Of a DNA stretch of 64,000 nt, positions 1-64,000 are shown piece by piece (the stretch's first letter is position 1; every line of letters starts with the position of its first letter). The translations under genes were made by a program, and so were the position numbers. The DNA is taken from assembly GCF_027579695.1 (NCBI RefSeq), contig NC_083587.1, positions 8,124,001-8,188,000 of the forward strand. Direction: 5' to 3'. Source of the stretch: Neoarius graeffei. Lineage: Eukaryota > Chordata > Actinopteri > Siluriformes > Ariidae. The notes under the pieces are model-generated. The model saw only the letters and a program-made list of their open reading frames with translations, had not been told where the DNA came from and searched no databases.

Positions 1-3000
1 CTTCCTTTTCTTTCTGATAGGCAGCAGCAGCTTTGTTGAAATTTCTACAAAGACTGCCATTTGCCACATCATGCTTTATGTCTCCCTTTTTGAAGAATTC
101 TAGGGCAGACCTTTTTCGTGAGTGCAGGCCATACCTGACGGTTTGCATGGCACTGAAGGTTGGGATGTTCATCCTAGCTGATCTAATGTCAATGATGTCA
201 CCCATTGTATTAAAGGATGACTCTACCATGGGTCCATGGAAGCAGCTCAGGCATGCTCTGACTATCTGGCAAAGGGCAGGATACTTGCTGCTTTCAATGA
301 TGAGTCTCCACCACTCATCAATCTTTTCTCCTTCGAATGCCTTCAGGCTCCCATCCCGTTGATATCGATGAACCTCCAAGGGCAAACTTTCTCTCTGCTT
401 TACAGAAAGAAATGGGTCCAGGTGTTTTCCCAGCATTGTCATGGCTTTAGCTGTCAAACTGTGGCCTCTAGCTGTCAGATCAATGGCAGACATTGCTCTC
501 AAAAGTCTGTTGTCAAGAGGTAGCCTCTTCTGCATGTGTTTTGCACACTGGACATAGGCCGCTGATGCATTTTGTAGGAACTCTGCAACACTCTGGTCTT
601 CTTTGTGAGATGCCTTGATAATTTCCTCTACTCCTGGCCCAACAAACATGTCCTTTGGTGCAAGAAACTGGCCCTCCTGAGTCTCCAGGTTAAAAGACTT
701 GAGCTGCTTTGCAGTCTTCCCAACCAAATACTCAGGTTTGACAAAGCAGGCAAGGAAGTCTCTGAAAACTTGTTCTTGTCTGTCATGCAGTATATGGATC
801 ATGGGATCACGTGACTGGAACAGGCACACATACTCCTTCAACAGCGGCAGAACTGCAACAAAGAACTTCATTGTCAGTAGAGTCTTCTCAGCCCGAACAA
901 TCAGCTTCATGGCAATGCGTTCCTTCCGTCTTTGCCCATCATATGTCAACTTCTTTTGACCAAGTTTCTGCCAGATTTCTTTTATATGTGACATGCCTTG
1001 GGGAGAGACCCTTCTGTCAGCGAGGATTTTCCTTACAGTTGCCTGGTAAAGGTTTCTGTCTGCAGGTCCAAGGAAACTGTAATAGAATATTTTGAAGGCA
1101 TCCAGCATTCCCATGTTGCCTTTGCACACATCGTAACAGGAAAGCCACCTGTGGTTGAGGAAGTGCTCTGGCTGGGTAAATTTGATCCCCATAATGAGGC
1201 AAATTTCCTCCAGAAATTGACGAAGGTCTGGAGACCACTTGACATTGTTGTGTAGATTGGACTGCAGATGTTCTGCCCAGTTTTCAAATGGTTGGCAAAA
1301 TTTTTTGCATGCATTATGCATGTGGTGACAAGAGTCACCATCTACATTCAGCAACTGAGGAGCTTCAAATCCTTGTCTCTACTCCAGTCTTGCTTCCCCT
1401 CATACCGTAACACTGCAAGAAACCATTAATATGGATACAACATTGTTCCATGGGATGTTATGTTCAACAAACATGGAGTCCAGCTCTTGAAAGAGACTCA
1501 GCGAGTCAACTCGGATGACAGACAGTGATGCCAAGTGTTCCACAACAACAGCCTTCCTCTGGTGGGAGTAGAAACTTGCAAGGATAGCAAGCACTCTATG
1601 ATCATTGTTGCTGGTGCTTTCATTGATATTCAGAGAAAATGGGGTCGTCTTGAGTGAACTGATGGTTTCATCTTGGAATCTCTTGGCTAGACCAAAGCGC
1701 ATCTTGTAGGATGATGTTGTTCTCTCCAGGTTCAAGTGATTCAGGGCCTTCAGGTCTTTGGCTAGTTCCCTTGCTGTGTCCATTATTATGGGTGCCATGG
1801 CTAGAGCCAGGGAATATTCAGCGACCAGGCCAAGTACCAGAGCCTAAACAGAAAATATATTAAATTCAAAATGAATTAGATTTAAACTTGTAATCTCTTT
1901 TGTATTGAGGGGTATGTAACATCAAAACATTAACTGATAGCAGATGAATTAAACAGTTAACCAAATTAAGCTATATGACAGATCCTAAAACATTTTTTAA
2001 ACTACAAATGAGGCATTAAAACCTGATAGCAGGAATAAGAACGACTCATAATTGTACACTTTTGAATAATATTGTTAATTGGGACAACATAGGAATTACG
2101 ATGCAGTTATCCAGTCTATTTCATCTTAAATTTGTATTTGCCATAATTAAAGGTCATTTGACATAATAGATAAATGTAGGGATACATGTCTGCAGGAGAG
2201 GATACATTGTACACATAAACACAATGAGAACCAACACCAAAAGCCAATATTAAATATATATAAATTTTTCAGCTTTAAGCATCTGTGTGAGAAAAATGTA
2301 ACAGCATGTACAAACAAGGTCTTTGTATTCTTAAATCATTGAAATGGTGTACTATATGAGAAAAATTACCAGGCAACTAATTTGACTGTATATTTCCCCA
2401 AGTGTCAATCCAATTACTATTCAAACTGATATGGCTAGCCTGAGTATAATCTAAACACTGAAAAAAATCTTTACATTTCAGTTTTTTCCCTCAATGTTAC
2501 ACACACACACACACATATATATACCATATAGTCTCAAAATAGGTCAGGGCCTTTAGTCTATAGACTACCTTGGTAAAGGTTTTTTCGTTAAATATAGTGA
2601 CAAACCTCGGAATGTGTCTTCCTGTCTGCTAGTGGTACCAATGGTTTTGATGTTGCTGCGCCCAGCCTGGTGATTTGTGTTGACAGCGGTGCTGCTGCCC
2701 CATCACTAGTTGGAGTTCATAATGCTGACCCCAAAGAATAGTTTGTCTGTCGTATGGCGACTTTAGCGGCATGTTTCTTCCTTTTCGCAGCGTGGTCAAT
2801 TAGTGCAATGCATACGCGAGATCCGTAGTTGATTACCTCCTTGCAGTAGAGGCACTGTGCTTTCCCCGCCACATCACATTTTGCGATGTAGTCACCCAGC
2901 TTCTCGGAAACCTCCTGCGTATTTTGTCCAACTTTAATCATGAGAGTCACAGTTTTCTCCAACCAAGACCACCGAAATCTATTTCGCACATCTTTATCGA

Positions 3001-3043
3001 TTTCTTTCACTAACGCTTCATTCTCTTTAGTGATGAGCTTCAT
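1..3043 (-). pseudogene. hAT transposase, two or more exons, decayed
   Basis: Exon 1 runs 3043-2606 (146 codons, phase 0). It carries a BED-like zinc finger with the sequence AQCLYCKEVINYGSR followed by LIDHAAKRKKH. Exon 2 starts at 1843 after a TTTAG acceptor and contains LNINESTSNNDHR, a hAT core motif. From about 1340 down to the window start the frame continues to a hAT C-terminal dimerisation region: EWWRLIIESSKYPAL lies near 320-270, followed by a MVESSFNTMGDI-like segment. hAT transposases bind terminal repeats through the BED finger and dimerise through the C-terminal region. Damage seen: an in-frame TGA at 2717-2719 in exon 1 and a frame change near 1385 between the middle and C-terminal parts. 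It could be a domesticated hAT-derived gene that later died, but the terminal repeat at 3431 favours a transposon copy. Confidence 0.7.
1844..2605 (-). other. Intron of the hAT transposase
   Basis: Minus-strand GT donor (GTTTGT) after codon GAG at 2606 and TTTAG acceptor before 1843; both flanking exons are phase 0. The 762 bp between are AT-rich with a short CA/TA microsatellite at about 2501-2522 and no other recognisable content. Confidence 0.5.
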
Positions 3044-3596
3044 TGTTGCATGACAATGAGGCCGCAGAGTGTTTCACAGACCGTTCGCCATGTGCTATCG
3101 ACCGTAAATGTATTGCGATCCCTGATTTGTTATCCAGCTTATCAACTGATAAGTAGGTCGACTTTCAACCAATCACAAAGTGCCTTCTATCGAAAACCGT
3201 GATGACCTAAACTCAACTGCAGACTTTGCTGCTCATAGCCTGGACTGGTTGGTACACTGAGTAATTGACGCTTGTGCCACGCCTTTAGTAGACCAGGGCC
3301 GGAGTGAATTGTCTCACCCCCTCCCCCCATACACACATTTTTTATACTGAATTTACACAATTCACAAGAATGACCCAATCAGCCTCCAAATCTGCGGAAT
3401 TCCGCGGATCCACGGACAATTCTCATCCCTGAGAACTTCAGTACCTCACCGTGAATTTGAAATTGAATTAAAACAGATCTGTAATAAATATTTTGTTCAT
3501 CTTTCTGGTGTGTGTTGTAGTAAATAAAATAAACCTGTGTGTGAAAATTATTTTACTGAACGCATCATGTTCAACAGAATGAATGCATAGGTTTCA

Positions 3597-5176
3597 TTAA
3601 AATACACAGTAAATAAAAGAATCACATTTATGGAATGTCTTGAAAAAGTGCCACTTGTCTGGGGACAGTTTCAGACCGTAGTCTTTGAGCCGATTAAGCA
3701 CTTTAAGCAATCTGGTCTCATGCTCTTCTAATGTCTCTGAGAAGACAATGAGATCATCCAGAAAGACTAGGACTTCGTTCAGGTGTAAATCTCCCACACA
3801 TTGCTCCATAAGCCTCTGAAAAATGCTTGGTGCATTTGTTACACCTTGAGGCATCCAGTTAAACTCCCAGAAGCTTAGAGGGCATACAAGAGCGGTCTTG
3901 TGTTTGTCTTCCTCAGCAACCTCTACTTGGTAGTAGCCCGACTTCAGGTCCATGACAGAGAACCATTGTGTGCCACTAAGAGCAGAGAAGGTGTCTTCAA
4001 TGTTGGGAAGAGCATAGGCATCTTTCACTGTTCGCATGTTCAATTTTCTGTAGTCAACACAAAGCTGAATTTTTCATTTTTCTTTTTGACAACAACAATG
4101 GGTGATGCGAATGGGCTCTCTGACTCTCTGATGATTCCAGCGTCTAGCAGCTCTCAGAGGTGTTGTTTGACAGCTTCTCTGTTGGAGGGGTGAATGGGCC
4201 TGGGTCTCTCTCTAAAGGGAGTGCCGTCCTGGAGGCGGATGTGGTACTTGACGGCAGATGTATGGCCATAGGACAGGTCATCAACAGGAAAGATCTCCGG
4301 CATGTTGTTCAGCTTTTCTGTGATTCGTTTCTTCCACTCTTTTGGAATGGGGGAATCTTCCAGGTTGAAACTCAGTCCATCGTTCTGAGACTGGGGGATG
4401 TCAGACACTGTTCCATGTGGTTCGGGTGGCATCACATACTGCGCTACCATCACCTGAGCTATCACCTGCTTTGTATGCAGCATGACGTTTCGGTCGGTCA
4501 CATTCCTCAGGACAGTGGGGATCTTGCTTGATGATCTGTGTGGAATTTCTTGAAGGGCACTCTCAACGAACATGCCTCCTGGCAATGAAGACGTTTCAGG
4601 GGACTCGACCACAAAGAGTGAGCGTGGAGAGTTCTTCCTCATCCTGACATCACCCAAGACAGACACTGTTTTCTGAGCTTCACATTTTCTTTTTAGTTTT
4701 GCATTCTTCTGATGGACCAGAACAGGGTTGGGGACATTCAAACAGCAAGCAGCAATATGGCCATCCTCACCACACTTAAAGCAGAACCAAGGCTTAGGGA
4801 AATGAGGAGTGTCATGTCGAGGCATGGAGGCATTTGCGACCATGCAGCTGGCTTCAACGTGATTTATGCTTGGCTGTGAGTTCATGTCATTCCTAATGGA
4901 CAGAGTGGCAACCTGTTTGCGCAGCTCGGATATCTCACTAAGCAACCTCTGTGTATCATTTTGTTTCTTTTCAACAGGTACTTCAGTGTTGCTGTAACAG
5001 GTGGGTAAGCCATATACTGTGTGGGCATGTGCAATGGCTTTTGAGCTTCCCATATGCTTTTTCATCCTATCCATTTTAGCTGAACAGCGGTCTTCTTCAG
5101 TTCTAAGCAGGAGCAGCAATTTGGGGAAAGGTGGAGGACTGTTCTTTTTCTGCTCAAGCTGGAGGCTGATAAGCAA
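3597..5176 (-). mobile_element. Gag C-terminus, protease linker and RT part of the PNMA-like Ty3 fossil
   Basis: Near 4800-4720 a CCHC knuckle (CFKCGEDGHIAACC) marks the nucleocapsid. Near 4290-4160 a conserved pre-RT segment reads VKYHIRLQDGTPFRERPRP. Reverse transcriptase motifs follow at about 4040-3640, including VMDLKSGYYQVEV, MPQGVTNAPSIFQ and the catalytic FLDD box. No RNase H or integrase is visible after this, so the element ends prematurely. This is a decayed relic, best assigned to Ty3/Gypsy but not to a named clade. Confidence 0.7.
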
Positions 5177-5211
5177 GGAGTGGTCCCAGCACCCTCTGCA
5201 AAACTTTCAGA

Positions 5212-7070
5212 TTAAGTGTTTGTCTGAATCTTCAAAGTGGACTCCCCCTCTAGAAATGACTTTTGTCAGGACGTCTGAAGTCTAAACAAGTAATCTGATG
5301 GCTTCTCTCCAGCATTTTGGTTCGTGCTCAAGAACTTTGCAAACAGCTGCTCTCCATCCTCTACAACACCAAAAGCTGACTCAAGATGATTAACATATGC
5401 ACAAGGGGTTGACATGGTCCCAAGTGGCTTTACCATGTCAGCGGCTGGGCCAACCAGACTGTCTAGAACCTTCTTCACCTTCTGTGAGTCTGTGACATAA
5501 AGGTCACTAAGAAGCAGCTCAACTTGAGTTTTCCATGCTTCATAATCTACTTCGCCGTTTAGCTTCGGAACTCTTCCTGAGAAGGTGCGGATTTTAGTCT
5601 AGCTTGTGTATGGTGGTGCAGAATCATTCTGGATAACATGATCGACAACTACTCTTTGGATGCTTGGAGGATTAATGACATCATTGGCAAGGCTCAGTGG
5701 GCTGTACCCAGTGGAGTTGGCGCTCAAAGGGGGAACTCCAGACATGAAAGAGCAACTGTTGCACTGCGTGCTCATGCTCTGAGTGGCTTTGACATCCATG
5801 CTGGTCTCAGTGTGTGATATGGGGCTGTCTCTGGGGGTGGGGATGCTGTCTGTTCTCTCAGAAGTCTCTGACTGAATCAATCTGACTGAATTCTGGGTGA
5901 ATCCCATCACCCAATCAAGCATCCAGCCAGAGCAGGTCATGATATATTTTTTTACCATATTAACATGCCATTGTGTGTTATGCCTGATGTAAAGACTCTC
6001 GTCTCTGCGAGCCTACCACACAGATTTAATACTTGTCATTTTTAGGGCATACCTAATAACGTGTTTTCTTTCTCTCTCTCTCTTCCCCCCCATCTGTCCC
6101 TCTGAGTTACATGTTGATCCTGGGATTGAGATGCTGGCCTCTTCTGCCCCTCGGACCTGCTTGATCCATCCTGGTGCCCTGTGTCTGGTCGGAGTTTTAT
6201 CGCCCCACTCCTGTGAAGGACGGCCCCATGAGGACAGTTGAGGGTTATACCTGTTAAAACTGTTAATATTATAGTCAGGCTGTCTGTTGTTGCCCAAATG
6301 AGGATGGGTTCCCTTTTGAGTCTGGTTCCTCTCGAGGTTTCTTCCTCATGTCGTCTGAGGGAGTTTTTCCTTGCCACCGTCGCCACAGGCTTGCTCATTG
6401 GGGATAGATTAGGGATAAAATTAGCTCATGTTTTAAGTCATTCAAATTCTGTAAAGCTGCTTTGCGACAATTTTATTGTTAAAAGCGCTGTACAAATAAA
6501 CTTGATTTGATTTGACTGAATCCGTCTAAGCTCTCCTTCCAGGATGCTGGCATATCCTGATGTGGCACTGCCACCTATGGCACTCAATTCTTCTAGGTAC
6601 TGTCGGGCAAGCTCTTTGCCCACATCTTCTTGGCATATGTCTCTCACTGTTCTAACATGCCATAAAGTGGTTGGGTCATTGGGACTGGGTATATGGCCAA
6701 GGGTATCTGGGTTGATCATAGTTATTGGGTTTTCTGAAGCATAAACTATTAATACCCTGCAATTAGGTTGATTGGGCTCATCAGGAACTCTAATGCATTT
6801 TGAAATCTTTCCATTTTGTTCAAGAAAGCTATAATTAGCAAAATTTTTCATCAGTGCATATTTGATCGACATCTGCTACTATCAAGCAGCATTGTCCATG
6901 TACTTTATAACGGTTGCAAAGATCCATGTTTAACTAAGGTGAGCACTATTTTCAAGTAGTCTAGTTCACTAGAAATATTTTTACAGTGAGGTGTGGTCAC
7001 AGGGGTGTGGTACGTGGTCTTAAAACCATTTAACCAATCTCCTGGCTGGCTCGCCAAACTTCTGTTGGAT
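5212..7070 (-). repeat. Leader+gag unit A (tandem copy)
   Basis: Direct-repeat partner of 7071-8660. Both begin near GGATTAAGTGTTTG or a close variant and end in the leader with CCAATCTCCTGGCTGGCTC. Unit A is longer because of the L2 insertion at 5879-6513. Encoded residues include the gag segments VKKVLDSLVGPAADMVKPL and MINPDTLGHIPSPN. Part of a fossil retroelement. Confidence 0.75.
5879..6513 (+). mobile_element. 5'-truncated L2-type LINE, 3' UTR only
   Basis: The insert is flanked by a 9-bp target duplication GACTGAATC at 5870-5878 and 6514-6522. The 3' end has the typical fish L2 tail: AAAGCTGCTTTGCGACAA near 6455 and AAAAGCGCTGTACAAATAAA, then TTGATTTGATTT. No coding region remains. 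The uninterrupted sequence is seen in the sister gag unit around 7733. Confidence 0.75.
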
Positions 7071-8660
7071 TAAGTGTTTGACTGAATCTTCAAAGTGGAC
7101 TCCCCCTCTAGAAATGACTTTTGTCAGGACGTCTGAAGTCTAAACAAGTAATCTGATGTCTTCTCTCCAGCATTTTGGTTCGTGCTCAAGAACTTTGCAA
7201 ACAGCTCCTCTCCATCCTCTACAACACCAAAAGCTGACTCAAGATGATTAACATATGCACGAGGGGTTGACGTGGTCCCAAGTGGCTTTACCATGTCAGC
7301 GGCTGGGCCAACCAGACTGTCTAGAACCTTCTTCACCTTCTGTGAGTCTGTGACATAAGGGTCATTAAGAAGCAGCTCAACTTGAGTTTTCCATGCTTCA
7401 TAATCTACTTCGCCGTTCAGCTTTGGAACTCTTCCTGAGAAGGTGTGGATTTTAGTCTGGCTTGTGTATGGTGGTGCAGAATCATTCTGGATAACATGTT
7501 CTACAACTACTCTTTGGATGCTTGGAGGATTAATGACATCATCAGCAAGGCTCAGTGGGCTGTACCCAGTGGAGTGGGTGCTCAAAGGGGGAACTCCAGA
7601 CATGAAAGAGCGACTGTTGCACTGCGTGCTCATGCTCTGAGTGGCTTTGACATCCATGCTGGTCTCAGTGTGTGATATGGGGCTGTCTCCGGGGGTGGGA
7701 ATGCTGTCTGTTCTCTCAGAAGTCTCTGACTGAATCCATCTAAGCTCTCCTTCCAGGATGCTGGCATATCCTGATGTGGCACTACCACCTATGGCACTCA
7801 ATTCTTCTAGGTACTGTCGGGCAAGCTCTTTGCCCACATCTTCTTGGCATATGTCTCTAACTGTTCTAACATGCCATAAAGTGGTTGGCTCATTGGGACT
7901 GGGTATATGGCCAAGGGTATCTGGGTTGATCATAGTTATTGAGTTTTCTGAAGCATAAACTATTAATACCCTGCCATTAGGTTGATTGGGCTCATCAGGA
8001 ACTCTAATGCATTTTGAAATCTCATCTCATCTCATTATCTCTAGCCGCTTTATCCTGTTTTACAGGGTCGCAGGCAAGCTGGAGCCCATCCCAGCTGACT
8101 ACGGGTGAAAGGCGGGGTACACCCTGGACAAGTCGCCAGGTCATCACAGGGCTGACACATAGACACAGACAACCATTCACACTCACACCTACAGTCAATT
8201 TAGAGTCACCAGTTAACCTAACCTGCATGTCTTTGGACTGTGGGGGAAACCAGAGCACCCGGAGGAAATCCACATGGACACGGGGAGAACATGCAAACTC
8301 CGCACAGAAAGGCCCTCGCCGGCCACGGGGCTCGAACCCAGACCTTCTTGCTGTGAGGCGACAGCGCTAACCACTACACCACCGTGCTGCCCCATTTTGA
8401 AATCTTGCCATTTTATTCAAGAAAGCTATAATTAGCAAGATTTTTCATCAGTGCATATTTGATCGACACCTGCTACTATCAAGCAGCATTGTCCAAGTAC
8501 TTTATAACAGTTGCAAAGATAAATGTTTGACTAAGGTGAGCACTATTTTCAAGTAGCCTAGTTCACTAGAAATATTTTTACAGTGAGGTGTGGTCAAAGG
8601 GGTGTGGTACGTGGTCTTAAAACCATTTAACCAATCTCCTGGCTGGCTCCCCAAACTTTC
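7071..8660 (-). repeat. Leader+gag unit B (tandem copy)
   Basis: Second copy of the leader and gag segment, adjacent to the LTR. It carries an uninterrupted PNMA-like gag stretch of about 270 residues at about 7124-7933 and a SINE insertion at 8023-8393. Units A and B are similar over their shared length but clearly diverged. Confidence 0.75.
8023..8393 (-). mobile_element. tRNA-derived SINE
   Basis: A 371 bp minus-strand SINE flanked by a 12-bp target duplication ATTTTGAAATCT at 8011-8022 and 8394-8405. On the minus strand it opens GGGGCAGCACGGTGGTGTAG (A box region), has a GGTTCGAGCCC-type B box, and ends GATAATGAGATGAGATGAG. Same family as 24214, 37720, 46161 and 48547. Confidence 0.9.
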
Positions 8661-9922
8661 TGTAACCTGCATGACAAGGGAAGGGCCTGTGCTTGTGCAG
8701 GAACAGTCTAATTCTAAGTTCTAGGTTCTAGAGGAGACTGGTTTAGGTTAGGCTAGACCACAATCAATTACTCACCCCAAACAACACACAACACTCACTG
8801 GTATAAGGATAAAAAAAAAAAACAAATATTTATTTAGACAATAAGTTAAAGAGAATATAAGTAATTTACTCTGTGCAAATTATCAATCATGTAACCAGTA
8901 TTCTAAGTGCAGTTAGTAAAGGTGTCAATATGAAGAATAAATAACATGTCAATACAAAGAATCTATTTGTGTTTTAACTAGGTTAGTAAAGGTCTCAATG
9001 TTGAGAATAAATAGCCACTCTATTTATCAATAACTATTTAAAGACTTATTTAATTCCTACTAAAAATCTATTTAACTCAGTTAAATTATTAAGTTGTGAA
9101 TGGTAAGCTACTTTTGTTTCCTAGGGTTTTCTATGTGATACAAGTGTACCCAAAACACTGTTAAATTGTTACTAGATGTAAAAAAAAAAAACCAAAACCC
9201 TGTATCAATACCAATACACTATTAGTGCCGGCACTAGAGTTCTAAATAACAAATTAAAGAAATGAATGAAACAAACAAAATATTAAATAAAACCCAATTG
9301 AGATCTCAAAAACAAACAAACAAAAAAAAACTAAATCAAAATAAGCCTAAAGAAAACTGATTGCACCCAAAAAAATGAAATTAAAATAAGAAGAATAGAG
9401 TGGGGATGTTAAATGTGTGGCTCAGTCCAATTTCCGATCCAAGTCTGCGTATTGTGTTCAAATTTGATCTTGACACAGTCACAGGGCAAGGGATGGTGGC
9501 AAGTAGCTAAGGGAGATCAGCCACAGGAGATGTGAGGAGGCATGCAAGGGGGAATGGTAACACAAGAGAGATGGGGGCCACAGGTGGGGGACTCCAAGGT
9601 ATCCACAGATGAAGACGACAGTGACACAGGGTTTCCAGGTGTCCAAAAAAAAAACAGTCCGGATATCTGCTCTTAATCAAGATCTCCAACAATCTCAGGG
9701 TCTTGATTATAGATAAGCATAGATTAGATGTCAGTCTCTCTCTCTCTCTCTCGGTATCAAAGGTAATCGTGTCTATCCAGTTTCTCGATTTCAAGTCTGG
9801 TTTTAAAGCGGCAGTTCTTATTATTATTTGAGGAAACACTCTCGCACACGCTCTAGGGGCTATCAGCAAACTCTCAGTACACCAGAATGGGTTAGGGGCA
9901 TCTAAAAATCATATGGGTTACA
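8661..9922 (-). mobile_element. LTR (1.26 kb) of the PNMA-like Ty3 fossil
   Basis: The ends are perfect 7-bp inverted repeats TGTAACC and GGTTACA with TG..CA termini. It sits directly upstream, on the minus strand, of the gag leader. The interior is AT-rich with A-runs. An open frame of 120 codons (9507-9869) falls inside and is kept in both arms, but nothing supports it as a gene. The mirror copy is 62739-63995. The LTR call rests on ends plus position; the second LTR of this element is not in the window. Confidence 0.6.
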
Positions 9923-10440
9923 TAAGCTTGCTCAAAAGTAGCCTTCAGTTGAAATATATTATTTCACAGGCCTAGATTTTCATATATTTTTTCACCAGCC
10001 AGCCGGACTAGTTACCTTCCAAAGTAACTAGCCAAACAGAAAATCAACTCGCCAAAATTTGTTCATGTGTAAATTTTACTTCTGTCAAAAATAACACAAA
10101 AGAGAGTAGTTACCATTGTTCATGACTAATGTGCATTTATTTCAAGACCCGAGTATTTTGATACTGTTGTTAAATACATAAATGAGAACAATACAGAGCA
10201 CCATAATATCAACAAATAATAATATATTGGAAAACTTGGCAACTTGGTGTATGAGTATTGAAAACAAATATACTTACTATCATGACTATAGCACCCAAAA
10301 TATGTCCAACATGCTTTCTGTATTTAACCATTTATGAGAGAGAAAGCATTAGGAGCTTCATATTGACTAGGAATCAACTTGAAAAAGTAAATTATTCAAT
10401 AAAAATTGTATCACAGCCAAGGCCTACCCTGCTCCCACAT
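9923..10440. other. AT-rich stretch, nothing recognised
   Basis: Sequence between the LTR and a relic zinc-finger exon. It includes a short inverted pair, CTAGTTACCTT and AAGTAACTAG, near 10007-10032. No coding signal or known repeat was identified. Confidence 0.4.
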
Positions 10441-10571
10441 TTGCTTATAAGTCCTTTGTCGTTCCTCCTTCTTGTATGCGTTATCTCGTATGCCCTTTTC
10501 TCCTCTTCAGACCGAGGTCACTTTGTCCCCGTCTCTGGCGGTTTCTGTACACCTTTCAGAAAATTCCACAT
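10441..10571 (-). pseudogene. Relic first exon, TTF/ZNF862-like (hAT-derived) protein
   Basis: Minus-strand ATG at 10571 opens MWNFLKGVQKPPETGTKRPR then SEEEKRAYE. A later frame in the same exon reads ERQRTYKQMWEQGRPWL, which resembles the start of ZNF862/KIAA-type proteins with a TTF zinc finger and a hAT core. A frame change separates the two parts. No downstream exon is recognisable before the LTR. Mirror copy at 62090-62220. The family call is from memory of the motif and is tentative. Confidence 0.35.
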
Positions 10572-10740
10572 CGCAACATAACTTTGGCAGATGTAGATGT
10601 AAACAACAAAAACGTGTTTAAATGGGTGATAATGTGGCCACATCGATTGAATTTGATAACGTGATTACTGCGATATTCAGCGAGATGCATGATATGCATG
10701 CGCAGTTGTGAAAAAACCGACAGCCTGACTCGTACACGAT

Positions 10741-11478
10741 GTGATTCAGAATTCTGCTAAACCTGATGAGAGACACCAGCTTAATAGAATTGAAGAATGT
10801 GTTAAGGACATTAGGCACTGGATGCTGATTAATTTCCTTCTGCTTAACCCTGACAAGACTGAAGTACTTGTACTCGGACCACATGCAGCTAGAAGTAAGT
10901 TTTCTGATTCCACAGTAACTCTGGATGGCCTTTCTGTTTCTTCACATACAGCAGTAAAAGACCTCAGGGTGATTATTGACCCCAGTCTTTCATTTGAAAA
11001 TCATATTGATAACATTACCTGGATAGCTTTCTTTCATCTCAGAAATATTGCTAAGATAAGAAATTTAATGTCACTACATGACGTGGAAAAAACTAGTTCA
11101 TGCTTTTGTTACCTCCAGGTTGGATTATTGTAATGTCTTACTGTCTGGATGTTCCAATAAGTGCATACACAAGCTCCAGTTAGTTCAAAATGCAGCAGCA
11201 AGAGTCCTTACTCGAACTAGAAAATATGACCACATCAGCCCTGTCTTATCCACACTGCATTGGCTCAATCAAATTTCATATTGATTATAAAATGCTACTA
11301 TTGACCTTTAAAGCACTGAATAGTCTCGCGCCACAGTACCTGAGTCAACTTCTGGTCCTCTATGACCCGCCACGCCTACTTAGATCAAAAGGTGCAGGCT
11401 ATCTGCTGGTACCTCATATAGTCAAGGTTACATCAGGGGGCAGAGCCTTTTCTTACAAAGCCCCACAGTTATGGAACA
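10741..11478 (+). mobile_element. L2-clade LINE, reverse-transcriptase C-terminal fragment
   Basis: Translated segments follow the usual order for the end of an L2/Maui-type ORF2: IRHWMLINFLLLNPDKTEV, then [66 protein letters not shown] and FKALNSLAPQYL, ending KAPQLWNSLP. The segments lie in two frames, so the copy is dead. It is truncated at both ends: it starts at a junction near 10741 and is cut by a SINE piece at about 11480. Mirror copy at 61183-61920. Confidence 0.8.
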
Positions 11479-11479
11479 G

Positions 11480-11629
11480 CCTTCCAAGTACCCAGAGCAC
11501 CCAGAGGAAACCCACACAGGCATGGGGAGAACATGCAAACTCCACACTGAATGGCCCCCCTCCGCCAATGGGCTCAAACCTTCTTGCTGCGACGTGATAG
11601 TGCTAACCACCACGCCACTGTGCCACCCA
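11480..11629 (-). mobile_element. SINE head fragment
   Basis: On the minus strand it begins GGGTGGCACAGTGGCGTGGT and includes the conserved TTTGCATGTTCTCCCC-type core (seen in plus as GGGGAGAACATGCAAACTCC). Tail and clear target duplication are missing. The 11630-11792 stretch after it holds an A16 run and otherwise nothing recognisable. Confidence 0.7.
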
Positions 11630-11792
11630 CTTTTGACCTCAAACGCAAATGTCTTCAGTGTATGGCAAAAAAAAAAAAAAAACACAACAGAATTGGCCAT
11701 GCTGTTCCAATACTTTTGGGCTTGCAGCTGGAAATACTGTCAGAGCTGTTGCTATCAAAAATGAATCACTACATTCTGAGCAGCTTTGAGAG

Positions 11793-12104
11793 TGGTGTGG
11801 TGGTGTAGTAGTTCGCACTGTTACCACACAGTAAAATGGTTCCAGGTTCGAACTTCATGGCTAACGGGGGCCTTTCTGTGTGGAGTTTACATGTTATCTG
11901 TGTGGAATTCCTCTGGGTGCTCCAGTTTCCTTTCACAGTTCAAAGACATGCAGATGAGGTAAAAATAACCAGCCACTGGGGTTGCACAAGCCAGTGCATA
12001 TTAGTGCTATTCCCAAGACTGAGTACATTGTATCCGGTGTTTGGGGGTGGGAAGCTATGCCAAATCAAATATGCGGCTCATGGGAGCAGCTGAAAGAAGC
12101 AGAC
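11793..12104 (+). mobile_element. tRNA-derived SINE with RTE-like 3' tail
   Basis: The head has GTGGTGGTGTAGTAG and a B box GGTTCGAACTT near 11852-11862. The core GCCTTTCTGTGTGGAGTTTA follows, then an alternative tail including CACTGGGGTTGCACAAGCCA and CCAAATCAAATATGCGGCTC, which I associate with fish SINEs that share an RTE-type LINE end. Degraded. Mirror copy at 60552-60863. Confidence 0.65.
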
Positions 12105-12130
12105 TCTACTTACTAATCTGTTTAAAAATC

Positions 12131-12218
12131 TGTCTAATTGATCTCAGAAGCTAAACAGAGTTGGGCCTGGTTAGTACTTGAGTGGGAGACTGCCTAGGAA
12201 TACCAGGTACTATAAGCT
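12131..12218 (+). pseudogene. 5S rRNA-like unit, 5'-truncated
   Basis: Contains GATCTCAGAAGCTAAACAGA, GGGCCTGGTTAGTACTTGAG and GGGAGACTGCCTAGGAATAC, the internal control region and 3' half of 5S rRNA with decayed CpG sites. The first ~30 nt are lost. Confidence 0.7.
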
Positions 12219-12322
12219 TTTTATTTTGCCTTCTTGTAGATATCTGTTTGAATTTCCCCTCTGGGCAGTGCAAGGCAAGGCAAGCCAAGCCTTGAAAAAT
12301 GCCACATTTCCAACTATGTGTT

Positions 12323-12440
12323 GCTTATGGCCAAACCACTCTGACAACACTTGATGCTGTCTGATCTCAGAAGCTAAATGGAATTGGGCCTGGTTAGGAC
12401 TTGAGTGAGAGACTGCCTAGGAATCCCAGGTGCTGTATGC
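12323..12440 (+). pseudogene. 5S rRNA-like unit, full length but diverged
   Basis: 118 nt from GCTTATGGCCAAACCACTCT to GTGCTGTATGC, aligning end to end with 5S rRNA but with many transitions. A T-rich stretch (ATTTTATTTT) follows as in a pol III terminator. Its neighbour unit begins exactly 223 bp downstream. Confidence 0.75.
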
Positions 12441-12545
12441 ATTTTATTTTGCCTTCTTGCAGATATCTGTTTGAATTTCCCCTCTGGGCAGTGCAAGGCA
12501 AGGCAAGCCAAGCCTTGAAAAATGCCACATTTCCAACTATGTGTT

Positions 12546-12663
12546 GCTTATGGCCAAACCACTCTGACAACACTTGATGCTGTCTGATCTCAGAAGCTAA
12601 ATGGAATTGGGCCTGGTTAGGACTTGAGTGAGAGACTGCCTAGGAATCCCAGGTGCTGTATGC
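12546..12663 (+). pseudogene. 5S rRNA-like unit, full length but diverged
   Basis: Second full unit of the 223-bp tandem. The spacer with GGGCAGTGCAAGGCAAGGCA and GCCACATTTCCAACTATGTG is shared between units, so this is a decayed 5S rDNA array rather than single retro-copies. Confidence 0.75.
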
Positions 12664-12767
12664 ATTTTATTTTGCCTTCTTGCAGATTTCTGTTTGAATT
12701 TCTGTCTGCCTGCCTCAATCCCTCTCTGCCCCTGCCAAGGCCTGCAAGGACACACAGTCACAGCTTA

Positions 12768-13283
12768 AGGCCAATTTATGCTGACAACCCAGTCCTCGCA
12801 GACGGTGTCACAGATAGCGTCTGCGTAGCCCCCCACCTTTGCAGACGCTCTGCGTGCACCTCCCAAAAATTGTGACCACCGCAGAAGCCTCGCAGACAGC
12901 GTCGCAGACAAGAGGGCTCTGATTGGTCCACTCTACATCCGCTGTACACGCACTTCCACTTCCCTACTTTCCCGGTTTGTTTTGTTTTCACGACCGCCAT
13001 TTTTAAAAACACGAGCGAAGATGGAGCAGCACGAAGAGCGGTTGATCGAGGAAACACATACATCTATACAACTCCAGTTCTAGTCATTATAAGTAACCGG
13101 AGGATAAACACTCCACTAACCACACCCACCAACTACTCCTAGCGATTTCGCGACTTCACGCCCCCTTGCGTTGTGTCGGTGAATAACATCACGCACGCCT
13201 ATTACTCCCCGCTCAACGATAAATTACAACTGTCTGCGAAAAGCTATCTGCGAAAGCCTTGTCGCAAGAGCATGCAGAGGCCT
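12768..13283 (-). mobile_element. PIF/Harbinger-type MITE (516 bp)
   Basis: Ends are AGGCCAATTTATGC and the complement of AGGCCTCTGCATGC, flanked by TTA at 12765-12767 and 13284-13286, the 3-bp duplication expected for Harbinger. Inside, on the plus strand at 13021, an ATG opens MEQHEERLIEE and soon stops. This resembles the start of the MADF/Myb-like accessory protein of autonomous Harbinger elements. Copies at 43323-43848 (spacer) and 59373-59888 (right arm). The strand is arbitrary. Confidence 0.75.
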
Positions 13284-14540
13284 TTAGGCCAAAGCTGTGC
13301 CCAAAGCAACCCAACCCCCCACGGACCAGCTCTTCTGTTAATGGCTCTCTTTGTTCAACTCTGGGGGAGGGGTTGTAGGCCTTAGCTGTCAAAACAAAAA
13401 CTTGCCTGTCTTTCTTAACAGAGAGATAGAGACAGATAGAAAAGCAGGCTAGAGAGAGAGAGAGAGAGAGATCCTGAAATGTAGAAAAGAGGCGATAGAT
13501 ATGTTAGACTGAATTTTATTATTATTATTATCATTATAACAATAATAATATCATCATCAAAGTCTAAAAATACAGTAAATCATTTTATCCAATCCTGAGC
13601 TATGGGGGTAAACAAAGAGTTCTCTGAGCTGGGTTTCATAAATGCCATAAATAAGCCTACACATATTGTCTCAGTACTCAGCAGTATGAGTTGGTGTCCA
13701 CTCATACACCAAGTCATTTAAGATCTGATATTGTTGGAAAGGGCATAGTCTAAGTTTTATTCTGGTCTTTAATATGTTGGGTTCAAGGCAGTTTAAGATC
13801 TGTAAAGGAGGTCAGACATACAGCATGTCTTAAGGTCTTACAACCCAGCAGAATATAGCCATTATTAAAGCTGTCTTAATTTCAGATCTCTGAAGGGCTA
13901 TATGAACAAGAATGTTCTCTGAGGTAGGCCTTAAGGTACCCTTTAATATGGTTTATGGATACAGTAAATCATTTTATCCAAGCCTGAGCTATGGGGGTAA
14001 ACATAGAGTTCTCTGAGCTGGGTTTTATAAATTATTTAAGCTATAATAAGCTTTATTTCACCCTTTTGTGTGTGTAAGATCAACCTTTTTCACAATGTTG
14101 TCATCATTTGAACTTGAGTTAACATTATTGACCATCTTTATTTTTAATTCCTCCTGTGTCTTCTTGTTTGGTTTTCTAGGTAAGGCTTCTCTGAATAAAA
14201 GAAGAGCAGGCTTTTGTTCAGCAGGTGTCTGAAGATTTCTGGTGAGGCTTTTCTTATGTCTTCTATGAATAAAATGCTGTTTTGTGGCTTTAAGTTTTCT
14301 CATATGTGGGGAAGGTCAGCAATAGTGCAAAACCATCCCCGAATTTTTGAGTTCTTGGTTTTAAGGGTCTAATGATATATCTATACATATTGTTGTCATT
14401 TTAAATGCATGAAGTGAGACAGCGTGTTTTGCCATTTGTGGAGACCAGTGTATGTTTTCATGTATGGTTTGAAACATTGTTTTTCAACAAACCTGGTTGA
14501 AAACCACAGGTTGATGGGAGGGTCTAACCTCTACATAGCC
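13284..14540. other. No gene seen; simple repeats and a direct-repeat pair
   Basis: Holds a (GA)n run at about 13453-13471, an (ATT)n-like tract near 13517-13555, and a direct repeat of about 80 bp: TACAGTAAATCATTTTATCC followed by GAGCTATGGGGGTAAACA occurs at about 13570-13650 and again at 13960-14035. No coding region is convincing. Confidence 0.5.
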
Positions 14541-14580
14541 CCACCCTCATTTGCATTTCTGTAAGTATAAATACCAGAGG
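14541..14580 (+). promoter_or_regulatory. Octamer and TATA box of the C2HC gene fragment
   Basis: ATTTGCAT octamer at 14549-14556 and TATAAATA at 14566-14573, with the first candidate ATG 264 bp downstream (14837). Spacing of octamer to TATA is as in compact pol II promoters. Inferred from motifs only. Mirror TATA at 58080-58087. Confidence 0.45.
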
Positions 14581-14836
14581 CAGAATCTAGGCCAATCTAC
14601 CCTGAAGTTCTGCTGAAGACTGCTGAATACTCTGCTAGATTTCATTGTCATTGCTACGTGCCTTTGAGCCTTTTGCTGGAGATTCTGCAGAAGATATTTC
14701 CATTACTGCTACTACTAAAAAGCTTTATTCCTTTACCACTAAAGCAATTTTAATTGCTACTTGCCTTTGAGTCTTGTGCTCAGAGTTTGACCTTCTTTGT
14801 CTTCAATTTGTCCAGAGCTTCACTCATTGCTGAGAT

Positions 14837-16381
14837 ATGGATTCAAAGTAAGGTACATTAATAGTTGCTTGGATATTGTATTGTAAATAGGTGCAGCTAG
14901 TTTTGCTTTTGTGATGTTCAGAGTATATGCTTAGCTTTTGAATAATTGTGTTTTTCTTGTTTGTACCTTTCATGCACCTTTTTTTTATTCAACCTATTGT
15001 GAATTAACCTATTATTATTTCTATATTAACTACATTTACTTAATGCCTTTCTTTTCTTTTTCTAGGAAACTTGTACGCAGGCACCATTTGCTTTGCCCAG
15101 TCTGTTTTAGGACCCAAGAAACACTATCTTGTCATGTGCGCAGATCGTGCATGAAAAACAGCCCCGAAGCTGCCATTGAAACGGTGGTCGAAAAGGCCAA
15201 GAATTAAGTTTTCCATCTCCTGAAGCATGGCAGGACTTTTGACTATGTGGTCCTTACTCAAATAATGGCTGATGGCAATCCTATCCAAAGGTTGGTGGCT
15301 TCCACATTACTTTTTGTTTAATCTAGGGTTATTCCATATATGCCATTCCTTACATTGAATAATCAACAACCTATTTACATCTGACTGAGGGCGGTGATAA
15401 TGGGGCTGTAAGGATAATGGACCTAATTTGGAAAATGCTGACATTTCCCCATTCCCCCAATGGACAGAATGCTTTTGTTTTGGTTAATAGCTCTCCTTTT
15501 GTTCTGGTTGATAGCTCTGTGCTGCTGCTGTGTGTGTGTGTGTTTGTGATGAAAGCATAAAAAATAGTTTTGAGTATGAAAACAATCACCTTTTACTAGT
15601 TTGATTTCACACACTTTAGTTCATTAACCATTTTCAAATGTTTTGTTTTCCTTATTGAAAGATGGATTGAGGAGCTGGAGCGTCATCACTTGGTTGTGAC
15701 TAGAATCCCACCCTCTCTGCCCAATGCCGAACCAGCCACCAGGCATCAGCAACCTGAAACTGTAACTGGACCCCAGGGTGAGCCATCTGGAGAGTTTGAT
15801 GGGGACTTGGCATCTACCAGCAGTGGCGAGGTGTTTCAGTGGTGAGAGTCTCAGTTTCACAACTTATCTGATGATGTGTGTTTTTCAGTGTGGCTCACAT
15901 TAAATCATAACTATGCACTATTATAACAAAAGTTTTATCCCACATTGCAGTGACCGAGATGTGAATTATTCCAACAAGACCAAGCACAACATGCGTGAGA
16001 TGGGCCTTTATAAGAAGCATTCTCTGGACCATCCACTGCTGAAGGACTTTGCCAAACACCTAGAATTAGATCTCAACTATGTCCATTACAAACAAGAGAT
16101 GAGGACCATCGTTACACACACTGTGTTTATTAGAAACGTTAATTAGAATGTTCATAAAAGATGAAACAAGAAGCAACGGTCATGATTAGAAGGTAATTTA
16201 AAATTGTTTATTTCATTTTCAGGCTGAAAATGTTTCTCGGTACCTCTACTATGTCAACCCTGAGACACCATCCCTGCAGTTTGTCAATGACAGAGAGAAG
16301 CTCTGACAGTACCTACATCACCTCTCTGATGCAAAATTAAAAAAAACAAAGTCAGCAGAATTACCTCAAGAGCTTGAAAAG
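14837..16381 (+). pseudogene. Spliced C2HC-finger gene fragment, Crypton/tyrosine-recombinase-like N-terminus
   Basis: Five exons can be read: 14837-14847 (MDSK), 15066-15290, 15662-15841, 15951-16110 and 16223-16381, with GT..AG junctions and matching phases. The protein starts MDSKKLVRRHHLLCPVCFRT, then a C2HC finger ending CHVRRSCM. Exon 5 gives AENVSRYLYYVNPETPSLQF, like the SAM-like N-terminal domain of tyrosine recombinases. Decay: exon 2 has TAA at codon KN* where the right arm reads TAT, and exon 5 has TGA after DREKL in both arms. Exon 4 of this copy is followed by about 33 extra bases absent from the right arm. No catalytic C-terminus exists: the gene is cut off by 5S-like sequence at about 16434. 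The family assignment is inference from a remembered fish multicopy family. Confidence 0.5.
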
Positions 16382-16433
16382 GTTGGTAGCAGTTTTCTTT
16401 TATTATGATGTCAACAGTGTGACAAAATAAAAT

Positions 16434-17276
16434 GCATACAGTAACTGGTATTCCTAAGCAGTCTCCCACTCAAGTACTAACCAGGCCCAACTCTGTTTAG
16501 CTTCTGAGGTGGGGTTTACATTAGACCATATCAGCGGATCATCAGATTAACGTTTTTAAAATGATTAGTGTGCACACAGCAACGCCAATACACGGTTTGC
16601 GTGCACACAGCAATGCCAATACACGGATACGCTCGGCTCCACAGGCATCCTGCGCTCCAAATCACTCCGCCCTGAACAGCGAGTGCCCTCTGGAGGGTGC
16701 GCACTCCGGCCCTGCGCAGCTCACAGAGCACGCGAGTGGAGCGCACGAGCAGTGATTTGGGACTGAGCCGCTGTGTGTGTGATCTCAGTGCATGTCGGGC
16801 ATGCGCGTCACTTACCACTTGCAAGTGGAAGGATGGCAAGCCTAAAGACAATCATAACTACACAATGGGCAGTATTTGCATCAGTATTTGCAGTATTTTC
16901 ATAGTTTTATACTCTTTAATGAAACGTGATACAAGGCGGAAGTCCGCGCCGTTTTTCAGCAGTCGTGTCACATGACCAACGCCAGCGAATCAGGAAGGTG
17001 GATGTCACAGTGACGTTGTCCAATGACGATGCCAGCTAGAGCTCAGCCCAGTGAATCCGCTTATCCGCATATTCTCAATGTTTACAGAGCACCGGACCAG
17101 ACACAATATGGATTGAATACGTGGACCCTGACGGATTCCCGTTTCCCGGCGTTTCCAGGCGTTTTAATGTAAACGGACAGTGCATCCGCAAAGAAAACGA
17201 GACAGATACGGTCTAATGTAAACTTGGCCTGAGATCAGACAGGATCAGGTGTTGTCAGATTGGCTTGGCTGTAAGC
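16434..17276 (-). pseudogene. 5S rRNA-like unit split by a MITE
   Basis: The two halves 16434-16508 and 17229-17276 join into a 5S-like unit on the minus strand. The 720 bp between is the MITE described separately. The duplicated CTGAG at the break supports simple insertion. Confidence 0.75.
16509..17228. mobile_element. 720-bp MITE, superfamily unresolved
   Basis: Terminal inverted repeats share GTTTACATTAGACC at both ends (19 bp with a few mismatches). It is flanked by CTGAG at 16504-16508 and 17229-17233. The interior is relatively GC- and CpG-rich. No coding content. Mirror copy at 55458-56177. Confidence 0.7.
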
Positions 17277-17376
17277 AGCAGTTAGTTGGAAATATGGCTT
17301 TTTTCTTGCCTTGCCTTGCCCCACCCTGCCCTGAGGGGAAATTCAAACAGATATCTGCAAGAAGGCAAAATAAAAT

Positions 17377-17494
17377 GCTTACAGTACCTGGTATTCCGAG
17401 GCAGTCTCCCACTCAAGTACTAACCAGGCCCAACTCTGTTAAGCTACTGACATCAGAGGGGATCAGGCATTGTCAGAGTGGTTGGGCTGTAAGC
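17377..17494 (-). pseudogene. 5S rRNA-like unit
   Basis: Minus-strand 118-nt unit from GCTTACAGCCCAACC to CAGGTACTGTAAGC. It keeps the ACTTGAGTGGGAGACTGCCT box. Diverged from functional 5S. Confidence 0.7.
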
Positions 17495-17588
17495 AGCAGT
17501 TAGTTGGAAATATGGCTTTTTTTTGCCTTGCCTTGTGCCACGCTGAGGGGAAATTCAAACAGATATCTGCAACAAGGCAAAATAAAAT

Positions 17589-17706
17589 GCTCACAGTACA
17601 TGGTTTTCCTAGGCAGTCTCCCACTCAAGTACTAACCAGGCTCAACTCTGTTTAGCTTCTGAGATCAGGCAGGATCAGGCGTTGTCAGAGTGGTTTGGCC
17701 ATAAGC
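17589..17706 (-). pseudogene. 5S rRNA-like unit
   Basis: Minus-strand 118-nt unit from GCTTATGGCCAAACCACTCT to GTACTGTGAGC. The tandem period to the neighbouring unit is 212 bp. The Gypsy element at 17755 landed in its spacer. Confidence 0.7.
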
Positions 17707-17754
17707 AGCAGTTAGTTGGAAATGTGGCTTTTTTCAATAGTTGCTTTGACTTGC

Positions 17755-18332
17755 TGTTAGGACTAGGACTGTTTTGGCCTCTAGAGGCCGCTGTTATTTC
17801 CTTTTCGTGTCATGTTTATTTTGGCCTCTAGAGGCCGCCACTGTTCCTGTGTTTTGTGTTTGTGTTAATTGCCTGTTTAGTCCTGATTATCTTCACCTGT
17901 GTTCAATTTAGTTTGTGCATTTATACCCCCTGATTTCAGTCCTCTTGTCACAGAGTCTTTATGCTGTTATGTTTATCTCCAGTTTCCTCTGTACCGTGTT
18001 CTTTATTTTGCATTTTGCTTTTCTTTTGGACCTAGTAGTTACTGTGTTTTTTGGATCTTCTGAGCTTTGATATTTTTGCCTTTTCTTTTCTGTTTTTTTT
18101 GGCTTTTGTTTTGTACTTTTGGATTTTTTATTTTTTCCCTTATATCTTCTGAGCGTTTTTGTATTTGTACTTTTTGGATATTTTTTGTACATATTGTAAA
18201 TAAACTTTTTTGATACTTTTTGTACTTCCGCCTCACGCCTCTGTATTTGAGTCATCCCCCTGGTGGCCTAGTGGGGGTTTGCTGGATTATCACACCAACG
18301 AACCAGGTTCGAATCCCAGCAAAACCCTAACA
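17755..18332 (+). repeat. 5' LTR of left-arm Gypsy
   Basis: 578 bp, TGTTAGG..CCCTAACA ends. Two perfect palindromes GGCCTCTAGAGGCC lie at 17776-17789 and 17823-17836 in U3. The last ~70 bp contain a tRNA-like pair of boxes: TGGCCTAGTGGGG at 18264-18276 and GGTTCGAATCC at 18306-18316. Confidence 0.93.
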
Positions 18333-18345
18333 GAAAGACTCCGTC

Positions 18346-19326
18346 ATGACCGACTCAGCAGAGGCTGCTTCAACTGTCTACCCGGCCAACCTTCAGGGAA
18401 TTACGGCAGCTTTGACATGCTTCGGCGCGACCATGGACGCTCATGGACGTACGCTCACCAGCCAATGTGAGGCCCTTGCTCGCCACGAGGAACTGCTTCA
18501 GCAAATTGGGAAAACCCTGGCACAGCTGACATCTCTGCCTGCATCTCCTGATCCAGCTCCTGCTCCTGCCATGCTGCCTTCTTCACCTCGTGAACCCAGC
18601 CTTCCTGCACCACTGAGGTACGACGGCAAGCACAGTGAGTGCCGAGAGTTCTTTACCCAGTGTCAACTCACCTTTGAGCTTCAGCCTACCACCTACACTA
18701 CGGATCGCCGCAAGATTGCCTTTGTGATAACCTTATTAGCTGGTAAGGTGCGAGCCTGGGCTACTGCTATCTGGCAAAGACAGGGACCTGAGTGCCTTGA
18801 TTTCCAGCTGTTTTCTGAAGAGATGCTTCGGGTCTTCGATCAGGCAGACATCAGTACCGACGCAGCCCGAAAGCTCGTGTCCATCCGGCAAGGAGGAAGC
18901 ATCGCAGATTATGCCATCTCGTTCTGGATGCTCGCAGCAGTAAGTGGATGGAACGAGACTGCCCTGGTGTCAGCCTTCCACCATGGTCTGTCTGACCCCA
19001 TCAAGGACAGTCTGGCCTCTATTGGATGCCCAAGTGACCTCGAAACCCTCATCTCACATGCTATTCGTCTGGACAACAGGATGAGAGAACGCCACCAAGC
19101 CTTGAGCCCCCCCAGCCTCCCTACCTCTATCTGGAGACCGTCTACCTCCTTCAGTGACTGTCCAGAACCCATGCAAGTGGGTCGTACTCGCCTCTCCGCA
19201 TCTGAGAGGGAAGGCAGAAGGAGGGACAAGTGCTGCATCTACTGTGGCAAGCCTGGTCAGTTCCAAGCATCATGTCCAGAACTCTTGGGAAAAGGACCGC
19301 CCCGTCCAGCCGAGGGAGGGTTGTGA
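18346..19326 (+). mobile_element. gag region of left-arm Gypsy
   Basis: About 326 codons starting MTDSAEAASTVYPANLQGIT. A capsid segment of the retrotransposon-gag type (YDGKHSECREFFTQCQLTFE, then AFVITLLAGKVRAWATAIWQ) is followed by a CCHC knuckle [14 protein letters not shown] near residues 298-311. Sushi-type elements usually express pol from the same RNA by a shift at the gag-pol boundary, where the two frames overlap here. Fossil copy. Confidence 0.85.
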
Positions 19327-19329
19327 CGG

Positions 19330-22300
19330 GGCCTACCCTCTCTCCCGGACTCCCTGGCCAAGGAATCTACATCCTGGTCTCCATCTCTTGGGGTGAGTCT
19401 GTCCACTCTTGTCAAGCTTTGTTAGACTCAGGGGTGGCTGGGAACTTTATGGATATTCACTTCGCCCAAAGCATCAATATTCCGACTGCACCTCTTGAAG
19501 TCCCACTGTCTGTGTCTGCCCTCGATGGCCAAGCATTAGGTGATGGAAGAGTCACCCAAGTTACTTCTCCAGTCTTCCTCCAGTCTCAAGGTCACAAGGA
19601 AGAAATATCACTGCACCTGATTCCTTCACCTGAGTTCCCAGTTATTCTAGGCCTTCCTTGGCTTACTCGCCACAACCCTCACATAGACTGGGTAACAAGC
19701 CAGGTTGTGGAATGGGGCCCTGCATGCCATGCCTCTTGTCTGCTCTCTAGCTCTCCTGTGTCTCCTGCCGAGTCCCCTGATCTCACCGAGTTATCTCAAG
19801 TTCCCACAGAGTACTGGGATCTCAAGGAGGTATTCAGCAAGAGCAGGGCCGCCGTTCTTCCTCCGCACCGGGCCTACGACTGTGCCATCGACTTGCTCCC
19901 TGGGACTACCCCTCCTCGTGGCAGACTGTTTTCCCTCTCTCAGCCAGAACGCAAGGCCATGGAGGAATACCTCAAAGACGCCCTGGTCTCTGGGTTCATT
20001 CGACCCTCCACCTCACCTGCTGGTGCCGGCTTCTCCTTTGTCGGCAAGAAGGATGGGGGGCTCCGACCATGTATTGACTACAGGAGCCTGAACAAGATCA
20101 CTGTGCGCAACCGATATCCCCTTCCGCTGATGTCCACTGCTTTCGACCTGCTCCAAGGCGCCACCGTCTTCACCAAGTTGGACCTACGGAATGCATACCA
20201 CCTCATCCGTATCCGACAGGGAGACGAGCGGAAGACTGCCTTTAACACCCCGTCTGGGCACTACGAATACCAGGTGATGCCCTTCAGACTCACCAATGCA
20301 CCAGCTGTTTTTCAGGCCCTAATCAACGACGTCTTAAGGGACATGATTAACCTGTACGTTTTTGTCTACCTCAACGACATCCTTATCTTTTCCAAGACCA
20401 TGCAGGAGCACTGCCACCATGTCCGCCAGGTTCTCCAGAGGCTGCTACAGAACAATCTGTTCGTCAAGGCCCAGAAATGCGAATTTCATGTTCCCGAGGT
20501 CTCCTTTCTGGGATTTATTGTACGGACAGGCCAACTCCAAATGGACCCTGCCAAGACCCTGGCCGTCTGGGACTGGCCTACTCCCAAGTCCGTTAAGGAG
20601 GTTCAGCGGTCCTTAGAATTCGCTAACTTCTACTGCAAGTTCATAAGGAACTTCAGTTCTGTAGCAGCACCCATGTCAGACCTTACCAAAGGGACAGGTG
20701 GATCTTATGTCTGGTCTCCTCAGGCGGAAAAGGCATTCAAAGACCTCAAGGACCGCTTCTGCATGGCACCCATTCTGGTCCTCCCGGACACCTCCCAACC
20801 ATTCATCGTGGAGGTGGACGCCTCGGACAGTGGTGTCGGCGCGGTGCTCTCTCAACGTTTGGAAGGAAAGCTGCACCCCTGCGCTTACTTCTCCCACCGC
20901 CTGAGTCCTGCGGAGTCCCGGTACGATGTGGGGGATCGAGAACTGCTAGCAGTCAAACTGGCCCTTGAGGAGTGGAGGCACTGGCTGGAGGGAGTGCAAC
21001 ATCCATTCCTGGTTTGGATGGACCACAAGAACCTGGAGTACCTCCAGCAAGCCAAGAGACTGAACCCTCGACAGGCTAGGTGGGCCCTGTTTTTCAGTCG
21101 GTTTGACTTCACCCTCTCGTACCGCCCCGGCTCCAAGAACGCCAAACCTGACGCACTGTCCAGGCTGTTCTCTGCCACTAACAGGGAGAATGAAGTCGGG
21201 CCTATTATCCCTGTGTCCCGGATTGTGGCCCCTGTCCACTGGGGTATTGAGGAGGCTGTCCGACAAGCTCAACGCCAGGACCCCGGTCCTGGGATGGGGC
21301 CACCGGGTCTCTTGTACATCCCACATCAAGCCCGGGCCAAGGTTCTCCAGTGGGGTCACTCTTCCCCTCTCACCACCCACCTGGGAGCTCGGAGGACCCT
21401 GGACTTCCTGAAAAGACGCTTCTGGTGGCCTAACATGGAGAAGGAAGTAAGGTCATTTGTCCTGTCCTGTGAGGTTTGCACCAGAACCAAGAACCCACGA
21501 TAGCGTCCCCAGGGTCTCCTGCATCCTCTGACCATTCCCTGGCGTCCCTGGTCCCACGTGGCAGTCGACTTCATCACGGGTCTCCCTGAGTCACAAGGTA
21601 ACATGGTCATTTTGGTCATAGTTGACAGATTCTCCAAGGCCTGCCGCTTCATACCACTGTGCAAACTCCCCTCTGCTCTTGAAACAGCGAAACATATGTT
21701 TAATCATGTCTTCCGAGTCTTTGGTCTTCCACAGGACATCGTCTCAGACCGAGGGCCCCAGTTCTCCTCCCGAGTGTGGCACGGGTTCTGCAAGGTCATC
21801 GGAGCCACTGCCAGCCTCTCCTCTGGGTTTCACCCACAGTCCAATGGTCAGACGGAGAGGCTCAACCAGGACCTGGAAACCACCCTGCGAGGCCTGGCTA
21901 TGGATAACCCGACATCGTGGAGCACCTGGCTGCCATGGGCAGAGTACACCCACAACACCCTGCAGTCATCGGCCACCAAGCTGTCGCCATTCCAGTGCCA
22001 ATTCGGGTTCCAGCCACCTCTGTTCCCGGACCAGGAGGAGGATGCGGGGGTGCCCTCGGTCAACCAATATGTGAGACGGTGTCGCAAGACCTGGAGCAAG
22101 GTCAGGAAGACCCTCATACAGACCTCCAGAACCAACCAGACTCAGGCCAACCGCCATAGAAGATGTGCACACGCTTTCTGCCCTGGGCAGCGGGTTTGGC
22201 TGTCCACTAAGGACCTTCCGCTGCGGGTGGAGAACCGCAAGCTTGCTCCTCGCTACATTGGCCCCTTCAAGGTGGTGCGCAGGGTGAACCCTGTCTCCTA

Positions 22301-22624
22301 CCGGCTCCAGTTGCCCCGGACTCTGAGGATCAACCCCACTTTCCATGTTTCCCTGTTGCGGCCCGTACTGACGTCTACGTATGCCCCTGCCCCTAGGAAC
22401 CCCCCACCCCCCGCATCTTCCAGGGTCAGACTGTGTTCACTGTGCATCGCCTGCTTGACTCCCGCTGGGTCCGCGGCGGGTTGCAATATCTGGTGGACTG
22501 GGAGGGCTATGGTCCTGAGGAGCGCTGCTGGGTTCCTGCTCAGGATGTCCTAGATAAAGAACTGTGTTGGGACTTCCATTCGGCCCATCCGGATCACCCT
22601 GGGAACGTCAGGAGACGCTCCTAG
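19330..22624 (+). mobile_element. pol region of left-arm Gypsy (PR, RT, RH, IN, chromodomain)
   Basis: Domain order by eye: protease with [13 protein letters not shown] near 19415-19460; reverse transcriptase about 19950-20540 with [20 protein letters not shown] and a YLND catalytic-box variant; RNase H about 20790-21150 with [16 protein letters not shown]; zinc-binding and integrase core about 21340-21960 ([22 protein letters not shown]); and a chromodomain near 22480-22560 ([17 protein letters not shown]). The chromodomain places it with chromoviruses such as Sushi-ichi. Broken overall. Confidence 0.88.
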
Positions 22625-22642
22625 AGTGTGGGGGGGGGGTCC

Positions 22643-23226
22643 TGTTAGGACTAGGACTGTTTTGGCCTCTAGAGGCCGCTGTTATTTCCTTTTCATGTCA
22701 TGTTTATTTTGGCCTCTAGAGGCCGCCACTGTTCCTGTGTTTTGTGTTTGTGTTAATTGCCTGTTTAGTCCTGATTATCTTCACCTGTGTTCAATTTAGT
22801 TTGTGCATTTATACCCCCTGAGTTCAGTCCTCTTGTCACAGAGTCTTTGTGCTGTTATGTTTATGTTTATCTCCAGTTTCCTCTGTACTGTGTTCTTTAT
22901 TTTGCATTTTACTTTTCTTTTGGACCTAGTAGTTACTGTGTTTTTTGGATCTTCTGAGCTTTGGTATTTTTGCCTTTTCTTTTCTGTTTTTTTTGGCTTT
23001 TGTTTTGTACTTTTGGATTTTTTATTTTTTCCCTTATATCTTCTGAGCGTTTTTGTATTTGTACTTTTTGGATATTTTTTGTACATATTGTAAATAAACC
23101 TTTTTGATACTTTTTCTACTTCTGCCTCATGCCTCTGCATTTGAGTCATCCCCTTGGTGGCCTAGTGGGGGTTTGCTGGATTATCACACCAACGAACCAG
23201 GTTTGAATCCCAGCAAAACCCTAACA
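22643..23226 (+). repeat. 3' LTR of left-arm Gypsy
   Basis: 584 bp, same ends and same paired palindromes as the 5' LTR. A G-rich tract just upstream (about 22630-22639) is the likely polypurine tract region. Confidence 0.92.
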
Positions 23227-23231
23227 CTTGC

Positions 23232-23328
23232 GCTGCCCTGATGGGAAATTCAAACAGATATCTGCAAGAAGGGCAAAATAAAATATTTACAGTACCTGGT
23301 ATTCCTAGGCAGTCTCCCACTTCGGTAT
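23232..23328 (-). pseudogene. 5S-like spacer and partial 5S unit beyond the Gypsy insertion
   Basis: Continuation of the interrupted spacer (GGGAAATTCAAACAGATATC) and 48 nt of a 5S 3' end (23281-23328) before an abrupt switch to unrelated sequence at about 23329. Confidence 0.65.
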
Positions 23329-24199
23329 CCCCGCTCCTTGGGATGCTATTTGCTCCCAGAGCGAGCTCTACTCCTTGCTGTGCATTTTCATCAGACCCAC
23401 GGCCCTGGGAGGATTTAAAAAAATCAATAACTCCCCCAAGGGACGTCCCAGCCAAGCCAAATTTCACCTGCACTTCCCTCTGCACCAACCCCTATGAACC
23501 AGCATGGCCAAGGCCTGCTTGGACCGTGCCTCAGGACATTATTCGCCACGAGCTCCGCTCCTCACCTCCAGCCAGACTTTAAAATAAGAAACTTTGGTCA
23601 CCAGCCAGGTGGGGGCACCCACTCTTAAGCCCACCCAACCCAGGATCGGATTAAAACCGTCTATCGCGGGCCTCCAAGTCGCACTGGCCCCTGGCAAAAC
23701 CAAAAGTTAGGACTGTCATTTTTCCGCCTAATGCCCATGGTAATACAGAGCAGTGGGACTTTGTCATTTGAAACTGAATGATGGTAAGATGAAATTTGTA
23801 ATAATTGGAACTATACAGCTCAGGGAAGTTCAAATTGACACACTTGAGTGTTGAACAAAAAGCTAATTTTATTATTTACAAGCCAAAAAAAAATCTAATC
23901 ATAACCTACATATTTATGATAATATACATTTTATACTACAGTTAATGCTTGAATCGGATTGGATAAATTTTTTATTATTTTAGCCTCACAGCACGGGTAG
24001 TTCCAGGTCTAACGACAGTTAATATTAATGCACTCGCTCCAAGATATTATTGTTTCTATAGTAACAGGTCATAGACAGGAACTTGTACAGTGGATATAAT
24101 CTGAGATTATATCAACGGATGTTTGTTCAACAAGTAATTCTAATAACTGTTGATGTGGTGTTTTTTTGTTAGCAGACAATAATTTAACATTTTGGGAAG
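23329..24199. other. No gene recognised
   Basis: 23329-23650 is a GC-richer block of unknown nature, present in both arms (for example GGGACGTCCCAGCCAAGCC). From 23650 it is AT-rich single-copy-looking DNA. The bases 23815-23827 and the TA at about 23860-23864 are the empty sites matching the SINE and Tc1 found only in the right arm. Confidence 0.5.
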
Positions 24200-24213
24200 G
24201 AGTTTCAGTTACA

Positions 24214-24583
24214 GGGCGGCACGGTGGTGTAGTGGTTAGCGCTGTCGCCTCACAGCAAGAAGGTCCGGGTTCGAGCCCCGTGGCCAGTGAGGGCCTTTCT
24301 GTGTGGAGTTTGCATGTTCTCCCCGTGTCCGCATGGGCTTCCTCCGGGTGCTCCGGTTTCCCCCACAGTCCAAAGACATGCAGGTTAGGTTAACTGGTGA
24401 CTCTAAATTGACTGTAGGTGTGAATGTGAGTGTGAATGGTTGTCTGTGTCTATGTGTCGGCCCTGTGATGACCTGGCAACTTCTCCAGGGTGTACCCCGC
24501 CTTTCGCCCATAGTCAGCTGGGATAGGCTCCAGCTTGCCTGCAACCCTGTAGAACAGGATAAAGTGGCTAGAGATAATGAGAT
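24214..24583 (+). mobile_element. tRNA-derived SINE, left-arm copy
   Basis: 370 bp with a 14-bp target duplication GAGTTTCAGTTACA at 24200-24213 and 24584-24597. A-box region TGGTGTAGTGG at 24225-24235, B box GGTTCGAGCCC at 24268-24278, 3' end GATAATGAGAT. Both boxes look intact for pol III. The mirror copy 46161-46540 shares the insertion. Confidence 0.92.
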
Positions 24584-24597
24584 GAGTTTCAGTTACA

Positions 24598-25008
24598 ATC
24601 CCAATTTCTGTTACACTGTCAGAAATCCAATGATAAATCACTAAAACGTATGATGTGTCATAAGTAAATTAAAAACTTACCCCTAGCAAATTGCTGTGGT
24701 ACAAGTGGAATAACACACACACACGAGACAGTGGGGGTGTGTGTGCCAATTTTAAAGAATGATTTTGTCTTATTGTCTGTTGTGTTATTCCTTAATCAAA
24801 CATATTTTAAAAACTTACTTATCTTAACCTTAATATTAAAAATGTAATATATACACATTTACTTAAATACATTATATGCTACCATTACCATGTATAAGTT
24901 TGATTACTATGAATTTATAATATTCATTCTCCTAAAACATGTCATAAATACACATCCTACTGTTAAACACTGATACTTTTAACAAAAACAGAGATGGGGT
25001 CCAGTTCT
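24598..25008. other. AT-rich stretch, nothing recognised
   Basis: Contains a short CA run (about 24714-24724) and no coding or repeat signature that I know. Confidence 0.4.
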
Positions 25009-25320
25009 TAAAAGGAGACTGGTTCAATAAGGGGGACAGGGTCCCAAAAGTGGACAGGTTCTGTAACGGGGATGGGATCCTTGTTGGGGTCCAGTTCCTC
25101 AATGGGGACAGGGTCCGATTCCTAAAAGGGGACTGGTTCAATAAAGGGGACAGGGTCCCAAAAGGGGACAGGTTCCCTAAGGGGGATGGAGTACTTGTTG
25201 GGGTCCATAAAGGAGACGGGGTTTGGTTCCCTGAAGGGGAAGGGGGGGGACAGGCTCCGGTTCCTAAAAGAGGATTGGTTCAATAAGGGGGTCTGGTTTC
25301 CTGAAGGGGAGGGGGTCCTT
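25009..25320 (+). repeat. Purine-rich minisatellite with higher-order structure
   Basis: Short GGGGACAGGGTCC / GGGGACTGGTTC / GGGGTCCAGTTCC words repeat. The word ACTGGTTCAATAA or a close variant returns at about 25018, 25131 and 25272, giving a higher-order period of roughly 115-140 bp. The plus strand is strongly G/A-biased. The mirror at 45420-45760 is of almost equal length. Confidence 0.8.
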
Positions 25321-25490
25321 AAAATCACCTCACACCCATCACCATCATCTTGCTCACATTGATCAGGCCTGTGATCTTCCTTCTCACCATCTCTCTCCTC
25401 TGTGCTGTAGCTGAGCTGACTGACAGGATATGTCCTTCCTGTGTCCAAAGAAATGAAGAGGCAGTGAGACATATCTGCACATCTCGTCAA
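25122..25490 (-). CDS. Hypothetical ORF entering the minisatellite, left-arm version
   Basis: Unrecognised. It opens MTRCADMSHCLFISLDTGRT, then SQLSYSTEERDGEKEDHR and an acidic stretch before running into the repeat-encoded proline/asparagine-rich part. A TTTGGACACAG acceptor-like site lies inside the 5' part on the minus strand. The right-arm version is open for 185 codons; here a one-base homopolymer difference near 25245 shifts the frame. Could be an exon of a lost gene or chance. No function is proposed. Confidence 0.2.
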   Translation of the reverse strand: MTRCADMSHCLFISLDTGRTYPVSQLSYSTEERDGEKEDHRPDQCEQDDGDGCEVILRTPSPSGNQTPLLNQSSFRNRSLSPPFPFREPNPVSFMDPNKYSIPLREPVPFWDPVPFIEPVPF

Positions 25491-26091
25491 ATGAATCAGA
25501 AACCTTTCTTTTTATAACAAAAAGTATCTGTTTTGTACAGCAGGAAATCCTCACTCCAAACATCTTTTACACCAGATCCATTTACACAAGTGATGCTACT
25601 GCAAACTCAGAAACAAACAAACAATTCAGGAATTTCATCTTTTTTCTTTCCTTTTGTGAGAAATACATAAAGATGTGCAAAGACAATTCTGTATAGTGAA
25701 TCTGTAATAAACATTCTCTTCAGTTTTCACCACCAGCCTGTGTGTTTTTTAAACTGATTAAATACCATGATCCCCTCAAGAAAACCATGAAAACATTTTT
25801 ACATTTCACCATCACACAGTGGAAGTTTCTATAAATGTTTGAAGTTCAGTGCACACTAACCCAATTAGAAAAAAATGCCAGTTGTCAAATACTTTCCAAT
25901 CTGCTTTAAAACACTAACTTCCAAATAAGAGAGTATCCAAGACACTTTTTAGGTACAGTCTTTGGCACAGCTTACACCAGCTTCACGTTGCCTCTACTAC
26001 CATTGGTTATTTCTCAGGAGACCTGTGAATCTTGCCAAGAGCTAATGTTGTAGTTTCATTTCAAGATTTCACTTGATAAATGCTTTTCACA
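25491..26091. other. No gene recognised
   Basis: AT-rich sequence conserved between the arms. No repeat family or coding signal identified. Confidence 0.4.
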
Positions 26092-26483
26092 AGTCAAGTC
26101 AACTTTATTGTCAAATATGCTATACATGCTCGACATACAGCACAGATGAAATTTCAGTCCTCTCTGACCCACGGTGCAAACAGGCAATGCAATAAATGAA
26201 AATAGAATAATTGAACAAAAACAAACAACAATATAAACAGTATAAACACTCTAGATAGGAACTAGACATAGACTAAACACTCAGACAAACAATATAAACA
26301 GTATAAATAAACAGTATAAACACTAGATAAAACAAGACATAGACTAAACACTCAGACAATATAAACAGTGTAAATACTAGATAAGAACTACACACAGACT
26401 AAACACTCAAACAGACAATATAAACAGTATAAACACTAGATATGTACTAGACGTAGACTAAACGCTCATATATACATACATAT

Positions 26484-26486
<3 letters not shown>

Positions 26487-26546
<60 letters not shown>
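26487..26546. repeat. (CA)n microsatellite
   Basis: About 28 CA units directly inside the spacer edge, within the LINE 3' UTR. Not present at the right-arm edge. Confidence 0.95.
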
Positions 26547-26548
<2 letters not shown>

Positions 26549-27385
26549 TTGGTTCAAATAACCAAACAGTTAAGGGCACTTGAGGTATCGCAAGTAAACA
26601 TGAAACATGAAATAAGCAGTGTAAACAAACTAGCAGCTGTTAAGATGAGGCAGTGTGGAATAGTGCAAACGAGCGAGGTAAAGTGAGATGTGTGGTCCCT
26701 GAGTTCAGTGTATTAATGAACGATGAGATGCATGTATGTGTGTGTGTGTGTTGGGGGGGGGAAACTGTGAGGATGACATGTCAGATGCTGAAGGGGGGTA
26801 TGCGAGCAGAATCTGTGGCAGGGGGCAGAGGGGGGAGGAGGGGCAGAACAGGGAGGGAGTTGAGCCTCCTGACTGCTTGGTGAAAGAAACTGTTCTTGAG
26901 CCTGCTGGTTTGGCCCGGAGACTCCGCAGTCTCCTCCCCGACGGCAGCAGGCTGAAGAGGCTGTGAGATGGGTGGGTGGGGTCACCTGCAATCCTGATGG
27001 CTTTGCGGGTGAGGCGGGAGTTATAAATATCCATTAGAGAAGGGAGAGAGACACCAATGATCCTCTCAGCTGCTCTCACGATGCGCTGCAGAGACTTGCA
27101 GCAGGACACGGTGCAGGCGCCGTACCACACGGTGATGCAGCTGGTCAGAATGTTCTCGATGGTGCCTCTGTAGAAAATGTGCATGATGGGGGCTGGGGCT
27201 TTTGCTCTCCTCAGTTTGCGGAGGAAGTACAGACGCTGTTGGGCTTTTTTGGCCAGTGATGTGGTGTTGTTGCTCCAGGACAGGTCTTCAGAGATGTGCA
27301 CACCCAGAAACTTGGTGCTGCTCACCCTCTCCACTGCAGCACCATCGATAGATAGTGGAGCATGCTGGGTGTGCTCTCTCCTGAA

Positions 27386-27590
27386 CAGAGGTGGAAAAAC
27401 CCGGGTGCAGAAAGTAAAAACCCTGCCACATTTTTGCTCCAGCCAATTCAATGAACCAGCTGATCCTAATTACCACATCCCCTAAGCCAGGTTGATGAGC
27501 TAATTGGTGAAATCACCTGTGTTGAGAGCACAGGCAGAAGGAAAACCTAAGCAGGACTTTTACTTTGTCAATCCAGTTTTTCCACCTCTG
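27386..27590. mobile_element. Short hAT-type MITE (205 bp)
   Basis: Inverted ends CAGAGGTGGAAAAAC and TTTTTCCACCTCTG, flanked by an 8-bp duplication CTCCTGAA at 27378-27385 and 27591-27598. It splits the LINE coding sequence between VVDF and REHT. Confidence 0.85.
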
Positions 27591-27610
27591 CTCCTGAAGT
27601 CCACAACATT

Positions 27611-28145
27611 TTCAATAAACTACATACACAGTGTTTAAAATAATGGTGTAAACAGTAAGTTCTGTTGCAGCAATTTATTATTTTACCAGCATTTTAGTTA
27701 AGAGAAGCAAATGTGTACCAGGCCGGCATGATAAAAAAAGGTTGGTAGCTAAGAATTATTTCCATTTTTCATGAATCTTTGCAGAAGCGGAGGCAAAGGG
27801 GAATTTGGATGAAGACTTACATTTAAGAGAAATAGTATTTTTCATAACTAACTTTATATGAAACATCTCTAATGTACAGAGACGTAACAGTTTACAGAGA
27901 TGTACTGTAAATCATGCTCACATTACATACGCTCTACTTAGATTTTCAGGAAAGCCCTATAACAGAATAACTGTATTAATGCTGTCTAGGTTAAATTCTG
28001 AATGATGGGTCATGCAGATCAAGGAAACAATGGCAAAAGAAAGTTACTATCACCATGTTAAATGGGACTGTAGAGGCTAGTCAGTGATTTTTTTGAGTCG
28101 AGCTGAGTAATTTTGATGATGTTGTGTCTCCTGGGACCAAAATAT
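27611..28145. other. No gene recognised
   Basis: AT-rich spacer between LINE and Tc1 element. Nothing identifiable. Confidence 0.4.
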
Positions 28146-28537
28146 TACAACCCCGATTCCAAAAAAGTTGGGACAAAGTACAAATTGTAAATAAAAACGG
28201 AATGCAATAATTTACAAATCTCAAAAACTGATATTGTATTCACAATAGAACATAGACAACATATCAAATGTTGAAAGTGAGACATTTTGAAATTTCATGC
28301 CAAATATTGGCTCATTTGAAATTTCATGACAGCAACACATCTCAAAAAAGTTGGGACGGGGCAATTGAGGTATTTCACCTGATGTCACAGGGTCACGTGA
28401 CACCCCGGTGTCCGCCATTTTGAATGTCAAGCTACATACTAACGCTGCAGACAGAGAGGGAGAACCAGCTTGAAGAAAAAACGTGTTACAGACACCTAGA
28501 ATAGATTAATTTGTCAGTAAGCACTCTATAAATAACC

Positions 28538-29402
28538 ATGGTGTTTGCTTGTTGTGCTGTGGGCTGCCACAACAGACAGGGACAGTGTGCAGGATGCTCC
28601 TTTTACCGGTTTCTAGTGATGGGAATTTCGGGTCTTTTTCGGGAGCCGGCTCTTTTGGCTCTTCTTACTATAAGGAGCCAGCTCTTTCGGCTCCCAAATG
28701 GCTCCTGAGATTTTATTTTTGATTTAATTGCTGCAATTAACTAGTTAATTAATTACATTATTATTTATATTTTATCAATAGGATGTTTTCCATTTTATTT
28801 TTTAGTTTTTGTAGCCATTGTAAAGCTTTGTAAAGTATAGCAGTGTAACAATGTTCTAGCTATAGAAATAAAACTTACCAATTTATAAATTATTTTCTCA
28901 CAAACATAATGCAAAACTGTGTTATATTACCAATATAAAATACACAGCTGATTTTCCCCTCCTCAGGTGCCTCACAGACTCCTCTCCCCTGCGCTCCACA
29001 GCTTTAAGCATTACATCAATTTTCATATTTTCGCAGCTGTGAATGACATCAACCCCCCCAACCAAAAAAAGTAGGCGTACACCATGCTACTTTTTTTCCT
29101 TTGAATGGTAATAGACAACACAAAGATGCAATCGGACAGCAACTTTTTTTTGTGAAAGTCTCTCTCTCTCTCTGAGGCACCTAAGGACAAAAAACTAATT
29201 CGGCTCCCCAACTCGGCTCCCACCGAAGAGCCGGCTCCCATCGTTCACTTCAAAGAGCCGGCTCTTTGAACCGGATCGTTGGCGACCGACACATCACTAC
29301 CGGTTTCCTACTTACCCAGACAAGAGGGCCAAATGGATTGCAGCTGTGAAGAGACAGGATTGGGAGCCAACAGAGTACTCCAGACTTTGCAGTGATCATT
29401 TC
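28538..29402 (+). pseudogene. THAP zinc-finger exon split by a hAT MITE
   Basis: ATG at 28538 opens MVFACCAVGCHNRQGQCAGC then SFYRF, up to the MITE at 28614. Downstream of it the same frame resumes at the duplicated site as PTYPDKRAKWIAAVKRQDWE and then YSRLCSDHFISG. This matches a THAP domain (C2CH: CxxxxC, the invariant W and the later CxxH as CSDH). A donor-like GTTAGT follows at about 29410. No further exon is visible. THAP domains bind DNA in P-element-type and ISL2EU/Kolobok transposases and in host THAP proteins; the terminal repeats around it point to a transposase. Cysteine spacing in the first half is slightly unusual. Confidence 0.75.
28614..29299. mobile_element. hAT-type MITE inside the THAP exon (686 bp)
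   Basis: Ends TAGTGATGGGA and ACATCACTA, 8-bp duplication CCGGTTTC at 28606-28613 and 29300-29307. Repeated GAGCCGGCTC words lie near both ends (GGAGCCGGCTCTTTTGGCTC near 28641 and GAGCCGGCTCTTTGAACCGG near 29256). The duplication restores the THAP frame exactly. Confidence 0.88.
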
Positions 29403-29640
29403 ATTTCAGGTTAGTTTATCAGTTAACGCAATTTTGATAAAATATATAGCAAAAAGTAAATGGGTCAGTGTTTGTTAACCCATCTGAGCAGTGAAACAAG
29501 GCAGTGTTAATTTGTCTAGGGTTGCATGTAGCAGACATCAGACATAAAATGCAATAACAGAGGCTAGAAAGAAACGGGACACAGAAATAAATAAACAGGG
29601 CTCCATACCAAGGCTGGGTACAGTGTTTGTGATAAAAGAC

Positions 29641-30233
29641 TGTTAGGGTTTTGCTGGGATTCGAACCTGGTTTGCTGGTGCGATAATCCAGCAAACCCCT
29701 ACTACACCACCAGGAGAATGACACAAGCGCAGAGGCGTGAGGTGGAAGTAGAAAAGTATCAAAAAGTTTATTTACAATATTTACAGTCCCCAAAAAAATA
29801 TAATCCAGAAAATGCTCAGAAAATGAAAGGAAAAATAAAATATCCAAAAGGTCAAAGTCAAATACAAAAGCCAAAAAACTAGAAAAGAAAAGGCAAAAAT
29901 AACAACGCTCAGAAGATCCAAAAAAACAGTAAATACAAAGTCCAAAAAGTCCAAAAAGCAAAGCAAAGTGCAAAACCAAAAAGACAAAGGCAAGGAACAT
30001 GGAACAGAGGTAACTGGAGCTAAACATAACAGCACAAAGACTCTGTGACAAGAGGACTGAACTCAGGGGTATAAATACACAAACTAATTAAGGACAGGGC
30101 GGGGCAGGAAACAGGCAATAAGACAAAAACAAAACACAGAACACAGTGGTGACCTCTAGAGGCCCAAAACAAACATGACCAGAAAAGGAAATAACAGTGG
30201 CCTCTAGAGGCCGAAACAGTCCCAGTCCTAACA
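29641..30233 (-). repeat. 3' LTR of spacer Gypsy
   Basis: 593 bp; TGTTAGG..CCTAACA ends when read in plus. Keeps the palindrome GGCCTCTAGAGGCC near 30199-30212. Confidence 0.9.
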
Positions 30234-33200
30234 GGACCCTCCCCAGGAGCATCTCCTGATGTTCCCAGGATGATCAGGATGGGCCAAATGGAAGTCCCGA
30301 CAAAGTTCTTTATCAAGTATGTCCCGAGCTGGGACCCAGCAGCGCTCCTCAGGGCCATAGCCCTCCCAGTCCACAAGATATTGGAGGCCCCCGCAAACCC
30401 GGCGGGAGTCCAGCAGGCGGTGCATGGTGAACACAGTCTGACCCTGGTAGATGCGGGGGGCGGGGGGTTCCTAGGAGCAGGGGCATACGTGGACGTTAGT
30501 ACGGGCCGCAACAGGGAAACATGGAATGTGGGGTTGATCCTTAGCGTACATGGTAACTGGAGCCAGTAGGAGACAGGGTTAAATCTGCGTACAACCTTGA
30601 AGGGGCCAATGTAGCGAGGAGCAAGCTTGCGGTTCTCCACCCGCAGCAGAAGGTCCTTGGTGGACAGCCAAACCTGCTGCCCAGGGCGGAAAGTGTGGGC
30701 AGGTCTCCTATGGTGGTTGGCCTGAGTCTGGTTGGTACTGGAGGTCTGGATGAGTGTCCTCCTGACCTTGCTCCAGGTCTTGCAACACTGTCTCACATAA
30801 TGGTTGCCCGAGGGCACCCCAACGTCCTCCTCCTGGTCCGGGAACAGAGGTGGCTGGAACCCGAATTGGCACTGGAATGGCGACAGCTTGGTGGCCGATG
30901 ACTGCAGGGTGTTGTGGGTGTACTCTGCCCATGGCAGCCAGGTGCTCCACGATGTCGGGTTATCCATAGCCAGGCCTCGCAGGGTGGTTTCCAGGTCCTG
31001 GTTGAGCCTCTCCGTCTGGCCGTTGGACTGGGGGTGGAACCCAGAGGAGAGGCTGGCAGTGGCCCCAATGCTCTTGCAGAAGCCGTGCCATACTCGGGAG
31101 GAGAACTGGGGCCCCCGGTCAGAGACGATGTCCTGAGGGAGACCAAAAACTTGGAAGACATGAGTGAACAACAATTTAGCAGTGTCAAGGGCAGAGGGGA
31201 GTTTGCACAGTGGAATAAAGCGGCAGGGCCTTGGAGAATCTGTCCACTATGACCAATATGACAGTGTTACCTTGAGACTCAGGGAGACCCGTGATGAAGT
31301 CGACCGCCACATGGGACCAGGGACGCTGGGGAATAGGCAGAGGATGCAGGAGACCCTGGGGATGCTGTCGCGGGTTCTTGGTTCTGGTGCAGACCTCACA
31401 GGACAGGACGAATGACCTCACTTCCTTCTCCATGTTAGGCCACCAGAAGCATCTTTTCAGGAAGTCCAGGGTCCTCCGAGCTCCCGGGTGGGCGGTGAGA
31501 GGGGAAGAGTGACCCCACTGGAGAACCTTGGCCTGGGCTTGACAAGGGACGTACAGGAGGCCTGGTGGCCCCATCCCAGGATCAGGGTCCCGGCATTGAG
31601 CTTGTTGAACAGTCTCCTCAATACCCCAGCGGACAGGAGCCACAATCCGGGATATCGGGATGATAGGCCCAACTTCACTCTCCCTGTTGTTGGGCAAGAA
31701 CAGCCTGGAGAGTGCATCCGGTTTGGTGTTCTTAGAGCCCAGGCGGTATGATAGGGTGAAGCTGAAACAGCTGAAAAACGAAGCCCACCTAGCCTGTCGT
31801 GGGTTCAGCCTCTTGGCTTGCTGGAGGTACTCCAGGTTCTTGTGGTCCATCCAAACCAGGAATGGATGTTGCGCTCCCTCCAGTCAGTGCCTCCACTCCT
31901 CAAGGGCCAGTTTGACCGCTAGCAGTTCTCGATCCCCCACATCGTACCGGGACTCTGCAGGACTCAGGCGGTGGGAGAAGTAAGCGCAGGGGTGCAGCTT
32001 CCCTTCAGAGCATTGAGAGAGCACCGTGCCGACACCACTGTCCGAGGCGTCCACCTCCACGATGAATGGTTGGGAGGTGTCCGGGAGAACCAGAATGGGT
32101 GCCATGCAAAAGCGGTGTTTTAGGTCATTAAACGCCTCTTCCGCCTGAGGGGACCAGACAAAGGAGCCACCAGTCCTTTTGGTGAGGTCCGACATAGGTG
32201 CAGCTACAGAACTCAAGTTCCTGATGAACTTGCAGTAGAAGTTAGCAAATCCTAAGAACCACTGAACCTCCTTAACGGACTTGGGAGTAGGCCAGTCCCG
32301 GACGGCCAGGGTCTTGGCTGGGTCCATTTGGAGTTGCCCCGTTCGTACGATAAATCCCAGGAAGGAGACCTCAGGGACATGAAACTCGCATTTCTGGGCT
32401 TTAGCAAACAGATTATTCTGCAAGAGTCTCTGGAGGACTTGGTGGACATGGTGGCGGTGTTCCTCTAAGGTCTTGGAGAATATAAGGATGTCGTCGAGGT
32501 AGACAAAAATGTATAGATTAATCATATCCCTCAAGACGTCATTGATAAGGTCCTGAAAAACAGCTGGTGCATTGGTGAGTCCGAAGGGCATCACCTGGTA
32601 CTCGTAGTGCCCAGACGGGGTGTTAAAGGTGGTCTTCCACTCGTCTCCCTGTCGGATACGGACAAGGTGGTATGCGTTCCGTAAGTCCAACTTGGTGAAG
32701 ATGGTGGCGCCTTGGAGCAGGTCGAATGCTGTGGACATCAGCAGAAGGGGATAGCGGTTGCACACAGTGATCTTGTTCAGGCCCCTATAATCAATACATG
32801 GCCGGAAACCCCCATCCTTCTTGCCAACAAAGAAGAAGCCAGCACCAGCAGGTGAGGTGGAGGGTCGATTGAACCCAGAGGCCAAGGCTTCCTTGATGTA
32901 CTCCTCCATGGCCTTGCGTTCTGGCTGAGAGAGGGAGAACAGACAGCCCCGAGGAGGAGTAGTCCCAGGAAGCAAGTCGATGGCACAGTCGTAGGCGCAG
33001 TGAGGAGGAAGAACGGCGGCCATGCTCTTGCTGAAGACCTCCTTGAGATCCCAGTACTCTGTGGGAACTTGAGATAACTCGGTGAAATCAGGGGGCTCGG
33101 CAGGAGACACAGGAGAGCTAGAGAGCAGACAAGAGGCATGGCATGCAGGGCCCCATTCCACAACCTGGCTTGTTACCCAGTCTATGTGAGGGTTGTGGCG

Positions 33201-34536
33201 AGTAAGCCAAGGAAGGCCTAGAATAACTGGGAACTCTGGTGAATGAATAAGGTGCAGGGATATTTCTTCTTTGTGACCTTGAGACTGGAGAAAGACTGGA
33301 GAAGTAACTTGGGTGACTCTTCCATCACCTAACGCTTGGCCATCGAGGGCAGACACAGACAGTGGGACTTCAAGAGGCGCAGTTGGGACATTGATGCTTT
33401 GGGCGAAGTGGATATCCATAAAGTTTCCAGCCACCCCTGAGTCTAACAAAGCTTGACTACAGTGGACGGACTCACCCCAGGAGATGGAGACCGGGATGTA
33501 GATTCCTTGGCCAGGGAGTCCGGGAGAGAGGGTAGGCCCCGTCACAACCATCCCTCAGCTGGATGGAGCGGTCCTTTTCCTGAGAGTTCGAGACATGATG
33601 CTCAGAAGTGACCAGGCTTGCCACAGTAGATGCAGCACTTGTCCCTCCTTCTGCGCTCCCTCTCAGATGCGGAGAGACGAGTACAGCCAACTTGCATGGG
33701 CTCTGGACAGTCACTGGAGGAGGTAGACAGGCTCCAGGTAGAGGCAGGGAGGCCGGGGAGGCTCAGGACTTGGCGGCATTCTCTCATCCTGTTGTCCAGA
33801 CGAGTAGAATGTGAGATCAGTGTTTTGAGGTCACTTGGGCATCTGATAGAAGCCAGACCATCTTTGATGGGGTCAGACAGACCATGGTGGAAGGCTGACA
33901 CCAGGGCAGTCTTGTTCCATCCACTTACTGCTGCAAGCATCCGGAATGAGATGGCATCGTCTGCAACGCTTGCCCCTTGCTGGATGGACATGAGCTTTCT
34001 GGCTGCATCTTTACTGATGTCTGCTTGATTGAAGACATGGAGCATCTCCTCAGTAAACAGCTGGAAATCAAAGCACTCAGGTCCCTGTCTCTGCCAGATA
34101 GCAGTAGCCCAGGCTCGCGCCTTACCAGCTAACAAGGTTATCACAAAGGCAATCTTGTGGCGATCCGTAGTGTAGGTGGTAGGCTGAAGCTCAAAGGTGA
34201 GTTGACACTGGGTAAGGAACTCTCGACACTCACTGTGCTTGCTGTCATACCTCTGTGGTGCAGGAAGGCTGGGTTCGCGAGGTGAAAAAGGCAGCATGGC
34301 AGGAGGCACTGGAGCAGGTGGAAGAGATGGAGCAGGAAGTCAGCTGTGCCAGGATTCTCCCAATCTGCTGAAGCAGTACCTCGTGGCAACCAAGGGCCTC
34401 ACGTTGGCTTGCGAGAGTCCGTCCACAAGTGTCCATGGTGGATCCGAGGCTTGTTAACGCAGCCATCATTCCCTGAAGGTTGGCCGGGTAGACAGATGAA
34501 GAAGCCTCTGCTGAGTCGGTCATGACATAGTCTTTC

Positions 34537-35127
34537 TGTTAGGGTTTTGCTGGGATTCAAACCTGGTTCGCTGGTGTGATAATCCAGCAAACCCCCACTA
34601 GGCCACCAGGGGAATGACTCAAATGCAGAGGCGTGAGGCGGAAGTAGAAAAGTATCAAAAAGTTTATTTACAATATTTACAGTCCCCCAAAAAATATAAT
34701 CCAAAAAACGCTCAGAAAATGAAGGGAAAAATAAAATATCCAAAAGGTCAAAGTCAAATACAAAAGCCAAAAAACTAGAAAAGAAAAGGCAAAAATAACA
34801 ACGCTCAGAAGATCCAAAAAACAGTAAATACAAAGTCCAAAAAGTCCAAAAAGAAAAGCAAAGTGCAAAACCAAAAAGACAAAGGCAAGGTACACGGACA
34901 GAGGTAACTGGAGCTAAACATAACAGCACAAAGACTCCGTGACAAGAGGACTGAACTCAGGGGTATAAATACACAAACTAATTACGGACAGGGCGGGGCA
35001 GGAAACAGGCAATAAGACAAAAACAAAACACAGAACACAGTGGTGACCTCTAGAGGCCCAAAACAAACATGACCAGAAAAGGAAATAACAGTGGCCTCTA
35101 GAGGCCGAAACAGTCCCAGTCCTAACA
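34537..35127 (-). repeat. 5' LTR of spacer Gypsy
   Basis: 591 bp partner of 29641-30233. The tRNA-like box pair is next to its inner (left) end. Confidence 0.9.
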
Positions 35128-35426
35128 AAGACAGATCCAATTTAACACAAATCGCAGCTTACTTTCTTGTTAAAATGTGCAAAGGTCTCCACCATCTCAT
35201 ACCGCCTTGCACTGAAGGACTTAAGCATGCCATCCAAAATGGCTGCATCACGTGACTTGGTCACGTGGGTGAAATACCTCAATAAGAGGCTGGAAAAGTT
35301 AAAGGTACAAAAAAGGAACAGCTGGAGGACCAAATTGCAACTCATTAGGTCAATTGGCAATAGGTCATTAACCTGACTGGGTATAAAAAGAGCATCTTGG
35401 AGTGGCAGCGGCTCTCAGAAGTAAAG

Positions 35427-36127
35427 ATGGGAAGAGGATCACCAATCCCCCTAATTCTGCGCCGACAAATAGTGGAGCAATATCAGAAAGGAGTTCGACA
35501 GTGTAAAATTGCAAAGAGTTTGAACATATCATCATCTACAGTGCATAATATCATCAAAAGATTCAGAGAATCTGGAAGAATCTCTGTGCGTAAGGGTCAA
35601 GGTCGGAAAACCATACCGGGTGCCCGTGATATTCGGGCCCTTCGACGGCACTACATCACATACAGGCATGCTTCTGTATTGGAAATCACAAAATGGGCTC
35701 AGGAATATTTCCAGAGAACATTATCTGTGAACACAATTCACCGTGCCATCCACCATTGCCAGTTAAAACTCTATAGTTCAAAGAAGAAGCCATATCTAAA
35801 CATGATCCAGAAGCACAGACGTCTTCTCTGGGCCAAGGCTCATTTAAAATGGACTGTGGCAAAGTGGAAAACTGTTCTGTGGTCAGACGAATCAAAATTT
35901 GAAGTTCTTTATGGAAATCAGGGACGCCGTATCATTCGGACTAAAGAGGAGAAGGACGACCCAAGTTGTTGTCAGTGCTCAGCAGTGTTGGGCACGTTAC
36001 TTTCAAAAAGTAATTAGTTATAGTTACTAGTTACTTTTCCCAAAAAGTAACTGAGTTAGTAACGGAGTTACTTTGTCATAAAAGTAACTAATTACCAGGG
36101 AAAGTAATTATTCCGTTACATTTTGTT

Positions 36128-36158
<31 letters not shown>

Positions 36159-37284
36159 AAATTCAATTAGTGTAATCATAATAAAAGTGAATGTTAAATG
36201 TGTTTAATGACTGAAATGGACACTTAACAGAACCAGTTAGTAACATTATCTACACTATATTAATATTTTTGTGGGACAATGTGAGATAAGACATCTATCA
36301 AATGTAATATATTTTTGCAGTTATTAAAATTATGTTACTAATTACTGGCCACTGACGAGGACAAACGCTTTGTTCCTCGACATAATGTGCATTGCACGTA
36401 AACACTCTTGCCTTTTATTTCAAGTAATGAAAAGTAATGGCTGTATTTCCAATGTGAAAGCGCAGTGCTGGGCTGACCGCTCGCCATCGCTGGGTCTTCC
36501 GATTGAAAGCGTGCGCAGTAGTGCAGTAGGCGTGGCCTACCTACATATGTTGTCCAAATCTACTCTGATTGGCTTACTGTGCCGTTGTCTCGTGTCTCCC
36601 CGCCCCACACTAAAGCAGAGGAAAGAAAGGCTGAACGAGCAGCGTGCCAGATGAGAACAGCTTTAATAAAGTAACGCATAGTATTTTATTGTAAGTAACG
36701 GGAACGGCGTTATAACGATGTAAAAAGTAATTAGTTAGATTACTCGTTACTAAAAAAAGTAACGCCGTTAGTAACGCCGTTTATTCTAACGCCGTTATTC
36801 CCATCACTGGTGCTCAGTTCAGAAGCCTGCATCTCTGATGGTATGGGGTTGCATTAGTGCATGTGGCATGGGCAGCTTACACATCTGGAAAGACACCATC
36901 AATGCTGAAAGGTATATCCAGGTTCTAGAGCAACATATGCTCCCATCCAGATGACGTCTCTTTCTGGGAAGACCTTGCATTTTCCAACATGACAATGCCA
37001 AACCACCTACTGCATCAATTACAGCATCACGGCTGTGTATAAGAAGGGTCTGTTTACTGAACTGGCCAGCCTGCAGTCCAGATCTTTCACCCGTAGAAAA
37101 CATTTGGCACATCATAAAACAGAAGATATGACAAAAAAGACCTAAGACAGTTGAGCAACTAGAATCCTACATTAGACAAGAATGGGTTAACATTCCTATC
37201 CCTAAACTTGAGCAACTTGTCTCCTCAGTCCCCAGACGTTTACAGACTGTTGTAAAGAGAAAAGGGGATGTCTCACAATGGTAA
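35427..37284 (+). pseudogene. Tc1 transposase (DD34E), split by a hAT MITE
   Basis: Start MGRGSPIPLILRRQIVEQYQ at 35427. Paired helix-turn-helix region with SLNISSSTVHNIIKRFRESG. First catalytic Asp in WSDESKFE, at about 35886. The frame is interrupted at 35983 by the MITE and resumes at 36818 with VWGCISACGMG, second Asp in FQHDNAKP and Glu in LSPVENIW. Stop at 37282-37284. In-frame TGA codons near 36952 and 37129 also disable it. Normal length without the insert would be 340 residues, as in the right-arm copy. Confidence 0.88.
35983..36809. mobile_element. hAT-type MITE in the Tc1 transposase (827 bp)
   Basis: Ends CAGTGTTGGGCACGTTAC and CCCATCACTG, 8-bp duplication GTGCTCAG at 35975-35982 and 36810-36817. 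Subterminal GTAACTAGTTACT- and AACGCCGTTA-type words are typical of a widespread fish MITE. Contains a C20 run followed by A9 at about 36127-36155. Confidence 0.88.
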
Positions 37285-37294
37285 ACATGGCCTT

Positions 37295-38397
37295 TGTTAG
37301 GACTGGGACTGTTTTGGCCTCTAGAGGCCGCTGTTATTCCCTTTTTCTTGTCATGTTTTTTTGGCCTCTAGAGGTCACCACTGTGTTCTGTGTTTTGTGT
37401 TTGTCTTGATTGCCTGTTTCCTGCCCCGCCCTGTTCCTTAATTAGTTTGTGTACTTATACCCCCTCAGTTCAGTCCTCTTGTCACGGAGTGTTTATGCTA
37501 TGCTGCTCTTGGCTAAGTTACCTCTGTCCCATGTACCTTGTTTATCTCCTAGTGTTTTTTGGTATTTTGTTTTTTTGGACTTTGCACTTTACATTTTGAA
37601 TCTTCTGGGCGTTTGCATTTTTTGTCTTTTCTCTTTTTGGACATTGTACCTTTGGATATTTTTATTTTTTCTTATCTTCTGAGCTTTTGGATTATTCTTT
37701 TGTTTTTGCTGTGGATTGTCTCATCTCATTATCTCAAGCCGCTTTATCCTTCTACAGGGTCGCAGGCAAGCTGGAGCCTATCCCAGCTGACTACGGGCGA
37801 AAGGCGGGGTACACCCTGGACAAGTCGCCAGGTCATCACAGGGCTGACACATAGACACAGACAACCATTCACACTCACGGTCAATTTAGAGTCACCAGTT
37901 AACCTAACCTGCATGTCTTTGGACTGTGGGGGAAACCGGAGCACCCGGAGGAAACCCACGCGGACACGGGGAGAACATGCAAACTCTGCACAGAAAGGCC
38001 CTCGCCGGCCCCGGGGCTCAAACCCAGGACCTTCTTGCTGTGAGGCGACAGCGCTAACCACTACACCACCGTGCCGCCCGCTGTGGATTGTACATATTGT
38101 AAATAAACTGTTTTTTTTATACTCTACCTTCGCCTCATGCCTCTGCACTTGAGTCATCCCCCTGGTGGCCTAGTGGGGGTTTGCTGGATTATCACACCAG
38201 TGACCTGGGTTCGAGTCCCAGCAGAACCCTAAAAGAAAGGCTCTGTCATGACTGACTTCTTCAACTGTCTACCCGGCTAACCTTCAGGGATTATGGCTGC
38301 TTTAACACGCTTCGGAGCTACCATGGATGAGATCCTTGCTTGCCATGAGGTACTGCTTCAGCAGATTGGGAAAACCCTGGCACAGCTGACTTCTCTG
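37295..38397 (+). mobile_element. Gypsy fragment: 5' LTR plus start of gag
   Basis: TGTTAGGACTGGGACTG start at 37295 with the LTR to about 38232, interrupted by a SINE. The gag start (ATGACTGAC at about 38248) continues to LLQQIGKTLAQLTS and ends at about 38397. Strongly truncated fossil. It replaces the missing right end of the Tc1 element. Confidence 0.8.
37720..38079 (-). mobile_element. tRNA-derived SINE inside a Gypsy LTR
   Basis: 360 bp, 12-bp duplication GCTGTGGATTGT at 37708-37719 and 38080-38091. Minus-strand head GGGCGGCACGGTGGTGTAGT and tail AGATAATGAGATGAGA. Confidence 0.92.
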
Positions 38398-38699
38398 CTC
38401 CACCATCCACACATACTCCATACTTTACACATGGAGTGGTGACACCCCAGAAGTGGTCCAAGACACCACTTTTGATATTCCAAAACATGGGATTAGTGCG
38501 AATCTAACATATTATTCATTTCCCACACTTTGCGCAGCCTTGGCAGGCAAGCCCCTCCCCAACTTGCCTGAGACTTTCGATTGTACGGGACCTTGCAATC
38601 AGTGCTAAAATCTAATCAGAAATGTTCTGTAACCATGTGGATTTTTTTTAAACTGTCAACAAAATCTGAGAATCAACAGACTTCACTTTTATGAAATGT
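38398..38699. other. No gene recognised; one half of a direct repeat
   Basis: TCAGAAATGTTCTGTAACCA near 38618-38636 recurs near 39281-39301, suggesting a local duplication. Otherwise nothing identifiable. Confidence 0.45.
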
Positions 38700-39010
38700 A
38701 AGGCAGTACGGTGATGTGGTGGTTAGCACTGTCGCCTCACGGCAAGAAGGTTCTGAGTTCAAGCCCAGTGACTGATGTGGGCTTTTCTGCGTGAAGGTTG
38801 CATGTTCTCCCTGTGTTTGCATGGGTTTTCTCTGGGTTTCCCCACAGCCCAAAAAACAAGTAACCCTGTGCAAGACACCTAACCCCCAACTGCTCCCTGT
38901 GTGCTGTAGTACTGCTGTATGTGTGTGCTCATTGCTTACTTGTGTGTGTTCACTGTTTCAGATGGGTTAAATACAGAGGAGAAATTTCACTGAGTGTACA
39001 TGTGACAAAT
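38700..39010 (+). mobile_element. tRNA-derived SINE, second tail type
   Basis: Head AGGCAGTACGGTGATGTGGT and GGTTAGCACTGTCGCCTCAC, degraded B box near 38752, then a different tail with GGGTTAAATACAGAGGAGAA and TGTGACAAATAAAAGGCTGC. The tail is shared with 41505-41640 in the other orientation. Confidence 0.75.
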
Positions 39011-39121
39011 AAAAGGCTGCTTCTTCTTCAATCTCACTTGGCTAGATAATGCATGCGCGGTACTGACACAGATACTAGTAAACAATCCTGTTACTATAGC
39101 AGTCAGTTAGGAGAGAGAGTT

Positions 39122-39205
39122 TATTTGTTTGTTCATTGGTTCAGATGAAGGAATAAAGGCTTCTACCTTCATTCCTTCATCTGAAGCAATGAACAAACAA
39201 ACTAT
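39122..39205. repeat. Imperfect palindrome (hairpin-forming)
   Basis: TTTGTTCATTGGTTCAGATG is followed by its near-complement CATCTGAAGCAATGAACAAA with AAGGAATAAAGG / CCTTCATTCCTT between. A third copy of the GCTTCAGATGAAGGAATAAAGG word lies at about 39240. Confidence 0.75.
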
Positions 39206-40377
39206 CTCACACACACACACACTTGCTGTGTTTTTACTGCTTCAGATGAAGGAATAAAGGTTTCTAATGCTAAAAATCAAATCAGAAATGTTCTGTAACC
39301 ATATGATTTATTATATATGGTTTATTTAATATTCCTCCTCCGAGTAACTATTTGACTTGCAGTAAATTATCAGACTTTTCTAACAAACTAACACACACAA
39401 GTTAGAGAGATTATTATATTTCTTACACCATTAGCTGAATGGCTAACATTAACATTTCTGAAAACATGAAGACTTTTTTCTTTTCTACTCGTTTGCTGTT
39501 TGTACTTTAACACATTTAATGACATTTTCAGCGCGTCTGTTTGTTTTTAACAATCATAAGGTTATCTGCAGTGTTTGTATCCATTATAGCTTTAATACTC
39601 AAACAGTAATGTGGTAATGCTGACAGCTAGTTAGCTTAGCTACTTTATTCAACTTTTCTGACTAGCCGCTAACTTTAGGCTCATTATTATCGTGGATATA
39701 AACCGATTTGCCAAACAATAAGGAACAGGTCACCTTGATCAAAACCCCTCTGAACACTGTTAACTATTTTCCCCACAGCGTTTCCGCCTGTTTCCTGCTG
39801 TTTTTGACCCTTTCTGTAATAATGAGGTGTTTAAAGTGCTTGTTATTGAAGTGAAAAGGAAAACTGAGAGTTCATTGGTGCCGGTGCGGGAATAAACCCA
39901 GTGGTGCTGCAGGAATAACCGCTGTGTCAGAGTCGCTGGTGGATCCTGATCTCGCCGCTTCCACAAATGAGTGTTTTATGGGGATTTCCAAAGATTTAAA
40001 CACAAACACCTTTCAGTATTCACGAGGTAGGTGGGGAAATCATGAATATTCATGAGGAAAGTGCCACCTGATTGGCTGGTGAAGTCTTTCTGTTCCACCG
40101 AGTTGCTTTCTGAGGAAACGGTTTTGTTTGGTTCCGAACCCATCAGTCCAAGTCCAATAATTATTCTACCATCAGGAAAAGGAGCACAGAATTTACTGCG
40201 ATTGGTTTCAAATGATTATAATTTCATTTTCAGTCAGAGTTCAGATGAGCATTTTAGACGGATTTATTTTTGAATATGTAGTTTTCACATTTTCATAATC
40301 GGTTTGTTTACTAAATATACAGCAATAATGTTCCAACAAATATTTTAATGAGTCTGATTTTTTACTTTGACAGAGTT
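39206..40377. other. No gene recognised
   Basis: AT-rich to mixed sequence. A (CA)6 tract lies at 39211-39222 and an inverted CCAAT box (GATTGG) near 40070. No coding region is convincing. Confidence 0.4.
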
Positions 40378-41003
40378 ACTAACACACCAAAGATCATCGC
40401 ATCATACATCGTCATCACGGTGGCCGCAGCCAAGTCTCATGCCTGGCGCGCCAATCCAGCCATGCAGTCGGCGAGCTCTGTGGCAGCGACCGCACCAACA
40501 TCCCTCTTAAGGGTGTCAACGAAGGTAGAGGGCGGTCTACCCCTGCCTCTCCACCCATGTCGGGGCTCTCACAGGATGAGCTCCCCAGCCAGGTTGCCGT
40601 GTCTGTGGCAGTGGCCTGCTAATCCCAAACCCCTCCAGGCAATTTTGTCTGAAACTCTTGGGAAATCGCTGTACAAGATCTCATTTGGTACCAGGTCCTG
40701 CCAGTGGACATCTAGGGCTGTCCAAAGCATCCGGGTGTAGGACCCATCGATTGATCGCTCAAAAGTGGAAGTAAGCGACCAGCACTCGCAACCGTACAGC
40801 AGCACAGATTCAACAGTGGCAACGAAAAGTCTACGTTTCAGCTCTTGGGAGATCCTCAGTGATGTGCAACCCAAGACTCTTAGAATCCCATGATCACATG
40901 AGCAGACACACATTAACCACTGTGGATCCTCCTGAGGTCTAAAATAAGATCTTCTGTTATGTCCATGTGTTGTTGCTTCTACACGAGTCCTGAAACTCCC
41001 CAC
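40378..41003 (-). mobile_element. RTE-like LINE, C-terminal fragment
   Basis: Minus-strand residues include LLYGCECWSLTSTFERSIDG, YTRMLWTALDVHWQD and RVSDKIAWRGLGLAGHCHRH, the typical end of RTE/Rex-type ORFs in fish. Only this tail survives. The clade is from memory of motifs. Confidence 0.65.
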
Positions 41004-41019
41004 CTTCTCTCTGTATATA

Positions 41020-41110
41020 AACTCATCATTTTGCTGATGAGGCTCAACACTGCCGTGTCATCAGCAAGCTTGAAATCATGAATCTAGATGCGCATTACTG
41101 CAGAGTTGTG
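41020..41110 (-). mobile_element. Short LINE reverse-transcriptase fragment with LADD box
   Basis: Minus strand encodes FKLADDTAVLSLISKMM, matching the catalytic A/YADDT block of LINE RTs, with no further domain. Confidence 0.5.
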
Positions 41111-41504
41111 TATCAGAACAGTGATGAGCTCAGTACATGAAATGAAATTACTGTAAGGAATATCATGAAATTAAATGTAGTGTTCATGCAGATTTAGCAC
41201 TTACATTTCTGGATGAAGATCGGTGGAAACGGAAACAAAGTCCAGCTACTCTTAAAAGGTGTTGTTTTAATAGTTCCTGCTTTTGAATATTCACTCAGTA
41301 CCAAGCCCAGTTATCATGTATTTTTAAATCAATCATGGAAATTATTTAATTAACCAAATGTTCTTAGTGTAGTTTAAGATGTCCTTGTGGAATATTTACA
41401 CAAATTATGTGTAACACTAATTTACACATTATGTTAATGTCAGCTGTTTTACCCATAGTTATGTGTAGTTTTAAAATTAACACAACCTGTGTATCTGTTT
41501 ACAA
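41111..41504. other. No gene recognised
   Basis: AT-rich, nothing identifiable. Confidence 0.4.
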
Positions 41505-41640
41505 CATTCAGAAGAAGAAACCTTGATTTGTCACATGCACAGTGAGATTCATCCTCTGCATTTAACCCATCTGAAGCAGTGAATGCACACGCACACCCAG
41601 AGCAGCAGCCAGCCATACTACAGCACCCAGGGGTTAAAGG
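41505..41640 (-). mobile_element. SINE tail fragment
   Basis: Contains GAAGAAGAAACCTTGATTTG, TGTCACATGCACAGTGAGAT and TTTAACCCATCTGAAGCAGT, the complement of the tail type seen at 38920-39010. No head. Confidence 0.6.
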
Positions 41641-41722
41641 AGATACGCAGAACCTTTATTTTTAAATTAATTTCTGAGTGGATAGTATCTCCATCCTTGA
41701 CTCTTATATGCTGCATAAATTG

Positions 41723-41725
<3 letters not shown>

Positions 41726-41766
<41 letters not shown>
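41726..41766. repeat. (TA)n microsatellite
   Basis: About 20 uninterrupted TA units. Confidence 0.95.
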
Positions 41767-41769
<3 letters not shown>

Positions 41770-42256
41770 CTGCCCTACTGAGCCAGCCAGCCCTGGATGG
41801 GTGATGTCACAGCAAGAACTGGTTTTAAGGCTGAGGCTTTTGACAGTTATAGACCAAAGTCATCTAAATAAAAATTTATGTGAAAGTAAGAAATACCGTT
41901 ACTGACTTGCTCAACTAAGACTGATTTGACTTCATTGATTGTGAGTTGACTCTCATTAAAACAGGATAGGTGTTATAACTGATGCAACATACATGTACAT
42001 ACATGCATTTTCACTGATAAAATGTAAAAGGCTAATTAAATAATCAGATGAACTGAGACATTCTGAAGCAAATTAAATAATCTTATACCGGTAACTTAAA
42101 TACACAATACAAGTTACATGTATTAATCTAAATGCAGGTAAACAACGAGTGTTGTTGTTTTTGTTGTTTTGTATCCAAATGAGAGTTGCATCTTACCCTT
42201 CTGTGTTATCACTTCTTGAAGGCTGACCTTGTGGATGATTGTTTTGAAACAATCTG
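41767..42256. other. No gene recognised
   Basis: AT-rich sequence up to the Gypsy fragment. Confidence 0.4.
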
Positions 42257-42503
42257 ACTTTGCACAGTGGTATAAAGTGGCAGGCCTTGGAGAATCTGTC
42301 CACTATGACCAAAATGACAGTGTTACCTTGAGACACAGGGAGACCCGTGATGAAGTCGACCGCCACGTGGGACCAGGGACGCCGGGGAATAGGCAGAGGA
42401 TGCAGGAGACCCTGGGGACACTGTCGCGGGTTCTTGGTTCTGGTGCAGACCTCACAGGACAGGACGAATGACCTCACTTCCTTCTCCATGTTAGGCCACC
42501 AGA
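42257..42503 (-). mobile_element. Gypsy integrase fragment
   Basis: Encodes [20 protein letters not shown] and [15 protein letters not shown] on the minus strand: the zinc-binding end and integrase core start of a Sushi-type element. Isolated fossil piece. Confidence 0.85.
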
Positions 42504-43054
42504 CTTTGCTCATGTTGTTAAAGAGCTCGCATCATACAAAATAAATAAACACACATAAATATTAACATAGAGTATATAACATGCAATTTTAACAAACAAA
42601 CAAAGGTTTAGGAAAAATGTAAACACCTGTAACTGAATTCATGACACCTTTTCTCATTATCTGTCCAAAGATCTGTACTCTTAATTCAGATTTATTCCCT
42701 TTGCAGACTTTTTAATTCAAATCAATGTCTTTAAGTGTCAGATAGAAACACACATCCTGGCTGATCGCTTCATCAGGGGGAAATGGGGGAACTGTCCTTA
42801 AACTGCTCACATACACAAAATACATTATGATTTAATGCTGTTCCAAAACAAAAATCAATAAAGGTTCCACTAAAAGTTACTATGTGCACTGCATGGCTGC
42901 AGTAGCACTCACAAGTGCAGTAGCACTTTACTTTCTGTAAAGTTTTCTATCTAATTGTTTAAGCTGTAGTACAGTGGTAAAGCTGCACAGGATGCTCTCT
43001 GTTGTTCCCATGAATGTCCTGAGGGTACAGTCTCTCTTGGAAATTAAGATATTG
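42504..43054. other. No gene recognised
   Basis: AT-rich DNA between two Gypsy pieces. Could be remnant of an older element. Confidence 0.35.
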
Positions 43055-44304
43055 CAGGGTCCTCTGAGCTCCCGGGTGGGCGGTGAGAGGGGAAGAGTGA
43101 CCCCACTGGAGAACCTTGGCCTGGGCTTGACGAGGGACATAAAGAAGGCCCGGTGGCCCCGTCCCAGGATCAGGGTCCCGGTGTTGAGCTTGTCGAATGG
43201 TCTCCTCAAAACCCCAGCAGACAGGAGCCACAATCCGGGATACAGGGATAATAGGCCCAACTTCACTCTCCCTGTTGTTGGGCGAGAACAGCCTGGAGAG
43301 CGCGTCCGGTCTGGTGTTCTTAAGGCCAATTTATGCTGACAACCCAGTCCTCGCAGATAGCGTCGCAGACAGTGTCTGCGTAGCCCCCCCACCTTCGCAG
43401 ATGCTCTGCGCGCACCTCCCAAAAATTGTGACCACCACAGAAGCCTCGCAGATAGCGCCGCAGACAAGAGGGCTCTGATTGGTCCACTCTACATCCGCTG
43501 TACACGCACTTCCGCTTCCCTACTTTCCCGGTTTGTTTTGTTTTCACGACCAGCATTTTTAAAAACACGAGCAAAGATGGAGCAGCATGAAGAGCGGTTG
43601 ATTGAGGAAGTACGTACATCTATACAACTCCAGTTCTAGTCATTATAAAAAAAAAGTTCTAGTCATTATAAGTAACCGGAGGATAAACACTCGACTAACC
43701 ACCAACTACTCCTAGCGACTTCACGCCCCCTTGCGTTGTGCCGGTGAATAACATCGCGCACGCCTATTACTCCCCGCTCAACAATAAATTACAACTGTCT
43801 GCGAAAAGCTATCTGTGAAAGCCTTGTCGCAAGAGCATGCAGAGGCCTTTAGAGCCCGGGCAGTATGATAGGGTGAAGTTGAAACGGCTGAAAAACAAAG
43901 CCCACCTAGCCTGTCGTGGGTTCAGCCTCTTGGCTTGCTGGAGGTACTCCAGGTTCTTATGGTCCGTCCACACCAGGAATGGATGTTGCGCTCCCTCCAG
44001 CGTTCCTGGGGGGGGGGGACTTAGTATTTACTGTTTTTTGGATCTTCTGAGCGTTGGTATTTTTGCCTTTTCTTTTCTGTTTCTTTGGCTTTTGTTTTGA
44101 CTTTGAACTTTTGGATATTTTTTATTTTTCCCTTCATCTTCTGAGCATTTTGGATTATTTCTTTTTGGACTGTATATGTTGTAAATAAACTTTTTGATAC
44201 TTTTCTACTTCTGCCTCATGCCTCTGCATTTGAGTCATCCCCCTGGTGGCCTAGTGGAGGTTTGCTGGATTATCACACCAGTGAACCAGGTTCAAAACCC
44301 TAAC
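43055..44304. mobile_element. Scrambled Gypsy pieces ending at the arm junction
   Basis: Minus-strand pol pieces at 43055-43320 and 43852-44000 (RNase H to integrase linker, [12 protein letters not shown] and [13 protein letters not shown]-type words) are split by a Harbinger MITE. At about 44019 the orientation flips: a plus-strand LTR 3' part runs 44019-44304 and ends CCCTAAC, one base short of the normal LTR end, directly at the right arm. Broken and rearranged fossil. Confidence 0.8.
43323..43848 (-). mobile_element. PIF/Harbinger-type MITE in Gypsy pol (526 bp)
   Basis: TTA duplication at 43320-43322 and 43849-43851. The empty target (CTTAGAGCCC) is visible in the Gypsy copy near 31731. 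Internal ATG at about 43577 opens MEQHEERLIEEVRTS. Closely related to 12768-13283. Confidence 0.85.
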
Positions 44305-44305
44305 G

Positions 44306-44660
44306 ATATGAGTGTTTAGTCTAGTTCATATCTAGAGTGTTTATATTGTCTGTGTGTAGTTCTTATCTAGTGTTTACTGTTTATATAGTTTGAGTGTTTA
44401 GTCTATGTCTTGTTTTATCTAGTGTTTATACTGTTTATTTATACTGTTTATATTGTTTGTCTGAGTGTTTAGTCTATGTCTAGTTCCTATCTAGAGTGTT
44501 TATACTGTTTATATTGTTGTTTGTTTTTGTTCAATTATTCTATTTTCATTTATTGCATTGCCTGTTTGCACCGTGGGTCAGAGAGGACTGAAATTTCATC
44601 TGTGCTGTATGTCGAGCATGTATAGCATATTTGACAATAAAGTTGACTTGACTTGTGAAA
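44306..44660 (+). mobile_element. LINE 3' end, right-arm copy
   Basis: Mirror of 26092-26471: 3' UTR words and the tail AATAAAGTTGACTTGACTTG ending near 44658. The LINE coding part and the CA tract are absent here. Confidence 0.8.
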
Positions 44661-45254
44661 AGCATTTATCAAGTGAAATCTTGAAATGAAACTACAACAT
44701 TAGCTCTTGGCAAGATTCACAGGTCTCCTGAGAAATAACCAATGGTAGTAGAGGCAACGTGAAGCTGGTGTAAGCTGTGCCAAAGACTGTACCTAAAAAG
44801 TGTCTTGGATACTCTCTTATTTGGAAGTTAGTGTTTTAAAGCAGATTGGAAAGTATTTGACAACTGGCATTTTTTTCTAATTGGGTTAGTGTGCACTGAA
44901 CTTCAAACATTTATAGAAACTTCCACTGTGTGATGGTGAAATGTAAAAATGTTTTCATGGTTTTCTTGAGGGGATCATGGTATTTAATCAGTTTAAAAAA
45001 CACACAGGCTGGTGGTGAAAACTGAAGAGAATGTTTATTACAGATTCACTATACAGAATTGTCTTTGCACATCTTTATGTATTTCTCACAAAAGGAAAGA
45101 AAAAAGATGAAATTCCTGAATTGTTTGTTTGTTTCTGAGTTTGCAGTAGCATCACTTGTGTAAATGGATCTGGTGTAAAAGATGTTTGGAGTGAGGATTT
45201 CCTGCTGTACAAAACAGATACTTTTTGTTATAAAAAGAAAGGTTTCTGATTCAT
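44661..45254. other. No gene recognised (mirror of 25491-26091)
   Basis: AT-rich, matches the left arm. Nothing identified. Confidence 0.4.
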
Positions 45255-45812
45255 TTGACGAGATGTGCAGATATGTCTCACTGCCTCTTCATTTCTTTGG
45301 ACACAGGAAGGACATATCCTGTCAGTCAGCTCAGCTACAGCACAGAGGAGAGAGATGGTGAGAAGGAAGATCACAGGCCTGATCAATGTGAGCAAGATGA
45401 TGGTGATGGGTGTGAGGTGATTTTAAGGACCCCCTCCCCTTCAGGAAACCAGACCCCCTTATTGAACCAATCCTCTTTTAGGAACCGGACCCTGTCCCCC
45501 CCTTCCCCTTCAGGGAACCAAACCCCGTCTCCTTTATGGACCCCAACAAGGACTCCATCCCCCTTAGGGAACCTGTCCCCTTTTGGGACCCTGTCCCCTT
45601 TATTGAACCAGTCCCCTTTTAGGAACCGGACCCTGTCCCCATTGAGGAACTGGACCCCAACAAGGATCCCATCCCTGTTACAGAACCTGTCCACTTTTGG
45701 GACCCTGTCCCCCTTATTGAACCAGTCTCCTTTTAAGAACTGGACCCCATCTCTGTTTTTGTTAAAAGTATCAGTGTTTAACAGTAGGATGTGTATTTAT
45801 GACATGTTTTAG
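45255..45812 (+). CDS. Hypothetical 185-codon ORF spanning the minisatellite, right-arm version
   Basis: Unrecognised. MTRCADMSHCLFISLDTGRT leads to YSTEERDGEKEDHR and an acidic segment. Then the whole pyrimidine-rich minisatellite (45420-45760 in this strand) is read as Pro/Asn/Ser/Leu-rich repeats such as LLNQSPFRNRTLSPLRNW. An acceptor-like TTTGGACACAG ends at about 45307, so an exon could start there. Open here but frame-shifted in the left arm, which argues against strong selection. No function is proposed. Confidence 0.25.
   Translation: MTRCADMSHCLFISLDTGRTYPVSQLSYSTEERDGEKEDHRPDQCEQDDGDGCEVILRTPSPSGNQTPLLNQSSFRNRTLSPPSPSGNQTPSPLWTPTRTPSPLGNLSPFGTLSPLLNQSPFRNRTLSPLRNWTPTRIPSLLQNLSTFGTLSPLLNQSPFKNWTPSLFLLKVSVFNSRMCIYDMF
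45420..45760 (-). repeat. Minisatellite, right-arm copy
   Basis: Mirror of 25009-25320, with CCCC-rich plus strand. Array length is the same as in the left arm to within a base or two. Confidence 0.8.
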
Positions 45813-46146
45813 GAGAATGAATATTATAAATTCATAGTAATCAAACTTATACATGGTAATGGTAGCATATAATGTATTTAAGTAAATGTGTATATATTAC
45901 ATTTTTAATATTAAGGTTAAGATAAGTAAGTTTTTAAAATATGTTTGATTAAGGAATAACACAACAGACAATAAGACAAAATCATTCTTTAAAATTGGCA
46001 CACACACCCCCACTGTCTCGTGTGTGTGTGTTATTCCACTTGTACCACAGCAATTTGCTAGGGGTAAGTTTTTAATTTACTTATGACACATCATACGTTT
46101 TAGTGATTTATCATTGGATTTCTGACAGTGTAACAGAAATTGGGAT
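45813..46146. other. AT-rich, nothing recognised
   Basis: Mirror of 24598-25008. Confidence 0.4.
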
Positions 46147-46160
46147 TGTAACTGAAACTC

Positions 46161-46540
46161 ATCTCATTATCTCTAGCCACTTTATCCTGTTCTACAGGGT
46201 TGCAGGCAAGCTGGAGCCTATCCCAGCTGACTACGGGCGAAAGGCGGGGTACACCCTGGAGAAGTTGCCAGGTCATCACAGGGCCGACACATAGACACAG
46301 ACAACCATTCACACTCACATTCACACCTACAGTCAATTTAGAGTCACCAGTTAACCTAACCTAACCTAACCTGCATGTCTTTGGACTGTGTGGGAAACCG
46401 GAGCACCCGGAGGAAGCCCATGCGGACATGGGGAGAACATGCAAACTCCACACAGAAAGGCCCTCACTGGCCACAGGGCTCGAACCCAGACCTTCTTGCT
46501 GTGAGGCGACAGCGATAACCACTACACCACCGTGCCGCCC
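46161..46540 (-). mobile_element. tRNA-derived SINE, right-arm copy
   Basis: Same insertion as 24214-24583, flanked by TGTAACTGAAACTC (46147-46160 and 46541-46554). It has gained a short CCTAA tandem near 46349-46371 that the left copy lacks. Confidence 0.92.
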
Positions 46541-46554
46541 TGTAACTGAAACTC

Positions 46555-46881
46555 CTTCCCAAAATGTTAAATTATTGTCTGCTAACAAAAAAACACCACA
46601 TCAACAGTTATTAGAATTACTTGTTGAACAAACATCCGTTGATATAATCTCAGATTATATCCACTGTACAAGTTCCTGTCTATGAACTGTTACTATAGAA
46701 ACAATAATATCTTCGAGCGAGTGCATTAATATTAACCGTCGTTAGACCTGGAACTACCCGTGCTGTGAGGCTAAAATAATAAAAAAATTATCCAATCCGA
46801 TTCAAGCATTAACTGTAGTATAAAATGTATATTATCATAAATATGTAGGTTATGATTAGATTTTTTTTGGCTTGTAAATAA
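46555..46881. other. AT-rich, nothing recognised
   Basis: Mirror of about 23870-24199. Confidence 0.4.
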
Positions 46882-46883
46882 TA

Positions 46884-48489
46884 CAACCCCGATTCCAAAA
46901 AAGTTGGGACAAAGCACAAATTGTAAATAAAAACAGAATGCAATGATGTGGAAGTTTCAAAATTCCATATTTTATTCAGAATAGAACATAGATGACATAT
47001 CAAATGTTTAAACTGAGAAAATGTATCATTTAAAGAGAAAAATTAGGTGATTTTAAATTTCATGACAACAACACATCTCAAAAAAGTTGGGACAAGGCCA
47101 TGTTTACCACTGTGAGACATCCCCTTTTCTCTTTACAACAGTCTGTAAACGTCTGGGGACTGAGGAGACAAGTTGCTCAAGTTTAGGGATAGGAATGTTA
47201 ACCCATTCTTGTCTAATGTAGGATTCTAGTTGTTCAACTGTCTTAGGTCTTTTTTGTCGTATCTTCCATTTTATGATGCGCCAAATGTTTTCTATGGGTG
47301 AAAGATCTGGACTGCAGGCTGGCCAGTTCAGTACCCGGACCCTTCTTCTACGCAGCCATGATGCTGTAATTGATGCAGTATGTGGTTTGGCATTGTCATG
47401 TTGGAAAATGCAAGGTCTTCCCTGAAAGAGACGTCATCTGGATGGGAGCATATGTTGCTCTAGAACCTGGATATACCTTTCAGCATTGATGGTGTCTTTC
47501 CAGATGTGTAAGCTGCCCATGCCACACGCACTAATGCAACCCCATACCGTCAGAGATGCAGGCTTCTGAACTGAGCGCTGATAACAACTTGGGTCGTCCT
47601 TCTCCTCTTTAGTCTGAATGACACGGCGTCCCTGATTTCCATAAAGAACTTCAAATTTTGATTCGTCTGACCACAGAACAGTTTTCCACTTTGCCACAGT
47701 CCATTTTAAATGAGCCTTGGCCCAGAGAAGACATCTGCGCTTCTGGATCATGTGTAGATACGGCTTCTTCTTTGAACTATAGAGTTTTAGCTGGCAACGG
47801 CAGATGGCACGGTGAATTGTGTTCACAGATAATATTCTCTGGAAATATTCCTAAGCCCATATTGTGATTTCCAATACAGAAGCATGCCTGTATGTGATGC
47901 AGTGCCGTCTAAGGGCCCGAAGATCACGGGCACCCAGTATGCTTTTCCGGCCTTGACCCTTACGCACAGAGATTCTTCCAGATTCTCTGAATCTTTTGAT
48001 GATATTATGCACTGTAGATGATGATATGTTCAAACTCTTTGCAATTTTACACTGTCGAACTCCTTTCTGATATTGCTCCACTATTTGTCGGCGCAGAATT
48101 AGGGGGATTGGTGATCCTCTTCCCATCTTTACTTCTGAGAGCCGCTGCCACTCCAAGATGCTCTTTTTATACCCAGTCATGTTAATGACCTATTGCCAAT
48201 TGACCTAATGAGTTGCAATTTGGTCCTCCAGCTGTTCCTTTTTTGTACCTTTAACTTTTTCCAGCCTCTTATTGCCCCTGTCCCAACTTTTTTGAGATGT
48301 GTTGCTGTCATGAAATTTCAAATGAGCCAATATTTGGCATGAAATTTCAAAATGTCTCACTTTCGACATTCGATATATTGTCTATGTTCTGTTGTGAATA
48401 CAACATCAGTTTTTGAGATTTGTAAATTTTTGCATTCCATTTTTATTTACAATTTGTACTTTGTCCCAACTTTTCTGGAATCGGGGTTG
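46884..48489 (-). mobile_element. Tc1/mariner element, 1606 bp, right arm only
   Basis: Complete ends CAACCCCGATTCCAAAAAAG and its complement, flanked by TA at 46882-46883 and 48490-48491. Long terminal repeats of about 200 bp each. The left arm has the uninterrupted AATTTTATTATTTAC at this point, so the insertion came after the arms formed. Confidence 0.96.
47104..48126 (-). pseudogene. Tc1 transposase, DD34E, two nonsense codons
   Basis: Start at 48126 (MGRGSPIPLILRRQIVEQYQ), stop at 47104-47106, 340 codons, normal for the family. Order: paired HTH DNA-binding region with SLNISSSTVHNIIKRFRESG, then the catalytic domain with Asp in WSDESKFE, Asp in FQHDNAKPHT and Glu in DLSPIENIW; 34 residues lie between the last two. 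The frame is kept throughout but TAG at 47851-47853 (codon 92) and TGA at 47434-47436 (codon 231) inactivate it. The same TGA position is shared with the spacer copy, so it was probably inherited from a common source copy that moved by trans-acting transposase. Confidence 0.92.
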
Positions 48490-48546
48490 TAAAATTAGCT
48501 TTTTGTTCAACACTCAAGTGTGTCAATTTGAACTTCCCTGAGCTGT

Positions 48547-48917
48547 CTCATCTCATTATCTGTAGCCGCTTTATCCTTCTACAGGGTCGCAGGCAAGCTG
48601 GAGCCTATCCCAGCTGACTATGGGCGAAAGGCAGGGTACACCCTGGACAAGTCGCCAGGTCATCACAGGGCTGACATAGACACAGACAACCATTCACACT
48701 CACATTCACACCTACGGTCAATTTAGAGTCACCAGTTAACCTAACCTGCATGTCTTTGGACTGTGGGGGAAACCGGAGCACCCGGAGGAAACCCAAGTGG
48801 ACACAGGGAGAACATGCAAACTCCGCACAGAAAGGCCCTCGCCGGCCCCGGGGCTCGAACCCAGGACCTTCTTGCTGTGAGGCGACAGCACTAACCACTA
48901 CACCACTGTGCCGCCCC
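48547..48917 (-). mobile_element. tRNA-derived SINE, right arm only
   Basis: 371 bp with a 13-bp duplication TTCCCTGAGCTGT at 48534-48546 and 48918-48930. The single unduplicated site is at 23815-23827 in the left arm. Minus-strand head GGGGCGGCACAGTGGTGTAG, B box GGTTCGAGCCCC. Confidence 0.95.
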
Positions 48918-48930
48918 TTCCCTGAGCTGT

Positions 48931-49416
48931 TTAGTTCCAATTATTACAAATTTCATCTTACCATCATTCAGTTTCAAATGACAAAGTCCCACTGCTCTGT
49001 ATTACCATGGGCATTAGGCGGAAAAATGACAGTCCTAACTTTTGGTTTTGCCAGGGGCCAGTGCGACTTGGAGGCCCGCGATAGAGGGTTTTAATCCGAT
49101 CCTGGGTTGGGTGGGCTTAAGAGTGGGTGCCCCCACCTGGCTGGTGACCAAAGTTTCTTATTTTAAAGTCTGGCTGGAGGTGAGGAGCGGAGCTCGTGGC
49201 GAATAATGTCCTGAGGCACGGTCCAAGCAGGCCTTGGCCATGCTGGTTCATAGGGGTTGGTGCAGAGGGAAGTGCAGGTGAAATTTGGCTTGGCTGGGAC
49301 GTCCCTTGGGGGAGTTATTGATTTTTTTAAATCCTCCCAGGGCCGTGGGTCTGATGAAAATGCACAGCAAGGAGTAGAGCTCGCTCTGGGAGCAAATAGC
49401 ATCCCAAGGAGCGGGG
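48931..49416. other. Unidentified block (mirror of 23329-23820)
   Basis: Includes the GC-richer segment seen on the left. No gene or known repeat. Confidence 0.4.
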
Positions 49417-49513
49417 ATACCGAAGTGGGAGACTGCCTAGGAATACCAGGTACTGTAAATATTTTATTTTGCCCTTCTTGCAGATATCTGTTTGAATTTC
49501 CCATCAGGGCAGC
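49417..49513 (+). pseudogene. Partial 5S unit and spacer
   Basis: Mirror of 23232-23328: GTGGGAGACTGCCTAGGAAT then CAGGTACTGTAAATATTTTA and the spacer up to the Gypsy insertion. Confidence 0.65.
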
Positions 49514-49518
49514 GCAAG

Positions 49519-52500
49519 TGTTAGGGTTTTGCTGGGATTCAAACCTGGTTCGTTGGTGTGATAATCCAGCAAACCCCCACTAGGCCACCAGGGGGATGAC
49601 TCAAATGCAGAGGCATGAGGCGGAAGTAGAAAAAGTATCAAAAAGGTTTATTTACAATATGTACAAAAAATATCCAAAAAGTACAAATACAAAAACGCTC
49701 AGAAGATATAAGGGAAAAAATAAAAAATCCAAAAGTACAAAACAAAAGCCAAAAAAACCAGAAAAGAATAGGCAAAAATACCAAAGCTCAGAAGATCCAA
49801 AAAACACAGTAACTACTAGGTCCAAAAGAAAAGCAAAATGCAAAATAAAGAACACAGTACAGAGGAAACTGGAGATAAACATAAACATAACAGCACAAAG
49901 ACTCCGTGACAAGAGGACTGAACTCAGGGGGTATAAATGCACAAACTAAATTGAACACAGGTGAAGATAATCAGGACTAAACAGGCAATTAACACAAACA
50001 CAAAACACAGGAACAGTGGCGGCCTCTAGAGGCCAAAATAAACATGACATGAAAAGGAAATAACAGTGGCCTCTAGAGGCCAAAACAGTCCTAGTCCTAA
50101 CAGGACCCCCCCCCCCCCCCTCTAGGAGTGTCTCCTGACGTTCCCAGGGTGATCCGGATGGGCCGAATGGAAGTCCCAACACAGTTCTTTATCTAGGACA
50201 TCCCAAGCAGGAACCCAGCAGCGCTCCTCAGGACCATAGCCCTCCCAGTCCACCAGATATTGCAACCTGCCATGGACCCAGCGGGAGTCAAGCAGGCGAT
50301 GCACAGTGAACACAGTCTGACCCTGGAAGATGCGGGGGGTGGGGGGTTCGTAGGGGCAGGGGCATACGTAGACGTCAGTACGGGCCGCAACAGGGAAACA
50401 TGGAAAGTGGGGTTGATCCTCAGAGTCCGGGGCAACTGAATCCGGTAGGAGACAGGGTTGACCCTGCGCACCACCCGCAGCGGAAGGTCCTTAGTGGACA
50501 GCCAAACCCGCTGCCCAGGGCAGAAAGCGTGTGCAGGTCTTCTATGGCGGTTGGCCTGAGTCTGGTTGGTTCTGGAGGTCTGTATGAGGGTCTTCCTGAC
50601 CTTGGTCCAGGTCTTGCGACACCGTCTCACATATTGGTTGACCGAGGGCACCCCCGCATCCTCCTCCTGGTCCGGGAACAGAGATGGCTGGAACCTGAAT
50701 TGGCACTGGAATGGCGACAGCTTGGTGGCCGATGACTGCAGGGTGTTGTGGGTGTACTCTGCCCATGGCAGCCAGGTGCTCCACGATGTCGGGTTATCCA
50801 TAGCCAGGCCTCGCAGGGTGGTTTCCAGGTCCTGGTTGAGCCTCTCCGTCTGACCATTGGACTGTGGGTGAAACCCAGAGGAGAGGCTGGCAGTGGCTCC
50901 GATGACCTTGCAGAACCCGTGCCACACTCGGGAGGAGAACTGGGGCCCTCAGTCTGAGATGATGTCCTGTGGAAGACCAAAGACTCGGAAGACATGATTA
51001 AACATAAGTTTCACTGTTTCAAGAGCAGAGGGGAGTTTGCACAGTGGTATGAAGCAGCAGGCCTTGGAGAATCTGTCAACTATGACCAAAATGACCATGT
51101 TACCTTGTGACTCAGGGAGACCCGTGATGAAGTCGACTGCCACGTGGGACCAGGGACGCCGGGGAATGGTCAGAGGATGCAGGAGACCCTCGGGACGCTG
51201 TCGTGGGTTCTTGGTTCTGGTGCAAACCTCACAGGACAGGACAAATGACCTTACTTCCTTCTCCATGTTAGGCCACCAGAAGCGTCTTTTCAGGAAGTCC
51301 AGGGTCCTCCGAGCTCCCAGGTGGGTGGTGAGAGGGGAAGAGTGACCCCACTGGAGAACCTTGGCCCGGGCTTGATGTGGGACGTACAAGAGGCCTGGTG
51401 GCCCCGTCCCAGGACCGGGGTCCTGGCGTTGAGCTCGTCAGACAGCCTCCTCAATACCCCAGCAGACAGGGGCCACAATCCGGGACACAGGGATAATAGG
51501 CCCGACTTCATTCTCCCTGTTAGTGGCAGAGAACAGCCTGGACAGTGCGTCAGGTTTGGTGTTCTTGGAGCCGGGGCGGTACGAGAGGCTGAAGTCAAAC
51601 CGACTGAAAAACAGGGCCCACCTAGCCTGTCGAGGGTTCAGTCTCTTGGCTTGCTGGAGGTACTCCAGGTTATTGTGGTCAGTCCAAACCAGGAATGGAT
51701 GTTGCGCTCCCTCCAGCCAGTGCCTCCACTCCTCAAGGGCCAGTTTGACCGCTAGCAGTTCTCGATCCCCCACATCGTACCGGGACTCCGCAGGACTCAG
51801 GCGGTGGGAGAAGTAAGCGCAGGGGTGCAGCTTTCCTTCCAAACGTTGAGAGAGCACCGCGCCGACACCACTGTCCGAGGCATCCACCTCCACGATGAAT
51901 GGTTGGGAGGTGTCCGGGAGGACCAGAATGGGTGCCATGCAGAAGCGGTCCTTGAGGTCTTTGAACGCCTTTTCCACCTGAGGAGACCAGACATAAGATC
52001 CACCTGTCCCTTTGGTAAGGTCTGACATGGGTGCTGCTACAGAACTGAAGTTCCTGATGAACTTGCAGTAGAAGTTAGCGAATCCTAAGAACCACTGAAC
52101 CTCCTTAACGGACTTGGGAGTAGGCCAGTCCCAGATGGCCAGGGTCTTGGCAGGGTCCATTTGGAGTTGGCCTGTCCGTACAATAAATCCCAGAAAGGAG
52201 ACCTCGGGAACATGAAATTTGCATTTCTGGGCCTTGGCGAACAGATTGTTCTGTAGCAGCCTCTGGAGAACCTGGCGGACATGGTCGCGGTGCTCCTGCA
52301 CGGTCTTGGAAAAGATAAGGATGTCGTTGAGGTAGACAAAAACGTACAGGTTAATCATGTCCCTTAAGACGTCGTTGATTAGGGCCTGAAAAACAGCTGG
52401 TGCGTTGGTGAGTCCGAAGGGCATCACCTGGTATTCATAGTGCCCAGACGGGGTGTTAAAGGCAGTCTTCCGCTCGTCTCCCTGTCGGATACGGATGAGG

Positions 52501-54936
52501 TGGTATGCATTCCGTAGGTCCAACTTGGTGAAGATGGTGGCGCCTTGGAGCAGGTCGAAAGCAGTGGACATCAGCGGAAGGGGATATCGGTTGCGCACAG
52601 TGATCTTGTTCAGGCCCCTGTAGTCAATACATGGTTGGAGCCCCCCATCCTTCTTGCCAACAAAGAAGAAGCCGGCACCAGCAGGTGAGGTGGAGGGTCG
52701 AATGAACCCAGAGACCAGGGCGTCTTTGAGGTATTCCTCCATGGCCTTGCGTTCTGGCTGAGAGAGGGAAAACAGTCTGCCACGAGGAGGGGTAGTCCCA
52801 GGGAGCAAGTCGATGGCACAGTCGTAGGCCCGGTGCGGAGGAAGAACGGCGGCCCTGCTCTTGCTGAATACCTCCTTGAGATCCCAGTACTCTGTGGGAA
52901 CTTGAGATAACTCGGTGAGATCAGGGGGCTTGGCAGGAGACACAGCAGAGCTAGAGAGCAGACAAGAGGCATGGCATGCAGGGCCCCATTCCACAACCTG
53001 GCTTGTTACCCAGTCTATGCAAGGGTTGTGGCAAGTAAGCCAAGGAAGGCCTAGAATAACTGGGAACTCAGGTGAAGGAATCAGGTGCAGGGATATTTCT
53101 TCCTTGTGACCTTGAGACTGGAGGAAGACTGGAGAAGTAACTTGGGTGACTCTTCCATCACCTAACGCTTGGCCATCGAGGGCAGACACAGACAGTGGGA
53201 CTTCAAGAGGTGCAGTCGGAATATTGATGCTTTGGGCGAAGTGAATATCCATAAAGTTCCCAGCCACCCCTGAGTCTAACAAAGCTTGACAAGAGTGGAC
53301 AGACTCACCCCAGGAGATGGAGACCAGGATGTAGATTCCTTGGCCAGGGAGTCCGGGAGAGAGGGTAGGCCCCGTCACAACCCTCCCTCGGCTGGACGGG
53401 GCGGTCCTTTTCCCAAGAGTTCAGGACATGATGCTCAGAAGTGACCAGGCTTGCCACAGTAGATGCAGCACTTGTCCCTCCTTCTGCGTTCCCTCTCAGA
53501 TGCGGAGAGGCGAGTACGACCCACTTGCATGGGTTCTGGACAGTCACTGAAGGAGGTAGACGGTCTCCAGATAGAGGTAGGGAGGCTGGGGGGGCTCAAG
53601 GCTTGGTGGCGTTCTCTCATCCTGTTGTCCAGATGAATAGCATGTGAGATGAGGGTTTCGAGGTCACTTGGGCATCCAATAGAGGCCAGACTGTCCTTGA
53701 TGGGGTCAGACAGACCATGGTGGAAGGCTGACACCAGGGCAGTCTCGTTCCATCCACTTACTGCTGCGAGCGTCCGGAACGAGATGGCATAATCTGCGAT
53801 GCTTCCTCCTTGCCGGATGGACATGAGCTTTCGGGCTGCTTCAGTACTGATGTCCGCCTGATCGAAGACCCGAAGCATCTCTTCAGAAAACAGCTGGAAA
53901 TCAAGGCACTCAGGTCCCTGTCTTTGCCAGATAGCAGTAGCCCAGGCTCGCGCCTTACCAGCTAATAAGGTGATCACAAAGGCAATCTTGTGGCGATCCG
54001 TAGTGTAGGTGGTAGGCTGAAGCTCAAAGGTGAGTTAACACTGGGTAAGGAACTCTCGGCACTCACTGTGCTTGCCGTCGTACCTCTGTGGTGCAGGAAG
54101 GCTGGGTTCGCGAGGTGAAGAAGGCAGCATGGCAGGAGCAGGAGCTGGATCAGGAGATGCAGGCAGAGATGTCAGCTGTGCCAGGGTTTTCCCAATTTGC
54201 TGAAGCAGTTCCTCGTGGCGAGCAAGGGCCTCACGTTGGCTGGTGAGCGTACGTCCATGGTCGCTCCGAAGCGTGTCAAAGCTGCCGTAATTCCCTGAAG
54301 GTTGGCCGGGTAGACAGTTGAAGCAGCCTCTGCTGAGTCGGTCATGACGGAGTCTTTCTGTTAGGGTTTTGCCGGGATTCGAACCCGGTTCGTTGGTGTG
54401 ATAATCCAGCAAACCCCCACTAGGCCACCAGGGGGATGACTCAAATACAGAGGCGTGAGGCGGAAGTACAAAAAGTATCAAAAAAGTTTATTTACAATAT
54501 GTACAAAAAATATCCAAAAAGTACAAATACAAAAACGCTCAGAAGATATAAGGGAAAAAATAAAAAATCCAAAAGTACAAAACAAAAGCCAAAAAAAACA
54601 GAAAAGAAAAGGCAAAAATATCAAAGCTCAGAAGATCCAAAAAACACAGTAACTACTAGGTCCAAAAGAAAAGCAAAATGCAAAATAAAGAACACGGTAC
54701 AGAGGAAACTGGAGATAAACATAACAGCATAAAGACTCTGTGACAAGAGGACTGAAATCAGGGGGTATAAATGCACAAACTAAATTGAACACAGGTGAAG
54801 ATAATCAGGACTAAACAGGCAATTAACACAAACACAAAACACAGGAACAGTGGCGGCCTCTAGAGGCCAAAATAAACATGACACGAAAAGGAAATAACAG
54901 CGGCCTCTAGAGGCCAAAACAGTCCTAGTCCTAACA
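49519..54936 (-). mobile_element. Sushi-ichi-like Ty3/Gypsy element, right-arm copy
   Basis: LTRs 49519-50102 and 54359-54936, duplication GCAAG at 49514-49518 and 54937-54941, the complement of the left-arm site. Gag at about 54345-53435; pol, with the same domain order as in the left copy, at about 53380-50115. Outline complete, broken by several breaks. Corresponding LTRs of the two arms resemble each other more than the two LTRs within one element do, so the insertion predates arm duplication. Confidence 0.93.
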
Positions 54937-54984
54937 GCAAGTCAAAGCAACTATTGAAAAAAGCCACATTTCCAACTAACTGCT

Positions 54985-55102
54985 GCTTATGGCCAAACCA
55001 CTCTGACAACGCCTGATCCTGCCTGATCTCAGAAGCTAAACAGAGTTGAGCCTGGTTAGTACTTGAGTGGGAGACTGCCTAGGAAAACCATGTACTGTGA
55101 GC
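54985..55102 (+). pseudogene. 5S rRNA-like unit
   Basis: Mirror of 17589-17706. Confidence 0.7.
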
Positions 55103-55196
55103 ATTTTATTTTGCCTTGTTGCAGATATCTGTTTGAATTTCCCCTCAGCGTGGCACAAGGCAAGGCAAAAAAAAGCCATATTTCCAACTAACTGCT

Positions 55197-55314
55197 GCTT
55201 ACAGCCAAACCACTCTGACAATGCCTGATCCCCTCTGATGTCAGTAGCTTAACAGAGTTGGGCCTGGTTAGTACTTGAGTGGGAGACTGCCTCGGAATAC
55301 CAGGTACTGTAAGC
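55197..55314 (+). pseudogene. 5S rRNA-like unit
   Basis: Mirror of 17377-17494. Confidence 0.7.
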
Positions 55315-55409
55315 ATTTTATTTTGCCTTCTTGCAGATATCTGTTTGAATTTCCCCTCAGGGCAGGGTGGGGCAAGGCAAGAAAAAAGCCATATTTCCAA
55401 CTAACTGCT

Positions 55410-56252
55410 GCTTACAGCCAAGCCAATCTGACAACACCTGATCCTGTCTGATCTCAGGCCAAGTTTACATTAGACCGTATCTGTCTCGTTTTCTTTGCGG
55501 ATGCACTGTCCGTTTACATTAAAACGCCTGGAAACGCCGGGAAACGGGAATCCGTCAGGGTCCACGTATTCAATCCAGATTGTGTCTGGTCCGGTGCTGT
55601 GTAAACATTGAGAATATGCGGATAAGCGGATTCACTGGGCTGAGCTCTAGCTGGCATCGTCATTGGACAACGTCACTGTGACATCCACCTTCCTGATTCG
55701 CTGGCGTTGGTCATGTGACACAACTGCTGAAAAACGGCGCGGACTTCCGCCTTGTATCACGTTTCATTAAAGAGTATAAAACTATGAAAATACTGCAAAT
55801 ACTGATGCAAATACTGCCCATTGTGTAGTTATGATTGTCTTTAGGCTTGCCATCCTTCCACTTGCAAGTGGTAAGTGACGCGCATGCCCGACATGCACTG
55901 AGATCACACACACAGCGGCTCAGTCCCAAATCACTGCTTGTGCGCTCCACTCGCGCGCTCTGTGAGCTGCGCAGGGCCGGAGTGCGCACCCTCCAGAGGG
56001 CACTCGCTGTTCAGGGCGGAGTGATTTGGAGCGCAGGATGCCTGTGGAGCCGAGCGTATCCGTGTATTGGCGTTGCTGTGTGCACGCAAACCGTGTATTG
56101 GCGTTGCTGTGTGCACACTAATCATTTTAAAAACGTTAATCTGATGATCCGCTGATATGGTCTAATGTAAACCCCACCTCAGAAGCTAAACAGAGTTGGG
56201 CCTGGTTAGTACTTGAGTGGGAGACTGCTTAGGAATACCAGTTACTGTATGC
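55410..56252 (+). pseudogene. 5S rRNA-like unit split by a MITE
   Basis: Mirror of 16434-17276. The MITE occupies 55458-56177. Confidence 0.7.
55458..56177. mobile_element. 720-bp MITE, right-arm copy
   Basis: CTCAG at 55453-55457 and 56178-56182, ends GCCAAGTTTACATTAGACC and the complement of GTGGGGTTTACATTAGACC. Confidence 0.7.
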
Positions 56253-56304
56253 ATTTTATTTTGTCACACTGTTGACATCATAATAAAAGAAAACTGCTAC
56301 CAAC

Positions 56305-57816
56305 CTTTTCAAGCTCTTGAGGTAATTCTGCTGACTTTGTTTTTTTTAATTTTGCATCAGAGAGGTGATGTAGGTACTGTCAGAGCTTCTCTCTGTCATT
56401 GACAAACTGCAGGGATGGTGTCTCAGGGTTGACATAGTAGAGGTACCGAGAAACATTTTCAGCCTGAAAATGAAATAAACAATTTTAAATTACCTTCTAA
56501 TCATGACCGTTGCTTCTTGTTTCATCTTTTATGAAGTGTAACGATGGTCCTCATCTCTTGTTTGTAATGGACATAGTTGAGATCTAATTCTAGGTGTTTG
56601 GCAAAGTCCTTCAGCAGTGGATGGTCCAGAGAATGCTTCTTATAAAGGCCCATCTCACGCATGTTGTGCTTGGTCTTGTTGGAATAATTCACATCTCGGT
56701 CACTGCAATGTGGGATAAAACTTTTGTTATAATAGTGCATAGTTATGATTTAATGTGAGCCACACTGAAAAACACACATCATCAGATAAGTTGTGAAACT
56801 GAGACTCTCACCACTGAAACACCTCGCCACTGCTGGTAGATGCCAAGTCCCCATCAAACTCTCCAGACGGCTCACCCTGGGGTCCAGTTACAGTTTCAGG
56901 TTGCTGATGCCTGGTGGCTGGTTCGGCATTGGGCAGAGAGGGTGGGATTCTAGTCACAACCAAGTGATGACGCTCCAGCTCCTCAATCCATCTTTCAATA
57001 AGGAAAACAAAACATTTGAAAATGGTTAATGAACTAAAGTGTGTGAAATCAAACTAGTAAAAGGTGATTGTTTTCATACTCAAAACTATTTTTTATGCTT
57101 TCATCACAAACACACACACACACAGCAGCAGCACAGAGCTATCAACCAGAACAAAAGGAGAGCTATTAACCAAAACAAAAGCATTCTGTCCATTGGGGGA
57201 ATGGGGAAATGTCAGCATTTTCCAAATTAGGTCCATTATCCTTACAGCCCCATTATCACCGCCCTCAGTCAGATGTAAATAGGTTGTTGATTATTCAATG
57301 TAAGGAATGGCATATATGGAATAACCCTAGATTAAACAAAAAGTAATGTGGAAGCCACCAACCTTTGGATAGGATTGCCATCAGCCATTATTTGAGTAAG
57401 GACCACATAGTCAAAAGTCCTGCCATGCTTCAGGAGATGGAAAACATAATTCTTGGCCTTTTCAACCACCGTTTCAATGGCAGCTTCGGGGCTGTTTTTC
57501 ATGCACGATCTGCGCACATGACAAGATAGTGTTTCTTGGGTCCTAAAACAGACTGGGCAAAGCAAATGGTGCCTGCGTACAAGTTTCCTAGAAAAAGAAA
57601 AGAAAGGCATTAAGTAAATGTAGTTAATATAGAAATAATAATAGGTTAATTCACAATAGGTTGAATAAAAAAAAGGTGCATGAAAGGTACAAACAAGAAA
57701 AACACAATTATTCAAAAGCTAAGCATATACTCTGAACATCACAAAAGCAAAACTAGCTGCACCTATTTACAATACAATATCCAAGCAACTATTAATGTAC
57801 CTTACTTTGAATCCAT
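56305..57816 (-). pseudogene. Spliced C2HC-finger gene fragment, right-arm copy
   Basis: Exons on the minus strand: 57816-57806, 57587-57363, 56991-56812, 56702-56543 and 56463-56305, with the same GT..AG sites as the left copy. Exon 2 is open here: the codon after KN is TAT, giving EKAKNYVFHLLKHGRTFDY, then VVLTQIMADGNPIQR. Exon 5 still carries the TGA after DREKL, so the copy is also non-functional as a full protein unless it ends there. It lacks the ~33 extra bases near exon 4. The N-terminal C2HC finger and exons 1-4 are intact, about 190 codons. Family call as for the left copy, tentative. Confidence 0.5.
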
Positions 57817-58079
57817 ATCTCAGCAATGAGTGAAGCTCTGGACAAATTGAAGACAAAGAAGGTCAAACTCTGAGCACAAGACTCAAAGGCAAGTAGCAAT
57901 TAAAATTGCTTTAGTGGTAAAGGAATAAAGCTTTTTAGTAGTAGCAGTAATGGAAATATCTTCTGCAGAATCTCCAGCAAAAGGCTCAAAGGCACGTAGC
58001 AATGACAATGAAATCTAGCAGAGTATTCAGCAGTCTTCAGCAGAACTTCAGGGTAGATTGGCCTAGATTCTGCCTCTGG

Positions 58080-58104
58080 TATTTATACTTACAGAAATGC
58101 AAAT
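58080..58104 (-). promoter_or_regulatory. TATA box and octamer, right-arm copy
   Basis: TATTTATA at 58080-58087 (TATAAATA on the minus strand) and ATGCAAAT at about 58097-58104, upstream of the exon 1 ATG at 57816. Confidence 0.45.
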
Positions 58105-59372
58105 GAGGGTGGGGCTATGTAGAGGTTAGACCCTCCCATCAACCTGTGGTTTTCAACCAGGTTTGTTGAAAAACAATGTTTCAAACCATACATGAAAACA
58201 TACACTGGTCTCCACAAATGGCAAAACACGCTGTCTCACTTCATGCATTTAAAATGACAACAATATGTATAGATATATCATTAGACCCTTAAAACCAAGA
58301 ACTCAAAAATTCGGGGATGGTTTTGCACTATTGCTGACCTTCCCCACATATGAGAAAACTTAAAGCCACAAAACAGCATTTTATTCATAGAAGACATAAG
58401 AAAAGCCTCACCAGAAATCTTCAGACACCTGCTGAACAAAAGCCTGCTCTTCTTTTATTCAGAGAAGCCTTACCTAGAAAACCAAACAAGAAGACACAGG
58501 AGGAATTAAAAATAAAGATGGTCAATAATGTTAACTCAAGTTCAAATGATGACAACATTGTGAAAAAGGTTGATCTTACACACACAAAAGGGTGAAATAA
58601 AGCTTATTATAGCTTAAATAATTTATAAAACCCAGCTCAGAGAACTCTATGTTTACCCCCATAGCTCAGGCTTGGATAAAATGATTTACTGTATCCATAA
58701 ACCATATTAAAGGGTACCTTAAGGCCTACCTCAGAGAACATTCTTGTTCATATAGCCCTTCAGAGATCTGAAATTAAGACAGCTTTAATAATGGCTATAT
58801 TCTGCTGGGTTGTAAGACCTTAAGACATGCTGTATGTCTGACCTCCTTTACAGATCTTAAACTGCCTTGAACCCAACATATTAAAGACCAGAATAAAACT
58901 TAGACTATGCCCTTTCCAACAATATCAGATCTTAAATGACTTGGTGTATGAGTGGACACCAACTCATACTGCTGAGTACTGAGACAATATGTGTAGGCTT
59001 ATTTATGGCATTTATGAAACCCAGCTCAGAGAACTCTTTGTTTACCCCCATAGCTCAGGATTGGATAAAATGATTTACTGTATTTTTAGACTTTGATGAT
59101 GATATTATTATTGTTATAATGATAATAATAATAATAATAAAATTCAGTCTAACATATCTATCGCCTCTTTTCTACATTTCAGGATCTCTCTCTCTCTCTC
59201 TCTCTAGCCTGCTTTTCTATCTGTCTCTATCTCTCTGTTAAGAAAGACAGGCAAGTTTTTGTTTTGACAGCTAAGGCCTACAACCCCTCCCCCAGAGTTG
59301 AACAAAGAGAGCCATTAACAGAAGAGCTGGTCCGTGGGGGGTTGGGTTGCTTTGGGCACAGCTTTGGCCTAA
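58105..59372. other. No gene seen; direct repeats and simple repeats
   Basis: Mirror of 13284-14540, with the same direct-repeat pair and the (TC)n run near 59187-59205. Confidence 0.45.
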
Positions 59373-59888
59373 AGGCCTCTGCATGCTCTTGCGACAAGGC
59401 TTTCGCAGATAGCTTTTCGCAGACAGTTGTAATTTATCGTTGAGCGGGGAGTAATAGGCGTGCGTGATGTTATTCACCGACACAACGCAAGGGGGCGTGA
59501 AGTCGCGAAATCGCTAGGAGTAGTTGGTGGGTGTGGTTAGTGGAGTGTTTATCCTCCGGTTACTTATAATGACTAGAACTGGAGTTGTATAGATGTACGT
59601 GTTTCCTCGATCAACCGCTCTTCGTGCTGCTCCATCTTCGCTCGTGTTTTTAAAAATGGCGGTCGTGAAAACAAAACAAACCGGGAAAGTAGGGAAGTGG
59701 AAGTGCGTGTACAGCGGATGTAGAGTGGACCAATCAGAGCCCTCTTGTCTGCGACGCTGTCTGCGAGGCTTCTGCGGTGGTCACAATTTTTGGGAGGTGC
59801 ACGCAGAGCGTCTGCAAAGGTGGGGGGCTACGCAGACGCTATCTGTGACACCGTCTGCGAGGACTGGGTTGTCAGCATAAATTGGCCT
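59373..59888 (+). mobile_element. PIF/Harbinger-type MITE, right-arm copy
   Basis: TAA flanks at 59370-59372 and 59889-59891, mirror of 12768-13283. I saw no difference from it where compared. Confidence 0.75.
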
Positions 59889-59992
59889 TAAGCTGTGACT
59901 GTGTGTCCTTGCAGGCCTTGGCAGGGGCAGAGAGGGATTGAGGCAGGCAGACAGAAATTCAAACAGAAATCTGCAAGAAGGCAAAATAAAAT

Positions 59993-60525
59993 GCATACAG
60001 CACCTGGGATTCCTAGGCAGTCTCTCACTCAAGTCCTAACCAGGCCCAATTCCATTTAGCTTCTGAGATCAGACAGCATCAAGTGTTGTCAGAGTGGTTT
60101 GGCCATAAGCAACACATAGTTGGAAATGTGGCATTTTTCAAGGCTTGGCTTGCCTTGCCTTGCACTGCCCAGAGGGGAAATTCAAACAGATATCTGCAAG
60201 AAGGCAAAATAAAATGCATACAGCACCTGGGATTCCTAGGCAGTCTCTCACTCAAGTCCTAACCAGGCCCAATTCCATTTAGCTTCTGAGATCAGACAGC
60301 ATCAAGTGTTGTCAGAGTGGTTTGGCCATAAGCAACACATAGTTGGAAATGTGGCATTTTTCAAGGCTTGGCTTGCCTTGCCTTGCACTGCCCAGAGGGG
60401 AAATTCAAACAGATATCTACAAGAAGGCAAAATAAAAAGCTTATAGTACCTGGTATTCCTAGGCAGTCTCCCACTCAAGTACTAACCAGGCCCAACTCTG
60501 TTTAGCTTCTGAGATCAATTAGACA
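59993..60525 (-). pseudogene. Tandem 5S rRNA-like units (three), right arm
   Basis: Units at 59993-60110, 60216-60333 and 60438-60525 (partial), 223-bp period, mirror of 12131-12663. Confidence 0.72.
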
Positions 60526-60551
60526 GATTTTTAAACAGATTAGTAAGTAGA

Positions 60552-60863
60552 GTCTGCTTCTTTCAGCTGCTCCCATGAGCCGCATATTTGATTTGGCATA
60601 GCTTCCCACCCCCAAACACCGGATACAATGTACTCAGGCTTGGGAATAGCACTAATATGCACTGGCTTGTGCAACCCCAGTGGCTGGTTATTTTTACCTC
60701 ATCTGCATGTCTTTGAACTGTGAAAGGAAACTGGAGCACCCAGAGGAATTCCACACAGATAACATGTAAACTCCACACAGAAAGGCCCCCGTTAGCCATG
60801 AAGTTCGAACCTGGAACCATTTTACTGTGTGGTAACAGTGCGAACTACTACACCACCACACCA
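60552..60863 (-). mobile_element. SINE with RTE-like tail, right-arm copy
   Basis: Mirror of 11793-12104. Confidence 0.65.
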
Positions 60864-61031
60864 CTCTCAAAGCTGCTCAGAATGTAGTGATTCATTTTTG
60901 ATAGCAACAGCTCTGACAGTATTTCCAGCTGCAAGCCCAAAAGTATTGGAACAGCATGGCCAATTCTGTTGTGTGTTTTTTTTTTTTTTTTTTTGCCATA
61001 CACTGAAGACATTTGCGTTTGAGGTCAAAAG

Positions 61032-61181
61032 TGGGTGGCACGGTGGCGTGGTGGTTAGCACTATCACGTCGCAGCAAGAAGGTTTGAGCCCATTGGCGGA
61101 GGGGGGCCATTCAGTGTGGAGTTTGCATGTTCTCCCCATGCCTGTGTGGGTTTCCTCTGGGTGCTCTGGGTACTTGGAAGG
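61032..61181 (+). mobile_element. SINE head fragment, right-arm copy
   Basis: Mirror of 11480-11629. The nearby T-run (about 60975-60992) is longer than the A-run in the left arm. Confidence 0.7.
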
Positions 61182-61182
61182 C

Positions 61183-61920
61183 TGTTCCATAACTGTGGGG
61201 CTTTGTAAGAAAAGGCTCTGCCCCCTGATGTAACCTTCACTATATGAGGTACCAGCAGATAGCCTGCACCTTTTGATCTAAGTAGGCGTGGCGGGTCATA
61301 GAGGACCAGAAGTTGACTCAGGTACTGTGGCGCGAGACTATTCAGTGCTTTAAAGGTCAATAGTAGCATTTTATAATCAATATGAAATTTGATTGAGCCA
61401 ATGCAGTGTGGATAAGACAGGGCTGATGTGGTCATATTTTCTAGTTCGAGTAAGGACTCTTGCTGCTGCATTTTGAACTAACTGGAGCTTGTGTATGCAC
61501 TTATTGGAACATCCAGACAGTAAGACATTACAGTAATCCAACCTGGAGGTAACAAAAGCATGAACTAGTTTTTTCCACGTCATGTAGTGACATTAAATTT
61601 CTTATCTTAGCAATATTTCTGAGATGAAAGAAAGCTATCCAGGTAATGTTATCAATATGATTTTCAAATGAAAGACTGGGGTCAATAATCACCCTGAGGT
61701 CTTTTACTGCTGTATGTGAAGAAACAGAAAGGCCATCCAGAGTTACTGTGGAATCAGAAAACTTACTTCTAGCTGCATGTGGTCCGAGTACAAGTACTTC
61801 AGTCTTGTCAGGGTTAAGCAGAAGGAAATTAATCAGCATCCAGTGCCTAATGTCCTTAACACATTCTTCAATTCTATTAAGCTGGTGTCTCTCATCAGGT
61901 TTAGCAGAATTCTGAATCAC
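61183..61920 (-). mobile_element. L2 LINE reverse-transcriptase fragment, right-arm copy
   Basis: Mirror of 10741-11478 with the same encoded residues. Confidence 0.8.
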
Positions 61921-62089
61921 ATCGTGTACGAGTCAGGCTGTCGGTTTTTTCACAACTGCGCATGCATATCATGCATCTCGCTGAATATCGCAGTAATCAC
62001 GTTATCAAATTCAATCGATGTGGCCACATTATCACCCATTTAAACACGTTTTTGTTGTTTACATCTACATCTGCCAAAGTTATGTTGTG

Positions 62090-62220
62090 ATGTGGAATTT
62101 TCTGAAAGGTGTACAGAAACCGCCAGAGACGGGGACAAAGCGACCTCGGTCTGAAGAGGAGAAAAGGGCATACGAGATAACGCATACAAGAAGGAGGAAC
62201 GACAAAGGACTTATAAGCAA
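62090..62220 (+). pseudogene. Relic TTF/ZNF862-like first exon, right-arm copy
   Basis: MWNFLKGVQKPPETGTKRPR at 62090 onward, mirror of 10441-10571. Same frame change between its two halves. Confidence 0.35.
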
Positions 62221-62738
62221 ATGTGGGAGCAGGGTAGGCCTTGGCTGTGATACAATTTTTATTGAATAATTTACTTTTTCAAGTTGATTCCTAGTCAATA
62301 TGAAGCTCCTAATGCTTTCTCTCTCATAAATGGTTAAATACAGAAAGCATGTTGGACATATTTTGGGTGCTATAGTCATGATAGTAAGTATATTTGTTTT
62401 CAATACTCATACACCAAGTTGCCAAGTTTTCCAATATATTATTATTTGTTGATATTATGGTGCTCTGTATTGTTCTCATTTATGTATTTAACAACAGTAT
62501 CAAAATACTCGGGTCTTGAAATAAATGCACATTAGTCATGAACAATGGTAACTACTCTCTTTTGTGTTATTTTTGACAGAAGTAAAATTTACACATGAAC
62601 AAATTTTGGCGAGTTGATTTTCTGTTTGGCTAGTTACTTTGGAAGGTAACTAGTCCGGCTGGCTGGTGAAAAAATATATGAAAATCTAGGCCTGTGAAAT
62701 AATATATTTCAACTGAAGGCTACTTTTGAGCAAGCTTA
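62221..62738. other. AT-rich stretch, nothing recognised
   Basis: Mirror of 9923-10440. Confidence 0.4.
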
Positions 62739-63995
62739 TGTAACCCATATGATTTTTAGATGCCCCTAACCCATTCTGGTGTACTGAGAGTTTGCTGATA
62801 GCCCCTAGAGCGTGTGCGAGAGTGTTTCCTCAAATAATAATAAGAACTGCCGCTTTAAAACCAGACTTGAAATCGAGAAACTGGATAGACACGATTACCT
62901 TTGATACCGAGAGAGAGAGAGAGAGACTGACATCTAATCTATGCTTATCTATAATCAAGACCCTGAGATTGTTGGAGATCTTGATTAAGAGCAGATATCC
63001 GGACTGTTTTTTTTTTGGACACCTGGAAACCCTGTGTCACTGTCGTCTTCATCTGTGGATACCTTGGAGTCCCCCACCTGTGGCCCCCATCTCTCTTGTG
63101 TTACCATTCCCCCTTGCATGCCTCCTCACATCTCCTGTGGCTGATCTCCCTTAGCTACTTGCCACCATCCCTTGCCCTGTGACTGTGTCAAGATCAAATT
63201 TGAACACAATACGCAGACTTGGATCGGAAATTGGACTGAGCCACACATTTAACATCCCCACTCTATTCTTCTTATTTTAATTTCATTTTTTTGGGTGCAA
63301 TCAGTTTTCTTTAGGCTTATTTTGATTTAGTTTTTTTTTGTTTGTTTTTGAGATCTCAATTGGGTTTTATTTAATATTTTGTTTGTTTCATTCATTTCTT
63401 TAATTTGTTATTTAGAACCCTAGTGCCGGCACTAATAGTGTATTGGTATTGATACAGGTTTTTTTTTTTTTTTTTTTACATCTAGTAACAATTTAACAGT
63501 GTTTTGGGTACACTTGTATCACATAGAAAACCCTAGGAAACAAAAGTAGCTTACCATTCACAACTTAATAATTTAACTGAGTTAAATAGATTTTTAGTAG
63601 GAATTAAATAAGTCTTTAAATAGTTATTGATAAATAGAGTGGCTATTTATTCTCAACATTGAGACCTTTACTAACCTAGTTAAAACACAAATAGATTCTT
63701 TGTATTGACATGTTATTTATTCTTCATATTGACACCTTTACTAACTGCACTTAGAATACTGGTTACATGATTGATAATTTGCACAGAGTAAATTACTTAT
63801 ATTCTCTTTAACTTATTGTCTAAATAAATATTTGTTTTTTTTTTTATCCTTATACCAGTGAGTGTTGTGTGTTGTTTGGGGTGAGTAATTGATTGTGGTC
63901 TAGCCTAACCTAAACCAGTCTCCTCTAGAACCTAGAACTTAGAATTAGACTGTTCCTGCACAAGCACAGGCCCTTCCCTTATCATGCAGGTTACA
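62739..63995 (+). mobile_element. LTR of the PNMA-like Ty3 fossil, right-arm copy
   Basis: TGTAACC..GGTTACA ends, followed by GAAAG, the first bases of the leader seen left of 8661. The element body, if present, lies beyond the window. Confidence 0.6.
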
Positions 63996-64000
63996 GAAAG

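Follow-up and report, generated by a model that had tools for sequence, protein, structure and literature searches.

An inverted segmental duplication on chromosome C20 of Neoarius graeffei, with an inner part probably homogenised by gene conversion

Ordinary inverted intrachromosomal segmental duplications are multi-copy, rich in transposable elements and more than 90% identical, and they contain gene fragments. Long inverted arms are familiar from the human Y chromosome, where multi-kilobase gene conversion tracts have been described in palindrome P6, with a mean of 2068 bp (these being minimum lengths) and a maximum above 9 kb (PMC3723533). The locus described in this article is an inverted segmental duplication on chromosome C20 and belongs to a multi-copy family; it is a new example of a kind of structure and of a process that are already known. 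It occupies much of a window of 64,000 nucleotides (the whole stretch of DNA analysed), to which flanks of 100 kb on each side and a further 20 kb on the right were added in order to establish its extent. All positions are given in window coordinates.

The preliminary description had reported arms of about 17.8 and 19.7 kb. Alignment of 8656-26471 with the reverse complement of 44305-64000 confirms a real inverted match, whose length rules out chance, but these arms form only the inner section of a longer inverted duplication whose divergence is patchy. Position 8656, taken at that time as the end of the repeat, is the partner of base 64000 at the window edge, and is therefore no biological end. 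Within the window, the structure is made up of:

1..26408, plus strand: left arm, with inverted matches to the right arm, continuing outside the window
26409..44334, no strand: spacer, holding a Ty3/Gypsy copy, a Tc1-like element, a SINE-like copy and Gypsy fragments
44335..64000, minus strand: right arm, with inverted matches, continuing outside the window with long unmatched stretches

On the left, collinear inverted blocks extend from 26.4 kb out to about -20.7 kb, or to -28.2 kb if short blocks are counted; on the right they extend from 44.3 kb out to about 130.7 kb, or to 163.4 kb with short blocks. Together they form a chain of 20 that reaches -28207 and 163406. Identity is 93-99% in 19 of the 20 blocks and 80.5% in one of 334 bp, and the arms match each other at 90% identity or more over at least 1 kb, to an extent that one transposon does not explain. 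The pairs 7063-16117 / 65599-56536, 2412-5883 / 68386-64921 and -4266..1792 / 74851-68813 are inverted matches with 99.5%, 96.3% and 96.2% identity, respectively. In the right arm, unmatched stretches of 13-21 kb lie between collinear blocks. Past -21.6 kb the extent is less certain: the blocks at the outer end of the chain measure 251-1155 bp and may be separate repeats.

Along 8656-26471, identity to the right arm is 99.5-100% in the first eight 1-kb bins, then 99.4%, followed by 97.6-99.3% in the bins holding a Gypsy element (98.8-99.6% in the two that fall inside it) and 96.5% in the innermost bin of the arm. The perfect identity noted earlier over 240 of 240 bases at 13141-13380 fits this profile: an identical run at 12019-13057 is closed by the sole mismatch of its kilobase, after which the arms first differ again at 13515, by a gap, and the longest identical run between the arms covers 1673 bp (13516-15188). 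The right arm is longer than the left because of two insertions of its own, the first of which we take to be SINE-like:

48547..48916, minus strand: SINE-like insertion, right arm only, with a 14-bp target duplication and a clean empty site in the left arm
46884..48489, minus strand: Tc1-like insertion, right arm only, TA-flanked, with a clean empty site in the left arm

The Tc1-like insertion is 96.7% identical to the copy in the spacer, which carries the Pfam domain HTH_Tnp_Tc3_2.

Outside CpG sites, the arms differ at three levels: 1.81% in the outer arms (309/17033, a total over six blocks that omits 13 further outer blocks in the chain, of 202-2011 bp), 0.81% in the internal part and 3′ LTR of the Gypsy element (36/4437, excluding its 5′ LTR, which has 0/557), and 0.14% (14/10282) and 0.25% (7/2793) in the core on either side of it. 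Positions 26201-26471 were left out of these counts. Assuming independent sites, the outer arms differ from the Gypsy element with P=6e-7, and the Gypsy element from the two core parts with P=1e-9 and 0.002. Total differences amount to 2.7-4.7% in the six outer blocks (95.3-97.3% identity) and to 0.2-0.6% in the core. The outer part is uneven along its length, with an isolated 500-bp bin starting at 234 that holds 2 differences between neighbours holding 25 and 11. The left edge of the core involves a direct repeat:

5205..5883, plus strand: direct-repeat unit U1, part of a 1858-bp stretch missing from the right arm
7063..7741, plus strand: direct-repeat unit U2, counterpart of the single unit in the right arm
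7063..17753, plus strand: core tract, where the arms differ least (non-CpG 14/10282)
54938..64000, minus strand: right-arm counterpart of the core tract, continuing to 65599

The stretch without a right-arm counterpart (5205-7062) comprises U1 and the middle between the units. Compared over 679 columns, the one unit of the right arm shows 4 differences from U2 and 24 from U1, and it is at the left edge of U2, beside the left-arm-only stretch, that divergence drops from about 3.5% to about 0.3%. The inner edge of the core lies at a minisatellite. This tract, more alike than its collinear flanks on the same chromosome and sharply bounded, points to an old inverted segmental-duplication pair in whose inner part gene conversion between the arms later erased differences; we consider this reading likely. 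The earlier suggestion of a segmental duplication liable to gene conversion thus finds good support; only the inner part is young, however, and the inverted pair looks older.

Duplication breakpoints often lie at repeats such as the direct repeat and the minisatellite that bound the core, as they would after a second recent inverted duplication of the core alone (7.06-26.4 kb), placed beside or over older copies and involving no gene conversion. Such an event is quite unlikely, since the core stands in collinear register with the older inverted flanks in both arms, so that a fresh insertion would have had to replace its homologue, and since the Gypsy element within it shows greater divergence than the sequence around it.

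A third copy of the segment lies on the same chromosome, at C20:6.44-6.52 Mb. In an outer block, over pieces of at least 1 kb, the left arm is 94-95% identical to this copy and 94-95% identical to the right arm, while the right arm matches the third copy at 94% over 5831 bases. In a core piece of 580 bp the two arms are identical and the third copy is 2.1% different (2 of 9 paralogue pieces, with less than 450 bp covered, were dropped). The outer block of this comparison consists largely of a repeated element, which recurs on C20 at 8.95 and 9.29 Mb with 92-93% identity and elsewhere with 82-89%; the block is therefore weaker as a dated marker. The right part of the spacer has pieces with a paralogue at C17:3.492-3.497 Mb, and at C17:3.492-3.514 Mb right-hand spacer pieces and arm pieces are found together, their order and orientation kept. 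Both this co-occurrence and the near-equal distance of the third paralogue from the two arms in the outer block argue against an assembly artefact in which two haplotypes of one locus were joined head to head, even though the core differences are compatible with heterozygosity and the SINE-like and Tc1-like insertions might be differences between alleles. The mosaic, non-uniform divergence, with six outer blocks at the level given above, and the long right-arm stretches between collinear blocks also speak against it. The last right-arm match ends 94 bp before a gap of 5000 N (163501-168500), which favours a join, but there is no N at all from -100 kb to 163.5 kb; the artefact is disfavoured and seems unlikely.

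The core is interrupted by a retrotransposon, related to another in the spacer:

17754..23226, plus strand: Ty3/Gypsy element of the left arm, LTRs at 17754-18332 and 22642-23226, target duplication read as CTTGC
49519..54937, minus strand: Ty3/Gypsy element of the right arm, the same insertion by termini, flanks and shared sites
29640..35127, minus strand: separate Ty3/Gypsy copy in the spacer, with 578/5424 differences from the left-arm copy

The arm copies have the LTRs, target duplication, gag, reverse transcriptase, RNase H and integrase of Ty3/Gypsy elements (Pfam RVT_1, RNase H, integrase and gag, the last two scanned in the left copy only). Their target site is the same in both arms and empty in the copies at C20:6.448 Mb and C18:3.406 Mb; they represent one shared insertion. 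LTR-LTR divergence (8/561 non-CpG) is indistinguishable from that of the outer arms (309/17033; P=0.63), and the insertion therefore cannot be called younger than the arm duplication.

Could the excess divergence of this element instead reflect its own history, whether by CpG decay where the DNA is methylated, by conversion from other Gypsy copies or by consensus errors stemming from such copies? The arm copies differ at 92 internal sites, 60 of them of CpG type (8 of the 92 were unresolved in the polarised comparison), and at least 34 other full-length copies at about 97% of the left copy are present among those listed. Nevertheless, the excess persists at non-CpG sites (P=2e-8) and in transversions (P=5e-5), and CpG decay as the sole cause is rejected. 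Replacement in one arm by another genomic copy is likewise rejected: 31 sites join the copies of both arms against two of the listed genomic copies, with 9 in conflict, and no relative of the right copy closer than the left copy was listed among the 35 of 4833 candidates scored, nor any closer donor for the left copy among the 35 scored of about 5000. Altogether, such a private history is unlikely.

The intermediate divergence of the Gypsy element between two younger stretches demands an extra step of the conversion model, and counts against it. A young retrotransposon in palindrome arms might resist conversion, tracts stopping past the 5′ LTR and resuming after the 3′ LTR while the internal part keeps its older divergence. 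We regard this as doubtful; if true, transposon insertions would set the limits of homogenised blocks.

The arms also carry exon-like ORFs and tandem units with 5S rRNA-like matches:

12139..12702, plus strand: left-arm tandem of 223-bp units, containing two 5S rRNA-like matches
15052..15312, plus strand: exon-like ORF ex1, left copy, multi-copy family, with an internal stop (TAA)
15654..16116, plus strand: exon-like ORFs ex2 (15654-15842) and ex3 (15925-16116), left copy
17229..17735, minus strand: left-arm tandem of 212-bp units, containing two 5S rRNA-like matches and separated from the Gypsy element by about 18 bp
54956..55457, plus strand: partner 5S-like units, right arm
56537..56999, minus strand: exon-like ORFs ex2 and ex3, right copy
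57341..57601, minus strand: exon-like ORF ex1, right copy, stop-free
59954..60517, minus strand: partner 5S-like units, right arm

Pfam assigned no family to the ex1 ORF, gave only a SET match under the cut-off (E=0.0047) for the ORF beside ex1 in the C18 copy, and returned nothing informative for the right copy of a 505-aa ORF common to the outer arms. Among the 10 of 219 papers listed on KMT5A expansion, none contained the term, and ARAGORN predicted no tRNA genes.

From a single assembly of one species, we infer conversion as the mechanism, with probably more than one homogenising event. A multi-copy segment lies twice on C20 in opposite orientation, the pair probably being about as old as the split from the 6.44-6.52 Mb copy. 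Because they are inverted and close, the arms could pair with each other in a single chromatid or across sister chromatids, and non-crossover repair would then copy sequence from arm to arm. We propose at least two episodes. The earlier would have spanned the Gypsy element, leaving the 0.81% non-CpG divergence; the later would have covered 7063 to about 18.35 kb, ending at the 1.86-kb left-arm-only stretch and just past the 5′ LTR, with 23.2-26.2 kb homogenised by the same or another event. The right arm has also gained SINE-like and Tc1-like elements of its own.

A large inverted repeat can thus be a mosaic of ages, and the identity of its inner part therefore dates the last conversion, not the duplication. 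Its abruptly bounded tract, together with a transposon insertion common to both arms and missing from the paralogue sites, makes the locus a good test bed for what halts conversion tracts. Among the titles and abstract starts listed for palindromes, no title concerns a fish palindrome, which does not imply that fish palindromes are unreported. As in the human Y palindromes (PMC3723533), long inverted arms surround a spacer, and near identity is explained by multi-kilobase conversion tracts. Those arms, however, are more than 99.9% identical, which only inner stretches approach here (96.5-100% per kb in the window, 95.3-97.3% in the outer blocks), and the present locus is without demonstrated sex linkage or testis genes. 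The willow W-chromosome palindromes (PMC7023750) have four arms and lie on a sex chromosome, whereas this locus has two arms and no known sex linkage. With ordinary inverted intrachromosomal segmental duplications it shares its multiple copies, its wealth of transposable elements, identity above 90% and gene fragments, and little sets it apart from them beyond its clear divergence steps and its conversion edge.

The inverted repeat is real, as both self-comparison and alignment bear out, but the extent given for it in the preliminary description, 8656..64000, was cut off by the window edge: 8656 is merely the partner of the final window base, and per-kilobase identity of 8656-26471 with 64000-44305 is 96.5-100%. 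For its extent, flanks of 100 kb per side and a further 20 kb on the right were added (coordinates being negative or above 64000 there), the window being C20:8124001-8188000 in a genome of 2.34 Gb in 38 contigs. Three inverted pairs are as follows.

Inverted pairs between the arms, left / right
7063-16117 / 65599-56536, 99.5% identity
2412-5883 / 68386-64921, 96.3% identity
-4266..1792 / 74851-68813, 96.2% identity

Twenty blocks make up the best collinear inverted chain, which runs out to -28207 / 163406. As far as about -20.7 kb / 130.7 kb the chain is firm; those outside these limits measure 208-1155 bp each, and may be separate repeats rather than arm continuation. The same may hold for block -6362..-4354, which overlaps a Tc1-like repeat with another copy at 46958-48490. 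On the right side, stretches of 13-21 kb without a left-arm partner separate the collinear blocks, and the final inverted match ends 94 bp before a gap of 5000 N (163501-168500; C20:8287501-8292500). The right arm may continue beyond this gap, where matches to the left side are scattered only.

Divergence between the arms falls into three distinct levels, counted without CpG-context sites and CA/TG pairs.

Differences between the arms (95% interval)
Outer arms, 6 blocks: 309/17033, 1.81% (1.62-2.03)
Gypsy element, internal part and 3' LTR: 36/4437, 0.81% (0.57-1.12)
Core, 7063-17753: 14/10282, 0.14% (0.07-0.23)
Inner core, 23227-26200: 7/2793, 0.25% (0.10-0.52)

With P values that assume independent sites, the outer arms differ from the Gypsy element (P=6e-7), and the latter from the core (P=1e-9) and the inner core (P=0.002), while core and inner core show no difference in divergence (P=0.19). 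The young part is a tract within an older inverted duplication. The probable history is an old inverted duplication whose inner part was later homogenised by arm-to-arm gene conversion. In the outer part, the 500-bp bin starting at 234 holds 2 differences, against 25 and 11 in the adjoining bins, and looks like a short patch similar to the core tract.

At the outer edge of the core tract, the left arm carries two direct-repeat units, U1 (5205..5883) and U2 (7063..7741), separated by a middle stretch of 1.18 kb. The right arm has just one unit, with 4/679 columns different from U2 and 24/679 from U1. Just outside U1 (2412-5204) the arms are about 3.5% apart (97/2784); inward from U2, over 7063-17753, about 0.3% (30/10648, all sites). 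Sequence that only one arm possesses would be a natural stopping place for heteroduplex extension. The tract takes in the 5' LTR of the Gypsy element (2/579 differences between arms) and stops just past it, dense differences starting at 18418. The inner arm end is a minisatellite, followed on the left side by a CA repeat; the right arm's inner end adjoins sequence that, by eye, resembles a Gypsy LTR end.

The Ty3/Gypsy element occupies the same target site in both arms and hence represents a single insertion; this site is unoccupied in the segment copies located at C20:6.448 Mb and C18:3.406 Mb. Polarised by the separate spacer copy, its internal differences fall 42 to the left arm and 42 to the right, with 8 unresolved; compared with two full-length copies on C21 and C15 (the best other copies for the left and right arm, respectively, among the matches listed), 31 sites unite the arms' copies and 9 conflict. 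From this grouping and these counts, the two elements therefore share a common history, followed by divergence, and seem to have diverged about equally, and for longer than the surrounding core. At least 34 other full-length copies are about 97% identical to the left one among its best 35 of 5153 candidates, where the right copy, which carries 45-bp and 10-bp deletions, is absent, either not scored or outscored. Among the best 35 of 4833 candidates for the right copy, the closest, itself aside, is the left copy.

A third copy of the segment lies at C20:6.44-6.52 Mb. For an outer left-arm query, matches of at least 1 kb to it (C20:6.508-6.516 Mb) are 94-95% identical and those to the right arm also 94-95%, with shorter ones spanning 91-96%. 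An outer right-arm query is 94-95% identical to the left arm; its matches to the third copy show 94% identity (5831 bases) and 97% (424 bases). This outer block is largely repeated element (92-93% identity, with 89% for a single piece, in C20 copies located at 8.95 Mb and 9.29 Mb; 82-89% for long pieces elsewhere in the genome), which makes it a weaker yardstick than unique sequence and slightly lowers our confidence in the conversion reading. Within the core, a 580-bp piece is identical in the arms, 2.1% different in the third copy and 2.9-5.4% different in six others (two more being excluded for short coverage); other core pieces of the third copy are 93-98% identical to the left arm. More copies lie on C20 (6.79-6.85, 10.15-10.18 and 11.25 Mb), C18 and C17. 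At C17:3.492-3.514 Mb, pieces of the right-hand spacer and arm recur in order and orientation, which speaks for an old origin of the right-hand arrangement; the innermost arm part was not found there among the best 40 of 6086 candidates. That the arms are an assembly artefact, produced by joining two haplotypes, is unlikely.

Single-arm changes also occur. Two elements are confined to the right arm, one SINE-like with a target duplication of 14 bp, the other Tc1-like and flanked by TA; each faces a clean empty site in the left, and the third copy has no large insertion at this place (564 bases vs 562 in the query). The C18 copy keeps 33 bp that the right arm lacks at 56536, which makes this a right-arm deletion.

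Three exon-like ORFs, ex1-ex3, are present in both arms, the left ex1 containing a stop. With both arms included, ex1 has 25 genome matches (C20 16, C18 6, C17 2, C1 1), these being matches rather than places, since certain places yield two. An outer-arm ORF at -9458 and 112298 shares 40% identity with an ORF on C18, the SET match of which falls under the Pfam cut-off; presumably there are fish families that join exons like these to SET domains. Another ORF is found in both outer arms (510 and 505 aa; -151 to 1378, minus strand, and 69241-70755, plus strand); Pfam gives no match for its right copy. At the tract edge, ORFs matching PNMA lie within and next to the direct repeat, at 5266-5598 and 7124-8026 (minus strand). 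There are eight 5S rRNA-like matches, 4 per arm in two arrays each (65-82 bits, gathering score 38), and matching units also occur in the C18, C17 and C20 paralogues.

Tandem units of 223 and 212 bp that hold 5S rRNA-like matches
12139-12702, left arm
17229-17735, left arm
54956-55457, right arm
59954-60517, right arm

Under arm-to-arm conversion, two inverted arms separated by about 18 kb of the same chromatid would pair with each other, and non-crossover repair would transfer the sequence of one arm onto the opposite one; that this happened here, in which direction and in how many events, we infer from the sequence. For palindrome P6 of the human Y, the minimum lengths of inferred conversion tracts average 2068 bp, and the maximum lies beyond 9 kb (PMC3723533). 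At roughly 11 kb, the low-divergence stretch described here comes close to the longest of these, and may comprise several tracts. Palindromes of the willow W have conserved stretches of 20 kb that show evidence of conversion (PMC7023750).
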